Origin: Chloranthus sessilifolius
Lineage: Eukaryota > Streptophyta > Magnoliopsida > Chloranthales > Chloranthaceae
Length of the DNA: 64,000 nt
Assembly (NCBI GenBank): GCA_021018995.1
Contig: CM037588.1
Coordinates: 147,331,725 to 147,395,724 of the forward strand
Reading direction: 5' to 3'
Part shown: positions 1-64,000 of the stretch, piece by piece
Position numbering within the stretch: position 1 is the first letter of the stretch
Layout of the letters: the number at the start of each line of letters is the position of its first letter
Position numbers and translations under genes: made by a program
The notes under the pieces: generated by a model
The model's input: only the letters and a program-made list of their open reading frames with translations
What the model was told of the DNA's origin: nothing
The model's database searches: none

Positions 1-421
1 AAGAGGGCTTTCTTTCGGGTTATAATGTGGCCGGGGTTCAAACAGGTTGGGTTTTTCTGGGGATTTGGATCTAAGTTTTGAGTGAATTCTAGATTCGGGG
101 ACTCCTCTTCCTTTCCAAAGGCTTTTTTATGCCCTAGTCATTTCTTTTTTCTTGGTCCCCCTCTTTCTCTTTTTTTTTTTTAGGGGTTTTGCTTTTTTCT
201 TCTTCTTTTGGTTTGGGATTTCCCCCCCTCCCTTTTTTTTCTGGAATTTTGGGTGGGATATATGAAAGAAATGGTTGTTGGCCCGAAGTGTGTAGCAAAA
301 AGGTAAAGGTTTTTAGGGAATATTTCTTTTGGGCTACTTGACTTTGAAATGATGGCCTCTTTTATGGGGCCCTTAAGCGGTCACGCATCTACTTTTATCG
401 AAACTTACCTTGTCCCAAGAC
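1..421 (-). other. T1 3' untranslated region, no gene
   Basis: This stretch lies downstream of the integrase stop on the minus strand. It is rich in purine runs on that strand (long C/T runs at 160-240 on the plus strand), as is common upstream of the 3' LTR in this lineage. No LTR start (TGTAGACACC) is found here, so the 3' LTR and its polypurine tract must lie left of the window. No coding signal was seen. Confidence 0.7.
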
Positions 422-1789
422 CTATGAGTAGAACTTACAGAGGTATCCAGCGTTGATGGGCCTAAGTGGTCTCCCCCATGGTGGCGAGGTAACCAGATAT
501 CCTGGCAGAACCTCTCGGACGACGTAGGGTCCTTCCCAATTTGGCTTAAACTTCCCTCTCAGATCGGCGTGGAGAGACGGGAAAATTTTCTTCAGTACAG
601 TGTCTCCTACCTTCAGGTCTCGACTACGGACGCATTTATTGTAAACACGTGCAATTCTCCTCTGATAGACCTGAGTGTGGCACAAGGCTAGGAGTCTTTT
701 CTCGTCAATCAAGTCTAGCTGTTTAAAATGGGCTCTTTCCCTCTCAGCTTCAGGTAGATGGGATTCCAAGAGGATACGGAGCGACGGTACCTCGACCTCA
801 ACGAGTAGCATGGCCTCAGTTCCATACACAAGGGAGAATGGTGTTGCCCCTGTTGCGGTATGGATAGACGTTCTATAGGCCCAAAGTGCAAAGGATAACT
901 GCTCACTCCAATCTCTGTAAGTAACTACCATCTTCTCCAGGATGTGGATCAGAGTTTTGTTGGCTGCCTCCACAGCTTCATTCGTCTGTGGCCTGTATGG
1001 GGATGATCGATGATGCTTGATTCGGAACTGCTCACACAAGGCCCGGATGAGTCTATTAGCGAAATTAGTGTCGTTGTCAGTGATGATATCTTTGGGTATG
1101 CCGAATCTACAAATGATGTTGTTCTTGATGAATTTCTCGACATGACTGGCCTTAATGCTCGTATAGAAGGCTGCCTCTACCCATTTTGTGAAGTATTCCA
1201 CAGCGACGAGGATGAACTGATGCCCGTTGGAAGCCTTAGGATTGATTTTTCCGATGACGTCGAGACCCCAGGTGGCGAACTGCCAAGGAGTGGCCATGCT
1301 GTGTAAGTCAATGGCCGGAGCGTGTATTAGACTGGAGTGCTCTTGGCATTTGTAGCATTTTCGTACGTGCTTGCAGCAATCGGTCTCCAAAGTGGTCCAA
1401 AAGTATCCCTGCCTTAGAATTTTTTTCGCAAGCATGTGTCCACTGACGTGTGCCCCGCAGACTCCCTCATGGATCTCTCTCATGATCTCAATCGCTTCTC
1501 TCTGGGTTAGGCATCGGAGCAAAATATTGTCGTGAGACTGTCTATACAGGAGATCGCCGTAAATGACGTAGTTTATTGCCAATCGCTGGATGGTGCGTCT
1601 GTCTACCTTCGATGTTCCATCCGAGACAGTTCGGGTCTCGAGGAAATTCTTGATGTCTGAGAACCAGGGTGGCTTGTCATCTACCTCCGTAGGTCCCTCG
1701 ATTAGATGACAGAAAGCCGGCTCGTTCCTCTGCTCTATCATGATCGGCCTCATCATAACTCCGCATGGAATCTCAACCATAGAGGCCAT
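422..1789 (-). pseudogene. T1 integrase (C-terminal part of Pol)
   Basis: The 455-codon frame carries a retroviral-type integrase, which inserts the element's DNA copy into the host genome. In order: an HHCC zinc-binding region (HEGVCGAH near residue 107, then the pair CYKC near residue 143), the catalytic core with Asp in WGLDVIG (about 176), Asp in ITDNDTNF (about 238) and Glu in NEAVEAANK (about 274), the 35-residue D-E spacing expected of DD35E, and a C-terminal region with GDTVLKK and KFKPNWEGPY. No chromodomain follows, as is normal for Tat. The frame is open over the whole integrase, but the polyprotein upstream holds stops (for example TAG at 1850-1852), so the ATG at 1789 is internal and not the real start. 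Lineage assignment is confident; activity is not expected. Confidence 0.93.
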
Positions 1790-2275
1790 GGTAGCAAGGG
1801 CATCAGCAAACCGATTCCTTATTCGTGGTACATAGGAGAAGGTGACCTCCTAAAAGCAGGTTATTAGATCCTCAAGATGCTCATGGTATGGGATCAGTTT
1901 CTCATCCTTGGTCCTCCAATCTCCGTTGGTCTGGCATATAATTAACTGCGAATCTCTAAAGACCCTAAGGTGAGTTATATTTAGATCAAGAGCCGCCTAT
2001 AAACCAGTTGTACAGGCCTCGTACTCCGCCATATTATTGGTGCATGGGAAGTATAATTTGATTGAGATGGGTATATGTGATCCTCTTGGCGAGATAAGAA
2101 TGGCGCCAACTCCTTGGCCCTCAACATGCGATGCCCCATCGAAGTGCATTACCCAGGGCTCCTTCGTCTCCTCTGTATCCTCGTCAGTCATGAACAGAAT
2201 GTCCTCATCGAGGAATTCGGTCCTTAGAGGCTCATAGTCCGGTAGAGGGTTCTCAGCAAGATGATCAGCGAGTGC
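1790..2275 (-). pseudogene. T1 second (archaeal-type) RNase H domain, two in-frame stops
   Basis: Translation in the Pol frame shows the RNase H pattern: Asp in HFDGAS, Glu in MAEYEA, Asp in FRDSQL and Asp in FADALA, giving the expected acidic set. This domain is extra to the RNase H that follows the RT and is diagnostic of the Tat lineage, where it is thought to assist removal of RNA from the DNA hybrid. TAG codons at 1997-1999 and 1850-1852 break it, and a further TAG at 2276-2278 separates it from the upstream RT-RNase H frame. The frame is otherwise continuous into the integrase, so these are point lesions. Confidence 0.88.
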
Positions 2276-3436
2276 CTACCCCTTGATCGACTTCTGGATG
2301 ACATAAGTAATATCAAATTCAGACAGGAGTAGTTGCCATCGTGCAGTTCGGCCAGTGAGAGCAGGTTTCTCGAATAGGTACTTCAACAGATCCATCTGTG
2401 CTAGAAGTAGAACGGCTTGGGATAACAGGTAGTGTCGAAGTCTTTGAGTAGCCCAAACGAGCGCCAAACATGCTTTCTCCAAATGAGAATAGTGTGTCTC
2501 GTAATCAGTGAATTTCTTGCTTAGATAATAGATGGCATGTTCCTTTCTTCCTGTCTCATCATGCTGTCCTAACACACAGCCCATGAAAAACTCAGTCATG
2601 GATAGGTACATTATCAGGGGTCTATCAGGTACGGGCGGTACCAATACCGGAGGTTTCAGGAGGTAACCTTTAATCTTGTCAAATGCAACATGGCAGTCAT
2701 CATTCCATTCAACTGGTGAGTCCTTTCTCAGTAGCTTGAAGATTGGTGCGCATATCGAAGTTAATTGTGAGATGAATTGGCTGATGTACTGGATCCTGCC
2801 TAAAAAGCCTCTGACTTCCTTCTCTGTAGACAGTGGCAGCATTTCAATGATGGCCTTGATCTTGGTCGGGTCGACCTCAATCCCTCTCCTACTGACAATA
2901 AAACCCAATAGCTTTTCGGACATAGCGCCAAATGTGCATTTCTGGGGATTCAACCGCAATCTATATTTTCTCAACCTCTCGAAAAGCTTCTGAAGGTTTA
3001 TCAAGTGGTCCTCCCTTTCTGGTGATTTGGCAATCATGTCATCGACGTATACTTTGATCTCTCGGTGCATCATGTCATGGAATAGGGCCGTCATTGCTCT
3101 TTGATAGGTTGCCCCAGCATTCTTCAGCCCGAATGGCATTACCTTGTAGCAGAAGGTTCCCTAGGGGGTAATGAACGTCATCTTCTCGCGATCAACCTCT
3201 ACCATCTTTATCTGATTGTATCATGAGAATCCATCCATAAATGAGAGCATTTCATGCTTTGCTGTGTTATCGACCAGGATATCGATGTGGGGTAATGGAA
3301 AGTCGTCCTTAGGGCTCGCCCTGTTGAGGTTTCGGAAATCAATGCACATTCAAACCTTTCCATCCTTCTTCGGTACGGGAATGATATTGGCTAGCCATTG
3401 GGGGTACTTGGATACCATGAGGAAACCTGCATCATA
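2276..3436 (-). pseudogene. T1 reverse transcriptase and RNase H
   Basis: This region makes DNA from the element RNA. The frame contains the RT block MPFGLKNAGATYQ, the catalytic YVDD (KVYVDDMIA), then LRLNPQKCTFG and GFIVSRRGIEVDP, and a connection domain ending in the RNase H region (AIYYLSKKF, YSHLEKACLALVWA). The RNase H part looks worn: the position of its first Asp reads as IMYLSMTE. Upstream of 3139 the same frame continues with stops after GKV, after GFS and within the TP-GTF motif. The commonest change in related elements at these places would be R, G and W codons becoming TGA or TAG, so these are point mutations. The N-terminal RT residues lie in the next feature. Confidence 0.9.
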
Positions 3437-3934
3437 CTACTTAATGACCTCGTCCTTCACCTTCAACATCCACTCGGGTCGGAGGCGTCTCAGCTTCTGT
3501 TTAACCGGCTTAACATCGGGGTAGAGTGGCAACTCATGCTCAACCAGATCGGTATCCAAACCAGGCATGTCCTCATACGACCATGCGATGACGTCTTGGT
3601 ATGACCGAAGGAAGTCTATCATACCTTTCCTCTCCGCTGGGGACAGCGATGTTCCGATTTTGGTGATTCTGGGGGCCTCTGTGGTGCCCAAATTGACATC
3701 CTCCGTCTCTTCGACGATCGGGGTAGGGCCATGCTCAAAGTCGGTTTGGCCTTCCTCGTCCAGACTCGTGACCCCTACCTCTTCTTGTATTTCTACAGGA
3801 AAGGGGTCGGCTTCACGTGGGACGGGTATCACGACATCAATTTCAACTTTATTCGGAATTTTAAAAGATAATATTTTTGGAATTGGTATTTTTTCTATTT
3901 TTATGGTCTTTTGCATTTCTTCGGAGGTCAGCTC
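3437..3934 (-). pseudogene. T1 Pol exon 2 start: linker and RT N-terminus
   Basis: The frame begins just after a good 3' splice site candidate (CGCCAG at 3940-3935, minus strand) with E-L-T-S-E-E before the first Met at 3916. It runs through an acidic linker to the usual RT entry motif (VKQKLRRLRPEW). The linker has no recognised domain. A stop at 3437 separates it from the RT body. It most likely forms the N-terminal part of the RT after splicing to the protease exon. Confidence 0.72.
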
Positions 3935-4083
3935 CTGGCGAGGTGGATCTCTATATATACAAGGTAGAGTGATCCAAAGGCTAAACTCACTTTTTACAGG
4001 TTGTTTTTTTTTGGGGAGTCGGTGCCGTTTTCACGGTATTTGGCGGCTCTCAAGAGTTGGGGCAAGGATGCCTAGTTACTCAC
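3935..4083 (-). other. Candidate intron between T1 protease and RT
   Basis: Seen on the minus strand: exon end CTCGCAG followed by GTGAGTAA, a near-perfect plant donor. The acceptor CGCCAG lies 149 bases on and is followed by GAGCTGACC. Both exons are in phase 0, and reading through the intron meets TAG directly after the donor. An intron between protease and RT is known in Ogre elements, so this fits the lineage. An earlier AG in TATATATAG is an alternative acceptor. Confidence 0.7.
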
Positions 4084-5142
4084 CTGCGAGGCTTGGCCTT
4101 TACCTCTTTGATCGGGAGCGGCATCGGTAGGCTCTTGCAGTTAATCCCTCAACATATTCACAGAGGGATCCTTGGGGACCCTGTCCTTTATGGTCAGGAG
4201 GGGCCCAGAGTGGCTGGTGCTGGAGTGATGGGTGGATCGGAGAACTTCTTCTTCAAACAAGGAAAGAGCGGCTAAGTCCATTTCGAAGTCTGGGGGGATG
4301 ATGTAGGGATTGGTGGGGTGGATTGAAGTAGGCTTATGTGGGGTTACCCTCGTCCACCCATTTAAATCAATTTTTACTACCTCGGCGCTCACAAAGGTTT
4401 CACGGATGTGGGGGCGAGCGTGAGGTTCCTCTTCCAGGATGATTCCTCTGGCCTTGGCAACTGCGGTGGCTCTCATCTTTTCCTTGGCTTCTCTAACTTC
4501 CTCTTCTCTGGGCCTGTAGCCTAAACCAAATTTAGTTTGTTGCCCTTTGGCCTTGATGGGGTCTCTTCTTCCTTGGAGGCGTGGGCCCAGCCCTTTCCCT
4601 TTTTGATGGCCCCATCTGTGGAACATGAACACAGCTGCGTCCCTTCCTCCTCCAGTTTTATCTGGGGTCTTTTCAATTGGTTCGAGGGTAACATTTGAGA
4701 ATTCATACTCAAATCGATGGAGATCGGCGTCCTCTGCCGTGTGCGGTATGTTCCGCACTTTCGAATTCTCAATGTGCTGAGCGCTCTTCCCCATGTCCTC
4801 TCTGCACTCACCTATGATGGTGACAATTTTTTCCTCTAAGATAAATCGGAGCTTTTTATGCAGAGTAGATGGTATTGCTCGGAGCTTATGTATCCACGGT
4901 CGGCCCAATAGCAGATTGAAAGTAGACTTGATGTCCATCACCTGAAAGGGGGTGGTGAAGGTTTGTGGTCCGAGGATCAGGTCAAGGTCTACTTCTCCTA
5001 TGATATCCCTTCTAGTGTTGTCGAATCCCCGGGCACTTGATATGGATGGCCGGAAGGTGTCGGGGTTCGCACTAATTTTGATTGCCGTCCTTAGAGGGCA
5101 TACGTTCGACCGAATTGTGTCTATTAGGACCAATGGCACCAC
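4084..5142 (-). pseudogene. T1 aspartic protease followed by a G-patch domain
   Basis: The protease part matches the Tat type: SNVCPLRTAIKI, then FQVMDIKSTFNLLLGRPWIH and ALPS-like segments. Its usual catalytic D-x-G-S is replaced by D-T-I-R-S (near residues 8-12), so the enzyme as encoded should be dead. About 170 residues in, a glycine-rich G-patch follows (WGHQKGKGLGPRLQG then GLGYRPREEE). G-patch domains bind RNA or helicases and are known from some Tat/Ogre polyproteins. The C-terminus reaches a TAA at 4141, after which the frame continues to the intron donor. The true start lies upstream in a degraded Gag-protease linker (5143-5341), and the Met at 5142 is arbitrary. Confidence 0.85.
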
Positions 5143-5341
5143 GGGTTCCCTACTTCCTGTTATATTCGGGGGTTTAGAATGGTCATTCCCTCGAGTCTCA
5201 TCGGTGAAAAGAGATGGCGTTTGGGGCCAACACTTGCCTATTATTTCCCCTACTTCATCCGGAGTTATGTGGTGGAGACATGCGTCCTGAGCGCTCCCAT
5301 TAGGGCTTGAAAGTGGAGTGAGACGTGATTAACAAATCCCA

Positions 5342-6420
5342 CTAATATGTGCGGGTGTTCTCTTGAGCTCGTCTCAATATGTTCCTGGACCATTTTTCAA
5401 AGGGATTTCCTGCGCTGTCTTTCTTCTTCTCTTCTCCTCGCCTGATGCTTCGGTTGGCGAAATCCCCGTCGATCGTAATGAATTCAACAGCCTCTTCTTG
5501 GTTGCACCCGACATTCATGTCTGTCTGTTCATAGCTCAACGGTACTTGATGTGGGTCATAAGTAGGTTTTGGGATGAGAAAAGGAGTGCATGAGGATTCT
5601 GGGGAGGATTGGGCTAGATATACTGGTTTCTCGGGTCCAACCAAGTTAACTCCAATGGGGGGTGGAGTGGTAGTGGGGGAAATTGGCGGAATTGGATTTA
5701 TGGGCATGGAGGGGGCTTGTACTGGTATTACCTGGGCATGGTAGGACCAGTGGTGATTGGGTGATGAGGGGATTGGGTGAGGGGTTGCTTGCTTGGGTGG
5801 CGGTGGAGTTGGATTGAGGCCAAAATAGTGAAGGGATGGCGGGAGTGTGACTGGGATGGAGGGATGGGGAGACGTTTGAGGTGTGGTGGGTGCGGGGTAA
5901 TGGGGATATGAAGGATTTGTATATGGGGGGGTATGATGGGATGGTGATGGGTTTGTGGATGAAGTGGGGTAAATTGGGGACGATGGTGTTGTGCATGGAG
6001 CGGGATGATTGGGACATGGCGGGGTAGTGAGAGGGGTGGGGGGGTATAAAGGGTTTGTGGCATGGTGGGATAATGATGGGTTGGTAGATGAAATGGGGTA
6101 GATTGGGGATGATGGAGTTGTTCATGGGGGTAATTCGGGGGAGATGGAGGGGTGTATGGGGTAAATTGGGTGGTGGGATTTGAAGGTGTGTATGGAATGG
6201 GGTAACTTGGGGATGGCGGAGTAATGTATTGGGTGGAGAGATTTGAGGGTGTGTATGGGGTAGGATAATACGGAGATGGTGGATTTGCGTATGGTACGGG
6301 ATGATTTGGGTGTGATGGAGGGGTGTATGGGATAAATTGGGCGTGGGGTGGATATGCATATGATTGCGGCGGGGTTGTGCCCGTTTGGATTTGATAGGCG
6401 GGAGCAGGGGTGGAAAAATA
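5342..6420 (-). pseudogene. T1 Gag C-terminal proline-rich tail
   Basis: Downstream of the zinc knuckle the Gag frame continues as a highly repetitive tail rich in Pro, His, Thr and Tyr (repeated P-S-P-N-Y-P and H-P-P-like units), encoded by a purine-rich pseudo-repeat on the plus strand. One stop sits at 6421 and a frame change near 5710. The last 120 residues (5342-5707) are less repetitive and include an acidic patch and a basic R-R-G-E-E-K-K-K run. No known domain was recognised. Such tails are common between Gag and protease in Tat elements. Confidence 0.6.
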
Positions 6421-7266
6421 CTACCCTAAATCTAAGGGCTCCTCTTGGTATGCCGGTGTGGGAAAATAATTGGCTAGATACAATGGCTCGATCATCCCAA
6501 CAAATAGTTCACCTTCGTTCGACCTGGGGAGTGAAAACTCCTCCTGATTGCTGATATAATCTGAAGGGTCAAACTCTTCTTCTTCCTCCTCTATCCAATG
6601 TATGTTAGGCCTAGGGCCTCCTGGGTGCGATGGTAGAGGAGCTTGATGGATATTCTGGTTTGGCCCTTGAGAAAGTGGCGGGGGAATGATTTTTCCTGTC
6701 TCTATTAGATCTTGGACTGCGTGTTTTAACGGGAAGCACCGGTCCGTAGGGTGACCCGGTCCCTGATGAAAATTACAATGCAGATTCGGATCATAGTTCC
6801 TCGGTATGGGATGGAGTGGCGAGCGAGGTTGGAGTAAATTGACCAAGCCTTTCTGTAACAATACTGGCAACATGAAACTCAAGGATTGCCCTAATGGTGT
6901 GAACACTCGTTTGAACCGTGCTTTCATCTGTTCTTGCGTAAACGAGGCTCTTGGTCCGTTGCTTGGCCTTGGTACTTGCTCAAAACGGGCCGGGGGTGAT
7001 TGTGTAACCTGGAGCTGTATCGGGGGAGCATTGGTATTGGCTTAGGGGTAAACAATGTTCTGTACCTCTGTCCCTGGTCTTCTTTCAATTCTTGGTTCGG
7101 CCGCTTTTCGAACCCCAGTGGCCCCATTGGACACATTCCTTCCTAACCTGCCCTCTCTAATGGCGTCTTCGCAACGATTGGCATTTCGGACCAGATCAGC
7201 AAAACTGGACTGCTGCTGATATACTAAAAAATCTGCGATGACTGGGAGGGCTCCCTTGGTTATCAA
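6421..7266 (-). pseudogene. T1 Gag nucleocapsid region with zinc knuckle
   Basis: The frame holds a single modified zinc knuckle, C-N-F-H-Q-G-P-G-H-P-T-D-R-C, followed by FPLKHAVQDLIETGKI. This is the usual form in Tat-lineage Gag and would bind the packaged RNA. The preceding part (7042-7266) is the end of the capsid region (FADLVRNANRCEDAIREGR). Stops at 7042 and 6421 are isolated in an otherwise continuous frame. Four glutamates in a row form an acidic patch after the knuckle. Confidence 0.85.
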
Positions 7267-8313
7267 TTCAATCTGCTCATCATTGGGAATCCGATGAGTT
7301 ACCTGAGCGGCTAATGCCCTCTACCTCCCCAAGTAAGTACTGAATGTTTCATCATGTCTTTGCTTTAATCGGGCCAAATCTGACTTCCTTAGTTCTATGT
7401 CCATGTTATAGACATATTGTTCTTGAAATAAGCGTGTCAGATCTTTCTGATTTTTTATCATGGACGGTTCCAGGGATGTGAACCATCTCAGTGCTGGGCC
7501 CGTTAAACTCTTCTGGAACACTTTGATGAGGAGTCGTTCATCTCCGCCATACTGACACATATCGCCACAGTAAGATTTTAAGTGGGCAATGGGGTTGCCA
7601 GTGCCGTTATATTTATCAAATGATGACATCTTGAATTTCTGTGGCAGGAGGACATTAGAGAATAGACATAAGTCTGAAAAGTCCGTTGAGTGTAGTTCCA
7701 TTCCTCCCATCTTCATCAGTTGCTTCTGTATTCTGTCTATTTGTTCTTTCAACTGTTCTGGTTCTTTTGAGGCTATAGTGGGGACTGCTTCCCCTTGATT
7801 TTGTTCGACCCTAGGTGTGATGATGGTGGGTCGGGGAGGGTTAAAACTGGCAACTCCTCCACTGTTGCGGATCTCATCCTCCTCGTACTGTTGGTCATGG
7901 TATTGGTGAGGGGCGAGTTCTGCTATTTGGACTTGGGGGGTGAGGGGTTGGATGACCTGGTGGGGCCATATGGTTTGTAGGGGATGAGAAGGGATAAATG
8001 GGTGAGCGGTTTGTGGGTAAGTAATGTGCTGAGTTGGGTGCACATTCTGGGGGTGATGGGGGAGTGATTGAGATGGCGGGATGTTGTGGGTGAGGAATGG
8101 GATGGATTGGATTTCCCGTTGGAGGTGGGATGGGGGCGTACGGGGTATAGGTGAATGAAGGGTATTGGTGGGGGGTATGGGGTTAGTGAATGGGCCTTGA
8201 TGAGCGTGGGCGGATGGGCCTTGGGTTTGAGGGATTTGGGTTTGATGGTTTTGGAAGGCTTGGATTGACGGGCCTTGGGCCTGGGTGTGTGGATTAATAT
8301 GACTTTGGGCCAA
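7267..8313 (-). pseudogene. T1 Gag capsid core
   Basis: The conserved retrotransposon Gag domain is at 7321-7700: KFKMSSFDKYNGTGNPIAHL, then YCGDM, LLIKVFQKSLTGPALRWFTSLEP and LFQEQYVYNMDIELRKSDL, a block typical of Tat-lineage Gag that assembles the virus-like particle. Ahead of it lies about 200 residues of Pro/His/Gln-rich sequence. One TAG at 7321-7323 interrupts the domain after YLGR, and the frame continues on the other side into AAQVTHRIPNDEQ. Confidence 0.9.
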
Positions 8314-9438
8314 TGGGCCTTGTTGAGTTTGGGCTACTAGGCCATGAGGGGGCTGGGTTTGGGTCCATGGGCCCTGGGCTTGGGTTTGGTAGGTTTGGGT
8401 CCAAAGGCCCTGGGGGGCTTGGACTTGGGCCTGGGTCTGATGGGCTTGGGCTTGGGCCCATGGGTTTTGAGGGTTTTGGGCCTGGACTTGAGCCTGATGG
8501 GCTTGGGTCCATGGGCCTTGAGGATTCTGGGCCTAGGTATGATGGGCTTGGGCTTAGGCCCATGGGTTTTGAGGGTCCTAGGCCTGGGTCTGGTGGACTT
8601 GGGCTTGGGCCCATGGGTTTTGAGGGTTCTGGGCCTGGGCCTGGGTCTGATGGGCTTGGGCTCATGGGTTTTGAGGGTTTTGGGCCTGGGCCCATGGCTC
8701 TAGAGGTGTTTGGGCTGGGGCCCATGGATTTGTGTGGGTTTGGGTCTGGAATTGAGGTGGGGGATTTTAGGAGGTATGGACGATGGGTGGTTGGGCATGG
8801 TTAGGAGGGAATGGGGTATGGAGGTTTTGGAGATTTGGATGCTGGGTCTGAGAGGTAGGGTTACGAGAAGTAGCCCACAGGGCATACATCGTTCTCATGT
8901 CCGCCATCGAGGGCATGGATTCAGGTGTGAGATTGGGGGGTGATGGCTCACTTAAGGATGGAGGGGGTTGGGAGAAATTGGGCGTGACCCGGGTAAATGG
9001 GGGGATATGTTGGGATGCGGATGGGCCATGTGGTGGGAATGGTATGTGAGATGAGGTGGATGGGATGTAGGATGTTGGGGGCATGGATGATGAGAGGGAT
9101 GGAACGTGGGAAGTAGGCGGGGGATGGGACTCCCTATGGGGTCTTTGGAAGTATGGGGATGCGGTAAGGGTGTTTGGATGGGAGATGGGGATGTAGGGAT
9201 CGGTTGGGAAATGAGGGGTTTCAGTAGGGGATGACAAAGGGGTATGTTGGGAGAATGTGAGGGGAAGGGATGGGGTGGAGGTGAACACGGGCGCCCCAAA
9301 TGGGCCCGTGATATCGAACCTGGTTTGGGTGAAGGTGTCGGAGATCGGGTCTTCTCCTACATGGGAATGGGATGGGGATGGGGATGGGGATGGGGATGGG
9401 GATGGGGATGGTGGTGGGGATGTATCGGCTCTTGACAT
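8314..9438 (-). pseudogene. T1 Gag N-terminal low-complexity region
   Basis: The likely Gag start is ATG at 9438 (MSRADTSPPPSP). The first residues are a Ser-Pro repeat encoded by a GGGGAT microsatellite, followed by Ser/Pro/Thr/His-rich sequence to 8767. After a frame change comes a G-P-S-P-S-x-P-G-P repeat (8294-8725) encoded by roughly 36-bp tandem units. No fold is recognisable. The repeats keep several frames open on both strands, so open frames here are weak evidence of coding. A longer upstream frame (Met at 9763, starting MDSLTFNRMKGF) overlaps this one and could be part of an extended leader peptide, but nothing supports it strongly. Confidence 0.55.
9366..9412. repeat. GGGGAT hexanucleotide microsatellite
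   Basis: About eight near-perfect copies of GGGGAT on the plus strand, within the Gag N-terminal coding strand of T1. Regular runs of four G could form a G-quadruplex on the plus strand DNA. Confidence 0.9.
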
Positions 9439-9763
9439 GATTCGCTGGCGAGTGTTGTATCGATGTCACGGATAAGGGCCGAATACCTTCCTGGTTCTTC
9501 TCCTCTGGTAGGGTTTGAGGTCGAGTAGTGATCGCCCAAATGCTGGCGTATATCTGATTTTTTATTTTTCTATATATTATTTTTTTTGGATTTTTCAAAT
9601 GAAAATTATCTCCCCTATTTAAATAAATGATGAACTGGTGCCCTAGAAAAATTCCCGTCTTGGGTGATATATGCACCTTTAGTAGGTCCCATGGCGGGAT
9701 CCGACACACTTCGGAAGAAGCGAAAGGGAACCCTTTCATTCTATTGAAGGTGAGGGAATCCAC

Positions 9764-10882
9764 GCAAACGACCCGATCCCCCGGAGAAAATCAATAAGAA
9801 GTCGCCTTCTTTTGATTGGGCGGGGGCATGTGGGTTTTAGGAATGTGGGAGGCTACTGCGGACACTAATACCGCTAATAGGGGACTTGGGGTGATGGATT
9901 GGGCCTCAGTCGGGGTTCTTTGTGGCCCGATATATCTTTGGCGTATATATATTATGCACGCCTGACCAAAAAATATACAGATTTGGCTGGGCGTATATAT
10001 TATATACGCCTGTGTAATTCTGGGGCTTTTTTGTTGGGTGTATATATTATATACGCCTGGCAAAAGGTTCTGTCAGTTATATTTTGACAGTGGACAGCAG
10101 GCTCGAAAATAGGTGTTTGAACTGGTTTCCTGGGAGGGATGCTCCCGGGGACTGCTGTGTATGTTATCGGGTCCCTCCTTTCTGTTTCCTAGGGATACAA
10201 GGCTGAATTTTGGTTTTTCTACGCTCTCACCAATGCGGATTTTACGGCTTGATCGGAATTGGCAACCCAATCGATATACCTCCGGCGCAAGCGCCTTCTC
10301 AGGTACTGGAAGGGGTGGTTCTTTTCAGGATCATCACCACTAGGGCAGCCGCCTTACTGTGAATCGGGTAAATTGTATCTGTGCCTAAACCCCCCGAAAA
10401 CTACCCAAAAACGTGAAAATAAATTTAATTATGTCCCCCACACTGTTGGTTCACTTTTAATTATAAATTTTTAAAGGGGAGTGAAATTAAGTCCAAAAAT
10501 TGGGTCGGGGATGACGAGCCCGTGCCGCCTCAACGGGCCGGTGTTCAATGGTGAGATATGATGACTGAAATGAAAAGCGCACGTAGGCCCGCCAAACGGC
10601 TAAGGCTCGTAAATGATTGAAATTTAAATGACATAAAAGTAAATGCGAGCGGACCCGCCAAACGGCTAAGGTGGCTTAAATGACAAGAATCGGAAAAACA
10701 GGAATTTAAAGGCGCACGTAGGCCCGCTAATCGGCTAAGGCACTTAAAGGACTGAATCGTAGGGGTGACTGCGTTAGTAAAAACAACAAAAATATAGAAA
10801 AAATAGCAGAAAATAAGAAAAAAAAAACAGCCATGGTTAGTAATAAAAAGAAAGGCCAACAAGAGGGAAGCGCTAGGGTGAT
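9764..10882 (-). other. T1 5' leader between PBS and Gag
   Basis: No convincing coding sequence. It contains three palindromic AT-rich motifs at 9940-10058 and three direct repeats of a roughly 80-bp unit around 10570-10760, each with the phrase CCCGCYAAWCGGCTAAGG. The region would be the packaging leader of the RNA. Frames visible here mostly reflect the palindromes. Confidence 0.65.
9940..10058. repeat. T1 internal palindrome cluster (three copies)
   Basis: Three copies of a dyad with half-site GGCGTATATA and one central base: 9940-9962, 9987-10010 and 10036-10058. The same motif occurs four times in the LTR of T1 at 11898-12116. The first copy has mismatches; the second is nearly perfect. 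Confidence 0.9.
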
Positions 10883-10901
10883 GTCCCCAGCAGAGTCGCC
10901 A
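10883..10901 (-). promoter_or_regulatory. T1 primer binding site (tRNA-Arg type)
   Basis: The minus strand reads TGGCGACTCTGCTGGGGAC two bases after the LTR end, complementary to the 3' end of a plant tRNA-Arg. The Ogre-family PBS TGGCGACTCCACTGGGGA is close to it. It fixes the element orientation and the LTR boundary. Confidence 0.9.
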
Positions 10902-10903
10902 TC

Positions 10904-12502
10904 TGTGCGACCATGGATCCTCTCGAACCCGTCGCGGCGATGCGCTCGCCTTTTTAATGAAAATGTAGAGTCGCCACCCGGAGCTTTTGGTGACTCGGGA
11001 AACCTTCAAATCAATATTTTGAGCACCGAAGTGCTAAATATGACTCTGATTTACCGGTCCTTGCCAAAGGCTCTAGGGTAGGGGCTTCGGTTATCGATCG
11101 GGAAGGGTTTAGGCACCCGATCAACCCGCATGCAGCGGTCTCTATCTATGGCCAAAATAAAATAAAAAGAAATAAAAATAAGGGCAGAGTTTCCCCTTGC
11201 CCGAAGGCAATACGGTCCTATCAAGCTTTGAGCCAAAACCGAAATTTCGGCGGCATAACGGCTTGAATCCTTGGACAGAGGAGACACCAAGAAGCTAGAG
11301 GAAGAGAGGGGTGAGCCGGAGCTCATGGGCCCTTATTGCACTGTGGAAGTCCTTCGCTTTGGCATGCTTCCGATGGTTTAAACGGAATGGAAATGGGCTC
11401 TAAGGCTAGGATTCGGTAAATAGGAAGTGTAGAGTATAGCTAGAGGCTAGGTTTTGGCTAGAGGGGGTGATCTAATGGTGGAAATGGGTTGAAAAGGGGA
11501 AACAAAGCATGCTGGAATTTTTGGCTCAAGAGTGCACTAGGGTTTTCTTTCTCTCAAGCTTAAAATTTTCACTCTTAATTCTTCAACCCTTAAGGAAGAG
11601 GGGGGCCTCTCTATTTATAAAGAAGGGGAGGGTTAGGGGCTTACTTAAGAGCTAATGGGTTTAGCAATTAGGTAATCCCCCCATCTAAGGTTTTCTAGGT
11701 TTTTAAGGTCCTAGGGATGTGGGGAACCGGTTTCAATGGCAGATGATAGGGTGAGACCAAAGGTGACTTAAGGGTTGCCAATAAGCTCAAACGGGGTGCA
11801 ACCAATCTTAAGACACCCACCTTAACTAAGGGGGTGGTCAAAGGGTCAAACTAGATGAAGGAAATTCGAGCAACTGATGACAGTTACTGTAGCTAAGCTG
11901 GGCGTATATATTATATACGCCCAGTTTAGGAACAGTAAATTTCACCAAAATCAGGGGAGTTTTGAGAAGATGAAGCCCGTGGTGGGTCCCACCTATACTG
12001 GGCGTATATATTATATACGCCCGGCCAAATTTCTCCCAAAATAGGCAGGGGTATATAATATATACGCCTAACTAATCTGGGGCAAAAATGGCTGGGCGTA
12101 TGTAATATCTACTCCTGAGTAAAAGTCCTATGATTTTATGTGAAATTTTGAACAGCCATAACTTTTGACCCGTAGCTCCAAATTGGGTGATCTTTAGCTT
12201 GTTGGAAAGCTGGAAAAGTCCTCTTTCCAATGGTATAGGGCTCATCCATGGTAATGGTCTGTGTGAAATTCTGTAGCTCTCCTCCCATCAACCGCTCAGA
12301 AGGGTTTAAGTTAGGTCTGGGAAGGGATTCTAGGGTTTAGGGGTGACTTCTAAAGGTTAGGGAATGGTTCTAAAGGGTTCAGGGTGATTCGTAAAGGTCT
12401 GAGTGGATTCCTACGGGTTCAGGAGTGCCATCGGAAGCACAGGGGTACATCTCTCCCAAAGTACAGATTGATCGGGCCTTGGGCCGAATTTGGGTGTCTA
12501 CA
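10904..12502 (-). repeat. T1 5' LTR
   Basis: On the minus strand the LTR begins TGTAGACACCC and ends GGTCGCACA, followed by GA and the primer site, so it is 1599 bp with TG...CA ends. The U5 end contains a GGCGA...TCGCC hairpin (10936-10950) followed by T5 on the plus strand, and a second copy of the PBS core TGGCGACTCT (10967-10976). Four AT-rich palindromes lie at 11898-12116. No coding. Confidence 0.88.
11898..12116. repeat. T1 LTR palindrome cluster (four copies)
   Basis: Two perfect 27-base dyads with 13-base arms (arm CTGGGCGTATATA; 11898-11924 and, with one end mismatch, 11998-12024), a shorter one at 12047-12068 and a worn one at 12092-12116. They match the internal cluster in the leader. 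Confidence 0.93.
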
Positions 12503-13048
12503 TAAAGCAATGAATTAATTTTACTAAAAATCTAATTAACATAGAGGAACTAATTTTACAAGAATTATGATCAAAGCAATAAATTAATTATACTAAAATT
12601 CTAAAAAAATAACAGAACTAATTCTACTAATTCTAATTAAAGTGATGAATTAATTCTACTAAAAAAATCTAAGAAAAAGGGTTTTGGGCCCTCTATGTAA
12701 AGGAGGATTTCGTTCCCGAGTATCCTCCGTAAGCTCTCATGGGCAAATTGGGTGGCTAAGGTTAAAGCAAATTGGATTTTGGATTATAAGATGGTATTTT
12801 TAGATTTTTTAGAATTGATTTTGGATTATAATTATGAATTAAATTATGAAACTAGAATTATAGAAAACTAAATTAAGAATTGAGATTTTAAAAATCTTAA
12901 ATTAAGGAATTAAAACTAGAATTTAAAATTAAAGACTGAATTTGGGACCGAAATCAGAAAATCAGACCGTATAATTAAGGACTGGCTCTAAAAACTAAGA
13001 ACTAGAACCAGAGATTAATAATAGGACTGGAGATTAAGATTTCAAAAT
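12503..13048 (-). repeat. Fragment of the older Tat element G LTR (left part)
   Basis: AT-rich sequence with repeated phrases such as AAGGACTGGCTCTAAAAACTA, closely matched by AAGGACTAGTTCTAGAAACTA across the gap at 36988-37180. It is therefore the same LTR, split by element A. The phrase with TCCTCCGTAAGCTCTCATGGG resembles Ogre-type LTRs. T1 is inserted at its left edge. No gene. Confidence 0.75.
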
Positions 13049-13053
13049 GAAAT

Positions 13054-15567
13054 TGTAATACCCTAAAAATTTGAGCGTTTAACTTTGACCTCGGGATCCG
13101 TGCCTGATTAGTCATAGGGTTGACCAAGTGATGGTCAAACAATGAACTCGTAAAGTGATGAACTAATGTGAGGTCGATACGACTTAAGAGTAGTGTACAG
13201 TGTGAGTTAGTGGTCGCATACACCTATCTCTAGTGTATGTGTTTAACACACAAGCTAGAGATGATATAAGGGTTTAATAACCCTAGAATCCTTTTCTTTT
13301 GGTTGTTGAAGAGTTAAGAAGAGAGAGAGAGAGAGGGAGAAAGCAAGAGGAGTTACTGAGGAATGAGTGAATGCAAATCAAAGGGCTAATTTGAGCATTC
13401 ATTGTCGGATTCAAAGCGATTGGGTTGTAAAGCGGAATGATGAAACCCTGGCCATCAAACCCAACAATCAACCCTTTGAAGGATTTATTAAGATAAGTGT
13501 GATTTGATTTCAATACATAGAGAATGGATGAATGAAATATTGTCTAGCATGTGTAAAATCATAGATTAAAGACTTAGAAAAAGAAGGGAAAAGAAAGGGA
13601 AAATTTTTTGGAAGAACAGCCCGAAAGGGGGCTGAATCTGGCCAAATCGATTAATCGAAATTGGGATTCGATTAATCGATTTTGGCCCAGAAGTTGAAAA
13701 GTCATGAGTGCCCGATTTCGATTAATCGAATTAGATTTCGATTAATCGATTTGGATGTTCGATTAATCGATTTGGAAATCAACTAATCGACTGGGTACCT
13801 CTAGTGGCTGGAGAAAGGAGACCTGGGGAAATCGACTAATCGAGTTGGGAAATCGATTAATCAATTTTGGATTTCAATTAATCGATTTGGGATCGACTAA
13901 TCGATTTCAGACTTTCGACCACTCGATTTGAGAATCGACTTCATTATGTTAGAGACTTCGATTAATCGATTTGGGATCGATTAATTGAATTTGAATCTCG
14001 ATTAATCGATTTTGGGAATCGATTAATCGACTTTGACAGTTTTTCTTAACTTTATAATTTTTCTTTAAGATTCATGGAGGGTCTAGGACCTTCTTCATTA
14101 CATCTTTAGTGATGTGTTGCATGTGTTATGATATATCATAAGTGGTACGTGTGAAAGCGAGCACAAGGAGCTGCGTGGAACCTTGATGCTTGGACCATCA
14201 GAAACTTGAGGTAGGGAACACCTTGAACATGTACTTTAATTTCAAGAGCATGTATGTAGTAATATAATTATCATATTTGAAATTGTTTTAAATTACTAAA
14301 AGCTTTGTGAAAATGGGTGTGCGTGTAATACCAAGAATGTGAAAAAGGCATCTGTGTGATGCAAGAGATTAAAATCAAGTAATCTAATAAGAATGAGACA
14401 TCCCCAAGGGATGAGAAAGTAATAAAGGCATCAGGTGTGATACGGGTATGTATACATCCATGGGATGTATATATATGATTGAATAATTACTGTTGAGGCC
14501 TAACTGATATAAGATAGCACACTTACACGGTGAACAACTATGTGTAAAGCACATGTTATTTTTGTTATTTGAGGTTTGATAGGATACCCTACCGACGTGG
14601 CGGGATACCCATGATTGAAGCGGCAGGATATCCGTGACTGGTACGGTGGCCAATCCGTACACTAGTGCGGAGATTTATCCGTAACAGTAAGTACATCCTA
14701 GGGATGTTGAGATGAGTTTTAACCCCGCCGCCTAGTGAAAAGAGGCTTGGGTCATATTCTCAGGGAATACTTTTATAACAACTATCTATTTAGGCGACGA
14801 TGAAGGGTATCTCATCGGGGCTCGATGCTATATTGCTCGGGGATTACTTAAGTTGAAGATTTAAGTTTTGCTTTAGGCATGTTCAGTATCATTCATGATA
14901 AATCAACAGTAAAGTAGAACATGCTAATTACCAGTAAACTTGAATGCAATTCATCAGCTTTTAAACTATTTTCAAGCAATTACATAGACACATCATGCTT
15001 AGAATATCATGGAATATATGTGAGTCTTAATTTATATGTTCATTGTGTTTGTTCCCTATTGAGCTAGGATGTAGCTCACCCTTTAGACTATACGTCGCAG
15101 GTCCATTGATAGTAGCTGTTAAAGCTTCGGGGGACGTAGATCCGGGTGATTTGGATTACGTACCTGGAGACGAGGTGGAGCCTCCACCCGAGGACTTCTA
15201 GGAGACTCTACTGTGTACTTTGGCAGTGAGTAGTTTTTGAGAGCTAGTTGTACGGCTTGGTATGTCAAGCCTTCTTTTTGTTAAACATGTAATTAAATTG
15301 GATAATTCTTTTGGCGAACCATCTGGGGTGATCTGTTTATCACCGATGGTTTGGGTCGGTTCTCTGTTCATGCAGTGGCATGAAAATAGAACTGTCTTTT
15401 GTATATGCCAATTGGACATATTAACCGTTTCCGCTAATATGAGATTAATTGCTTTATTTATCTATTTGTGCTTGTTATACCAATGTTCCATGTATAGTTT
15501 TGGGATGCTGTCTGGAGGACCGTGCTGATGGCACGGGTTTCGGGGTATCAAAATTCGGGCTGTCACA
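13054..15567 (+). repeat. Element A 5' LTR
   Basis: 2514 bp, TG...CA, followed by GT and the primer site. It carries a palindrome array (13645-14034), dyads with a CCNNGGG-type core at 14450-14710 (for example CATCCATGGGATG), and a conserved GAGCTAGGATGTAGCTC dyad at 15061-15077. It is homologous over most of its length to the LTRs of B and, less so, of C and D. Confidence 0.93.
13645..14034. repeat. Element A LTR palindrome array (TCGATTAATCGA)
   Basis: About 14 copies of TCGATTAATCGA or one- to two-base variants, irregularly spaced by 5-40 bases. Flanking bases often extend the dyad (TTCGATTAATCGAA, ATCGATTAATCGAT). Confidence 0.95.
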
Positions 15568-15569
15568 GT

Positions 15570-15581
15570 TGGTATTAAAGC
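15570..15581 (+). promoter_or_regulatory. Element A primer binding site (initiator-Met, mutated)
   Basis: Reads TGGTATTAAAGC where intact copies B and C read TGGTATCAGAGC, complementary to the 3' end of initiator tRNA-Met. Two substitutions are present. It lies two bases after the LTR end. Confidence 0.85.
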
Positions 15582-15670
15582 TTTTTCTTTTAGAAACTCT
15601 GACAATCATTCTTTTATCAGAGCATAGGGACTTCTGCTAATGAAAACTTTGTTTTCACGTGCAGACCGTG

Positions 15671-17047
15671 ATGTCTTCTAGAGGAAGGGGTCGACCCAGG
15701 GCGGTCATAGTAGAAGCTTGCATAGTCAAGATAGTTTTATCTCGGATACCAATAGAGTACCCATAGGAGATGGAGGGGCTTCTGGCAGTGGTGGCCAAGG
15801 GAGCCAAGATCAGAGAGAGAACCAAGATCGAGATCGACAGGATCAAGATCAGAGAGAACAGGAAAGAGTTAGAGAACGAAATGAGGACAGAGAAGAGCGT
15901 CAGAGGATGATGCACACCATGGAGACCATGGCAGCTGCTATGGCCCAGCAGGCAGCATCTTTGGTAGCTCATACTGACTCATAAGCGACATCGATACAGA
16001 CACCTCCGGTGGCTCAAACCGCCGTGTCTTGACTTTACCGAGTTTAAGAGGATGAGACCTCCTAGCTTTTCAGGACAGGCAGACACGATGGCAGCTGAAA
16101 ACTGGTTAAGTGAGATGGAAAAAGTGTTCAGTGTGATCACTTGTACCGAGGATGAGAGCGTCCGTTGGGCAGCCTATATGTTGGACGGGGAAGCTGGGCC
16201 TTGGTGGAAGTCCGTTTCTAGGACTAGAGCTTAGGAGACTCCAGATATGCCCTGGACATGGGACGAGTTCGTCAACGAATTCAACAAGCAGTATTTTCCA
16301 GAGGTGGTGAGGAACCAGATGGAAATTCAGTTTTTGCAATTGGTGCAAGGGAAGATGAGTGTGAGAGAATATGGAGTGGAGTTCATGCATCAACTGGCCG
16401 CTTACTACATCATCCGAGATGATGAAAGCAAAAGAGGTTTGAAGGTTTGAAGCAGAGTGAGGGAGGTAGCACCATTCCAACTAAGGACCTATGGTGAGGT
16501 CATGAGCAAAGCGCTCATAGTGGAGGAAGAGAATAATAATAAACACCGCCAGAGAGAACAACAAGGAAGGTGGAATACAGATAAGAGCAGAACGGGAAAT
16601 TATGAATCGGTGTACAAAAAGCCGAGATTCATATCGAACAATCAAAAACCACCATTTCAAGGAGGTTATGGGAGATCGGCGCAGCAGAGCAACCAACAGA
16701 GATTTCCATTGTTCGCGTCGGGGAGACCGATACGCTACAAGAGCTCTGCTATTACTACAGGCGCTACAGTCACACTGGGTGCTTCTTGAGCAGCTTCTTC
16801 CACACCTTGTGAGACTTGTGCCAAGTGTGGCAAGTCTCACAAGACAACGGACTGTAGGATAGGCACTCGGGGTTGCTTTCGATGTGGCAAGGTGGGCCAC
16901 TTGATCAAGGAATGCCCTGAGATGAACAAAGGGACGAAGGCTTCAGTACCTATTCCACGACCTATGCAAGCAAGGAAGCCGATCGTCCAAGGAAGAGCCT
17001 ACACAGTCACAGCTTAGAGGCTCAGAACACGAATGATGTCATTCAAG
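15671..17047 (+). pseudogene. Element A Gag
   Basis: The start ATG at 15671 (MSSRGRGRPR) matches the Gag start of B. After an early frameshift the frame shows a Glu/Asp/Arg/Gln-rich coiled stretch (QDQRENQDRDRQ), RMMHTMETMAAAMAQQAAS, the capsid core (RMRPPSFSGQADTMAAENWL, WAAYMLDGEAGPWW, FNKQYFPEVVRNQMEIQFL) and two zinc knuckles (CAKCGKSHKTTDC, then CFRCGKVGHLIKECP at about 16879-16920). Stops at 15982, 16232 and 16448 and a frameshift near 17015 break it. It ends in N-D-V-I-Q-G, where the candidate intron begins. It would form the particle and bind RNA. Confidence 0.9.
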
Positions 17048-17193
17048 GTGAGCTTTTTTTAAATAAAGATTTTCAATTCGTGAAATTTTTAGATAGAGAA
17101 GGTGCATCCATATAAAAAATATAAGAAAAACTTGCATGTGATAAATTCTAGTATGATGATAAACATGATATATATATATATATGTATGATTAG
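17048..17193 (+). other. Candidate intron at Gag-protease junction, element A
   Basis: ATTCAAG is followed by GTGAGC; 146 AT-rich bases later TGATTAG is followed by GCACATTA. Joining gives I-Q-G-T-L and then a TAA, after which the frame runs straight into the protease (Y-E-A-R-V-L-I-D-P). The same junction is found in B and C at the same codon and phase. Confidence 0.75.
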
Positions 17194-17580
17194 GCACATT
17201 ATAAATTTATAAGAAGGAAAGCGACGTGACATATGAAGCTCGAGTGTTGATAGACCCACGGTCTACCCACTCATTTGTTACCCCTCGCTTCACGAAGAGG
17301 ATGAAAGTCGACCCAGAGGAGTTAGACTTCGTTTTAACCATGACTGTTCCTACTGGGAAAGCAGTTGATATCGAAAAGGGTTGCAACTCCGTGATCATGA
17401 GGGTCATGGATGGAGACGTCTTTGAGCTACCGGCGAACCTAATTCTGTTAGACATGCAAGGATTCGACGTGATCCTTGGCATGGATTGGTTATCAACTCA
17501 TTGTGCGACGGTAGATTGTAAGAACAAGGTCGTCATCTTCAGACCCAACACGAGGAGATCGTTTAGATTTTGATGAGAGA
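17194..17580 (+). pseudogene. Element A aspartic protease
   Basis: A 115-residue frame after the candidate intron. The catalytic loop reads L-I-D-P-R-S-T-H-S-F-V where B and C have D-P-G-S. The G-to-R change in the active-site loop should abolish activity. The rest is family-typical: TPRFTKRM, GKAVDIEKGCNS, FELPANLILLDMQGFDVILGMDWLS. The Gag-Pol protease would cut the polyprotein. The frame ends at a TGA at 17571 before the RT. Confidence 0.9.
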
Positions 17581-19333
17581 GATCGACACACCTACCACTT
17601 ATCTCGGCAGTCAGGGCCGAGCGATTGATCAGAAAAGGGTGTAGTAGATACTTGGCATTTTTGAAGGAGCATAAAGAGGAGAAGAATGTTACATCTGAGA
17701 TAGCAGTTGTGCGAGACTTCGCCGATGTATTTTCGGAGGAGTTACCCGGATTACCTCCAGAGAGAGAAATAGAATTCACCATCGACTTAGCACCAGGAAT
17801 GGAGCCTGTTTCTAAGGCACCATACAGAATGGCTCCTGCAGAGTTGAAGGAGTTGAAAGAGCAGCTACAAGAGCTAATGGACAAAGGGTTTATTAGAATG
17901 AGCGTGTCTCCATGGGGAGCACCGGTCTTGTTTGTAAAGAAGAAAGATGTGTCAATGCATTTATGCATTGACTATCGACAATTGAACAAACTTACCATCA
18001 AGAATCGATACCCTTTGCCTAGGATAGATGACTTATTCGATCAAATGTAAGGGGTGAAGTATTTTTCCAAGATCGATGAGATCTGGTTACAATCAGTTGA
18101 GAGTCAAGGCAAAGGATATTCAGAAGACTGCATTCAGGACTCGATACGGACACTATGAATTCCTAGTGATGTCGTTTGGATTGACAAATGCCCCGGTGTC
18201 ATTCATGGATTTGATGAATAGGGTGTTTAAACCACACCTGGACTCTTGTGTTGTAGTGTTTGTTGACGACATCCTAATCTATTCAAAATCAGAGGAAGAG
18301 CATGAAAAGCACTTGAGAGTAGCCCTACAGACTCTACGTGAACACCAATTATACGCCAAGCTCAGTAAATGTGAGTTTTGGTTAGAAGAAGTTAGCTTTT
18401 TGGGACATGTCGTCTCTAAGCTTAGTGTCACTGTAGATCCAGCAAAGATCGAAGCAGTAGTGAATTGAGAGCAACCAAAGACAGTGACCGACATCTGTAG
18501 TTTCTTTGGATTAGCAGGTTACTATCGACGTTTGGTTAAGGGTTTTTCAAAAATATCAGGACCACTCACGAGACTTACACCAAAAGATGCAAGGTTTGAA
18601 TGGAGTGAGGCATGCAAGAAGAGTTTTCAAGAACTTAAGAAGAGACTCACTTCAGCTCTAGTGTTAGCTATACCTTCAGGCAGTGGAGGGTTTGCAGTGT
18701 ATAGCGATGCTTCGTATACTGGTTTGGGCTGTGTGCTTAATCAACACAAAAAGGTGATAGCGTATGGGTCGAGACAGTTGAAAGAGCATGAGAAGAATTA
18801 TCCGACACATGACCTGGAATTAGCAGCGGTCATTTTCGCGCTCAAAATTTGGAGACATTATTTGTATGGTGAGACTTTTGAGATTTTCACCGATCAGAAG
18901 AGCCTCAGATATTTGTTTACACAAAAGGAACTAAATATGAGGCAGCGCAGATGGATGGAGTTTCTCAAGGACTATGACTGTTCCATACAGTACCATCCAG
19001 GCAAGGCTAATGTGGTAGCTGATGCCTTGAGTTGGAAGAGTTCAGCTCAATTGGCTACCTTAATTTTGGGTATGCACAGATGGAAACTGTTTGAAGATCT
19101 GGCACTATATGATGCAAACATTGAGTCACAAGCTACAGGAGCCTTCTTGGCTAATATTTCAGTGAGACCGGTGATATTTGAGCATATCCATGAACTACAG
19201 ATGAAAGACCCAGCGCTAACAAAGATTCGTCAAGATGTGACTGAAGGCATTATATCTGAGTTTTCAATCAAGGAGGATGGTTCCTTACTGTTCAAGGGCC
19301 GCCTCTGTATTCCGGACAATGCCGATCTGCGGC
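17581..19333 (+). pseudogene. Element A reverse transcriptase, RNase H and integrase N-terminus
   Basis: RT motifs in order: [58 protein letters not shown], then a TAA (18048) and a frameshift, [17 protein letters not shown], the catalytic FVDD ([12 protein letters not shown]) and [21 protein letters not shown] at 18466 precedes the RNase H domain with [38 protein letters not shown] and [11 protein letters not shown], so all its acidic residues are visible. The integrase N-terminus starts ([15 protein letters not shown]) and is cut at 19333 by element B. The coding sequence resumes at 31928. Confidence 0.92.
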
Positions 19334-20106
19334 TGTGGCAGTCCGAATTTCGATACCCCGAAACCCGTGCCATCAGCACGATCATCTTGACCGTGCCCTT
19401 TAGCTAAGCACGGAACACTGGTATATCAAGCATCAAAAAGTATAATAAACAAAATTGCGAAATTTAAATCTATATTAATTAACTCTCCAAAAGACAGTTC
19501 TACCCTCATGCCTCTACATGAATGAAGAACCGATCCGAACCATCGATGATAGAAATCATCACGGATGGTTCGCCCCAAAAGAATAATCCCATCCATATAT
19601 ATATATACATGGTTTAAACAGAATCAAGGCTTGACATACCAAGCCGTACAAAACTCTCTCTAAAATCTCTCAAAGTGGCACAACGGAGTCCTCTAGAAGA
19701 AATCCTCTGGAGGTGGCTCCAACTCGTCACCGGCCGCAAGGTCCGACTCGCCGGGATCAGCGTCTCCTGAAGCCTCGACAGCTGCTAGTAGTGGACCTGT
19801 GACGTATAGTCTATAGGGTGAGCTACATCCTAGCTCAATAGGGAACAAACACGGTTGAACATATAAATTATGACTCACATATATTCCATGATATGCCATG
19901 CATGATGTATCTATGCAGTTGTTAATGAAACAGTTAAAAAGCATTTCGTTTTACTGTTGATTACTTATATTTTCATTTATTCATGAATAATGCTGAAAAG
20001 GCCTAAAGCAAAACTTAAACTTTCAACTTAAGTAATCCCCGAGCAATATAGCATCGAGCCCCGATGAGATACCCATCATCGTCATCTATATAGACAGTTT
20101 TTAACC

Positions 20107-20499
20107 GTATTCCCTGGGAATACAAATAGTACCCAAGCCCCTTTCCCCTGGGGATTGGTGGCGGGGTTTCACTTGTCTCAATCAACACCCCTGGGGTGTG
20201 CTTACTATGTACGGATAAGCCTCCGCACTGGCCTACGGTTTCGCCGCCGTATCGGTCACGGATATCCTGCCGTGTCAGTCGTGGATATCCCGCCACGTCG
20301 GTGGAGTACCCTATCAAACCTCAAATAACAAAAATATCGGTGCCTTATATATAGTTATTCACTGTGTAAATGTGTTATCTTATATCAGTTAGGCCCTATC
20401 AAACATGATTCAATCCTTGGATACATCCCTGGGATGTATCCATTTACTTGCATCACACCTGATGCTCTTATCTCTTTACTTCTTCATCCCCTGGGGATG
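20107..20499. repeat. Five unlike palindromes sharing a CCTGG core (element B LTR)
   Basis: Seen: GTATTCCCTGGGAATAC (20107-20123), TCCCCTGGGGA (20144-20154), ACACCCCTGGGGTGT (20185-20199), a 23-base dyad with core ACATCCCTGGGATGT (20419-20441) and CATCCCCTGGGGATG (20485-20499). Arms differ but stay complementary. The 5' LTR copy has the same set at 30495-30895. Confidence 0.93.
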
Positions 20500-20816
20500 G
20501 CTCATTATGATTACTCATGTGAATGTCACGCACACACACTTTTCACAAATTCTTAAGAATAACAATTGAATTGAAATCTATATCACTACATACATGCTCT
20601 TGTAAAATAAGGTACATGTTCAAGGTGTTCCCTACCTCAAGTCTTCATTCGATCAATGCATCAAGGTCCCACGTGGCTCCTTGTGCACAAGTCCACACGT
20701 ACCACCTATGGTACCACATAACAGGTAAAACACATCACAAAGGATGTAATAGAGAAGGTATAAGACCCTCCAAGAATCTTAAAGTCAAACCCAAAAGTCA
20801 ACATAATCTATCTCAG

Positions 20817-21380
20817 TCGATTAATCGAATTCCAAAATCGATTAATCAAAGGTCAATATCGATTAATCGAAGTAATTTCGATTAATCGAAATTCTCTGTT
20901 TCGTAAAGTCGATTCTCAGTTCGAACAGTCGAGCTTTCATTCGATTAATCGAATCCAATTTTGATTAATCGAAATTCTCCTTTTCGCAAAGTAAACTCAC
21001 AGTTCCAACAGTCGAGTTTTCATTCGATTAATCGAATCCCATTTCGATTAATCGAAATTCTTCTTTTCGCAAAGTCGACTCACAGTTCGAACAGTCGAGT
21101 TTCACAAGTTGATTAATCGATCCCAAATCGATTAATCGAAAACTAAAATCGATTAATCGAAATCCCATTTCGATTAGTCAATTTTTCCTCAAGTCATTTC
21201 CTCCAACCCCTGGGGTCCACTGGAGGTTCTCAGTCGATTAATCGATCCCCAAATTGATTAATCGAAATCCAAAGTCGATTAATCGAAAACAAATTCGATT
21301 AATCGAAATCGGGGTCCTCTGACCTTTCAACTTCCTAGCCAATTTCGATTAATCGAAACCCAATTTCGATTAATCGAAAT
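20817..21380. repeat. Element B 3' LTR palindrome array (TCGATTAATCGA)
   Basis: About 18 copies, many extended to TTCGATTAATCGAA. It includes a tandem section with the phrase CAGTTCGAACAGTCGAG between palindromes. The other LTR (31213-31539) has lost part of the array. Confidence 0.95.
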
Positions 21381-21961
21381 TGTCAGATTCACCTTCATTT
21401 TGTTCTTCCCAGTCTTCTTCCATACTTTTTCCTCTATTTTTCTAAGCCATTATCCTATGATTTAACCCACATTTAACCACAACTTAACCCCTATAATCTA
21501 TGCATCTTATTTATAAAAAATTTTACCTTGGATAGATCTCAAGTTGATTTCTATCAATAGTTGGAAGGCTAGGGTTTCCAGCTTTGGTTCTAACGGATCC
21601 CTCGCGTCGAATCCGGCGTTTATTGCTTGAATCTCTCTTCCTCAACTAGCATTCACTCCTTGCATTAATCACTCTCTTCACTCTCTCTCTCTTCTTTACT
21701 CTCCTTCAACAACCCAAAATACCCATCTAGGGTTATTAAACCCTTTTATCTATCTCCCTCTTTGTGTGTTGAGCACATACACCGCAGTAGGTGTAAGTGA
21801 CTTCTCATTTACATCACACACCACATAATCACTCAAACTATCACATCTCGTCTGTTCATCACATTCTATGCTAACTCATGATCTCCTGATTGGTCAAACT
21901 TGTGACCAATCGGGCACGAATCCTGAGGTCATAGTTTTGCGTGATTTTTCGGGCTATTACA

Positions 21962-21974
21962 TCCTCCCCACCTT
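21962..21974 (-). promoter_or_regulatory. Element B polypurine tract
   Basis: The minus strand reads AAGGTGGGGAGGA directly before the LTR start TGTAATAG. It is the expected plus-strand primer for DNA synthesis and identifies this LTR as the 3' copy. Confidence 0.9.
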
Positions 21975-22479
21975 GGGAATTTTCGTCCTCGAAAATAACC
22001 CAAGGTTTGTCTGATTGGGTCTCTCCCCCCCCCCCACACTGTCAGGTGAGGTGGTTCAATTGACTCATACATATTTAAGTATACACAATCACATGCATGG
22101 AACTCAAATTTTTGACGAAGGCAAACAATTAACACAAAAATTAAGATTTTCTATTAATATATATGCCAATAAGTTGGCGTCTGATAAATTGGCATACAAG
22201 ATATACATGGACAAATCATACATACAAAATAAAGAAAAGACTCATCCCCTTGGTGGTAATGCTCTGATGGTGGAGTGCTGCTGGGCGCTCTGCAGTGTGG
22301 CGGCAGTCTTTGGGTGTGGTGTGTGCGGCGTCTCGTGTCGGGAGATGTGGATGTGGAAGGACGCGTGCATGGTGGGATGGAAGGCGGGTCCTCTATGGGC
22401 GGTGCGTCCGGCCGTCCCTCCTCCTCTGAGGCGAGAGTAGCGGTGGTAGTCGGTGGGTAGATGTGGCGGAGGGTGTGGA

Positions 22480-23741
22480 ACATCAAAAGTCCATCCTCGG
22501 TTCATCCTCTCGTTGTTGGCCTCCACTCTGAGCCAACACGTCCTCGATAGTAGGGCCGGGATGGGCGGCCTTGTGAGGATAAGGTGGGTGTCGCGGTAGC
22601 AGGTGGGGGTAGGTGGTGTCGGTGAGGCTGCGGTGTGAGAGTGGCCCTCTCCGGATGGCTCTGCTGCTGGCGGTGTGCCCCACCCGCAGGTGGAGTCTGC
22701 TTTGAGGTGGTGGGGTGGTGGCGGTGCTCTGCTTCTTTCTTGCTTTTGAGGCGGGGCGGGACCCGGGCCATAGGGTCGCTTGAGCAAATTATAGCTACGG
22801 GCCCATGAAGACCTAGAATGTCTCACGCGGTCAGTAGCCCTCTCTCATGAGAGATGGCATAAGATGCATCATTGGAGTAGCACTCCAACATGCTCGATAT
22901 AAGGCGAGCATAGGGCATCTTTTCTTTGGGCCGTAGGTTGCCCTTCATCAGCTTCCCCTTTATGTATCTCATCCCCTCAAGGATGAGCATGGTGGCATCA
23001 AACCACCGGCCACAGAAGGCCGAGTAAAGTGCTCGCACCTTCTCCACGCGCTCGGTGTCGTGGCGCATTGGGTAGAGGTTGCACTTGACCACTGAGTCAA
23101 GCATCCACATATATGGTGGAAGGTCAACCCTCTTGATGGAGGAGCCCGACCCCTTCTTGCCATTGGTCATGCGGGTCATGACCTCCTCAAAGCGGGGTTC
23201 CTCCTCAAAGGGTGGGAAGAGAGCGGTCTCCGGGGTGAACTCGAGGTAACACTCGAGTACCTCGTGGATGTGGCGTCGAGTGATCGATAGAGACGCACCT
23301 CAATCTTGGTTATTATGCAATCATCGGTAGGGCCGCCCAGTCTGAGCCCTTGGTAGAATAATCTCACCAATCTAGGGTAGTAAGAACCCGGATTGGTTTG
23401 AGAAGGACGGCGTTATTTAGGTAGTTTCGAGCCCATTGGGTCTCGCCCGGCACATCGGGATCGGTGAAAAGGGTAGGGTCGATGACGTACTCGACCTCAA
23501 AGGTCTTGGCCGCCCACCATTCGTTTGGTTGCTCGACATTGGTGGGTGGTGGTGGCATGGGGGTGGATTCACAGGAAGACTCGCGCGTAGACGCGCTCGT
23601 CGAACCGGAGGTGGTCTCCGATTCCGACGGTGATGGAGTCCTCACCGGCGATGGGGTAGGTGGTGGTGGCGCGGCGTTCTTACGCCTAACCGGTAGCTTG
23701 GAGGTTACCTTCTTCGAAGACAAACGGGTTTTGGGCGGCAT
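22480..23741 (-). pseudogene. Element B extra gene (aORF): putative plant transposon-protein-like domain
   Basis: Sense-strand gene between chromodomain and 3' LTR. The start is ATG 23741 (MPPKTRLSSKK), giving a basic N-terminus, then a Pro/Ser/Thr-rich stretch (PPPPTPSPVRTPSPSESETT). The conserved domain follows: WWAAKTFEVEYVIDPTLF, LVRLFYQGL, GSSIKRVDLPPYMWMLDSVVKCNLYP, FCGRWFDATMLILEGMRYIKGKL and KMPYARLISSMLECY. It ends in a Pro-rich, possibly helical tail. Frameshifts lie near 23370 and 23180, and a stop after GLLTA (22823). The layout resembles the putative plant transposon protein family (PF20167-type) found in plant retroelements, but this is from memory of the pattern. It has no membrane segment or signal peptide, so it is not env-like. 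Function unknown. Confidence 0.8.
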
Positions 23742-23969
23742 TTTGAGAAAATCTAGGGTTTTCTAGTTCAACTTGAAGGGAAAAAACACAAATCTAAGGT
23801 TTACCTTAGGTGTCGATGTGAAAATGGGTGTGAATCGCCGGAAAATCCAAACCCTAGGGCACTGGCTTGTCGGAGAAGAGGAAGAAGGTGAAGCACCAAA
23901 AACCCGAAGCAAGAAAAAATTTTGAATGGGGAATAAAATCCCCAATCTTATATATATATAGCCCGCGGC

Positions 23970-24595
23970 TCGATTAATCAAAATTTTGTTTCGATTAATC
24001 GAAATTCAAAACTAGGTTAAGCCGCGTAAAATCGATTAATCGATTTCCCAAATCGATTAATCGAAAGTCAAATTCGATTAATCAAAAACATTTCGATTAA
24101 TCGAAATCGTATCTGTTAAAAATTTTCAATTTTTGAGCTCATTGGTGCGAGCCAGTCGATTAATCGAAATGTATTTCGATTAATCGAAATTCCAAAATCG
24201 ATTAATCGAATTTAATTTCGATTAATCGAAATCGTGCTGTAACTTCTAATTTTCCAGAATTTCTTAAATTATTCGATTAATCGAATCCATTTCGATAAAT
24301 CGAAATTTCGAAATCGATTAATCGAATTTCACTTCGATTAATCGAAATCGTCCATTTGCTTTCAAATTCTCGTAAGTCCCTTTAGTAAATCGATTAATCG
24401 AAATTTCAAAATCGATTAGTCGATCCCAAATCGATTGATCGAGATTCCAATTCGATCAATCGAAATTTGTCTTCTATGTATATTCTAACTCTCATTCTCA
24501 TTTCCAGTCACTGGCACATGCCAGTCGACTAATCGAACAAAATCGATTAATCGAAATTCCAAATCGATTAATCGATTTGAAATTCGATTAATCGG
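23970..24595. repeat. Element B internal palindrome array in the spacer between chromodomain and aORF
   Basis: About 22 copies of TCGATTAATCGA and close variants, the same motif as in both LTRs of B. Spacing is irregular at 5-60 bases. No reading frame of note crosses it. Confidence 0.95.
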
Positions 24596-24736
24596 TTTTG
24601 CCCAATTTGTGTAGATTGTCAATTTCTTTGGTTCTTTTACTACTTTTGACAATTTATGACAGATTGGATCAAATTTCCATTGAATTATAAGTATGGTGGA
24701 GATTTCACAAATATGTTTGTGGTTTACATTGAATTC

Positions 24737-24979
24737 TCACGTCGTTGGAAACAAGGCTGGATATTGTTCTTTCACATCGGCCTCTCGTTCCCAAGTAGCC
24801 TCTTCTTTTGGATGATTGTTCCACCGAACTAGCACTAAGGGAATCACTTTAGTGTGCAGTACTTGTTCTTTTCGATCCAAGATCTCCACTGGTTCCTCTA
24901 TCATGCTCATGTCCTCACACATCTCTATAGGTTGCTTTCCTAACACATGAGACGGATCATTCACGTACTTTCTGAGCAT
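24737..24979 (-). pseudogene. Element B integrase tail and chromodomain
   Basis: 80 residues in the integrase frame after a single TAG (24977-24979, where A reads HVSMLRKY). It shows EEPVEILDRKEQVLHTKVIPLVLVRWNNHPKEEATWERE, the chromodomain pattern at the Pol C-terminus of chromoviruses, which can steer integration to marked chromatin. The aromatic W of VRWNNHP and the W of ATWERE are present. The frame ends LFPTT plus stop. Confidence 0.9.
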
Positions 24980-26387
24980 CTATATGTGGAAAACGTTATG
25001 CACTCGATCAAATAGCGGTGGTAAACCAACGCGATATGCAACTTCACCTACGCGTCCCAAAATTTCAAATGGTCCAACATATCGTGGACTTAACTTCCCT
25101 CTCTTGCCAAATCTCATTACTCCTTTCATAGGTGACACCTTCACAAACACGTGCTCGCCCACTTTGTAGTCAACACTAGTCCGCTTCATATCGGCGTAAC
25201 TTTTCTGTCTACTATGTGCTGTCTTCAACCTTTCTCTGATAATTCGAACGACGGTAGCGTTATCTTCAAGTAGTTTTGGTCCTAATATAAATTTCTCACC
25301 TATTTCCTCCCAATTGAGAGGTGATTTGCATCGTCGTCCATACAGAGCTTCATACGGTGCCATGCCAATGCTCGTTTGAAAACTGTTATTATATGCGAAC
25401 TCGAGCATCGGTAGATACTCATCCCAGTATCCTTGCATATCAAGCATGCACGCTCTGAGCATGTCTTCTATTACTTGGTTCACTCGCTCTGTCTGCCCAT
25501 CAGTTTGAGGATGGAAAGCTGAACTAATGTCTAGTTGTGTTCCCATTCCTTCTTGAAATTTTTTCCAAAACTTGGACGTATATAGTGGATCACGATCTGA
25601 AACTATGCTGCTTGGAATACCATGTAATCTTACAATCTCCTTCATGTATAAATTTGCCAATCTTCCTGCTGTATATGTAGTATTGTACGGCAAGAAGTCT
25701 TGTTGATTTCAATCGGTCTCTGACGACCCAAATGGCATTGTGTCTCTTAGCGATGCAGGGTAATCCAACAATGAAATCCATTGAGATCGATTCCCACTTC
25801 CATTCTGGTATTGGTAAAGGTTGCAATAGTCCAGCAGGATGTCTATGATCAACCTTCACCTGCTGACAAGTCAAACATCGTGACACATACTCGGCCACGT
25901 CTTGTTTCAGTCCTCTCCACCAGTAGTTCTTTTTCAAATCTTGGTACATTTTGGTGCTACCAGGGTGGATAGCATAATTTGACTTATGGGCCTCATCAAG
26001 AATCGTTCGTCTTAGATCGACATTGTCCGGAATGCATAGACGGCCTTTAAACAACAACGAACCATCTTCTTTTACTGAGAAGTCCGATCTAATGCCTTCA
26101 CTCATGTCTTGATGAATCTTTGTTAATGTCGGATCTTTCATCTGTAGATTGTGGATATGTTCAAATATCACTGGCTTTACTGATATGTTAGCCAAAAAGG
26201 ATCCAGTGTCCTTTGACTCAATGTTCGCATCATAGAATGCTAGATCTTCCAATAATTTCCATCGGTGCATACCCAAAATCAAAGAAGCTAACTGAGCTGA
26301 ACCCTTCCGACTCAAAGCATCGGCTACCACATTCGCCTTGCCAGGATGGTATTGTATGGAGCAATCATAATCCTTGAGGAATTCCAT
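24980..26387 (-). pseudogene. Element B integrase
   Basis: Two overlapping frames joined by a frameshift near 25690. The first has the RNase H end ([13 protein letters not shown]), integrase start, HHCC zinc region ([27 protein letters not shown]) and the first catalytic Asp in SISMDFIVGLP. The second has the second Asp (IVSDRDPLYTSKFW), the catalytic Glu in DGQTERVNQVIEDML, FAYNNSFQTSIGMAPYEALYGRRCKSP and KRGKLSPRYVGPFEILGRVGEVAYRV. All three catalytic residues survive. Intron-free at the place where C has its 74-bp insertion (VDYKVGEHVFVKV is continuous). Confidence 0.93.
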
Positions 26388-27500
26388 CTATCTGCGCTGT
26401 CTCATGTTGAGCTCTTTCTGTGTAAATAGATATCGGAGGCTCTTATGATCGGTGAAAATTTCAAAGGTCTCACCATACAAGTAATGTCTCCAAATCTTGT
26501 ATAAAAATGGCTGCTTTGCCCGGTTCCAAGTCATGAGTCGGGTAATTTTTCTCGTGTTCCTTCAGCTGTCTTGATCAGTAAGCTATCACCTTGTTGTGTT
26601 GGTTGAGCACACAACCAAGGCCATTGTATATGACGTGTTTGTACCGGCGTATCCTCCACTTCAAGGAATCGCTATCTGAGCGAAGTGAGTCTCATTTGAG
26701 TTCTTGAAAACTCTTCTCGCATGCCTCACTCCTCAAACCTTGAATCTTTTCGTGTTAGCTTTGTGAGAGGTCCGATATCTTTGAAAACCCCTCAACGAAA
26801 GCGTCGATAATAGCCTCGCTAAGCCTAAACTTGGGACGCCAGTCCTTTGTCTTTGGTTTGCTCCCATTTAACGCTTCTATCTTTCTTTGGATCTACCATA
26901 ACACCATGCTTTGAGACGACATGTCCCAAAAAGCTAACCTCTTCCAACCAAAACTCACACTTGCTGAGTTTGGCGTACAATTGGTGTTCACGTAGCGTCT
27001 GTAGAGCAATCCTCAAGTGTTCTTCGTGTTAAATCTTGGATTTGGAGTATATCAAGTATATCATCAACAAATACTACACGCGAGTCCAAGTGGTTTAAAC
27101 ACTCGGTTCATCGATCCATAAATGACGCAGCATTCGTTAATCCAAAGCGGCATCACAAGGAATTCATAGTGTCCATACCGTGTCCAGGAAAAGTCTTACG
27201 AATGTCCTCTGCCTTGACTTCATATCGATGATACCCGGATCTGATCTTGGAAAAATACCTTGCTCCTTGCGGTTGGTCGAATAGATCGTCAATTCTAGGC
27301 AAAGGGTAGCGGTTCTTCACACTGAGTTTGTTCAATTGCCGATAGTCAATGCATAGCCGCATTGACCCATCCTTCTTCTTGACAAACAAGACCGGTGCTC
27401 CCCATGGAGACACACTCGGTCTAACAAACCCCTTGTCCATAAGCTCTTGTAGTTGTTCCTTCAACTCCTTTAACTCGGTAGAGCCATTCTATAAGGTGTT
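26388..27500 (-). pseudogene. Element B reverse transcriptase and RNase H
   Basis: Recognisable fragments: [41 protein letters not shown] (27350-27464), [15 protein letters not shown] in a shifted frame near 27060-27080, and [18 protein letters not shown] (26900-26970). The RNase H at 26400-26800 survives only in scraps, with several frameshifts. It is much more damaged than B's integrase and Gag. Order and identity are clear; there is no activity. Confidence 0.85.
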
Positions 27501-28101
27501 TTGAAATAGGCTCCGTTCACGGTGCTAAGTCAATGGCGAATTCTACTTCTCTTCAAGGTAATCCAGGCAACTCTTCTGGAAACACGTCAGCGAAGTCTCG
27601 CACAACTGCTATCTCAGAAATGACGTTCTTTTCTTCCTTGTCCTCCTTTAAGAAAGCTAAGTATCCACTGCAACCCTTTCTGATCATCTTCTCGGCCCTT
27701 CTGCTTTGAGATCGGTAGCACAGATGAGCGACCTCACTCCTTGAAACCGAAATGATCTTCTTGTGTTGGGTCCGAAAATAACTACCTTGTTCTTGCAATC
27801 GGAGACGGTTGCACAATGTCTGCAGGATCACATCAAACCCTTGCATGTCTAACGTATCAACTTTGCTTCTAGTTCATGCACCTCTAAGTCTCGAATGCTA
27901 CAATGATGGATTTGCAAGCTAACTCCGTGTCTACTAACTCTCCGGGAATAGACACGAATGGGGCCGAAATCAACGTCTCTGGAACAATCTTCATCTTCTT
28001 AGCGAAACGTGGAGTAACGAATGAGTGGGTAGACCCGGGGTCTATCAACACTCGAGCGTCATATCCACCGAAGCATCCTTTTTCATATATATTTAGAGTA
28101 C
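27501..28101 (-). pseudogene. Element B aspartic protease
   Basis: Exon 2 starts at 28101 in the frame G-T-L-N-I-Y-E-K-G. The catalytic loop V-L-I-D-P-G-S-T-H-S-F-V is intact, followed by PRFAKKMKI. The end of the protease (GFDVIL then the lost G-M-D-W-L-S block) is disrupted, and the frame continues as the linker RKGCSGYLAFLKEDKEEKN and [16 protein letters not shown] towards the RT. Confidence 0.88.
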
Positions 28102-28270
28102 CTATAGTATACATACATACATACAATAATTTACACATCAATTTACACTCTTAATTCACATACAGCTTTTTGTATTGGGAAAGGAATCTATACAATTTCT
28201 AATGCATGCTCCTTCTCTATCTAAAATTTTAATGAAATGAAAATTTTCTTTAATTTTAAAAGGGTCTCAC
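28102..28270 (-). other. Candidate intron at Gag-protease junction, element B
   Basis: On the minus strand ATCCAAG is followed by GTGAGACCC; 169 AT-rich bases later ACTATAG is followed by GTACTCTA. Joining gives I-Q-G-T-L-N-I-Y and stays open through the protease motif. Without removal, Gag stops about 15 codons past the junction. Phase 1, as in A and C. Confidence 0.82.
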
Positions 28271-29624
28271 CTTGGATGATGTCATGCACGTTCCCTGCTT
28301 CCTGAGCAGTGACTGCATAGGCTCTCCCCTGGACGATCGGTTTCCTTGCTTGAATTGGTCGTGGTGCTGCAACTGAAACCGTCTTTCTTTTATCCGTCTC
28401 GGGACAATCCTTGATCAAGTGGCCCACCTTGCCACATCGGAAACAACCCCTAGTTCCCGATCTACAGTCCATCGTCCTATGAGGCTTGCCACACTTTGCG
28501 CAAGTCTCCCGAGGTGCGGAAGAAACAGACTGAGAACCACATGTGATAGTGGCGCCGATGAACATGGCAGGGCTCTCATAGCGAATAGGTCTCCTCGACG
28601 CAAGTAATGGAAACTTCTGTTGGTGTTGTTGTTGTTCATAGCGGTCTTCCAAACCCCTTGGGAATGGTCTCTGATTCTGGCCCATGAACCTCGGCTTTTT
28701 GTTCACCGGTTCGTAGTGCCCCGATCTTCCTTGTTCATTTCCTCCTCTCTGCTGCTCCCTCTGTCTATATCTGTTATTATTCTCCTCTTCTACCAATGAC
28801 CTCTTCATAGGTCCTCGGTTGAAATGGAGCTCGCCTCCCCTAACCTCGGGCTTCAAACCTTCTTTGAAACCTCTTGGACTTCATCACTTGATGGCGGCGT
28901 GTCCAGGACAAAAGCAGGCCAATCGTGACTCTACCCCATATTCTCTCACTGTCATCCTCCCTTGCACTAATTGTAAGAATTGTATCTCAAGCTGGTTCCT
29001 CACCACTTCTGGAAAATATTGTTTGTTGAACTCCTCAACAAACTCCTCCCAAGTCCAAGGCAACTCTGGGGTCTCCTGAGCCCGAGTCCGTACCACGGAC
29101 TTCCACCAAGGCCCAGCCTCCCCATCCAACATGTAAGCTGCCCATCTCACGCTCTCATCTTCCGTGCAAGTTAGCACGCTAAAGACTTTCTCCATCTCCA
29201 TCAACCAGTTTTCAGTGGCCATTGTGTCTGCCTGCCCAGAAAATGAAGGAGGTCTCATCCTCCTAAACTCTGTAAATGATGAGGGCACAGGCAACGCAGG
29301 TCCTACAGGTGGTGTAGGTGGCTGCTGTTCTCTTGACGCATGAGCTGCAAAGGATGCGGCTTGCTGTGCCATGGCAGCTGCCATAGTCTCCATAGTGTGC
29401 ATCATCCTTTGTCGCTCTTCTCTGTCTTCTTGTCTTTCTCTCACTCTTTCTTGTTCTCTTAGATCTTGATCTTGATGATCTCGATCTTCTTCATCCCATT
29501 GTCTACTACTCGCTCAGGGCCTCGATCCTAAAGGCACTCTATTTGTAGGAGAGATGTAATCATCTCCACTACGTAGACTCCTCTGATGGCCTCCCCTTGG
29601 TCGGCCTCTTCCTCTAGATGACAT
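28271..29624 (-). pseudogene. Element B Gag
   Basis: Start ATG 29624 (MSSRGRGRPRGG). One early TGA (after LGSRP, about 29515), then an open frame from 29444: coiled Glu/Arg-rich start, METMAAAMAQQAAS, capsid core (RMRPPSFSGQADTMATENWLMEMEKVFSVL, YMLDGEAGPWWKSV, FNKQYFPEVVRNQLEIQFLQLVQGRMTVREYG), and a frameshift near 28880. The second frame (28221-28856) holds two zinc knuckles, CAKCGKPHRTMDC and CFRCGKVGHLIKDCP, both with complete ligands. It ends V-H-D-I-I-Q-G at the intron donor. Confidence 0.92.
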
Positions 29625-29713
29625 TTGCGGCTGCATTTGAAACTAAAGTTTTGTTAGCAGAAGCCCCTACGTTCTGACGAAAGAACCCTTGTCAGAAGTG
29701 CTAAAAGAAAATG

Positions 29714-29725
29714 GCTCTGATACCA
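29714..29725 (-). promoter_or_regulatory. Element B primer binding site (initiator-Met)
   Basis: The minus strand reads TGGTATCAGAGC two bases after the LTR end, a perfect match to the usual initiator tRNA-Met primer site. Confidence 0.94.
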
Positions 29726-29727
29726 AC

Positions 29728-31927
29728 TGTGGCAGCCCGGATTTTGACACCCCGAAACCCGTGCCATCAGCACGATCATCTTGACCGTGCCCTTTAGCTA
29801 AGCACGGAACACTGGTATATCAAGCATCAAAAAGTATAATAAACGAAATTGCAGAATTTAAATCTATATTAATTAACTCTCCAAAAGACAGTTCTACCCT
29901 CATGCCTCTACATGAATGGAGAACCGATCCGAACCATCGATGATAGAAATCATCACGGATGGTTCGCCCCAAAAGAATAATCCCATCCATATATATATAT
30001 ACATGGTTTAAACAGAATCAAGGCTTGACATACCAAGCCGTATAAAACTCTCTCTAAAATCTCTCAAAGTGGCACAACGGAGTCCTCTAGAAGAAGTCCT
30101 CTGGAGGTGGCTCCAACTCGTCACCAGCCGCAAGGTCCGACTCGCCGGGATCAGCGTCTCCTGAAGCCTCGGCAGCTGCTAGTAGTGGACCTGCGACGTA
30201 TAGTCTATAGGGTGAGCTACATCCTAGCTCAATAGGGAACAAACACAGTTGAACATATAAATTATGACTCACATATATTCCATGATATGCCATGCATGAT
30301 GTATCTATGCAGTTGTTAATGAAACAGATTAAAAGCATTTCGTTTTACTGTTGATTACTTATATTTTCATTTACTCATGAATGATGCTGAGAAGGCCTAA
30401 GGTAAAACTTAAACTTTCAACTTAAGTAATCCCCGAGCAATATAGCATCGAGCCCCGATGAGATACCCATCATCGTCATCTATATAGACAGTTTTAACCG
30501 TATTCCCTGGGAATACAAATAGTACCCAAGCCCCTTTCCCCTGGGGATTGGTGGCGGGGTTTCACTTGTCTCAATCAACACCCCTGGGGTGTGCTTACTA
30601 TGTACGGATAAGCCTCCGCACTGGCCTACGGTTTTGCCGCCGTATCGGTCACGGATATCCTGCCGTGTCAGTCGTGGATATCCCGCCACGTCGGTGGGGT
30701 ACCCTATCAAACCTCAAATAACAAAAATATCGGTGCCTTACATATAGTTATTCACCGTTTAATTGTGCTATCTTATATCAGTTAGGCCCTATCAAACATG
30801 ATTCAATCCTTGGATACATCCCTGGGATGTATCCATTTACTTGCATCACACCTGATGCCCTTATCTCTTTACTTCTTCATCCCCTGGGGATGGCTTATTA
30901 GAATTTCTCTTATGGATGTCATACGCACACACACTTTTCACAATTCTTAAACAATTAAACATTTGAATGGAAATCTATATCACTACATACATGCTCTTGT
31001 AAAATAAAGTACATGTTCAAGGTGTTCCCTACCTCAAGTCTTCATTCGATCATTGCATCAAGGTCCCACGTGGCTCCTTGTGCACTAGCTCACACGTACC
31101 ACCTATGGTACCACATAACAGGTGAAACACATCACAAAGGATGCAATAAAGAAGGTGTAAGACCCTCCGAGAATCTTAAAGTCAAACCCAAAAGTCAACA
31201 TAATCTATCTCAGTCGATTAATCGAATTCCAAAATCGATTAATCGAAGGTCAATATCGATTAATCGAAGTAATTTCGATTAATCGAAATTCTCTGTTTCG
31301 TAAAGTCGATTCTCAGTTCGAACAGTCGAGCTTTCATTCGATTAATCGAATCCAATTTCGATTAATCGAAATTCTCCTTTTCGCAAAGTAAACTCACAGT
31401 TCGAACAGTCGAGTTTTCATTCGATTAATCGAAATTCTTCTTTTCGCAAAGTCGACTCACAGTTCGAACAGTCGAGTTTCACAAGTTGATTAATCGATCC
31501 CAAATCGATTAATCGAAAACTAAAATCGATTAATCGAAATCCCTTCCAGCTTTGGTTCTAACGGATCCCTCGCGTCGAATCCGGCGTTTATTGCTTGAAT
31601 CTCTCTTCCTCAACTAGCATTCACTCCTTGCATTAATCACTCTCTTCACTCTCTCTCTTCTTTACTCTCCTTCAACAACCCAAAATACCCATCTAGGGTT
31701 ATTAAACCCTTTTATTTATCTCCCTCTTTGTGTGTTGAGCACATACACCGCAGTAGGTGTAAGTGACTTCTCATTTACATCACACACCACATAATCACTC
31801 AAACTATCACATCTCGTCCGTTCATCACATTCTATGCTAACTTATGATCTCCTGATTGGTCAAACTTGTGACCAATCGGGCACGGATCTCGAGGTCATAG
31901 TTTTGCGTGATTTTTCGGGCTATTACA
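29728..31927 (-). repeat. Element B 5' LTR with internal deletions
   Basis: 2200 bp against 2628 bp in the other LTR. Two deletions explain the gap: one of 20 bp between adjacent palindromes (equivalent to 21035-21055) and one of about 409 bp (equivalent to 21167-21575) that removes the end of the array. The rest aligns with few differences. The remaining palindrome array is at 31213-31539. Confidence 0.94.
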
Positions 31928-33245
31928 GCGGCGAACAATTCTGGACGAATCACACAAATCAAGCTATGCTATCCACTCGGGAAGCACAAAGATGTATCAA
32001 GATTTTAAAAAGAACTACTGGTGGAGAGGCTTGAAATAAGATGTGGCAGAGTACATGTCGCGGTGTTTGACGTGCCAACAAATCAAGATCGGTCATAGAC
32101 ATCCCCTAGGTCTATTGCAGCCTCTACCTATACCGGAATGGAAGTGGGAATCGATTTCTATGGACTTCATCGTTGGACTACCGCGTACTGCAAAGAAGTA
32201 CAATGCCATATGGGTAGTAGTCGATCGATTGACCAAGACAACGCACTTCTTGCCTTACAACACGATGTACACGGCGGGAAGACTGGCAAAGCTGTATATG
32301 AAAGAGATTGTCCGTTTGCATGGGATTCCGAGTAGCATTGTTTCTGATCGTGACCCATTGTATACATCAAAGTTTTGGAAGAAATTTCAAGAAGGAATGG
32401 GAACCCGACTAGATTTTAGTATGCTCAAGAAGGAATGGGAACGCGACTAAAAGGAATGGGAATGCGACTAGATTTTAGAGTTTTGGGTAGACTGAGAGGG
32501 TCAATCAGATCATTGAGGACATGCTTAGGGCATGTATGTTAGAATTACAAGGATTGTGGGATCAGCACCTACCCTTGATTGAGTTCGCATATAACAACAA
32601 CTTTCAGACGAGCATTGGGATGGCACCATATGAAGCCTTTACGAACAGCGATGTACATCGCCCATCAATTGGGAAGAAATCGGAGAGAAATTTATTTTGG
32701 AACCTGAAATACTTGAAGATAATGCCACCTATGTTCGGATGATAAGGGAAAAACTCAAAGCGGCTTAGAGCAGGCAGAAAAGCTACGCCGATATCAAGCA
32801 GACGAGTGTAGACTTCAAGGTGGGTGAACACGTGTTTGTTAAAGTGTCACCTATAAAGGGGGTTATGAGGTTTGGGAAGAGAGGGAAGCTAAGTCCCCGC
32901 TATCTTGGACCGTTTGAAGTTTTGGGTTGAGTAGGGGAAGTTGCTTACCGTATTGGATTGCCACCGTTATTCGATCAAGTACACAATGTGTTCCACGTGT
33001 CTATGCTCAGGAAGTACCTTAATGACCCTAATCACGTGTTGAGCGGTCAATCATTTGACATGCATGAGGACATGACTATGATCGAAGAGCCGGTGGAGAT
33101 TTTAGATCGAAAAGAACAAGTGTTGCGAACAAAAGTGATTCCATTAGTACTTGTCCGATGGAAGCATCATCCGGCCAAGGAAGCTACATGGGAACGAGAG
33201 GCTGACGTGAAAGAATAATATCCAGCCTTGTTTGCGACAACTTGA
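31928..33245 (+). pseudogene. Element A integrase (continued) and chromodomain
   Basis: Coding resumes exactly where it stopped at 19333, with R-R-T-I-L-D-E-A-H-K. The zinc region ([19 protein letters not shown]), first Asp (SISMDFIVGLP) and second Asp (SDRDPLYTSKFW) are clear. At 32385-32490 a short phrase (AAGGAATGGGAA...CGACTAGATTTTAG) is repeated three times and replaces about 10 codons. The catalytic Glu follows in T-E-R-V-N-Q. The C-terminus carries KRGKLSPR and the chromodomain (EEPVEILDRKEQVLRTKVI, LVRWKHHPAKEATWERE). Stops at 32036, 32766, 32926 and 33216 break it. Confidence 0.92.
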
Positions 33246-33513
33246 GAGCTAAGATTGTATCACCACAAGCATGTTTGTGGATTTAAACTGTGTTGTAATT
33301 CAATGTCGATCTTATGATCAATTTACTTAAGAGAACAATTTTATCCACATAGAGTCTCAAATACAGTGTTGAACACAAAATTGAAATTCATCATAGCCAC
33401 GACATGGCCGTGATGATGTGTTTTGTAGAACCAATGACCAGTTGGTATCATAGTTTACCAAGAGAAATCAAAGAGACATGAAGAATTAGTAAATCTGGAA
33501 AATCTGATCAAAA

Positions 33514-34075
33514 CCGATTAATCAATTTTGGTCGATTAGTCGACTGGCATGCGCCAGTGAGTGAAAATTGGAACAAGGTTCAGAAAAATGGCAAGGTAAA
33601 ATTTTGATTAATCGATTTTGGTTTCGATTAATTGATTTATGTTTTTGATTAATCGATCTGGGGATTCGATTAATCGAATAACTTGAGAATTTTAGAGAAA
33701 CTTAAAGAAATTTTACGATTTTAATTATTCGAAGTAAAATTCGATTATTCGATTTGGGATTTCGATTAATCGAACTGGAGGTTCGACTAATCGAGTAACT
33801 TAAGGATTTTAGAAAAAATTTGAAGGACTGCACGATTTCGATTAATCGAAGTGAATCTCGACTAATCGATTTTAGGATTTCGATTAATCGACTGGCTCAC
33901 GCCAGTGAGCTCCAAAACTTAAAAATTTAAACGGATACGATTTCGATTAATCGAAATGGTTTCGATTAATCGATTTTGAGTTTCGACTAGTCAATTTTGG
34001 AAATCGATTAATTGATTTCGCGGGCCTGAACCTAGTTTTGAATCTCGATTAATCGACTTTGGAAATCGATTAATC
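33514..34075. repeat. Element A internal palindrome array between chromodomain and aORF
   Basis: About 18 copies of TCGATTAATCGA or close variants, the same motif as in A's LTR and in the same place as the array of B. Confidence 0.94.
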
Positions 34076-34323
34076 TAGCCGGAGCCTATATATATAAATT
34101 ATAGGGGATTTCTCCCCATTCGAAATTTATTTGGAAATCTCCTTACGCGCCTTCTTCTTCTTCTCTCTGGCCGACCGAGCAAGCTAGGGTTTTGGGCATT
34201 TCGAGTCGATTTCGAAACGAAATCGCACTACATTGAGTCAAATACCTAAGGTAAAACCCTAGTTTTTGCTTCTTTTCCGTTTCAAACCACATAAACCCTA
34301 GTTTTTGTGAATTTTTACCAAAA

Positions 34324-35352
34324 ATGCCGCCTAAAACGTAGTTGTCTTCGAAGAAGGCAACGTCCAAACTTTCGGTCCAGCATAAGAACGCCGCACTGCC
34401 ACCACCTACCCCATCACCGGTGAGGACTCCATCACCGTCGGCATCGGAGACCACCTCTGGTTCGACGAGCGCAGCTTCGGGCGAGTCTTCACGCGAGTCT
34501 TCGCCCATGCCGCCACCACCCACCAATGTACTATAACCCAATGAATAGTGTGTGGCTAAGACCTTCGAAATAGAGTACATTATCGATACCACATTGTTCA
34601 CAAACCCCGATGTACCGGGCGACACCCAATGGGCTCGTAATTACCTTGTAAAAGCCGGCCTCAGCAATATCTTGAAACCAATCTTTGGGTCCTACTACCC
34701 TAGGTTGGTTCGACTATTTTACCAAGGTCTCATGGATGGACCTACCAACGACATAGTCAAGACCACCATTGAGGGTCGCGACTACACATTCACCCGTCGC
34801 CACAAACACGAGGTCCTTGAGTGTTACCCTCGACTTTGCACCCGAGACCACCCTCTTTCCACCCTTCGAGGAAGAGGTGAGATTTGAAGAAATAATGACT
34901 AGGATGACCAAAGGGAAGAAGGGGTCGGGATCCTCTATTAGGAGAGTCGACCTTCCCCACTACATTTGGATGCTTGATTCAATAATCAAGTGCAACCTTT
35001 ACCCGTTGCGTCACGACACCGAGCGGGTGGAGATGGTGCAGCAGGCATTTTACGCGGCCTTCTGTGGCCGTTGGTTTGATGCCACGATGATCATCCTAGA
35101 GGGGATGAGGTATATCAAGGGCAAGTTGATGAAGGGCTACTTGAGGCCCAAGGAGAAGATGCCCTATGCTCGGCTCATCTCGAGCATGCTGGAGTGTTAT
35201 TCCGATGCTCCAGAATACACTATATCACCCCATGAGGAGAGGGCGACGGACCAAGTGAAGACGTTTTCAAACTCTTCATGGAGCTGTAGCTATAATCTAC
35301 TTAAGCGGACCCTACCGGCTTCGGGTCCCGTACCAGTAACCGTAGCTATAAT
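34324..35352 (+). pseudogene. Element A extra gene (aORF), 3' truncated
   Basis: Same gene as in B, in the same place and sense. It starts MPPKT then TAG, then LSSKKATSKL and the Pro/Ser-rich stretch. The domain follows: KTFEIEYIIDTTLF, YYPRLVRLFYQGL, then a frameshift near 34830, SGSSIRRVDLPHYIWMLDSIIKCNLYPLRH, FCGRWFDATMIILEGMRYIKGKL, KMPYARLISSMLECY and SYNLLKR. The end is lost where a deletion joins it to the LTR palindrome array at about 35352. The breakpoint is marked by the repeated phrase GTAGCTATAAT (35284 and 35343). Confidence 0.82.
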
Positions 35353-36982
35353 CGATTTGGGTTTCGATTAATCGATTAATCGAATTGTATTTCGATTAAT
35401 CGATTTTGGGAATCGATTAATCGACTTTGACAATTTTGCTTAACTTTATAATTTTTCTTTGAGATTCATGGAGGGTCTAGGACCTTCTTCATTACATCTC
35501 TAATGATGTGCTGCATGTGTTATGATGTACCATAGGTGGTACATGTGAAAGCGAGCACAAGGAGCCGTGTGGGACCTTGATGCTTGGACCATCAGAAACT
35601 TGAGGTAGGGAACACCTTGAACATGTACTTTAATTTTAAGAGCATGTATGTAGTGATATAATTATCATATTTGAAGTTGTTTTAAATTACGAAAAGCTTT
35701 GTGAAAATGGGTGTGTGTGTAACACCAAGAATGTGAAAAAGGCATCGGTGTGATGCAAGAGATTAAGATCAAGTAATCTAATAAGAATGAGACATTCCCA
35801 GGGGATGAGAAAGTAATAAAAGCAAGGGAAAGTAATAAAACCATCAGGTGTGATACGGGTATGTATACATCCCAGGGATGTATATATATGATTGAATAAT
35901 TACTGTTGAGACATAGCTGATATAAGATAGCACACTTACATGGTGAACAACTATATGTAAAGAACATGTTATTTTTGTTATTTGAGCTTTGATAGGATAC
36001 TCCACCGAAGTAGCGGGATACTCACGACTGATGCGACAGGATATCCATCACCGCTACGGTGGCCAATCCGTACACCAGTGCGAAGGTTTATCCGTAACAG
36101 TAAGCACATCCCAGGGATGTTGAGATGAGTTTTAACCCCGTCGCCTAGTGAAAAGGGGCTTGGGTCGTATTCCCAGGGAATACTTTTATAACAACTGTCT
36201 ATTTAGGCGACGATGAAGGGTATCTCATCCGGGATCGATGCTATATTGCTCGGGGATTACTTAAATTGAAGATTTAAGTTTTGCTTTAGGCCTGTTCAGT
36301 GTCATTCATGATAAATTAACAGTAAAGTAGAACATGCTAATTACCAGTAAACTTGAATGCAATTTATCAGCTTTTAAACTATTTTCTAGCAATTGTATAG
36401 GTACATCATGCTTAGAATATCATGAAATATATGTGAGTCTTAATTTATATGCTCATTGTGTTTGTTCCCTATTGAGCTAGGATGTAGCTCACCCTTTAGA
36501 CTATACGTCGCAGGTCCATTGATAGCAGCGTTGAGGCTTCGGGGGACGTAGATCCGAGTGATTCGGATTACGTACCTGGAGACGAGGTGGAGCCTCCACT
36601 CGAGGACTTCTTCTAGGAGACTCTGCTGTGTACTTTGACAGAGAGTAGTTTTTGAGAGCTATTTGTACGGCTTGGTATGTCAAGCCTTCTTTTTGTTAAA
36701 CATGTAATTAAATTGGATAATTCTTTTGGCAAACCATCTGGGGTGATCTGTTTATCACCGATGGTTCGGGTCCATTCTCTGTTCATGCAGTGGCATGAAA
36801 GTAGAACTGTCTTTTGCATATGCCAGTTGGGCATATTAACCATTTCCGCTAATATGAGATTAATTGCTTTATTTATTTATTTGTGCTTGTTATACCAATG
36901 TTCCGTGCATAGTTTTGGGACGCGGTCTGGAGGACCGTGCTAATGGCACGGGTTTCGGGGTGCCGAAATCCAAGCTGTCATA
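35353..36982 (+). repeat. Element A 3' LTR, truncated at its 5' end
   Basis: Aligns to the 5' LTR from about 13960 onward; roughly the first 900 bp are missing, with the polypurine tract. Four or five palindromes remain at 35353-35425. It ends CTGTCATA in place of CTGTCACA and is followed by the GAAAT duplication. The conserved dyad is at 36474-36490. Confidence 0.9.
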
Positions 36983-36987
36983 GAAAT

Positions 36988-38346
36988 TAAAGTCTAAGGT
37001 CGGTGAATTAGGCCATCAAATTAAGGACTAGTTCTAGAAACTAAGGACTAGCACCAGGGATTGAAATTATGGTCTAAAAAAGGGTGCTACGGTCTAAGAC
37101 TGAAAATCTAATACTAACAGTTAAAACTAAGAAAAAATCCTAAATCTAAGAAATAAAAAAACTAAAGTCGGGAACTAAAGATTAGATTTTTACCTAAGGC
37201 CGGGGCTGCTGAGGGGAATCTTAAAATTCGAAGCTTGAATCTCGAAATCATGGCTCTGTTTCTCTATCTGTTCATTCTCAGAATTCTCCAACCTCAAAAT
37301 CCCAAACTTCTTCGAAAAATTTCGTCCTCTCTCCAAACTCTCTTTTTTTTTGGGAAAATTAAAAAAAAAGTCTTTTATAAGGTTTTTTCTAATTAAACGC
37401 CCTATTTTAGGCATTTAATAGAATTGCGCACCAATTTCTCGGTGCTTAATCGCTTTGAGTCAGTCACCGACTCAGTGAGCGACTGCTTGACTGGCTCAGT
37501 CGGGTTCCCTAGTTCTAACCATGTTAGGACTAATTGCGTGCCTGGTGTGGAGTGCGCAATCCGATTAAGTACTTCGTTCGAAGCTCTTAATCATGGAATC
37601 TTGGGGGTCAAAGACTATGAGACTAGGTCGGGGGTAAGCCAATTGCACATCAGTGGTAGGGCACTCAATCCGATCGCGCGTCATGTGGCGTGCATAATCG
37701 AGTCTCGAGGTGGTTTGCGGAAGGAGGTCTGGTTTGAAAGGGGACTGATTACGCATTTGGGGTTTTACGTGCAATCAAATTTTGTGTATGGTTTTAGGCA
37801 CATAATTCGGGGTTATTCGGGTCTGGGTCGAGTCTGAAATGCCAGACTATTAGTTTAGTCCGAATTTTGAATATATACTATTATTTCAGTATATAGTCTC
37901 CCTACATTGGGATCTGAGCTACAGAGCTATTATTTCACCCTGCATTCAGTCATGTACTATTGTTTCAGTGCATGGTTCCCAATTTAGGGTTCGGGGGCCT
38001 GCAATGCCAAACTATTATTTCAGTTTATATTTCAACTATATACTATTGTTTCAGTATATAGTCTCCCTATGTCGGGATCCGAGCCACAGAGCTATTATTT
38101 CAGCCTGTGTTCAGTCATGTACTATTGTTTTAGTGGATGGTCCCACGTTAAGGTCATGGGTCTTGAGCCACAGAGCTATTGTTTCAGCCTGTGTCCAACC
38201 ATATACTATTGTTTCAGTATATGGTCCCACATTAGGATTGTGAAACTTTCAAAGAAAGTGAGTCATTTCCAAAAAGTCACGGGCAAGGTCAAAGTTTGAT
38301 CGAACAGATTTGTATAATCCGAGAGGGCAAAATGGGGGTGTCTACA
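36988..38346 (-). repeat. Older Tat element G LTR (right part)
   Basis: On the minus strand it starts TGTAGACACCCCCATTTTG at 38346, the Tat/Ogre LTR signature. It continues leftward across element A into 12503-13048. It has a series of hairpins with a fixed loop at 37872-38225. The target duplication partner lies outside the window (candidate ACAAT at 38347). The 137-codon plus-strand frame at 37424-37837 is antisense within the LTR and is not considered coding. Confidence 0.8.
37872..38225. repeat. Hairpin series with constant loop ATTRTTTC (G LTR)
   Basis: Perfect 10-base arms at 38035-38062 (ACTATATACT/AGTATATAGT) and 38198-38225 (ACCATATACT/AGTATATGGT), 8-base arms at 37872-37895, and imperfect ones near 37951, 38088, 38115 and 38168 (CACAGAGCT/AGCCTGTG). 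All share the loop ATTGTTTC or ATTATTTC. Confidence 0.93.
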
Positions 38347-38804
38347 ACAATATCACTAAAAGACCTAGAATACGATTGACAAACTAATGGGCAGTGTCAT
38401 GCTACCGACTCATCCGTAGCAATTCTATAAACTTTTTAGATATACAATATTACGCATAAATATTTTTAGGAGGTAGATACGAAAAATCGTAGTGATTACA
38501 ATTTTTCGTACCTATTACACAATCGTAGCGATTATAATTCATCGATGCAAGTGTGAATTTAACTGAGTACCTAGCTATCGTATGGGCACAACTTCCAATA
38601 ACAATGGCGTCACCACAATTCACGCTACACAGACATGTCTTTCACCATTAATGGATATACCAATCAGTTGCACTCCTCAATGCTAGCCATAACTTCCATT
38701 AATAGCGACTATTCACATTCCAGAATCCTTAAATACGAACCTACATCTCCAGTACCTTCATTCCATTCCATTAACATCCTTCATTCATCTTCAACATCTT
38801 CATA

Positions 38805-39026
38805 ATGGCGAATCCACAAAATTGGCTTGAATTCACAAAGGCTTTTTCCCGCCTCATACAACAACACGAGGACGAGATCACAACAATATTAGAAGAATGA
38901 GGCCGGCTAATCAGTGAAATCATAACTCTTTTCGGCTCCTTCTCCATCCAAGCCCAGATTGATGACACCATCCATTCCCCACCTCATACACCTCACCCTT
39001 CACCGTCACCTCCAAAGTCTTATTAA
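38805..39026 (+). pseudogene. Small unknown frame with one internal stop, in F
   Basis: 74 codons from ATG 38805 with a TGA at codon 32. It reads MANPQNWLEFTKAFSRLIQQ, then a Pro/His/Ser-rich end (HTPHPSPSPPKSY). It lies upstream of the Athila-like terminal motif and may be a leftover of an element gene. No family recognised. Confidence 0.3.
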
Positions 39027-41208
39027 ACCATCCTTTTCCCATTTCTATTGGACGCACCCACTTCTAGGGCATAATATCTTTTTTATATGGGCAACAACAT
39101 TTTAGAAGCCGAGGATAGATCTATATCGAAGACGAATTCTTATCTCGGACGTTGCTGCCAGTGTCTTAGTTTAGTGTGTGTCTAGCTTTTTCCTCAAAAT
39201 TTCTCTCGATATAATTAGTTTTCTTTCCATATTTCTGTAATTAGTTCACATACATATAAAAAGTTCCTTCCTTTTTATTTGTTGTTTTTTATTTTCCTTT
39301 TAACAGTCCTACTAACATCTAACTTTTTAGTTCTATAAAACTCGGAAGTATTTTCTCCCAAGTTTGGGGGAAGATTTTTTATTATTTTTGCAGATTATAA
39401 ACCCGGTAACTAACCCAGCAGTAAAATAAGATAATATTTTTCCTGTATGTCCCCTGTTTCGCACAATGAGGAGATTGTCCTATTCAAGTTGGGGGGGGGG
39501 GATACATCAGATATGAGTATGAGTATATTAATATAGTAGTTTTTTTTTACATTATTTTTTGAATTTTTTTATAAATTAAGAAAGTTAATCTTTATATGGG
39601 AATTATAATAAGAAAATTGAAAATATGAAATTCTTGGCAATCCATCATAGTAGTGTTCAAAAATCAAAATAAAAATAGTTATAATTCAAAAAAAAGCATC
39701 TCTAGAACACTGTATCAGATGAATGTTTGAAACTATACGATTGATCTGAACTATAAATATTTTAGATTATAATTTCAAAATCATATAACCAGTGAGCTAT
39801 AGAGCCTATTTTCTCTTTTATTCTGAAAAAGAGAGACTGTTTTTATTCATGATAAATTTTTCTAGAACTTCTGTACTATTTGAAATCTCATATTACTGAA
39901 CTTAGAATCAAGATATTCTGTAAATATGATGATTTATTTGTTTAGAATTATTTGTTAAACATATTAAAGCAATAAGACATCCATATTAGTAAATCGTGAA
40001 AATGACCAAAGGCCATCTTTTGTTAAACCAGAGCCAAAAAGCTAAAAATCTCATAATGTTTTATCCTTTGAACCCATATTAGAAGCCTAAAAGTTAAATA
40101 TCTTTGTACCAAAATTTTATAAATCGTTAACCATATGTACTGCCCAAAACTTTCTATCCTTGACCCTTATAATTTCTCAGAGTTTAGAATGTAAAAGAAG
40201 GGGAGAAGAGGGAGTGAAAGGAGTATATACGTAACAAATAAAGGATCTGCTGAAAAAGGTACGAGTAAAAAGAAATAAAATTGTATGAAAATATGGGAAA
40301 AGAAATAGAAAAAATCGTAAAAAATGATTCTATGAAAAAAAAAAAAAAAAAAGCAAAAACCTTTCAACCTGAAAAGAAAAATGGGATTTATACTAGAAAA
40401 AAAAGGGAAGAAGTTATCCAAAATGAGGATACTTACTGAAGCTGAAAAATATAAGAGAAGGAAGAGCTAAATTCTCAAAAATAATTTTGAATCCTCTTTA
40501 CCTTTTTTCTTTGAAACCTTCTGAAAACCCAAAGCCCCATTACATGCCGAGGGAAAGATCTTTGTAATTTACAATTTGCAAGAATATGAGTCTAGTAGAG
40601 ATATATAAAATAGACACTATAGACAAATGAAGAAGTTATATGAACAGAATTGATTATCCTTTCTATGAGATTTATCTTCTTAGTTAATTATCCTCTAAAA
40701 GTCATATACAGATACAACATTGTGAGAACCCAAAATTTTGATTAATTTTTAGAGTATGTCAATAAGTGAGAGTTTGGATGAAAATATTTTCTAAAAAACT
40801 GTAATTTAGAAAAATATATGATAAATAAACTTTTCACTGATATGCACATACTCCATATTATACCGAATTAAAATTATTGAGTTCTGATAGAGGATAATTA
40901 CGATGATGGAATGCTAAGGATAAAAGATTTAAAATTTTTTGAAAAATAAGGAACATCTAATGATTGACTGAGTAATTAGTATATAAAAATCTATATTTTG
41001 AACTTTGAAAAACCCAAAAATATTAAAAGTTTGTAGATAACTTCACTAAAACCTTCAGGGGACTATAACTCCTCCACTAGGGATCACCTAGGAGTTTAAA
41101 GGCTTGTTGCATCCGCTAAATGTAATCGTGCTCCCTACGAAAGTTACATTTAAATTCATAGTTTTAGATATTTTATGTTTCCTTGTTTGCTAGGGACTAG
41201 CAAAACTT
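39027..41208. other. AT-rich non-coding region of F
   Basis: No gene, tRNA or clear repeat was seen. Low-complexity A/T runs, a G10 run at 39490-39499 and several poly-A/T tracts. Short open frames here (for example a Phe-rich one at 40167-40421) are composition artefacts. Confidence 0.6.
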
Positions 41209-41732
41209 AAGTTTGGGGGTGTGATCAGTCACATAATTTATCATTTTATCACCCTTAACTTAGTGATGCTAGGCTTTAGTTTGCTGCTAATAAGATGCTG
41301 ATATGCAGATATTAAGAAAAAATGGTGAAAGAGAGCCTAAGTATTAATATTCATCAAAATAAACTTTTATGGCTTCAAAAGCTTTTTGTTTTTTGAAGAT
41401 CTGCAAAAATTTCTTAATTGATTTCACAAGCAATTTGATCATCCTTCAAGATTCATCTTTGTGGTGAGGAGCCTATTTGGGATTCGAAGATTCGCTTTTA
41501 TGTCAGATCAAGGTATAGAGAAATCATGCCTTCTTTTATAATTTAATTACTGATTAAATGAAATATTTATCTCGAATGATATGTTATATTACACATAAAA
41601 TGAATGATTGTGATTAGATTCAAGTATGCAACAATAAGACACTTTAATATATTCTTCTACACGTTGAACATTCATAATTTTTATGTCTTCTTTTGATTGA
41701 TAGAATATTATTGCATGCAGAAGGAATGAATA
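41209..41732 (+). repeat. F polypurine tract and 3' LTR start (truncated by D)
   Basis: The tract AAGTTTGGGGGTG is followed by TGATCAGTCACATAA (LTR start at 41222). The first about 130 bases match, in reverse orientation, the end of the solo LTR E at 43540-43673 (TTATCACCCTTAACTTAGTGATG and GAGAGCC...GTATTAATATTCATCAAAAT), so F and E are related families. Solo LTR D interrupts it at 41733. Confidence 0.7.
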
Positions 41733-42177
41733 TGCAACACCCCGTAAATTGTCCTGAACCAAGTACACCAAATTGTAACCACCCTGTAGGTCTGACCCAG
41801 ATACACTTGATAAACGGGATGTAATAGTTCAAGTGTGTGAATTGGGCCTTTTGGAACAAGGCCCAATAGGCCACTAGATTACCTGTGTGAGATCCATTAG
41901 TTAGAGCCTATGGTTTGAATCCATTAACAATAACTTTATGCTAAGACCCGTACACCTAGCTATGTGAGCTAGTTTCACACTGGAATTTGAAGCCTAGTCC
42001 ATGACTTAAAAGCCCAAATCTGTGGCCTCTAGTCTAACTCATACACCAAATTGGGTGTATTGGCTTCATGCATGAACCAGCCCAAACTATATGAGCTACC
42101 ATGCATGCATAAGTTGTGCATGGGAGTTGAGTGTCGAGTGAGGAAGGAAAAGAGAACTTCCTCTTCCTCTCGCCTCC

Positions 42178-43673
42178 TGATCGGCTTACTTTGTGTATCT
42201 AATTAAGTCCTAACCTATTGCAAGCGCACAACGAAAATTGTAGAGTTAGTATAGGATCGTTCCCACGAAGAAGTTTATCTTAATGTAGAATTTATATTCC
42301 TATTTTAAAGTTTATATTTATCTTTTAACGTTCTAAACTACTGGTGAAATATGAATAAAAGAATGAGTTTTTAATCTAAAGTATATAAATGAATCTTAAT
42401 CCTCTTTTAGATTAAGGTCGTCAATCTTAATCTTTAGTTATCGGATATTTACAAAATAAACAGTACAGTTACACCGTATTGCAGTTTTCTAGAATTTGGG
42501 CATCAATCAAAAATTAAAATCCTTCAACATAGATTTAATCTAATCCACTGTCTCTTAAAATTTGGGCGTCAATCAAATTCAAGAAAATCGAAGATGAAAA
42601 AGTAAAAACCATTACAATAATCTGTATATTCCAACCTGGGTCATCAATTCAAATTAAAACTTGGAGATGTTTGCAAAGCAGTAAATAAAGCAAATAAAAT
42701 CTAATCTATAAAGTAAAGTAACTATATCTTTCACCCCTCAGCCGTAGTCGTCAATTGCTTCTGAGAAACAAGTTTACACTAATCTTCAGCACCCAATGGT
42801 AGTATTCAATTGCTCTTGAGAAACCTCTGATAGCTAATCTACTCTAACTCTTTTACACTACTAATCGGAAGAAAATCCAACCTCAGTCGTCAATTGATGC
42901 TGAAATTCTTCAATCGCTTATTCTTACGCTGAGCCCTCTTATTTATAGATTATAATAGGTTGGTTTACAAAGATCTAATTCTAATAAAAGAAACTACTAA
43001 AATAACAGATTCCTAATACAACTCTAATTCCTCATTTTATTCTTCCTTGCTTTCAACTGTAGATGTGCTTCTGGATTTTTCTCCTTTATCTCAGCAATCG
43101 AGATTTTCTAAGAACTTATCTTCATCAATCTTCTTAGATCCGTGATTCACCAAAATTCTAATTTCAAAGATCTCCTAATTCAATACATGGCGGTGATAGT
43201 CTTCACTTACGTTATCAGCAGCAGCAAAGAGAAAAGCTTTGTACAATCGTAAAGTACGATTGTTCTTTCTTTTTCTGGCGAATCGTAAATCACAATTTCT
43301 CATTTTTCCATAGCTTTCTTACTAGACAATTTCCTAAGACGAATGATCATTTTCTTGTATCAATTTTTACTCCTTTTATCGCTTTCTGAAGAATCATCTT
43401 TTGAAGAATCGTCAATTACGATTTCTTATCTTTCTATTTTTCTTTTCTTCAGCTTTAATGCACAATCATAAATTACGATTTCTTGGCTTTCAACAGCAGC
43501 AAATCGTCTTCTTTCGTTTAATCGTCTTTTTACTATCTTTTGAGTTCATTTTGATGAATACTAACACTTTGGCTCTCTTTTACTATTTTTTCATCAATAG
43601 CTTATTAGTAGCAAACTAAGTCCTAACATCACTAAGTTAAGGGTGATAAGATGGCATATTATGTGACGGATCA
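42178..43673 (-). repeat. E: solo LTR inserted in D
   Basis: 1496 bp with TGATC...GATCA ends. The exact 5-bp duplication CCTCC flanks it at 42173-42177 and 43674-43678. On the minus strand it starts TGATCCGTCACATAA. No internal sequence is present, so it is a solo LTR left by recombination. Palindromes of the type AATCGT...ACGATT are at 43243-43480. The tract at 42221-42285 (GCAAGCGCAC, CGTTCCCACGAAG) is a phrase seen in many plant LTRs. Confidence 0.87.
43243..43480. repeat. E LTR palindromes (AATCGTaaattACGATT type)
   Basis: Four copies: 43243-43263 (perfect 9-base arms ACAATCGTA/TACGATTGT), a worn one at about 43281-43297, 43407-43423 and 43464-43480. Confidence 0.85.
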
Positions 43674-44259
43674 CCTCCACCTTGAGGAAACCTCCATACC
43701 AGCCGAGGTCTTCACCTCCGTCGACAAGAAACCATGGATTCATTCAGGAAAAGTCCAAGATGATTCTCACGAGAGAAATCATACACGGAAGATCGGAAGC
43801 CCCGCATGCGAGGAATTCGTTACAGTAAACTCGTGATCCTTGCTTCGTAGATTTGTTTTCTTAGTTTTGAGATTGACTCCCGCGAAAGTTTGGAGTTCAT
43901 GCGATGAATCTAGGAATCAGACATCCAAAAAGGCTTGGTAGCCAAATTCTTGAGGTCAGATGCCTCGAAATGCATGCATGCACAAGCACACGAGAGTTTG
44001 AAGGCTTGATTAAGTCGTGTTCTAGGATTACATGCTTCGAAACCTCGTGAATCAAACCCACGGGGAGTCTAGAATGAAATTGTGTCAATTTCCAAAGCCT
44101 CGAATCATGGCTCGTGTAACCCGAATAAGCTAGGAGTCTAGTACGGGCAAGAACGTATACCATACGTCTTTGTTCTTGCTGAATTAGGAGAAATTTTGCA
44201 TCAAAATGAGTTCTAAGACTAGAAAGAGCAAACAGGAAATTGGCGAGCTGCAAAGGTTT

Positions 44260-44418
44260 GTCGCGGCGACATGGAGACTCGTCACGGTGAGAAAATACGT
44301 AAAGCACTCGCCGTGGTAAGTGCTACCTTGAAAACATGCTTACTGTAGCCTCTGGAAAATCTCGCAGCGGCGAGATGACTTGTGTCATGTAGCACCTAAG
44401 AAGCTCGTCGCGGCAAGG
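44260..44418. repeat. D LTR GC-rich palindrome cluster
   Basis: Five dyads of a CTCGYCGCGGCGAG type: 44260-44270 (GTCGCGGCGAC), about 44278-44291, about 44303-44321, 44359-44376 (ATCTCGC/GCGAGAT) and about 44403-44418. It stands in the same LTR position as the TCGATTAATCGA array of A and B. Confidence 0.8.
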
Positions 44419-45892
44419 TGTACTTTGTTTGTGCACTTGGAGTTTTGTGTGTTTTAGGTCCGGAGAAGACCTCGATCAGTCCACGTATGATCCATTAACC
44501 ATTGGTATGTATTTGATACATGAATTAGGATATATGCAAAGACTCATCCACTAGGGGAATTGACCTTGATTTGTGCACTTTAACTCGCACGAATTCGACA
44601 CTTAAGGTAGGGAAATTTTTAATGCAAAGCTATACGTTTGACTTGATCATGGGATAAAATAATTGGTTTTTATCGCATTTTAATCATGATATAGTTTCAT
44701 GTTTGATGATTGATATCTCTACATATGATTTATGAATTATTTTCGTACTTGAACATGCACCATGACATCTTGCCTGCATATGACCAGGTCCATTCAATAA
44801 TTTATGTTCCCATTTCATGTTATGAATTGTGTATGTTCTTGCTCATTGTAAATGTGTTATGAAGGAGTGGAGCCTCCATGAGAGGGGTGGAGTCCCCGGG
44901 GTTTTGACCTTGTGTCCGCTACGGACTGCTCAGTTCCTACTACAGGATGCTTTGCCACAATACTCATCTCATGATTATGATTAGATGTGAGTGGAGTGGA
45001 ACCTCCAAGGGAGGGGTGGAGTCCTCGGGGCTACGACTCTGTGTCTGCTACGATAGCTCTATTCCCGCTATGGGATACTCACACTAATAATATGTAATTC
45101 GCATGTAATATGATGTTATGCTCGACTTGATAAACCATGTTCTTGCCTTGTATAAACTTGTTTCCTCGATATGATAAGCAATTCAGTCTTGTTCCCTTGA
45201 TTCAGAATTGAGTATAATCTTTCTCGTCACCTGCATTCATGACACAACATGTTTTGAGTTCACATTCAGAAATGCTCGTTTTATGCCAATATGTTTTTGA
45301 CACCATATGTTTCACTTGATTTATTTCAATGTGCATCTATGCCATGAATTAGAATGATAAAGTACATAGATTTTCATGGTTTATATCCCTACTAAGCTTG
45401 AACTGTAGCTCACTCTCTGCTATACGTCACAGCTGCAGGAGCTGACATCGAAAGGGATTCGGAATAAGCCGAAGATCCGAATTATATGCCAGAGGACGAA
45501 GATGAGCTACCTGAAGAGCATTATCGATAGCTGTGTTGGGAGGAGCTGGGCTAATTTTGAGAATTTGAGAGTTTTTGTATTGGGTATAGTACTGGAATGC
45601 TTGTATACAATGGTATAAATTTTGATCCACTGTTTAGGTGAAGGACGCCCTTCACCGGTGGATATTTGTATAGTTTTGACAACAATGGTTAGATAGCTTG
45701 TTTACTTTGATATCCATGTACCAATTAGTTGTTTCACTTTTCCATTCGCTGTGTACTTGATTTTTGCACTTATGCATGCTTACCGACTTGATGATGGCTC
45801 GGTCATCCAAATCTTTTAACTCTGAATGATTGAGTTATTACTTTGATTTGGGACTCGACGGCTCGGGCTTCGCGGCAAGGAAATCCGGGCTG

Positions 45893-46206
45893 TATGATTA
45901 AATTTATTGCATGCTATGATAGTCCACCATGTTGTATCTTTATACACTTCGAAACTTTATGATGATGTAAGATTTTGAATGATAAAAAAATTAAGAATAC
46001 GATAAAATGTTAAATTGAGATAGTGTTTGATTAGACCCAATGTCTTGATAGGGATGGAGTCTAATAAGTAATGGATGTTAGACCCAACGTCTTGATAGGG
46101 GCAGAGTTTAATAATACTAGAATAAGGACTCATTGGACCCAATGTCTTGATAGGAACGGAGTTTAAAAGTCAACGTATTGAGAGAGACATATAAAAGTTG
46201 AACTTA
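45893..46206. other. Unassigned repeat-rich sequence with hairpin-forming tandem copies
   Basis: No gene. Contains three copies of a 48-55 bp unit with the phrase CCCAATGTCTTGATAGG at 46030-46166, each with inverted ends (ATTAGAC/GTCTAAT in copy one). Possibly an old LTR relic. Confidence 0.55.
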
Positions 46207-46354
46207 CACTACAAAAAATAAGACTATATATTGACGGTAGGTTTTTTAACAAAAAGTTGTTGTTATTAGTCTTTTCGCTACCAAAAGTTGTCGTTGTTAG
46301 TCCTGCTACTACTAAAAAATGCCTTAATAGCTGAAACCCCTTATTTCTGTAGTA
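46207..46354. mobile_element. CACTA-type MITE 1
   Basis: 148 bp with terminal inverted repeats CACTACAAAAAATAAG and CTTATTTCTGTAGTA, flanked by TTA on both sides (46204-46206, 46355-46357). The 3-bp duplication and CACTA ends fit the CACTA (En/Spm) superfamily. Non-coding. Confidence 0.88.
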
Positions 46355-47939
46355 TTAAATGAGAAGATGAATTCATTAGATCGATGCTATGATGACCACA
46401 TGATACTTAGTGTGAAATATATTGTTGCTTATAATGATTATAGAAATGATGATATATTTTAATGGCCTAGTAAGAAACCTATGCAAAAAATGATTTTCAT
46501 GTTATGATCAGTGTTTTAAAACTATTAAGATTATTTTTGCAACATGCACACACACAAGTTGTAGAAATTATTATGATATTATGTTGAATATTTTTAAAAT
46601 TTTATAGGAATGCATGTCTAGTCCATACAAGTGTAACTTACACCATTTAATGTGAGTGGCCAGCTGAGATAGGTACAGCTAGGTACAGCTAATGACAAAG
46701 TATGAGTGTATAGTGATGAGACCGCATGCAATGCTCAAAGACCGGAGATGGATATTAATTAGGGCTTTGCAACCTAATTATTTATTTCCAGTTCATAAAT
46801 ATTTATTGAGCATTTGATGAAACAATAGTTATCTATGAGTTTTTCTTTATTTTAGTTGAACATTAATTATGATAGACACGCGTATGGAAAATTACAGAAT
46901 AAGAGGATTAGTATGCATAATTAGGAATTATATTTTATGATTACTTTTATTATGAGATTAATGCTTAAATAATTCACGATGAAGTTTTTATTTTTATGAA
47001 CCACTTGAATATAATAATTGTATTTTAATAAATGTGAAGATTTTGTAAATGAATTTTTTTCCCAACTGCTTAAATGTGCTCTTGTATTAATCTTTTGTGA
47101 AACTGTGGACTATAGTACTTAATAGTTCAGTCCAAGATCTTATAATCAAGGATTGTGAGGACTCGGATTGCTACAGTGGGCCCATGATCTCAAGAACTAC
47201 TTGATCCAAGATTGGAGAGAAAAATAATGCATCGCCTGATTTGAGGAAGTAAAAGTCTAGTTCGTCAGAGAGTATCACTCTATAAGGGGTAATTAGCAAA
47301 GGAATCACAAAAGCAAGGGCAATGCAAAAAATCTTACTAATAATAGGTAATATAAAGCAATGGAAAGACATATAATATGTTTAATGTTTATTTTCTTTTT
47401 TGGTGGGTAGGCTGGGCTTGGACCTGCGATCTTGTGATTGAAATATCGTCAAGCTTCCATTGTGCTTTAGGTCAATACCAGTGTTTAATCGTACCAGTTA
47501 GACATAATTAGGGTTGTCAACAGGTCGGTGAAGTGTTGATTCATGTGGCACACATCCCAAGAAGTGAGAGATCATGACATACTATGAGAAGGATTTTCAA
47601 TTCACTTTGGGGATGTGTTTCATGTGAAATCAACATTTGCTTGTCTTATAGGTGGGCTAATGATCTCAAGAGATATTGTGTGGAAGATTGGGTTGAAAAA
47701 AGGTATCCATTTTCATGATTTTCATATTTAAAGTTTCAACTTCTATCAACCTGACCTGACTTTTCGCAGATCATAGCCAAAGGTTTTGTAGGATATCTTA
47801 TGCCCGACCCAACCCGACGGGCTAGTTTTATGTTCAACTTGGCAAAAAACTTGGTTTGGTGGGTTGGGTAATGTAGTTACCCGATCACTGAGAACGCTAT
47901 TGGAGGAAGGACCCTATGAGTTGTTATTCACATTTACTG
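46355..47939. other. Non-coding relics
   Basis: No gene recognised. It holds LTR-like phrases (46600-46790, around GAGACCGCATGCAATGCTCAAAGACC) and an inverted pair with GTGGCACACATCCCAA / TTTGGGGATGTGTTTCATGTGA at 47543-47635 that looks like an old foldback element. Confidence 0.5.
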
Positions 47940-47949
47940 TCCCACTCAT

Positions 47950-48245
47950 GGTATCAAATATCGGTCGATACCAATACATATCGCCGATATGTATCGGTTT
48001 TTTGGCAAACCGATATGTATCGGTGCCAATACATATCAAGTATCAACTCAAGTATCGGTATCGGTATAGATATAAGCCGATACGGGCCATATTGGCCGAT
48101 ATGTAGGGTATCGGTCGTTACAGTATCAGTATCGGCCTCTATTTTCTTAATTTCTTTTTTTTAAATATACCTATACAAGTCAGTCGCCCTATTTGTATCG
48201 ATCCTCCATGGACCGATACCCAATACCAATAACGAGACACCTTGG
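47950..48245. mobile_element. Palindrome-rich insertion with 10-bp flanking duplication
   Basis: 296 bp flanked by exact copies of TCCCACTCAT (47940-47949 and 48246-48255). The interior is built of TATCGG/CCGATA words in both orientations (for example CCGATATGTATCGG). The duplication size would suit a Mutator-like element, but the termini are not clean inverted repeats. Class uncertain. Confidence 0.7.
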
Positions 48246-48348
48246 TCCCACTCATTTTGAAACGCTGGTGTCATTTCCACGCCACTTCTTGTTACACCCA
48301 CCTCACTAAAACATATGAAACATTTGTTGGCTCTTTTGAATGAATAGA

Positions 48349-48486
48349 CAGTACGAAAATAAGGGGTTTCAGCAGTACTTGCTATTAAGGCATTTTTTGA
48401 TAGCGGCAGTTTTTGGTAGTGACACGACTAATAGCAACAATTTTTTGTTAAACAAGCTATTGCTAATAGTCTTATTTTTTATAGTG
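48349..48486. mobile_element. CACTA-type MITE 2 (worn)
   Basis: 138 bp, ends CAGTACGAAAATAAG and CTTATTTTTTATAGTG, flanked by AGA (48346-48348, 48487-48489). The internal sequence matches MITE 1 and MITE 3 (TAGCGGCAGTTTTTGGTAG, AATAGTC). Confidence 0.85.
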
Positions 48487-48704
48487 AGACGATGGAGATC
48501 TTTTTTCTTCCCAATCTTCATATGGTAGATCTTGAGATCATAGGCCTTCCATCGAATAGTCACATGGTAATTTCACATGACACACACCCCAAAAAATGAA
48601 CATGATCATAGCGTACCATCAAACGTGGTTCACGTTCACTTTTTGAGATGTATGCCACATGAAATGAACATCTAACCGTCTGATACTAGGACCATGATCT
48701 CAAG

Positions 48705-49065
48705 ATCTATTATATTGAAGATTGCTTGCCTTATTTAAAGCAATCAACGAATTTTTCCTTTGTATTATTGAGATGTTGGTAACCTAAAGTGGTCTGGTAC
48801 TACATATTTTAAAATTGGGTACCATTATTGTCACCCAAAAGAATGCTTTCTCAACCCATGTCAAGATCTATTCTATTGAAGATTGGGATGAAAAATGATC
48901 TCTATCATCTGATTTAAAGCAATCAATGAATGTTTCCTTTGTTTTGTTGAGGTGTCTATAACCTGAAGTGGTGTGGTAGTAAAACCAGCCTAAAAAATAC
49001 TGCATATTTTAAAATTGGTTATCATTATTCTCACCCCAAAAGACTGTTTTCTAAGCCCGACCCAT
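48705..49065. repeat. Imperfect tandem duplication of about 165 bp
   Basis: Two copies starting near CAAGATCTATTMTATTGAAGATTG (48713 and 48863). They continue through AAAGCAATCAAYGAATKTTTCCTTTG and ATATTTTAAAATTGG to CAAAAGAMTG. No coding. The neighbourhood (48540-49340) has more copies of the first phrase in both orientations. Confidence 0.75.
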
Positions 49066-49941
49066 CTCTTTGAGCCGGCATGCAGTTTCTGCCTTTGAAT
49101 CAAATGGTGGAGATCATTTTTCCTCCCAATCTACTACACAATGGATCTATATATCATGAGCCTACCATCAGATTGTCAGTTTTTATTATACATGACACAC
49201 ATCTTAAAAAGTGATTCTAAAGTCATGTTTGAGCGTGATATGTATCACATAATTTTATAGTCACTTTTTTGGGAAGTGTGCAACACTTAATTAAAAAATT
49301 GACCGATGGTGGTAGGCCCATGATCTAAAGATCCATTGTACGTACGTGTGGAAGATGTGGACAAAAAACAATCACTATTATCTGAGTAAAAGGCCATTAA
49401 TGCATGCTCGCTGGAGGAGATGGGTTGAGAAAGCAGTCTTTTGGCCAGAGTATAACGATACCTTTGCAATTCCTCTCACATCTTTCTAAAAAAATGAGGT
49501 AGTGGAAGATTAAGGATATTATCATGGCCACGTTTTCTGAAGCCCATATATATTTAGAGGGTACCTCTATTCCTGCCCACCGCTTCTCTAAAAGTGCATG
49601 CATTCTTGTGCACTCACGCAAAGAACGATCTTTTCTCCAAGGGCGTCGACTTGATGAAATGCATTTTTTGGGGATCAGAAAAATGTGCACCCACCTAATT
49701 TTTCCTTTAGGGGAACCCACCTACTGAAGCACTCACCTTCTTTTTCATCTTTTCCGGCAACCTTCTTCTCTGACCACCCTCTTCCCCGGCCAATGCTTGT
49801 CGTCACCACCGCATCACCATCTTCTTTTTTCTTCGTTTTCTTTTCTTTGTCCTCCAACGACTTTACTTCTTCGCTAGTGACTCTTCTTCTTCTCCAGCAA
49901 CTCTTTTTCTTCTCCAACAACTCACAAAATCACCGATCATA

Positions 49942-50103
49942 CACTACAAAAAATAAGACTATTAACGGCAGTTTTTGCAGCAAAAAATTATCGCTATTAA
50001 CAAAAAAACTATTAAGACTATTAGTGACAAGGGTATTAGCGGAAATTTTTTTGTTGATAGCGGCAGTTTATGACTACCGCTAATAGTCTTATTTTTTGTA
50101 GTG
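49942..50103. mobile_element. CACTA-type MITE 3
   Basis: 162 bp with near-perfect terminal inverted repeats (CACTACAAAAAATAAGACTA), flanked by ATA (49939-49941, 50104-50106). It is the best-preserved of the three, and sits inside the Mutator-like element. Confidence 0.93.
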
Positions 50104-50274
50104 ATACCAACTATAATAATAAAAAAATAAAATTTAAAAACTTATAAAATAAAGAATCTAAACCTAAGAAATCCTAAAAAAATTTATATCCTAAGAAAAC
50201 TACTGCTGAACTTGTGGCGGTGCATACCCATCACTCACTATCAGTTGTAAAAGGCTAGTAGTGACCACCCACTG

Positions 50275-53164
50275 TATGACAGCCTAGATTTTCGCATCCA
50301 AAAAATCATGTCATCAGGATCATACTCTGGATGATCCCTATAACAAGACAAAGAATGTCTGCTCATCTAAGAGAAATCAGAGCAGCACTATCAGAATAGG
50401 CAGATCGAGTCATCATATAAGGCTCTAAAAGAAAGGAAAAAGAATAAAACATGCATATATGTAAAATCAAAAGAATATACATCCTCAAAAAGAAATCAAG
50501 AAGAACCATTGGTGATGGACATCAATCACCCAAAACAATGGTTCCCGATAGTGGTTCCTATAAAATGTATACAAATCCAAGTAAAGCATCTATAATAAAT
50601 AATACAGAAGGTGGCCACCAGGCACACAGATAATTCAAAATACAAGTACAGGTCTCAAAACAAACTAATACCCAAGTTGCTAATAGAACTTGTCAGCAGG
50701 GGTGTCAGTATCCTCCTCCTCTGCCTCAGCCTCCGGCTCTGGCCGATAGTCTAGATCGCTCTCAGTGCCAGGAACTCTAGCCTCAGAACCTATTATATTT
50801 AAAACAGGGTGAGCTAGCCATCTAAGCTCAATAGAAGAAATTCAGTTAAATTTGCATCTAAAATATAAAACATGATTTACAGAACATAACTCAGAATAGA
50901 TGATTAGGAACAGAGGATGCAAAGAGAAATAATTAGATGACAGATGCTAAATTTTAAAGAACATAACAGATGCAGAGTGTTAAACATCAGACAGAAGTTT
51001 CAGAGCTTTCAGATGCTATGCATATAATATTTAGTGACTAAAATAATATACTTAAGTAACTCCCGTAAATATAGCACGTGGTAGCTAGATGTGTGCCGAT
51101 GGATAACCCCGACCATCGTCGTTCAATGAATAATTTAGGGTGTTTGCATCAAGCCTCTACTAAGGAGAGCAACTTGTACCATCGGGTTTTCAAATCAGAT
51201 ACACGGATATCCCGTCGTGCCGGTCGTAGGTATCCTACCACGTCAAGGGGATTCGTCGCATGAACTTTAAATCAATACACATAAAGACCTCATAATCAGA
51301 TTACAGAATCAGATGGCAGAAACAGATGACAAAATCAGATAACATAACTTTTATCATATGCAGGCATGCTTTTAAAAGACTGAAATCAGATACAGATGCT
51401 CAAAAAATATACAGTCAAAATCAGATACCAGTTAAGTTAAATTTCCCCTATCTCAGATCAAGTCTTTCTAAGTAAATCTAAAGCTTTCTAAGATGTCCCG
51501 ATCTTGACCTAGGCCATATGTATAGTATACTAAGTGTCAGAATTGTCAGGATACAATTTGACACTGCCCAGTAGTGTTTTTCCCAGAAAACCAAAATAGC
51601 AGAAACTGGATAATTGATCGATCAATCTCATTATTGATCGATCGGATGCCTCACACCTACTCATTCAGAACAAAGGACATCTGATCGATCAATTCCCATT
51701 TGATCGATCAGATTTCCAAGTTGATCGATCAATTTTTATATTCAATCGATCAAACCCATCTTTATCACCTTCACAGAACTGACCTGACTTTGATCGATCA
51801 ATCTCCTATTTGATCGATCAAATCCTCAATTCGATCGATCAATCTCCATGTTTGATCGATCGAGTCAAATTTCCATAAAAACACACCTCATATTTCCAAG
51901 TGTGCTTATAAAATTTGATCGATCAAATCTCTGATTTGATTGATCAATTTTACAGTTCGATCGATCAATTCTCAATTGATCGATCGGTCCCTCATTATAG
52001 AACAGAGGCAAATTTGATCAATCAATCCCTTAATTGATCGATCGATTCCTTAATTTGATCGATCAATCTCCATACTTGATCGATCAGATTTTCAACGTCA
52101 GAAATTTCATAAAAACAAGCCTCCTGTTCTATAGTCTACTTATAAAATTTGATCGATCAAATCTCCTATTTGATCGATCAATCTTACCATTTGATCAATC
52201 AATTCTCAATTGATCAATTAGTTCACACTTGATCGGTCACTTCATTTTCTGATCGATCAGTGCCAAATTCGATCGATCAATTTACCAATTTGATTGATTG
52301 AGCACATCGGGCTCTAACTTCTCAAGAAAAACACCCGTCTTTTTTAAAGGGGCTTTATAAAATTCGATCGATCAACTCTCAAGTTTGATCGATCGGATTA
52401 TAGATTGATCGATCGGATATGACAGTTAAGCTGTCATTAATGGGGTTTGTTGCATTCAAACCCATTTCAACCCTAGCATTTATGATTATCCACGAATCAT
52501 TCAAGCCTCCAATGCACACATATTTAAGACATCAAACTCATATAAAACCCACAATAACTCACCTCTTTTGAAGATTGCTTCTTGGTTCACGGCATCCTAG
52601 GTCCACGAGGGTTTCGGATCTGGATCGGATGGTTTGACACTTTGATCTCTTCGAAGAACCAAAGGTACAACTCTACATTAATACTCAGTGTACTCACGCT
52701 CAGGCATCGACTCCTTCAAGCTCTAGGTCTGACTATCATGAATATGAGGTTCTCTCTCTCACTGGTTTCACAAAAGGAGTGCTCTAGAAATTCGAATCAC
52801 GTACACCTCGTGATGTTTTACAAGTAGGAACCAAACCAGATTAAAGAAGGAGATGAAGAGAGGTGAAGTTTTAATCTCTTCCTTCCCTTATAAGCTATCT
52901 AATGGAAATATCCAGGATATTTCCACTTCTAATACTTCAATCTAGTGTTGAGCGCACACACACCACACATGTATACAACATTCGATAAAAGATCTAATCG
53001 CATCTCAGGCATGTGTCACAAGTGACGCATCACTTCACACTCTCACAGATTAAAAGTCTTCATATTAATAATCATATATTTTAAATTTTTAAATTTGTCT
53101 CAATTTTTGTGCCAAGCACGGATACCAAAGCAGTCAGAAGGTTCGAGAATTTAGGGTCGTTACA
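50275..53164 (-). repeat. Element C 3' LTR
   Basis: 2890 bp with a polypurine tract at its start. It holds the palindrome array 51613-52418, a dyad-rich block (GGATATCC, CGTGCCGG, GGTATCCTACCACG at 51200-51245) that corresponds to blocks in A and B, and the conserved dyad GAGCTAGCCATCTAAGCTC at 50811-50829. Confidence 0.94.
51613..52418. repeat. Element C 3' LTR palindrome array (TTGATCGATCAA)
   Basis: About 30 copies of TTGATCGATCAA or close variants, often extended (ATTGATCGATCAAT), in the LTR position that holds TCGATTAATCGA in A and B. Confidence 0.94.
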
Positions 53165-53177
53165 TTCTCTCCCCCTT
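53165..53177 (-). promoter_or_regulatory. Element C polypurine tract
   Basis: The minus strand reads AAGGGGGAGAGAA immediately before the LTR start TGTAACGACC. Confidence 0.9.
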
Positions 53178-53368
53178 AGGAATTTTCATTTTCAAAAATG
53201 TCAGGGAGTCTCAGATAGGTCTACGACAGATCATGATCCTAACGTGTAGAACAAAACAGATAGTAAACATAACATATACAAACAGGCAAATCAGAATCAT
53301 GCAGGAAATAGTCGTACATGCAGACCAAAAATTTATACGAAAAACAGAGTTTAAAATATACACAATAA

Positions 53369-54805
53369 TTATAAAATAACATAAAAGGTATAGTGATTAC
53401 CTGTCGGTTGAGTTGATGATGAACCTGGCTTCGAAGGTACATCTGGTGGGCTCGGTTTGGGTGGCTTTGTGCGATAGTCATAGGGATACAATGTGTGCAG
53501 ACGGGCGTGTCTGAGCATAGGAGTGGCAGTGGTAGCATAGGCGTGCTGCATCAGTAGCTCGAGCATCCCCTCGTGATAATCCAATTGTCGATGTACCTGA
53601 CAATGGAACTCTTGCATCTCGTCCAATCTCTTGTGCACCCACTTGTTGTTCTCGTTCATGACGGCGACGAGGGATTCGAGCGTAAGGGTGGAAGGCTCGG
53701 AATGGCGTGTAGCAGCAGCACGTGTAGGTCGACGTGAAGGAGTAGGGGCAGGTCTAGAAGATGCCTCGGGTTGAGGTGGAAGGTCAGGTTGTGCCTCCCC
53801 CACATCAGGAGCTCTCTCAGCAGCCTCTGCTCCCGCCTCTACTGGAGGAACCTCCTAATCATCAGGTAGTCGCTTGACCAAAAGATTATAACACTTGGTC
53901 CAGTCTTTGAGCAAAAAGACTTTAATATTGTCGTTTCTCCTTGGCTCTCCGGGAGCCATGCTATAGGCCTCACGCACAGAGTTATACTGCTCTACCATGC
54001 GTGTGATCAGGCGTGCATAGGGCATCTCTCCATTCAGCTTTGCCTTCCTCGTCTTCTAATCAAAGGCATCAAGCATGCCGTCAATGACGACATCGGTGAG
54101 GGAGAACCAATGGTTCTCAAAGGCGGAAAATAAAAATTATCGTACGATGCCCGTACACTCTGGCCAATGTAAAAAGGGATAAATGGCACACTTGACATAG
54201 GTGTCAAGCATCTATAGGTTGTCAGGTAGTTGGGCCCTCTTGATTGATTGGCCCGATCCATGCAGTCCATGTGTCATCTTAGCGATGACATCCTCAAAAG
54301 AGACGTCCTTGATGTAGGGTGCCGCCAAACTGCACATCTCCACGTACCCGAATGGGCATTGCATAGCGACGGAGACGTGGAATTGGTTGAATCTATATTC
54401 CAACCCATCGATCATGGTAACCATTTGATGATGGCTACCTCCCCGTCGAAGGTGTTGATAGAATAGACATACTATCCTAGGGCAATAGTAGTCATGGAAT
54501 GGTTTGAGCATGGGTTTAAGCCCTAGTTTACCGATATACTCGATCGCCCATGTCATTTTGGGACGATCGTCGAATAGAGCGGGGGTGAACTCGTATTCGG
54601 ACAAAAAGCTTTTGGTATTCCACCCATCCTTCGAAAGTTCCCATTCTATGAGTGGCAGTTGGGGTGGTTGAACGGGTGGCATAGGTGGCACGTGTGGTGC
54701 CACGGGCGGTACAAGGGGTTGTACTACCAGTTCTACGAGCGGGGTAGGTACACGTACCCGCGACATGGGAACCTTGCGTGAAGCGTTCTTCGTGCGCGGT
54801 CCCAT
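53369..54805 (-). pseudogene. Element C extra gene (aORF)
   Basis: Start ATG 54805 (MGPRTKNASRK), basic then Pro/Val-rich (PPVAPHVPPMPPVQPP). Domain: WNTKSFLSEYEFTPALF, YYCPRIVCLFYQHL, GSGQSIKRAQLPDNL, then after a stop MLDTYVKCAIYPF, and after further frame changes KLNGEMPYARLITRM and KCYNLLVKRLPDD. The C-terminus (53369-53803) is Pro-rich, then a probable coiled coil (LESLVAVMNENNKWVHKRLDEM, VHRQLDYHEGML) and a Pro-rich end. It is the best view of the tail of this gene. It resembles the A and B genes at the same motifs but is clearly diverged, so the gene is old in this lineage. Function unknown. Confidence 0.82.
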
Positions 54806-55039
54806 GGTCTTAAATATACCAAAAATATACAAAAACCTAATGAAATTGAGAAGTTTAGGGTTTATCGAGACAAATAACAAAATTCGTGATCTGAGGAAGT
54901 CGAAACGAGGAGTGGTTGTAGTTGGAAGTAGCCAGAACCAAGTTCGCACACAAGAGAGACAAAGTCCTCTCGCTCGATGGGTTTCTTTTGATCGTTCAAA
55001 TGGGCTTTTTCAAAGCCCAATGCCAGTTAAATCGATAAA

Positions 55040-55374
55040 TTTGATCAATCAATGCTCAATTGATCGATTGGATTTGAACATGAAAAAGCCCTAACCCGAC
55101 AGATTGATTACTCAATCCTCTAGGTTGATCGACCGGACTTCAAAATTGATCGATCAATTGGTCCAATTGATCGATTGAATATGTACAAAACCCAAAATCC
55201 ACTTTATCGATCAATCCCTAAATTGATCGATCGGATTAACAGTCGATCGATCAAGTATCTAATTTGATCGATCGGATTGGTCTAAATTGAAATTTCAAGA
55301 TTGATCGATCAACTAGTCAGGTTGATCGATCGGATTCATATTTGATCGATCAAATCATTACTTTGATCTATTGA
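55040..55374. repeat. Element C internal palindrome array between chromodomain and aORF
   Basis: About 13 copies of TTGATCGATCAA or variants, matching C's LTR array and not the motif of A and B. Confidence 0.93.
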
Positions 55375-55569
55375 ATCTGACAGCAAAGCTATCCTCCAAA
55401 AATGCAGGTGTAAATGACCTGAGAGTATCGCCATAGTTCAACGGTGATACTACAATGTTATATGATTACGTTAAGCTATGCACACATGCTTAACATATAT
55501 GCTCAAGTGATCTAACAAGGACACAGTACAAATAAATAATTTAAACTGAATATCGAACTTACCTCGCCT

Positions 55570-55989
55570 ATCAGTTGAACAAATGTGGGTACTGCTCGCG
55601 AAATTTCCGCTTTGTGCTCCCAGGTAGCCTTCGTAGCTGAATGATTATGTCACCTTACTAATACGAGTGGAATCAACTTGGTTTGCAAAACCTGATCTTT
55701 ACGGTCCAAGATCTCGACAGGTTCCTCAATCAGAGTCAGATCCTCTTGAAGTTCCATCGGCTAAAAATCCAATATATGAGTTGGGTCTGTCACGTATTTC
55801 CGTAGCATGAAAATATAGAAGATATTATACATACTTGCCAATTGTGGTGCAAAGCAATCCTATATGTGACTTCACCAACCCGACCTAGTACTTCAAAAGG
55901 TCCAATATAATATGGACTCAACTTTCCACGTTTCCAAAACGTATCACGCCCTTTGTTGGCGAGATTTTCACGAATACCTAGTCTCCTAC
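55570..55989 (-). pseudogene. Element C integrase C-terminus and chromodomain
   Basis: Follows the candidate intron: V-G-D then TAG, VFVKISP, a run to the conserved start of the tail, then EEPVEILDRKDQVLQTKLIPLVLVR, a TGA in place of the first conserved W, HNHSATKATWEHKAEI. The chromodomain is thus damaged at an aromatic residue but recognisable. Confidence 0.82.
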
Positions 55990-56063
55990 CTGAAAAAAAG
56001 TATTAATTTCATACCAATTGAACAAATAGAAAAACCTAAGGTTTTGAATGCAACTAAGTATAC
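55990..56063 (-). other. Candidate intron inside element C integrase
   Basis: On the minus strand AACTTTCAG is followed by GTATACTTAG; 74 bases later TACTTTTTTTCAG is followed by GTAGGAGAC. Removal restores V-N-F-Q-V-G-D in phase 0, the sequence that is continuous in A and B. It has a T-rich tract before the acceptor and an ATTAAT-like branch region. Left in place it adds several stops. Confidence 0.8.
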
Positions 56064-57182
56064 CTGAAAGTTAACGTGCATCCGATAAAGATCGGCATAA
56101 CTCTTTTAGAGACTTTGAGCAACCCGTAATCTCTCGCAGATCAACTGAACCGTCCCAATTGCACTATTCATGATATCAGGTCCCAAAATAAGCTTTTCAC
56201 TGACTTCCAAAAATCTGCATTAGCGTCCATATAAGGCTTCGTAAGGTGCCATACCAAAACTAGATTGATAACTGTTACTATAAGCGAACTCAATCAGAGG
56301 CAAATGTTGATCCCATGATCCATGAAAGTCCAACATATATGCATGCAACATATCCTCTATGATCTGATTCACTCTCTCAGTCTGCCCATCTATCTGAGGA
56401 TGAAAAGCTGAGCTAAATTCCAGTTTAAACTCTATGCCTTCTTGAAATCAATGCCAAAATTACGACGTGTAAAGCGGATCTCTATCACACACAATACTGA
56501 CTGGTATACCATGAAGCTAAACTATTTCTTTCATGTACAGCTCAGCGAGCTTATTGGCTGTATACGTAGTTATATAAGGCAGAAAATGTGTAGACTTAAT
56601 CAGTCTATCCATAATAACCCAGATGGTATTGTGTTTTCTCAATGTTTTCGATAATCCTAATACAAAATCTATAGAAATGGCTCCCCATTTTCATTCAGGC
56701 ACTAATAATGGTTGCAATAACCTTGCAAGATTTCAATGGTCTACTTTTACTTGCTGGCAGATCAAACATCAAGACATGTATTCTGCAATATCTTTCTTCA
56801 ATCCTCTCCACTAGAAGCTTCGCTTCAAATCTTGATACATCTTGGTACTCCTAGGATGTATAGCATACATTGACTTATGAGCTTCTTCTAAAATGGAATC
56901 TTTAAGGTCCTTGTTAACAGGTATGCATATTCGATCTCGAAATAATAAAGTACCATCATCCTTGATAGAAAAATTCATTCTGTTTCCATTGATCACATCC
57001 TTTCTAATAGTCATGAGCTCATCATCAATCATCTGGAGCTTACGTATGTTATCGAATAACGTGAGTCGTATCATAAGGGTAGCCATCAGTAAACCTAAAC
57101 CTCTGGCATCAAACCATGTATCACATAAGGCCAAGTCCTCAAGTAGATGCCACCTTTGTATTCTGGAGATAAGATGTGACAA
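56064..57182 (-). pseudogene. Element C integrase
   Basis: The frame from 57182 has LLEDLALCD, LFRDRICIPVNKDLKDSILEEAHKSMYAIHPRSTKMYQDLKRSF. After a stop come CLICQQVKVDH, the first Asp (AISIDFVLGL), second Asp (SIVCDRDPLYTS), FHPQIDGQTERVNQIIEDML with the catalytic Glu, then FAYSNSYQSSFGMAPYEALYGR. The catalytic triad is visible. At least seven stops (for example CAG to TAG types) interrupt it. Confidence 0.88.
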
Positions 57183-58430
57183 CTAAACCAAAGATTTCCT
57201 GCTCAAAGCATCCGCCACCACATTGGCCTTCCCAGGGCGATATTGGATGGAACAGTCATAATCCTTTAAGAACTCTATTCATCTGCGCTGTCGCATGTTC
57301 AAGTCCTTCTAAGTAAAAAGATACTTGAGGATTTTATGATCGGTAAAAATATCAAACGTTTCACCGTACAAGTAATGCCGCCAGATCTTTAAAGCAAAAA
57401 TGACAGCTGCTAACTCAAGATCATGTGTGGGAAGTTCTTCTCGTGATCTTTGAGCTGTCTAGAACCGTATGCAATAACTCTCTTATTTTGATTGAGTACA
57501 CAACCCAAACCACTGTAAGACTGTATACTGCAAAAGCTCCTCCACCAGAAGGTATAGCTAACACTGGTGTTATAGTTAATCGTGTCTTGAGTTCTTGGAA
57601 ACTTTCTTCACACTGCTCAGTCCAATCAAACTTAGCATTCTTCTTTGTGAGATGAGTAAGCGGACTTGAAATTTTAGAGAAACCTTCTACATATCGTCTA
57701 TAGTATCCCACCAAGCCAAGGAAACTATAGACTTCAGTTATCATCCTCGGTTGCTCCCAATTCACTACAGATTCAATCTTAGTCGGATCAACTGTTATAC
57801 CATTCTCAGAGACAATATGACCTAAGAAACTGACTTGGTCAAGCCAAAACTCATATTTACTGAGCTTTGCATACAGTTTGTCATATCTAAGAATTTTTAG
57901 AGCCACATGTAGATGTCATTCATGCTCTTCTTTCTTTCTTGAATAGATGAGAATGTCATCTACAAAAATGACCACTTACTTATCCAAGTATGGTTTAAAC
58001 ACTCGATTCATTAGATCTATAAAAGACGTCAGTGCGTTCATCAACCCAAATGGCATAACCAAAAATTCATAGTGCCCATATCTGGTTCTGAACATCGCCT
58101 TCTGAATATTCTCTGCTTTGACTCTTAGCTGATGATAACTCGATCGTAAGTCAACCTTGGAAAAGAACCTCTCTCCTTGCAACTGATCAAAGAGATCATC
58201 TATTCTTGAAAGTGGGTAATGATTCTTAATCGTCAACTTATTCAATTATCGATAATCAATGCAGAGTCGCATCGAACCGTTCTTCTTCCTGACAAATAGT
58301 ACTGGTGCTCCCCAAGGAGACACACTAGGTCGAATAAACCCCTTGTCAAGTAATTCTTGCAGTTGCTCTTTCAACTCTTTCAACTCTGCAGGAGTCATAC
58401 GATATAGGGCTTTAGATAATGGCTCGGTAC
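57183..58430 (-). pseudogene. Element C reverse transcriptase and RNase H
   Basis: From high to low coordinate: [43 protein letters not shown] then stop, [43 protein letters not shown], the catalytic FVDD ([12 protein letters not shown]), [46 protein letters not shown]. The RNase H begins [13 protein letters not shown] and then loses frame (57420). Its later motifs are visible only as scraps up to 57200 ([10 protein letters not shown]). Not functional. Confidence 0.9.
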
Positions 58431-59024
58431 CTTAAACTAAATTAATAGCAAATTCAATCTCTCGAGCTGGTGGTAGTCCTGGTAAATCCTTTGAAAACAC
58501 ATCAGGGTACTCGCAAGTAACATGAATGTTAGAAACAACATTCTTCTCTTCCCGTTGCTCTTACAGAAAAGCCATATAGCCACTGCACCCATTCTTCATC
58601 ATCTTCTCAGTTCGAATAGCTAATACAAACAGTAATACTTTGGACTTCACTCTGAAAAATCTAAATGACTTCCTCTTTGGAGGATGGAAGACTACGATTT
58701 TTCGTAGGCAATTTATGCTAACATGGTAATCGGATAGCCAGTCCATACCCAAGATCACATCGAAGCCTACCATATTCAGCAATATCAGGTTCGCTCAAGT
58801 TTCCTCCTCTTCAACTCTAATAATCACCGACTTGTTCACTGTGTCTGTTCTCACTTAATTACCCGTAGGAATCATTACTACCAAAATAAAACCTAATGTC
58901 TCAGGCCTAATACCTATACGTGTTGAGAACATCAGAGTAATAATGGAATGCGTAGACCCAGGGTCAATCAGTACTCTTGTTTTAGTCTCACATATATCTT
59001 GCTCTTGACGCATAGGAAGAGTAC
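58431..59024 (-). pseudogene. Element C aspartic protease and linker to RT
   Basis: After the candidate intron: G-T-L-P-M, then T-R-V-L-I-D-P-G-S-T-H-S with an intact catalytic D-P-G-S loop. TAA/TGA codons near 58857 and 58797 break the middle. ANLILLNMVGFDVILGMDWLSDYHVSINCLRKIVVFHPP and the linker KNGCSGYMAFL follow. Confidence 0.88.
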
Positions 59025-59169
59025 CTTAGTTTATATATCAAATGTACACGATCAAACATAAAATCTAATATACAGTAGTCACTAATATTTCTATGTATCA
59101 AAATTTATTAATACATTCAATAATATATGAAATCAATGACATAAATTAACTCTCAAAGCATAATGATAC
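59025..59169 (-). other. Candidate intron at Gag-protease junction, element C
   Basis: On the minus strand ATTCAAG is followed by GTATCATT; 145 AT-rich bases later AACTAAG is followed by GTACTCTT. Joining gives I-Q-G-T-L-P-M and an open frame into D-P-G-S. Unspliced, Gag ends five codons on (TGA). Same site and phase as in A and B. Confidence 0.83.
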
Positions 59170-60459
59170 CTTGAATGACATCATTCAATGTCAGAGCATC
59201 GGTCGCTGTGACGGCATATGCTCGACCTTGAACTGTCAGTCGAGATGACTTCTGAGTGGATGCCGATCCAGCTCTCTTTACTCTCTCTACTCTCCTCAGG
59301 ATAAGTTCTGACAATGTGACCCAGCTTGCCACACCTAAAACAAGCTCACGTATCTCTTCTGCAGTCTTCTGTCTTGTGTGGCTTCCCACACTTTACACAT
59401 GAAATGGCCAGAGTGAAAGATGAGACCCTAGAAGATCCCTGTGAATGGAAGCTCTGCTAGCTGAAGAACCAAAAGGTCTGAATGGTCTAGACGATACCGG
59501 TACCAGTGGCCTCTGGTAAGAAATCGGTCTTGAAGACACTACTGGTCGGGAGTGAGTAGCGTATCTAGGAGGTCTTGAGAATCTAGCCCTCTTGTTTGCT
59601 TCATCAGGGTCACTAGATTGTCCTTGAAATGGCCTCTCCTTATTCTGCCTATCTCTCCACATGTATTGTTTCTGATTCTCCTCCTCTGAGATTAGAACTT
59701 TGGACATAACACTCTCGTATGTCTCCAATTCCCACATGGCTAAATCCTTCTGAAGATTCTGCCTCAAGCCAAGTTAAAATTTACAAGCTCTCATAAACTC
59801 GGTGGCAACATGCTGTGGTGCGAATTTAGATAATTTGTCAAACTCAGCACCATATTCTCTTACCGACATAGCACCTTGCTTCAACTCAAGGAATTTAACC
59901 TCCCACTATTGCCTCACTATCTTTGGGAAGTATTTATTGTAAAAGACTTCAGTGAACTCTTCCCAAGTCCATGGAGTATTAGAGAATTCTCTCTTTCTCT
60001 GTTCCTTGATACCGACTTCCACTAAGGTCTGGCATCACCATCAAGTTTGAAGGTTGCCCAATGCACTTTCTCCACATCAGTGCACTAGAGCACTTCAAAT
60101 ACTTTCTCTATCTCTTCTATCCATCCCTCAGCCTCAATGGGATCTGTTTGACCCAAGAAATTAGGAGGTCTTATTCTCCAAAACTCGATAAAACCTTCAG
60201 GTTGGTGAGTTGGTCTAGCTGCTTGTTGATTCATAGCAGCAGTCTGTTGATCTACGTTGGCAACCAAAGCTTCCAACACCTGCTCCATTCTACTGTCACC
60301 ACCTCTTCTACCTCCTCTAGGTCCTATCAAAATGGCATTCTCACCCGATAGGAACCCCAATCCCCTGGATGTATCAGTAACATCGGGAATCTCTCACAGT
60401 GGGACTTCTCTCTATCCTTCTCTTCCTCCACTACTTCTGCCTCTGAACCTTGGGCCCAT
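59170..60459 (-). pseudogene. Element C Gag
   Basis: The probable start is ATG 60459 (MGPRFRGRSSGG, similar in type to MSSRGRGRPR of A and B). Stops early on, then ENAILIGPRGGRRGG, MEQVLEALVANVDQQTAAM, capsid core FIEFWRIRPPNFLGQTDPIEAEGWIEEIEKVFEVL, and a run of stops to 59770. The frame at 59393-59767 is basic and Ser/Arg-rich. The zinc knuckles are CVKCGKPHKTEDC and CFRCGKLGHIVRTYP, with the last Cys of the second replaced by Tyr. It ends L-N-D-V-I-Q-G at the intron donor. Confidence 0.86.
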
Positions 60460-60551
60460 ACTAGTCTGTCATTATAAAAATAATAACACTGATTAGTACA
60501 TAGATTATAAAAATAATTCAACCTGAACTCGATGTTCAACTTAAATCTTAG

Positions 60552-60563
60552 GCTCTGATACCA
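60552..60563 (-). promoter_or_regulatory. Element C primer binding site (initiator-Met)
   Basis: The minus strand reads TGGTATCAGAGC two bases after the LTR end, as in B. Confidence 0.94.
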
Positions 60564-60565
60564 AC

Positions 60566-63470
60566 TGTGGCAACCCAAATTTTTACACTCGAAAGCCTAT
60601 ATCATCAGGATCATACTCTGGATGATCCCCATAACAAGATAAAGAATGTCTGCTCATCTAGCAGAAATCAGAGCAGACACTATCAGAATAGGCAGATCAA
60701 GTCATCATATAAGGATCTAAAAGAAAGGAAAGAGAATAAAATATGCATATATATAAAATCAAAAGAATATACATCCTCAAAAAGAAATCAAGAAGAACCA
60801 CTAGTGATGGACATCCATCACCCAAAAAAATGGTTCCCGATAGTAGTTCCTATAGAATGTATACGAATACAAAGCATCTATAGTAAATAACAGAAGGTGG
60901 CCACTAGGCGCACAAATAATCCAAAATACAAGTACAGGTCTCAAAACAAACTAATATCCAAGCTGCTAATAGAACTCGTCAGCAGGGGTGTCAATATTCT
61001 CCTCCTCTGCCTCAGCCTCCCGCTATGGCTGATAGTCTGGATCGCTCTCAGTGCCAGGAACTCTAGCCTCAGAGCCTATTATATTTAAAACAAGGTGAGC
61101 TAACCATCTAAGCTCAACAGAAGAAATTCAGTTAAATTTGCATCTAAAATGTAAAACATGATTTGCATAACATAACTCAGAATAGATGATTAGGAATAGA
61201 GGATGCAGACATAAATAATCAGATGGCAGATGCTAAATTTTAAAGAACAGAACAGATGCAGAGTGTCAAACATCAGATAGAAGTTTCAAAGCTTTCAGAT
61301 GCTATGCATATAGTATTTAGTGACTTAAATAATTTACTTAAGTAACTCCCATGAATATAGCACATGGTAGTCAGATGTGTGCCGATAGGTAACTTCGACC
61401 ATCGTCGTTCAATGAATAATTTAGAGTGTTTGCATCAAGCCTCTACTAAGGAGAGCAACTTGTGCCATCTGGTTTTCAAATCAGATACACGGATATCCGG
61501 CTGTACCGGTTGTGGGTATCCTGTCACATCAAGGGGATTCGTCACATGAACTTTAAATCAATACACATAAAGACCTCAGAATCAGATTACAGAATTAGAT
61601 GGAGAAAACAAATGACAGAATCAGATAACATAACTTTTATCATATGCAGGCATGCTTTTAAAAGACGGAAATCAGATACAGATGCTCAGAAAATATGCAA
61701 TCAAAATCATATATCAATTAAGTTGAATTTCCCCTACCTTAGATCAAGTCTTTCTAAGCAAATCTAAAGCTTTCTAAGATGTCCTGATCTTGACCTAGAC
61801 CATACGTATAGTATACTAAGTGTCAGAATTGTTAGGATACAATTTGGCACACTGCCCAGTAGTGTTTTTCCTAGAAAATCAAAACAACAAAAACAGGATA
61901 ATTGATCGATCAATCTCCTTGTTTGTTTGATCAATCTCATTATTGATCGATCGGACGCCTCACACCTACTCATTAAGAATAGAGGACATCTGATCGATCA
62001 ATTCTCATTTGATCGATCGAATTTCCAAATTGATCGATCAATTTTCAAATTCGATCGATCAATCCCATATTTATCACCAGCACAGAACTGACCTGACTTT
62101 GATCGATCAATCTCCTATTTGATCGATCAAATCCTCAATTCGATTGATCAATCTCCATGATTGATCGATCGGGTCAAATTTTCATAAAAACACACCTTCT
62201 GTTTCCAAGTGTGCTTATAAAATTTGATCAATCAATTTCACAGTTCGATCGATCAATTCTCAATTGATCGATCAGTTCCTCATTACAGAACAGAGGCAAA
62301 TTTGATCGATCAATCCCTTAATTGATTGGTCGATTCCTTAATTTGATCGATCAATCCTCATACTTGATCGATCGGATTTTTAAAGTCGGAAATTTTAGAA
62401 AAACAGGCCTCATATTCTATGGTCTACTTATAAATTTTGATCGATCAAATCTCCTATTTGATCGATCAATCTTACCGTTCGATCGATTAATTCTCAATTG
62501 ATCGATTAGTTCACACTTGATCGGTCACTTCATTTTCTGATCGACCTGTGTCAAATTCAATCAATCAATTTACTAGTTTGATCGATCGAGCACATCGGGC
62601 TCCAACTTCTCAAGAAAAACACCCTTCTGTTTTAAAGGGACTTTATAAAATTCGATCGATCAACTCCCAAGTTTGATCGATTGCATTACAGATTGATCGA
62701 TCAATTCTCAAATTATTGATCGGATATGACAGTTAAGCTGTCATTAATGGGGTTTGTTGAATTCAAACCCATATCAACCCTAGCTTTTATGATTCTCCAC
62801 GAATCATTCAAGCCTCCAATACACACATATTTAAGACATCAACCTCATATAAAACCCACAATAACTCACCTCTTTTAAAGATTCCTTCTTGGTTCACGGC
62901 ATCCTAGGTCCACGAGAGTTTCGAATCCGGATCGGATGGTTTGACGCTTTGAGCTCTCCAAAGAACAAAAGGCACAACTCTACATTAATACTCAGAGTAC
63001 TCACACTCAGGCATCGACTCCTTCAAGCTCTAGGTCCGACTATCATGAATATGAGGCTCTCTCTCTCACTGGTTTCACAAAAGGAGTGCTCTAGAAATTC
63101 GAATCACGTACACCGAGTGATCTTTTGCAGGTAGGAACCAAACCAGATTAGAAGGAGATGAAGAGAGGTGAAGTTTCAATCTCTTCCTTCCCTTATAAGC
63201 TATCTAATGTAAATATTCAGGATATTTCCACTTCTATTACTTCGCTCCGGTGCTGAGCGCACACACACCACACATGTATACAACATCCGATAAAGGATCT
63301 AATCGCATCTTAGACATGTGTCGCAAGTGGCACATTACTTCACACACTCACAGATTAAAAGTCTTCATATTAATAATCATATATTTTAAAATTTTAAATT
63401 TGTCTTGATTTCCATGCCAAGCACAGATACCAAAGCAGTCAGAAGGTTTCGAGAATTTAGGGTCGTTACA
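60566..63470 (-). repeat. Element C 5' LTR
   Basis: 2905 bp, same structure as the left copy, with the palindrome array at 61900-62722 and the conserved dyad at about 61097-61115. The array differs from the left copy by single palindromes gained or lost (for example an extra one at 61925-61945, one missing near 62225). Confidence 0.95.
61900..62722. repeat. Element C 5' LTR palindrome array (TTGATCGATCAA)
   Basis: About 28 copies of the motif and variants, matching 51613-52418. Several copies differ between the two LTRs by paired changes that alter one arm only. Confidence 0.93.
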
Positions 63471-63981
63471 CACTGCCTGCCTTTTACATCTAGCAACAGA
63501 TTCCCACAGTCAGATTATTACATTTGACAGTGGGTGCCAACTGTCACGAGTTGATCCAGGCATTTTTATTAAAGTTCTAGGATTTTTTTTAGGGCTTCTT
63601 CGTTGTTTTGTAGGCTTTTTAGGTTTTCGTTGTAGATGAGGAAGAAGAAAGAAAAGAAGAAGAGGATGCTTTAATCATGTTGGTATCGTCGTTGCGACGG
63701 AGTTGAGGAAGAAGATGAAGAAAAAAAAAGAAAAATAGGGTTTCATGTTGATGCCGACTTCATTTGTTGTGCAAGTTGGAGTTATGGAAGAAGAAGAAAA
63801 AAAGAAAAAAAAGAAGAGGGTGATTCGGAGTTGCCGGAGAAGAAAAAGAGGAAGAGAAAAGTGAAGAAAAAAAAAAAGAGCTTGCATTCATGGGCACCCA
63901 CGAAGTAAAATAGGGTTGTGTTTTCCTCCTGTGAGATGGTGAGCGCTTTCAGAGAAGCGGTGAGTGTGAATAGAACTACCC
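63471..63981. other. Right part of the Mutator-like element, purine-rich, no gene
   Basis: GAAGAAGAGG-rich sequence inverted relative to 49559-49930. Open frames here are low complexity. The phrase TGGGTGCCAACTGTCACGAG at 63532-63551 has no recognised role. Confidence 0.6.
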
Positions 63982-64000
63982 ATATTTAGAAGGCCATGTA

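What the first reader, a model, noticed from the sequence alone, without database searches (positions are those of the whole stretch)
13645..62722. Matched palindrome arrays: each Tekay-like family carries its own dyad motif in both the LTR and the spacer before the extra gene
Seen: A and B have TCGATTAATCGA, tens of copies, in LTRs (13645-14034, 20817-21380, 31213-31539) and in the chromodomain-aORF spacer (33514-34075, 23970-24595). C has TTGATCGATCAA in the same two places (51613-52418, 61900-62722, 55040-55374). The motif differs between families, yet within an element LTR and spacer agree. Inference: the two arrays are kept matched by selection, by exchange between them, or by an element-encoded binding protein with changing specificity. 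The aORF next to the spacer is an obvious candidate. I know of no described system of this kind, but I could not search.
Basis: partly seen in the sequence, partly recalled or inferred. Interest (0 to 1): 0.92.

Follow-up and report, generated by a model that had tools for sequence, protein, structure and literature searches.

The report
Retrotransposons with matched palindrome arrays
Several families of plant retrotransposons each carry their own repeated palindromic DNA tag in just two places, the terminal repeats and the stretch before an extra gene, which suggests that each family makes a protein that recognises its own copies.

Summary
All 55 TCGATTAATCGA and 20 TTGATCGATCAA in the window lie in LTRs or in the spacer before the extra gene. 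Genome-wide they occur 241,617 and 65,226 times; the reversed words 55 and 317. Of 135 neighbour distances 94 are 18-22 bp, about two helical turns. A third family (D) in sampled genome sequence has an unrelated motif, CTCGCGCGAG, in the same two places, though with few sites. LTR-spacer 10-mer sharing is block-diagonal over five elements in three motif classes: 0 of 500 shuffles reach any within-class cell, 42-477 of 500 reach each between-class cell. In A, B and D the spacer array is followed by a TATA-like box. The extra gene is under purifying selection (dN/dS 0.086-0.158, A/B class only) and weakly resembles Pfam Transposase_32. Closest known mechanism: VANC anti-silencing of VANDAL DNA transposons; a VANDAL-like MULE in this genome has its own 20-bp dyad arrays. 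I propose that each extra protein binds its family's dyads. Binding and anti-silencing are inferred; only three motif-protein pairs were seen.

The parts
13050..15568 (+). element A, 5' LTR
   Evidence: 13976-15565 repeats 35371-36980, 92.1% over 1612 columns; start TGTAATACCC read by eye
13645..14034 (+). A LTR dyad array, TCGATTAATCGA (8 exact; 14 with up to 2 mismatches), about 380 bp behind a TATA-like stretch at about 13264
   Evidence: TATA by eye
33514..34075 (+). A spacer dyad array (7 exact; 17 with up to 2 mismatches) before the extra gene
34083..34100 (+). TATA-like box (tatatatataaat) behind the A spacer array
   Evidence: by eye
34324..35371 (+). A extra gene (aORF), frame broken; pieces 34342-34536, 34549-34887, 34757-35371
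35364..35424 (+). remnant LTR array (4 dyads) at the head of A's truncated 3' LTR
19333..21961 (-). element B (nested in A), 3' LTR
   Evidence: repeat of 29727-31927, 95.7% and 97.9% either side of a length difference in the array
20817..21380 (-). B 3' LTR dyad array (13 exact)
22823..23741 (-). B extra gene (aORF), frame broken; pieces 23364-23762 and 22823-23299; weak Transposase_32 in the second (E 1.1e-3)
23947..23960 (-). TATA-like box (tatatatatataag) behind the B spacer array
   Evidence: by eye
23970..24595 (-). B spacer dyad array (14 exact; 22 with up to 1 mismatch)
29727..31927 (-). B 5' LTR
31213..31539 (-). B 5' LTR dyad array (9 exact)
50308..53164 (-). element C, 3' LTR
   Evidence: repeat of 60599-63470, 90.1% over 2902 columns
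51613..52418 (-). C 3' LTR dyad array, TTGATCGATCAA (8 exact; 20 with up to 1 mismatch)
53372..54805 (-). C extra gene (aORF) with in-frame stops; pieces 54212-55009, 53855-54055, 53369-53854 kept apart
55040..55374 (-). C spacer dyad array (3 exact; 7 with up to 1 mismatch); no TATA recognised behind it
60599..63470 (-). C 5' LTR
61900..62722 (-). C 5' LTR dyad array (9 exact; 17 with up to 1 mismatch)

Best explanation
Each retrotransposon family carries a self-recognition system in cis and trans. The extra gene between pol and the 3' LTR, on the sense strand and probably driven by its own promoter, encodes a protein that enters the nucleus and binds, probably as a dimer and side by side on one face of the helix, the family's dyad. 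The dyads are arrayed in the two regulatory places that matter to the element: the head of each LTR and the region upstream of the extra gene. Binding would keep both open against DNA methylation and silencing (or activate them), with feedback on the extra gene. As protein specificity drifts, both arrays must follow, so LTR and spacer stay matched within a family and differ between families. Shown: arrays, matching in three motif classes, spacing, constraint on dyads (A/B class by alignment, A/B and C by half-sites) and on the protein (A/B class). Read by eye: TATA-like boxes in A, B, D. Inferred: that the extra gene has its own promoter, that its product is nuclear and is the binder, that it dimerises, and that the outcome is anti-silencing.
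For: Block-diagonal matching over five elements: 0 of 500 shuffles in all 11 within-class cells; each of the 14 between-class cells is reached by 42-477 of 500. Third motif CTCGCGCGAG in family D: with up to 1 mismatch 4 sites in the 5' LTR, 3 in the 3' LTR, 2 in the spacer, 0 in gag-pol, aORF region and the 21.4 kb of the block counted outside the element. Spacer array followed by a TATA-like box in A, B and D. Spacing: 94 of 135 distances 18-22 bp. With one half-site as anchor the other half is kept at 0.71-0.88 (A/B) and 0.60-0.98 (C); other positions 0.29-0.60 (A/B) and 0.30-0.69 (C). Dyads versus linkers in aligned spacers 0.89-0.99 vs 0.73-0.86. dN/dS 0.086-0.158 in 9 of 9 scorable comparisons within the A/B class. 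A MULE with a PMD-like protein in the same genome has dyad arrays, mostly in 20-bp steps, in three places outside ORFs of 100 aa or more.
Against: No binding, expression or methylation data. Only three motif-protein pairs, too few for a cophylogeny test. D rests on few sites: exact CTCGCGCGAG 1 in the 5' LTR, 0 in the 3' LTR, 2 in the spacer; with 2 mismatches 3 stray sites appear elsewhere. aORF and the MULE's PMD protein show no detectable relation (low power, 9-row alignment with pieces against a single sequence). Transposase_32 is below Pfam's cut-off (29.3 vs 45 bits) and absent from all three C pieces. The one structure model is useless (pLDDT 42.9). LTR arrays lie behind the TATA-like stretch, spacer arrays before it, so one promoter role does not fit both. 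18 of 135 distances fall outside 18-22, 36-42 and 61-65 bp. Other palindrome arrays (CAATCGATTG, CACCTAGGTG) occur in sampled DNA where tblastn saw no aORF of this kind. H lacks a spacer array, lost with the end of pol; G lacks detectable gag and RT.
Confidence: 0.55

Rival explanations
1. The dyads are sites for host transcription factors; each family has recruited a different host factor for both of its regulatory regions.
For: Plant LTRs with repeated host-factor boxes are known (Tnt1, recalled). The array before a TATA-like box looks like an upstream activating region.
Against: The genome would need three dyad-binding host factors that each family uses twice. LTR arrays lie behind the TATA-like stretch (by eye). 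It does not explain why the match is with the region before an element gene.
Confidence: 0.2
2. The arrays are matched by sequence exchange: gene conversion, template switching or recombination between LTR and spacer copies within an element, with no binding protein involved.
For: Array length differs between the two LTRs of B. A's 3' LTR is truncated at the array. Short tandem units recombine easily.
Against: LTR arrays align with LTR arrays and spacer arrays with spacer arrays across A, B, G, flanks included. Linkers have diverged more than dyads. In D the sites are few, irregularly spaced and in otherwise different sequence.
Confidence: 0.13
3. The palindromes act as RNA, for example by RNA-RNA kissing that dimerises or packages the genomic RNA.
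For: Both arrays would be part of the genomic RNA (inference); palindromes can pair between two copies.
Against: The 18-22 bp spacing fits DNA helical phase; the position before a TATA-like box needs no RNA role.
Confidence: 0.05
4. The aORF protein binds the dyads but as a repressor or copy-number control, or as a targeting factor, not as an anti-silencing factor.
For: Arrays upstream of its own gene would suit autorepression; nothing here tells activation from repression.
Against: High copy number (241,617 exact dyads) and the analogy with VANC favour a proliferative role; this is weak.
Confidence: 0.07

Closest known systems
VANC / VANDAL anti-silencing system of Arabidopsis (PMC5735166, passages; PMC10398659, abstract start and a term search)
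   Same: Transposon-encoded extra protein; short family-specific motifs, often as tandem arrays, in the element's own non-coding regions (introns, upstream regions); motif differs between related families; arrays gain and lose units quickly.
   Different: VANDALs are DNA transposons; VANC proteins carry DUF1985 and DUF287, here the protein is weakly Transposase_32-like with no detectable PMD kinship. VANC21's motif YAGTATTAY is not a palindrome; here the motifs are perfect dyads with CG, about two helical turns apart in A, B and C, in the LTRs and one internal region.
MULE E of the same genome, C1:1735001-1765000 (L027, L019)
   Same: DBD_Tnp_Mut and SWIM transposase parts plus a PMD-like protein; ATCGGCCGAT-type dyad arrays, mostly 20-bp steps, in three places outside ORFs of 100 aa or more.
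   Different: DNA transposon; other protein family; linkers more uniform. Kinship with VANC rests on domains below cut-off: PMD 34.5 bits (cut-off 34.9), DUF1985 E 0.057; coiled-coil-like hits only E about 0.06.
Sunflower Tekay and Athila elements with additional ORFs (PMC11728184, passages)
   Same: Ty3/gypsy elements with aORF; the Athila 14 sense aORF has partial similarity to Transposase_32 (PF20167) and a predicted nuclear signal.
   Different: Sunflower Tekay aORF is 5' of gag-pol and resembles no known domain; here the aORF is 3' of pol. 'palindrom' has 0 occurrences in that main text.
Retand and Grande elements with a pol-3'LTR aORF (PMC11963269, PMC7264820; passages)
   Same: aORF between pol and the 3' LTR; tandem repeats in that region in about half of the Retand elements studied; own promoter (Grande); DNA binding and a regulatory role suggested.
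   Different: aORFs antisense, TRP28 (PF04195) in Retand; no LTR-spacer motif match in the passages read.

Membership tests
VANC-type anti-silencing system | element encodes a protein beyond those needed for transposition | tested here: met
   aORF after pol in A, B, C, D, G, H; dN/dS 0.086-0.158 within A/B/G/H. That it is not needed for transposition is not tested.
VANC-type anti-silencing system | family-specific short motif arrayed in the element's own non-coding regions | tested here: met
   genome counts
VANC-type anti-silencing system | protein of the VANC family (DUF1985/DUF287) | tested here: not met
   Pfam gives only Transposase_32 below cut-off, plus unrelated weak hits; hhalign with the PMD protein of MULE E no match
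VANC-type anti-silencing system | protein binds the motif and removes methylation | not testable with these tools
   needs EMSA, ChIP or DAP-seq and bisulfite data
VANDAL (Mutator-like DNA transposon) | MULE transposase | tested here: not met
   LTRs, gag, RNase H and integrase parts instead
Ty3/gypsy LTR retrotransposon | LTR pair with gag, RT/RNase H, integrase in that order | tested here: met
   B and C in order, A interrupted by B, D interrupted by an LTR; G lacks detectable gag and RT
Tekay chromovirus lineage | group II chromodomain and RT placed in Tekay | tested here: inconclusive
   Tf2-1-like SH3 after integrase, no chromodomain hit among six ORFs scanned; no RT tree made
Pfam PF20167 Transposase_32 | score at or above the curated cut-off of 45 bits | tested here: not met
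   best 29.3 bits, E 9.9e-7 (H); some piece with a weak hit in 5 of 6 aORFs (H, G 3.2e-6, B 1.1e-3, D 0.021, A 0.075), none in C

The most novel reading that the evidence does not exclude
LTR retrotransposons have evolved, apparently independently of VANDALs and with another protein family, a sequence-specific self-recognition (anti-silencing) system in which protein and palindromic target change together, family by family, and the targets are held matched at two distant places of the element.
Probability: 0.42. Interest if true: 0.92.

Novelty: new variant of a known kind. Interest (0 to 1): 0.8.

Why it matters
What the additional ORFs of plant LTR retrotransposons do is an open question. 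A matched array in cis gives each such protein a specific predicted target, so the question becomes testable by one binding assay per family. If true, self-recognition with coevolving targets would have arisen at least twice in plant transposons, one genome would hold both kinds, and a set of natural proteins with different dyad specificities would be at hand.

Tried and rejected
Chance or low complexity: rejected by genome counts and shuffles. Recent local duplication of one array into the other place: rejected for A/B/G because each array aligns, with its flanks, to its counterpart in the other elements, and unlikely for D because the sites are not tandem. Caveats: the aligner may pull non-orthologous dyads together, so the dyad/linker contrast is an upper estimate; both strands are read, so a perfect dyad is counted twice. 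The 200 kb was chosen around TCGATTAATCGA places listed, so the nine array-bearing A/B-type LTRs in it are a biased sample and say nothing about LTRs without arrays.

Homologues outside the genome: none for the C piece (207 candidates, none at E 0.001; I do not know how many plant proteins that collection holds) and none for the H frame in viral contigs. Solved structures: aORF piece of C, best E 1.8; MULE pieces, best E 0.78 and no match. Structure prediction of an aORF piece from the window: pLDDT 42.9, discarded; a second job was not accepted because the queue was full and was not tried again. aORF versus PMD protein: no match. Further fetches added no new motif-protein pair: L029/L030, a C-like LTR with 20 TGATCGATCA, no aORF; L031, a C-like LTR with 7, no aORF; 30 kb of C3, no aORF of this kind and no 10-bp palindrome with more than 3 copies, TA-only ones not counted. 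An earlier matching run with 30 shuffles and four elements agrees and is superseded by it.
Full report
What is there. It holds three Ty3/gypsy-type elements: A (+), interrupted by B (-), and C (-), delimited by their LTR pairs and by Pfam matches (B: gag, zinc knuckle, integrase zinc-binding, Tf2-1-like SH3; A: RNase H; C: weak RNase H) and tblastn. Between pol and the 3' LTR each has a spacer and an additional sense ORF (aORF), broken in all three. All 55 TCGATTAATCGA and all 20 TTGATCGATCAA of the window lie in LTRs or spacers. In the genome the two words occur 241,617 and 65,226 times against 55 and 317 for the reversed words.

Anatomy of the arrays. Allowing two mismatches, the eight arrays measured (A's remnant left out) give 135 neighbour distances: 94 of 18-22 bp (21 most often), 10 of 36-42, 13 of 61-65, and 18 others of 47-56, 72-75, 95 and 105 bp. 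Dyads thus come mostly in groups of two to four with about two helical turns from one to the next. When one half-site is used as anchor, the other half is kept at 0.71-0.88 (A/B, n=161) or 0.60-0.98 (C, n=93), other positions at 0.29-0.60 and 0.30-0.69. So the dyad more than the 21-bp unit is what persists. In 15 A/B-type arrays, 43 of 74 one-mismatch sites are C-to-T or G-to-A changes at the two CpGs, beside 146 exact sites; decay of methylated copies would give this (inference); the largest other class is T-to-C at position 5 (16).

Position. In A and B the spacer array is followed within about 25 bp by a TATA-like box, a pyrimidine-rich stretch and the aORF start (by eye); D is alike. In C no TATA was recognised. 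In the LTRs of A and B the array lies behind a TATA-like stretch (by eye).

More copies and a third motif. I fetched 200 kb of chromosome C1, chosen around TCGATTAATCGA places, so biased towards array-bearing copies. It holds nine more A/B-type LTRs, each with the array. Element G (C1, 54.1-65.0 kb) has the array in both LTRs and in the spacer but lacks detectable gag and RT. Element H (C1, about 19-30 kb) has it in both LTRs and has lost the spacer with the end of pol. Element D (C1:232195-246636), a bystander in that sample, has LTRs of 89.3% identity, an aORF 31-42% identical to those of A, B and C, and neither motif in the 5' LTR or spacer. Instead CTCGCGCGAG-type sites, some as CTCGCTCGCGCGAG, stand in both LTRs and in the spacer, irregularly spaced: with up to 1 mismatch 4, 3 and 2, and 0 in the other parts counted; exact 1, 0 and 2.

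Matching test. For A, B, G, C, D I compared the whole 5' LTR with the whole spacer by shared 10-mers against 500 dinucleotide shuffles of the spacer. Within motif classes: 95-137 (nine A/B/G cells), 86 (C), 17 (D); 0 of 500 shuffles reach any of them. Between classes (14 cells): 1-22 shared, reached by 42 to 477 of 500 shuffles. A, B and G are one motif class, so there are three independent classes, not five.

The protein. aORF pieces of A, B and G are 71-84% identical to the 492-aa open frame of H, those of C 37-40% and of D 34-35%. dN/dS is 0.086-0.158 in the nine comparisons within the A/B class; the four with C or D are saturated. The frame of H matches Pfam Transposase_32 with E 9.9e-7, 29.3 bits, cut-off 45; weak hits occur in 5 of 6 aORFs, none in C. 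The part behind the domain is proline-rich with a helix-like stretch, by eye. No relation to the PMD protein of MULE E was found, with low power. No DNA-binding domain could be named.

An internal yardstick. Element E (C1:1.735-1.765 Mb) is a MULE (DBD_Tnp_Mut, SWIM) with a PMD-like protein just below cut-off and three arrays of ATCGGCCGAT-type dyads outside ORFs of 100 aa or more; steps 19-20 or about 40, once 107. This resembles the VANDAL plan, in which VANC binds family-specific tandem motifs and causes loss of methylation (PMC5735166, passages).

Interpretation. The simplest account that covers matching, constraint, spacing, position and the conserved protein is that each aORF protein binds its own family's dyads in the LTR and upstream of its own gene, as VANC does in VANDALs. 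Binding, nuclear entry, dimerisation and anti-silencing remain inferred. Host factors, exchange between arrays and RNA roles are weaker, for reasons given under the rivals. Literature: the listings showed no paper that by title or abstract start describes LTR retrotransposons with matched LTR and spacer motif arrays; these were capped lists, and papers outside that library, among them a 2022 VANC study (not held), were not seen.

Noticed in passing
L027:7242-7400, 9213-9461 and L019:2600-2850: VANDAL-like MULE with a PMD-like protein and three dyad arrays of ATCGGCCGAT type, mostly in 20-bp steps.
   Followed up: partly
L031:1572-2017: Array of CACCTAGGTG palindromes (7 exact), many about 30 bp apart, upstream of a C-like LTR; carrier element not identified.
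   Followed up: no
L020:2677-3035 (block position 22677-23035): Array with CAATCGATTG palindromes (6 exact) in longer tandem units; carrier element not identified.
   Followed up: no
window 35330-35424: A's 3' LTR begins inside its dyad array right behind the aORF, a deletion whose border lies in the array; arrays may be recombination points.
   Followed up: partly
window about 13264-13290 and about 31700, L018 about 2500: A TATA-like stretch followed by a GGGTTTAA..ACCC-like dyad occurs in the A and B LTRs and before the aORF of D, so the two regions may share more than the arrays (by eye).
   Followed up: no
window 37873-38230: 84-bp tandem repeat, 4.4 copies, outside the arrays discussed.
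   Followed up: no
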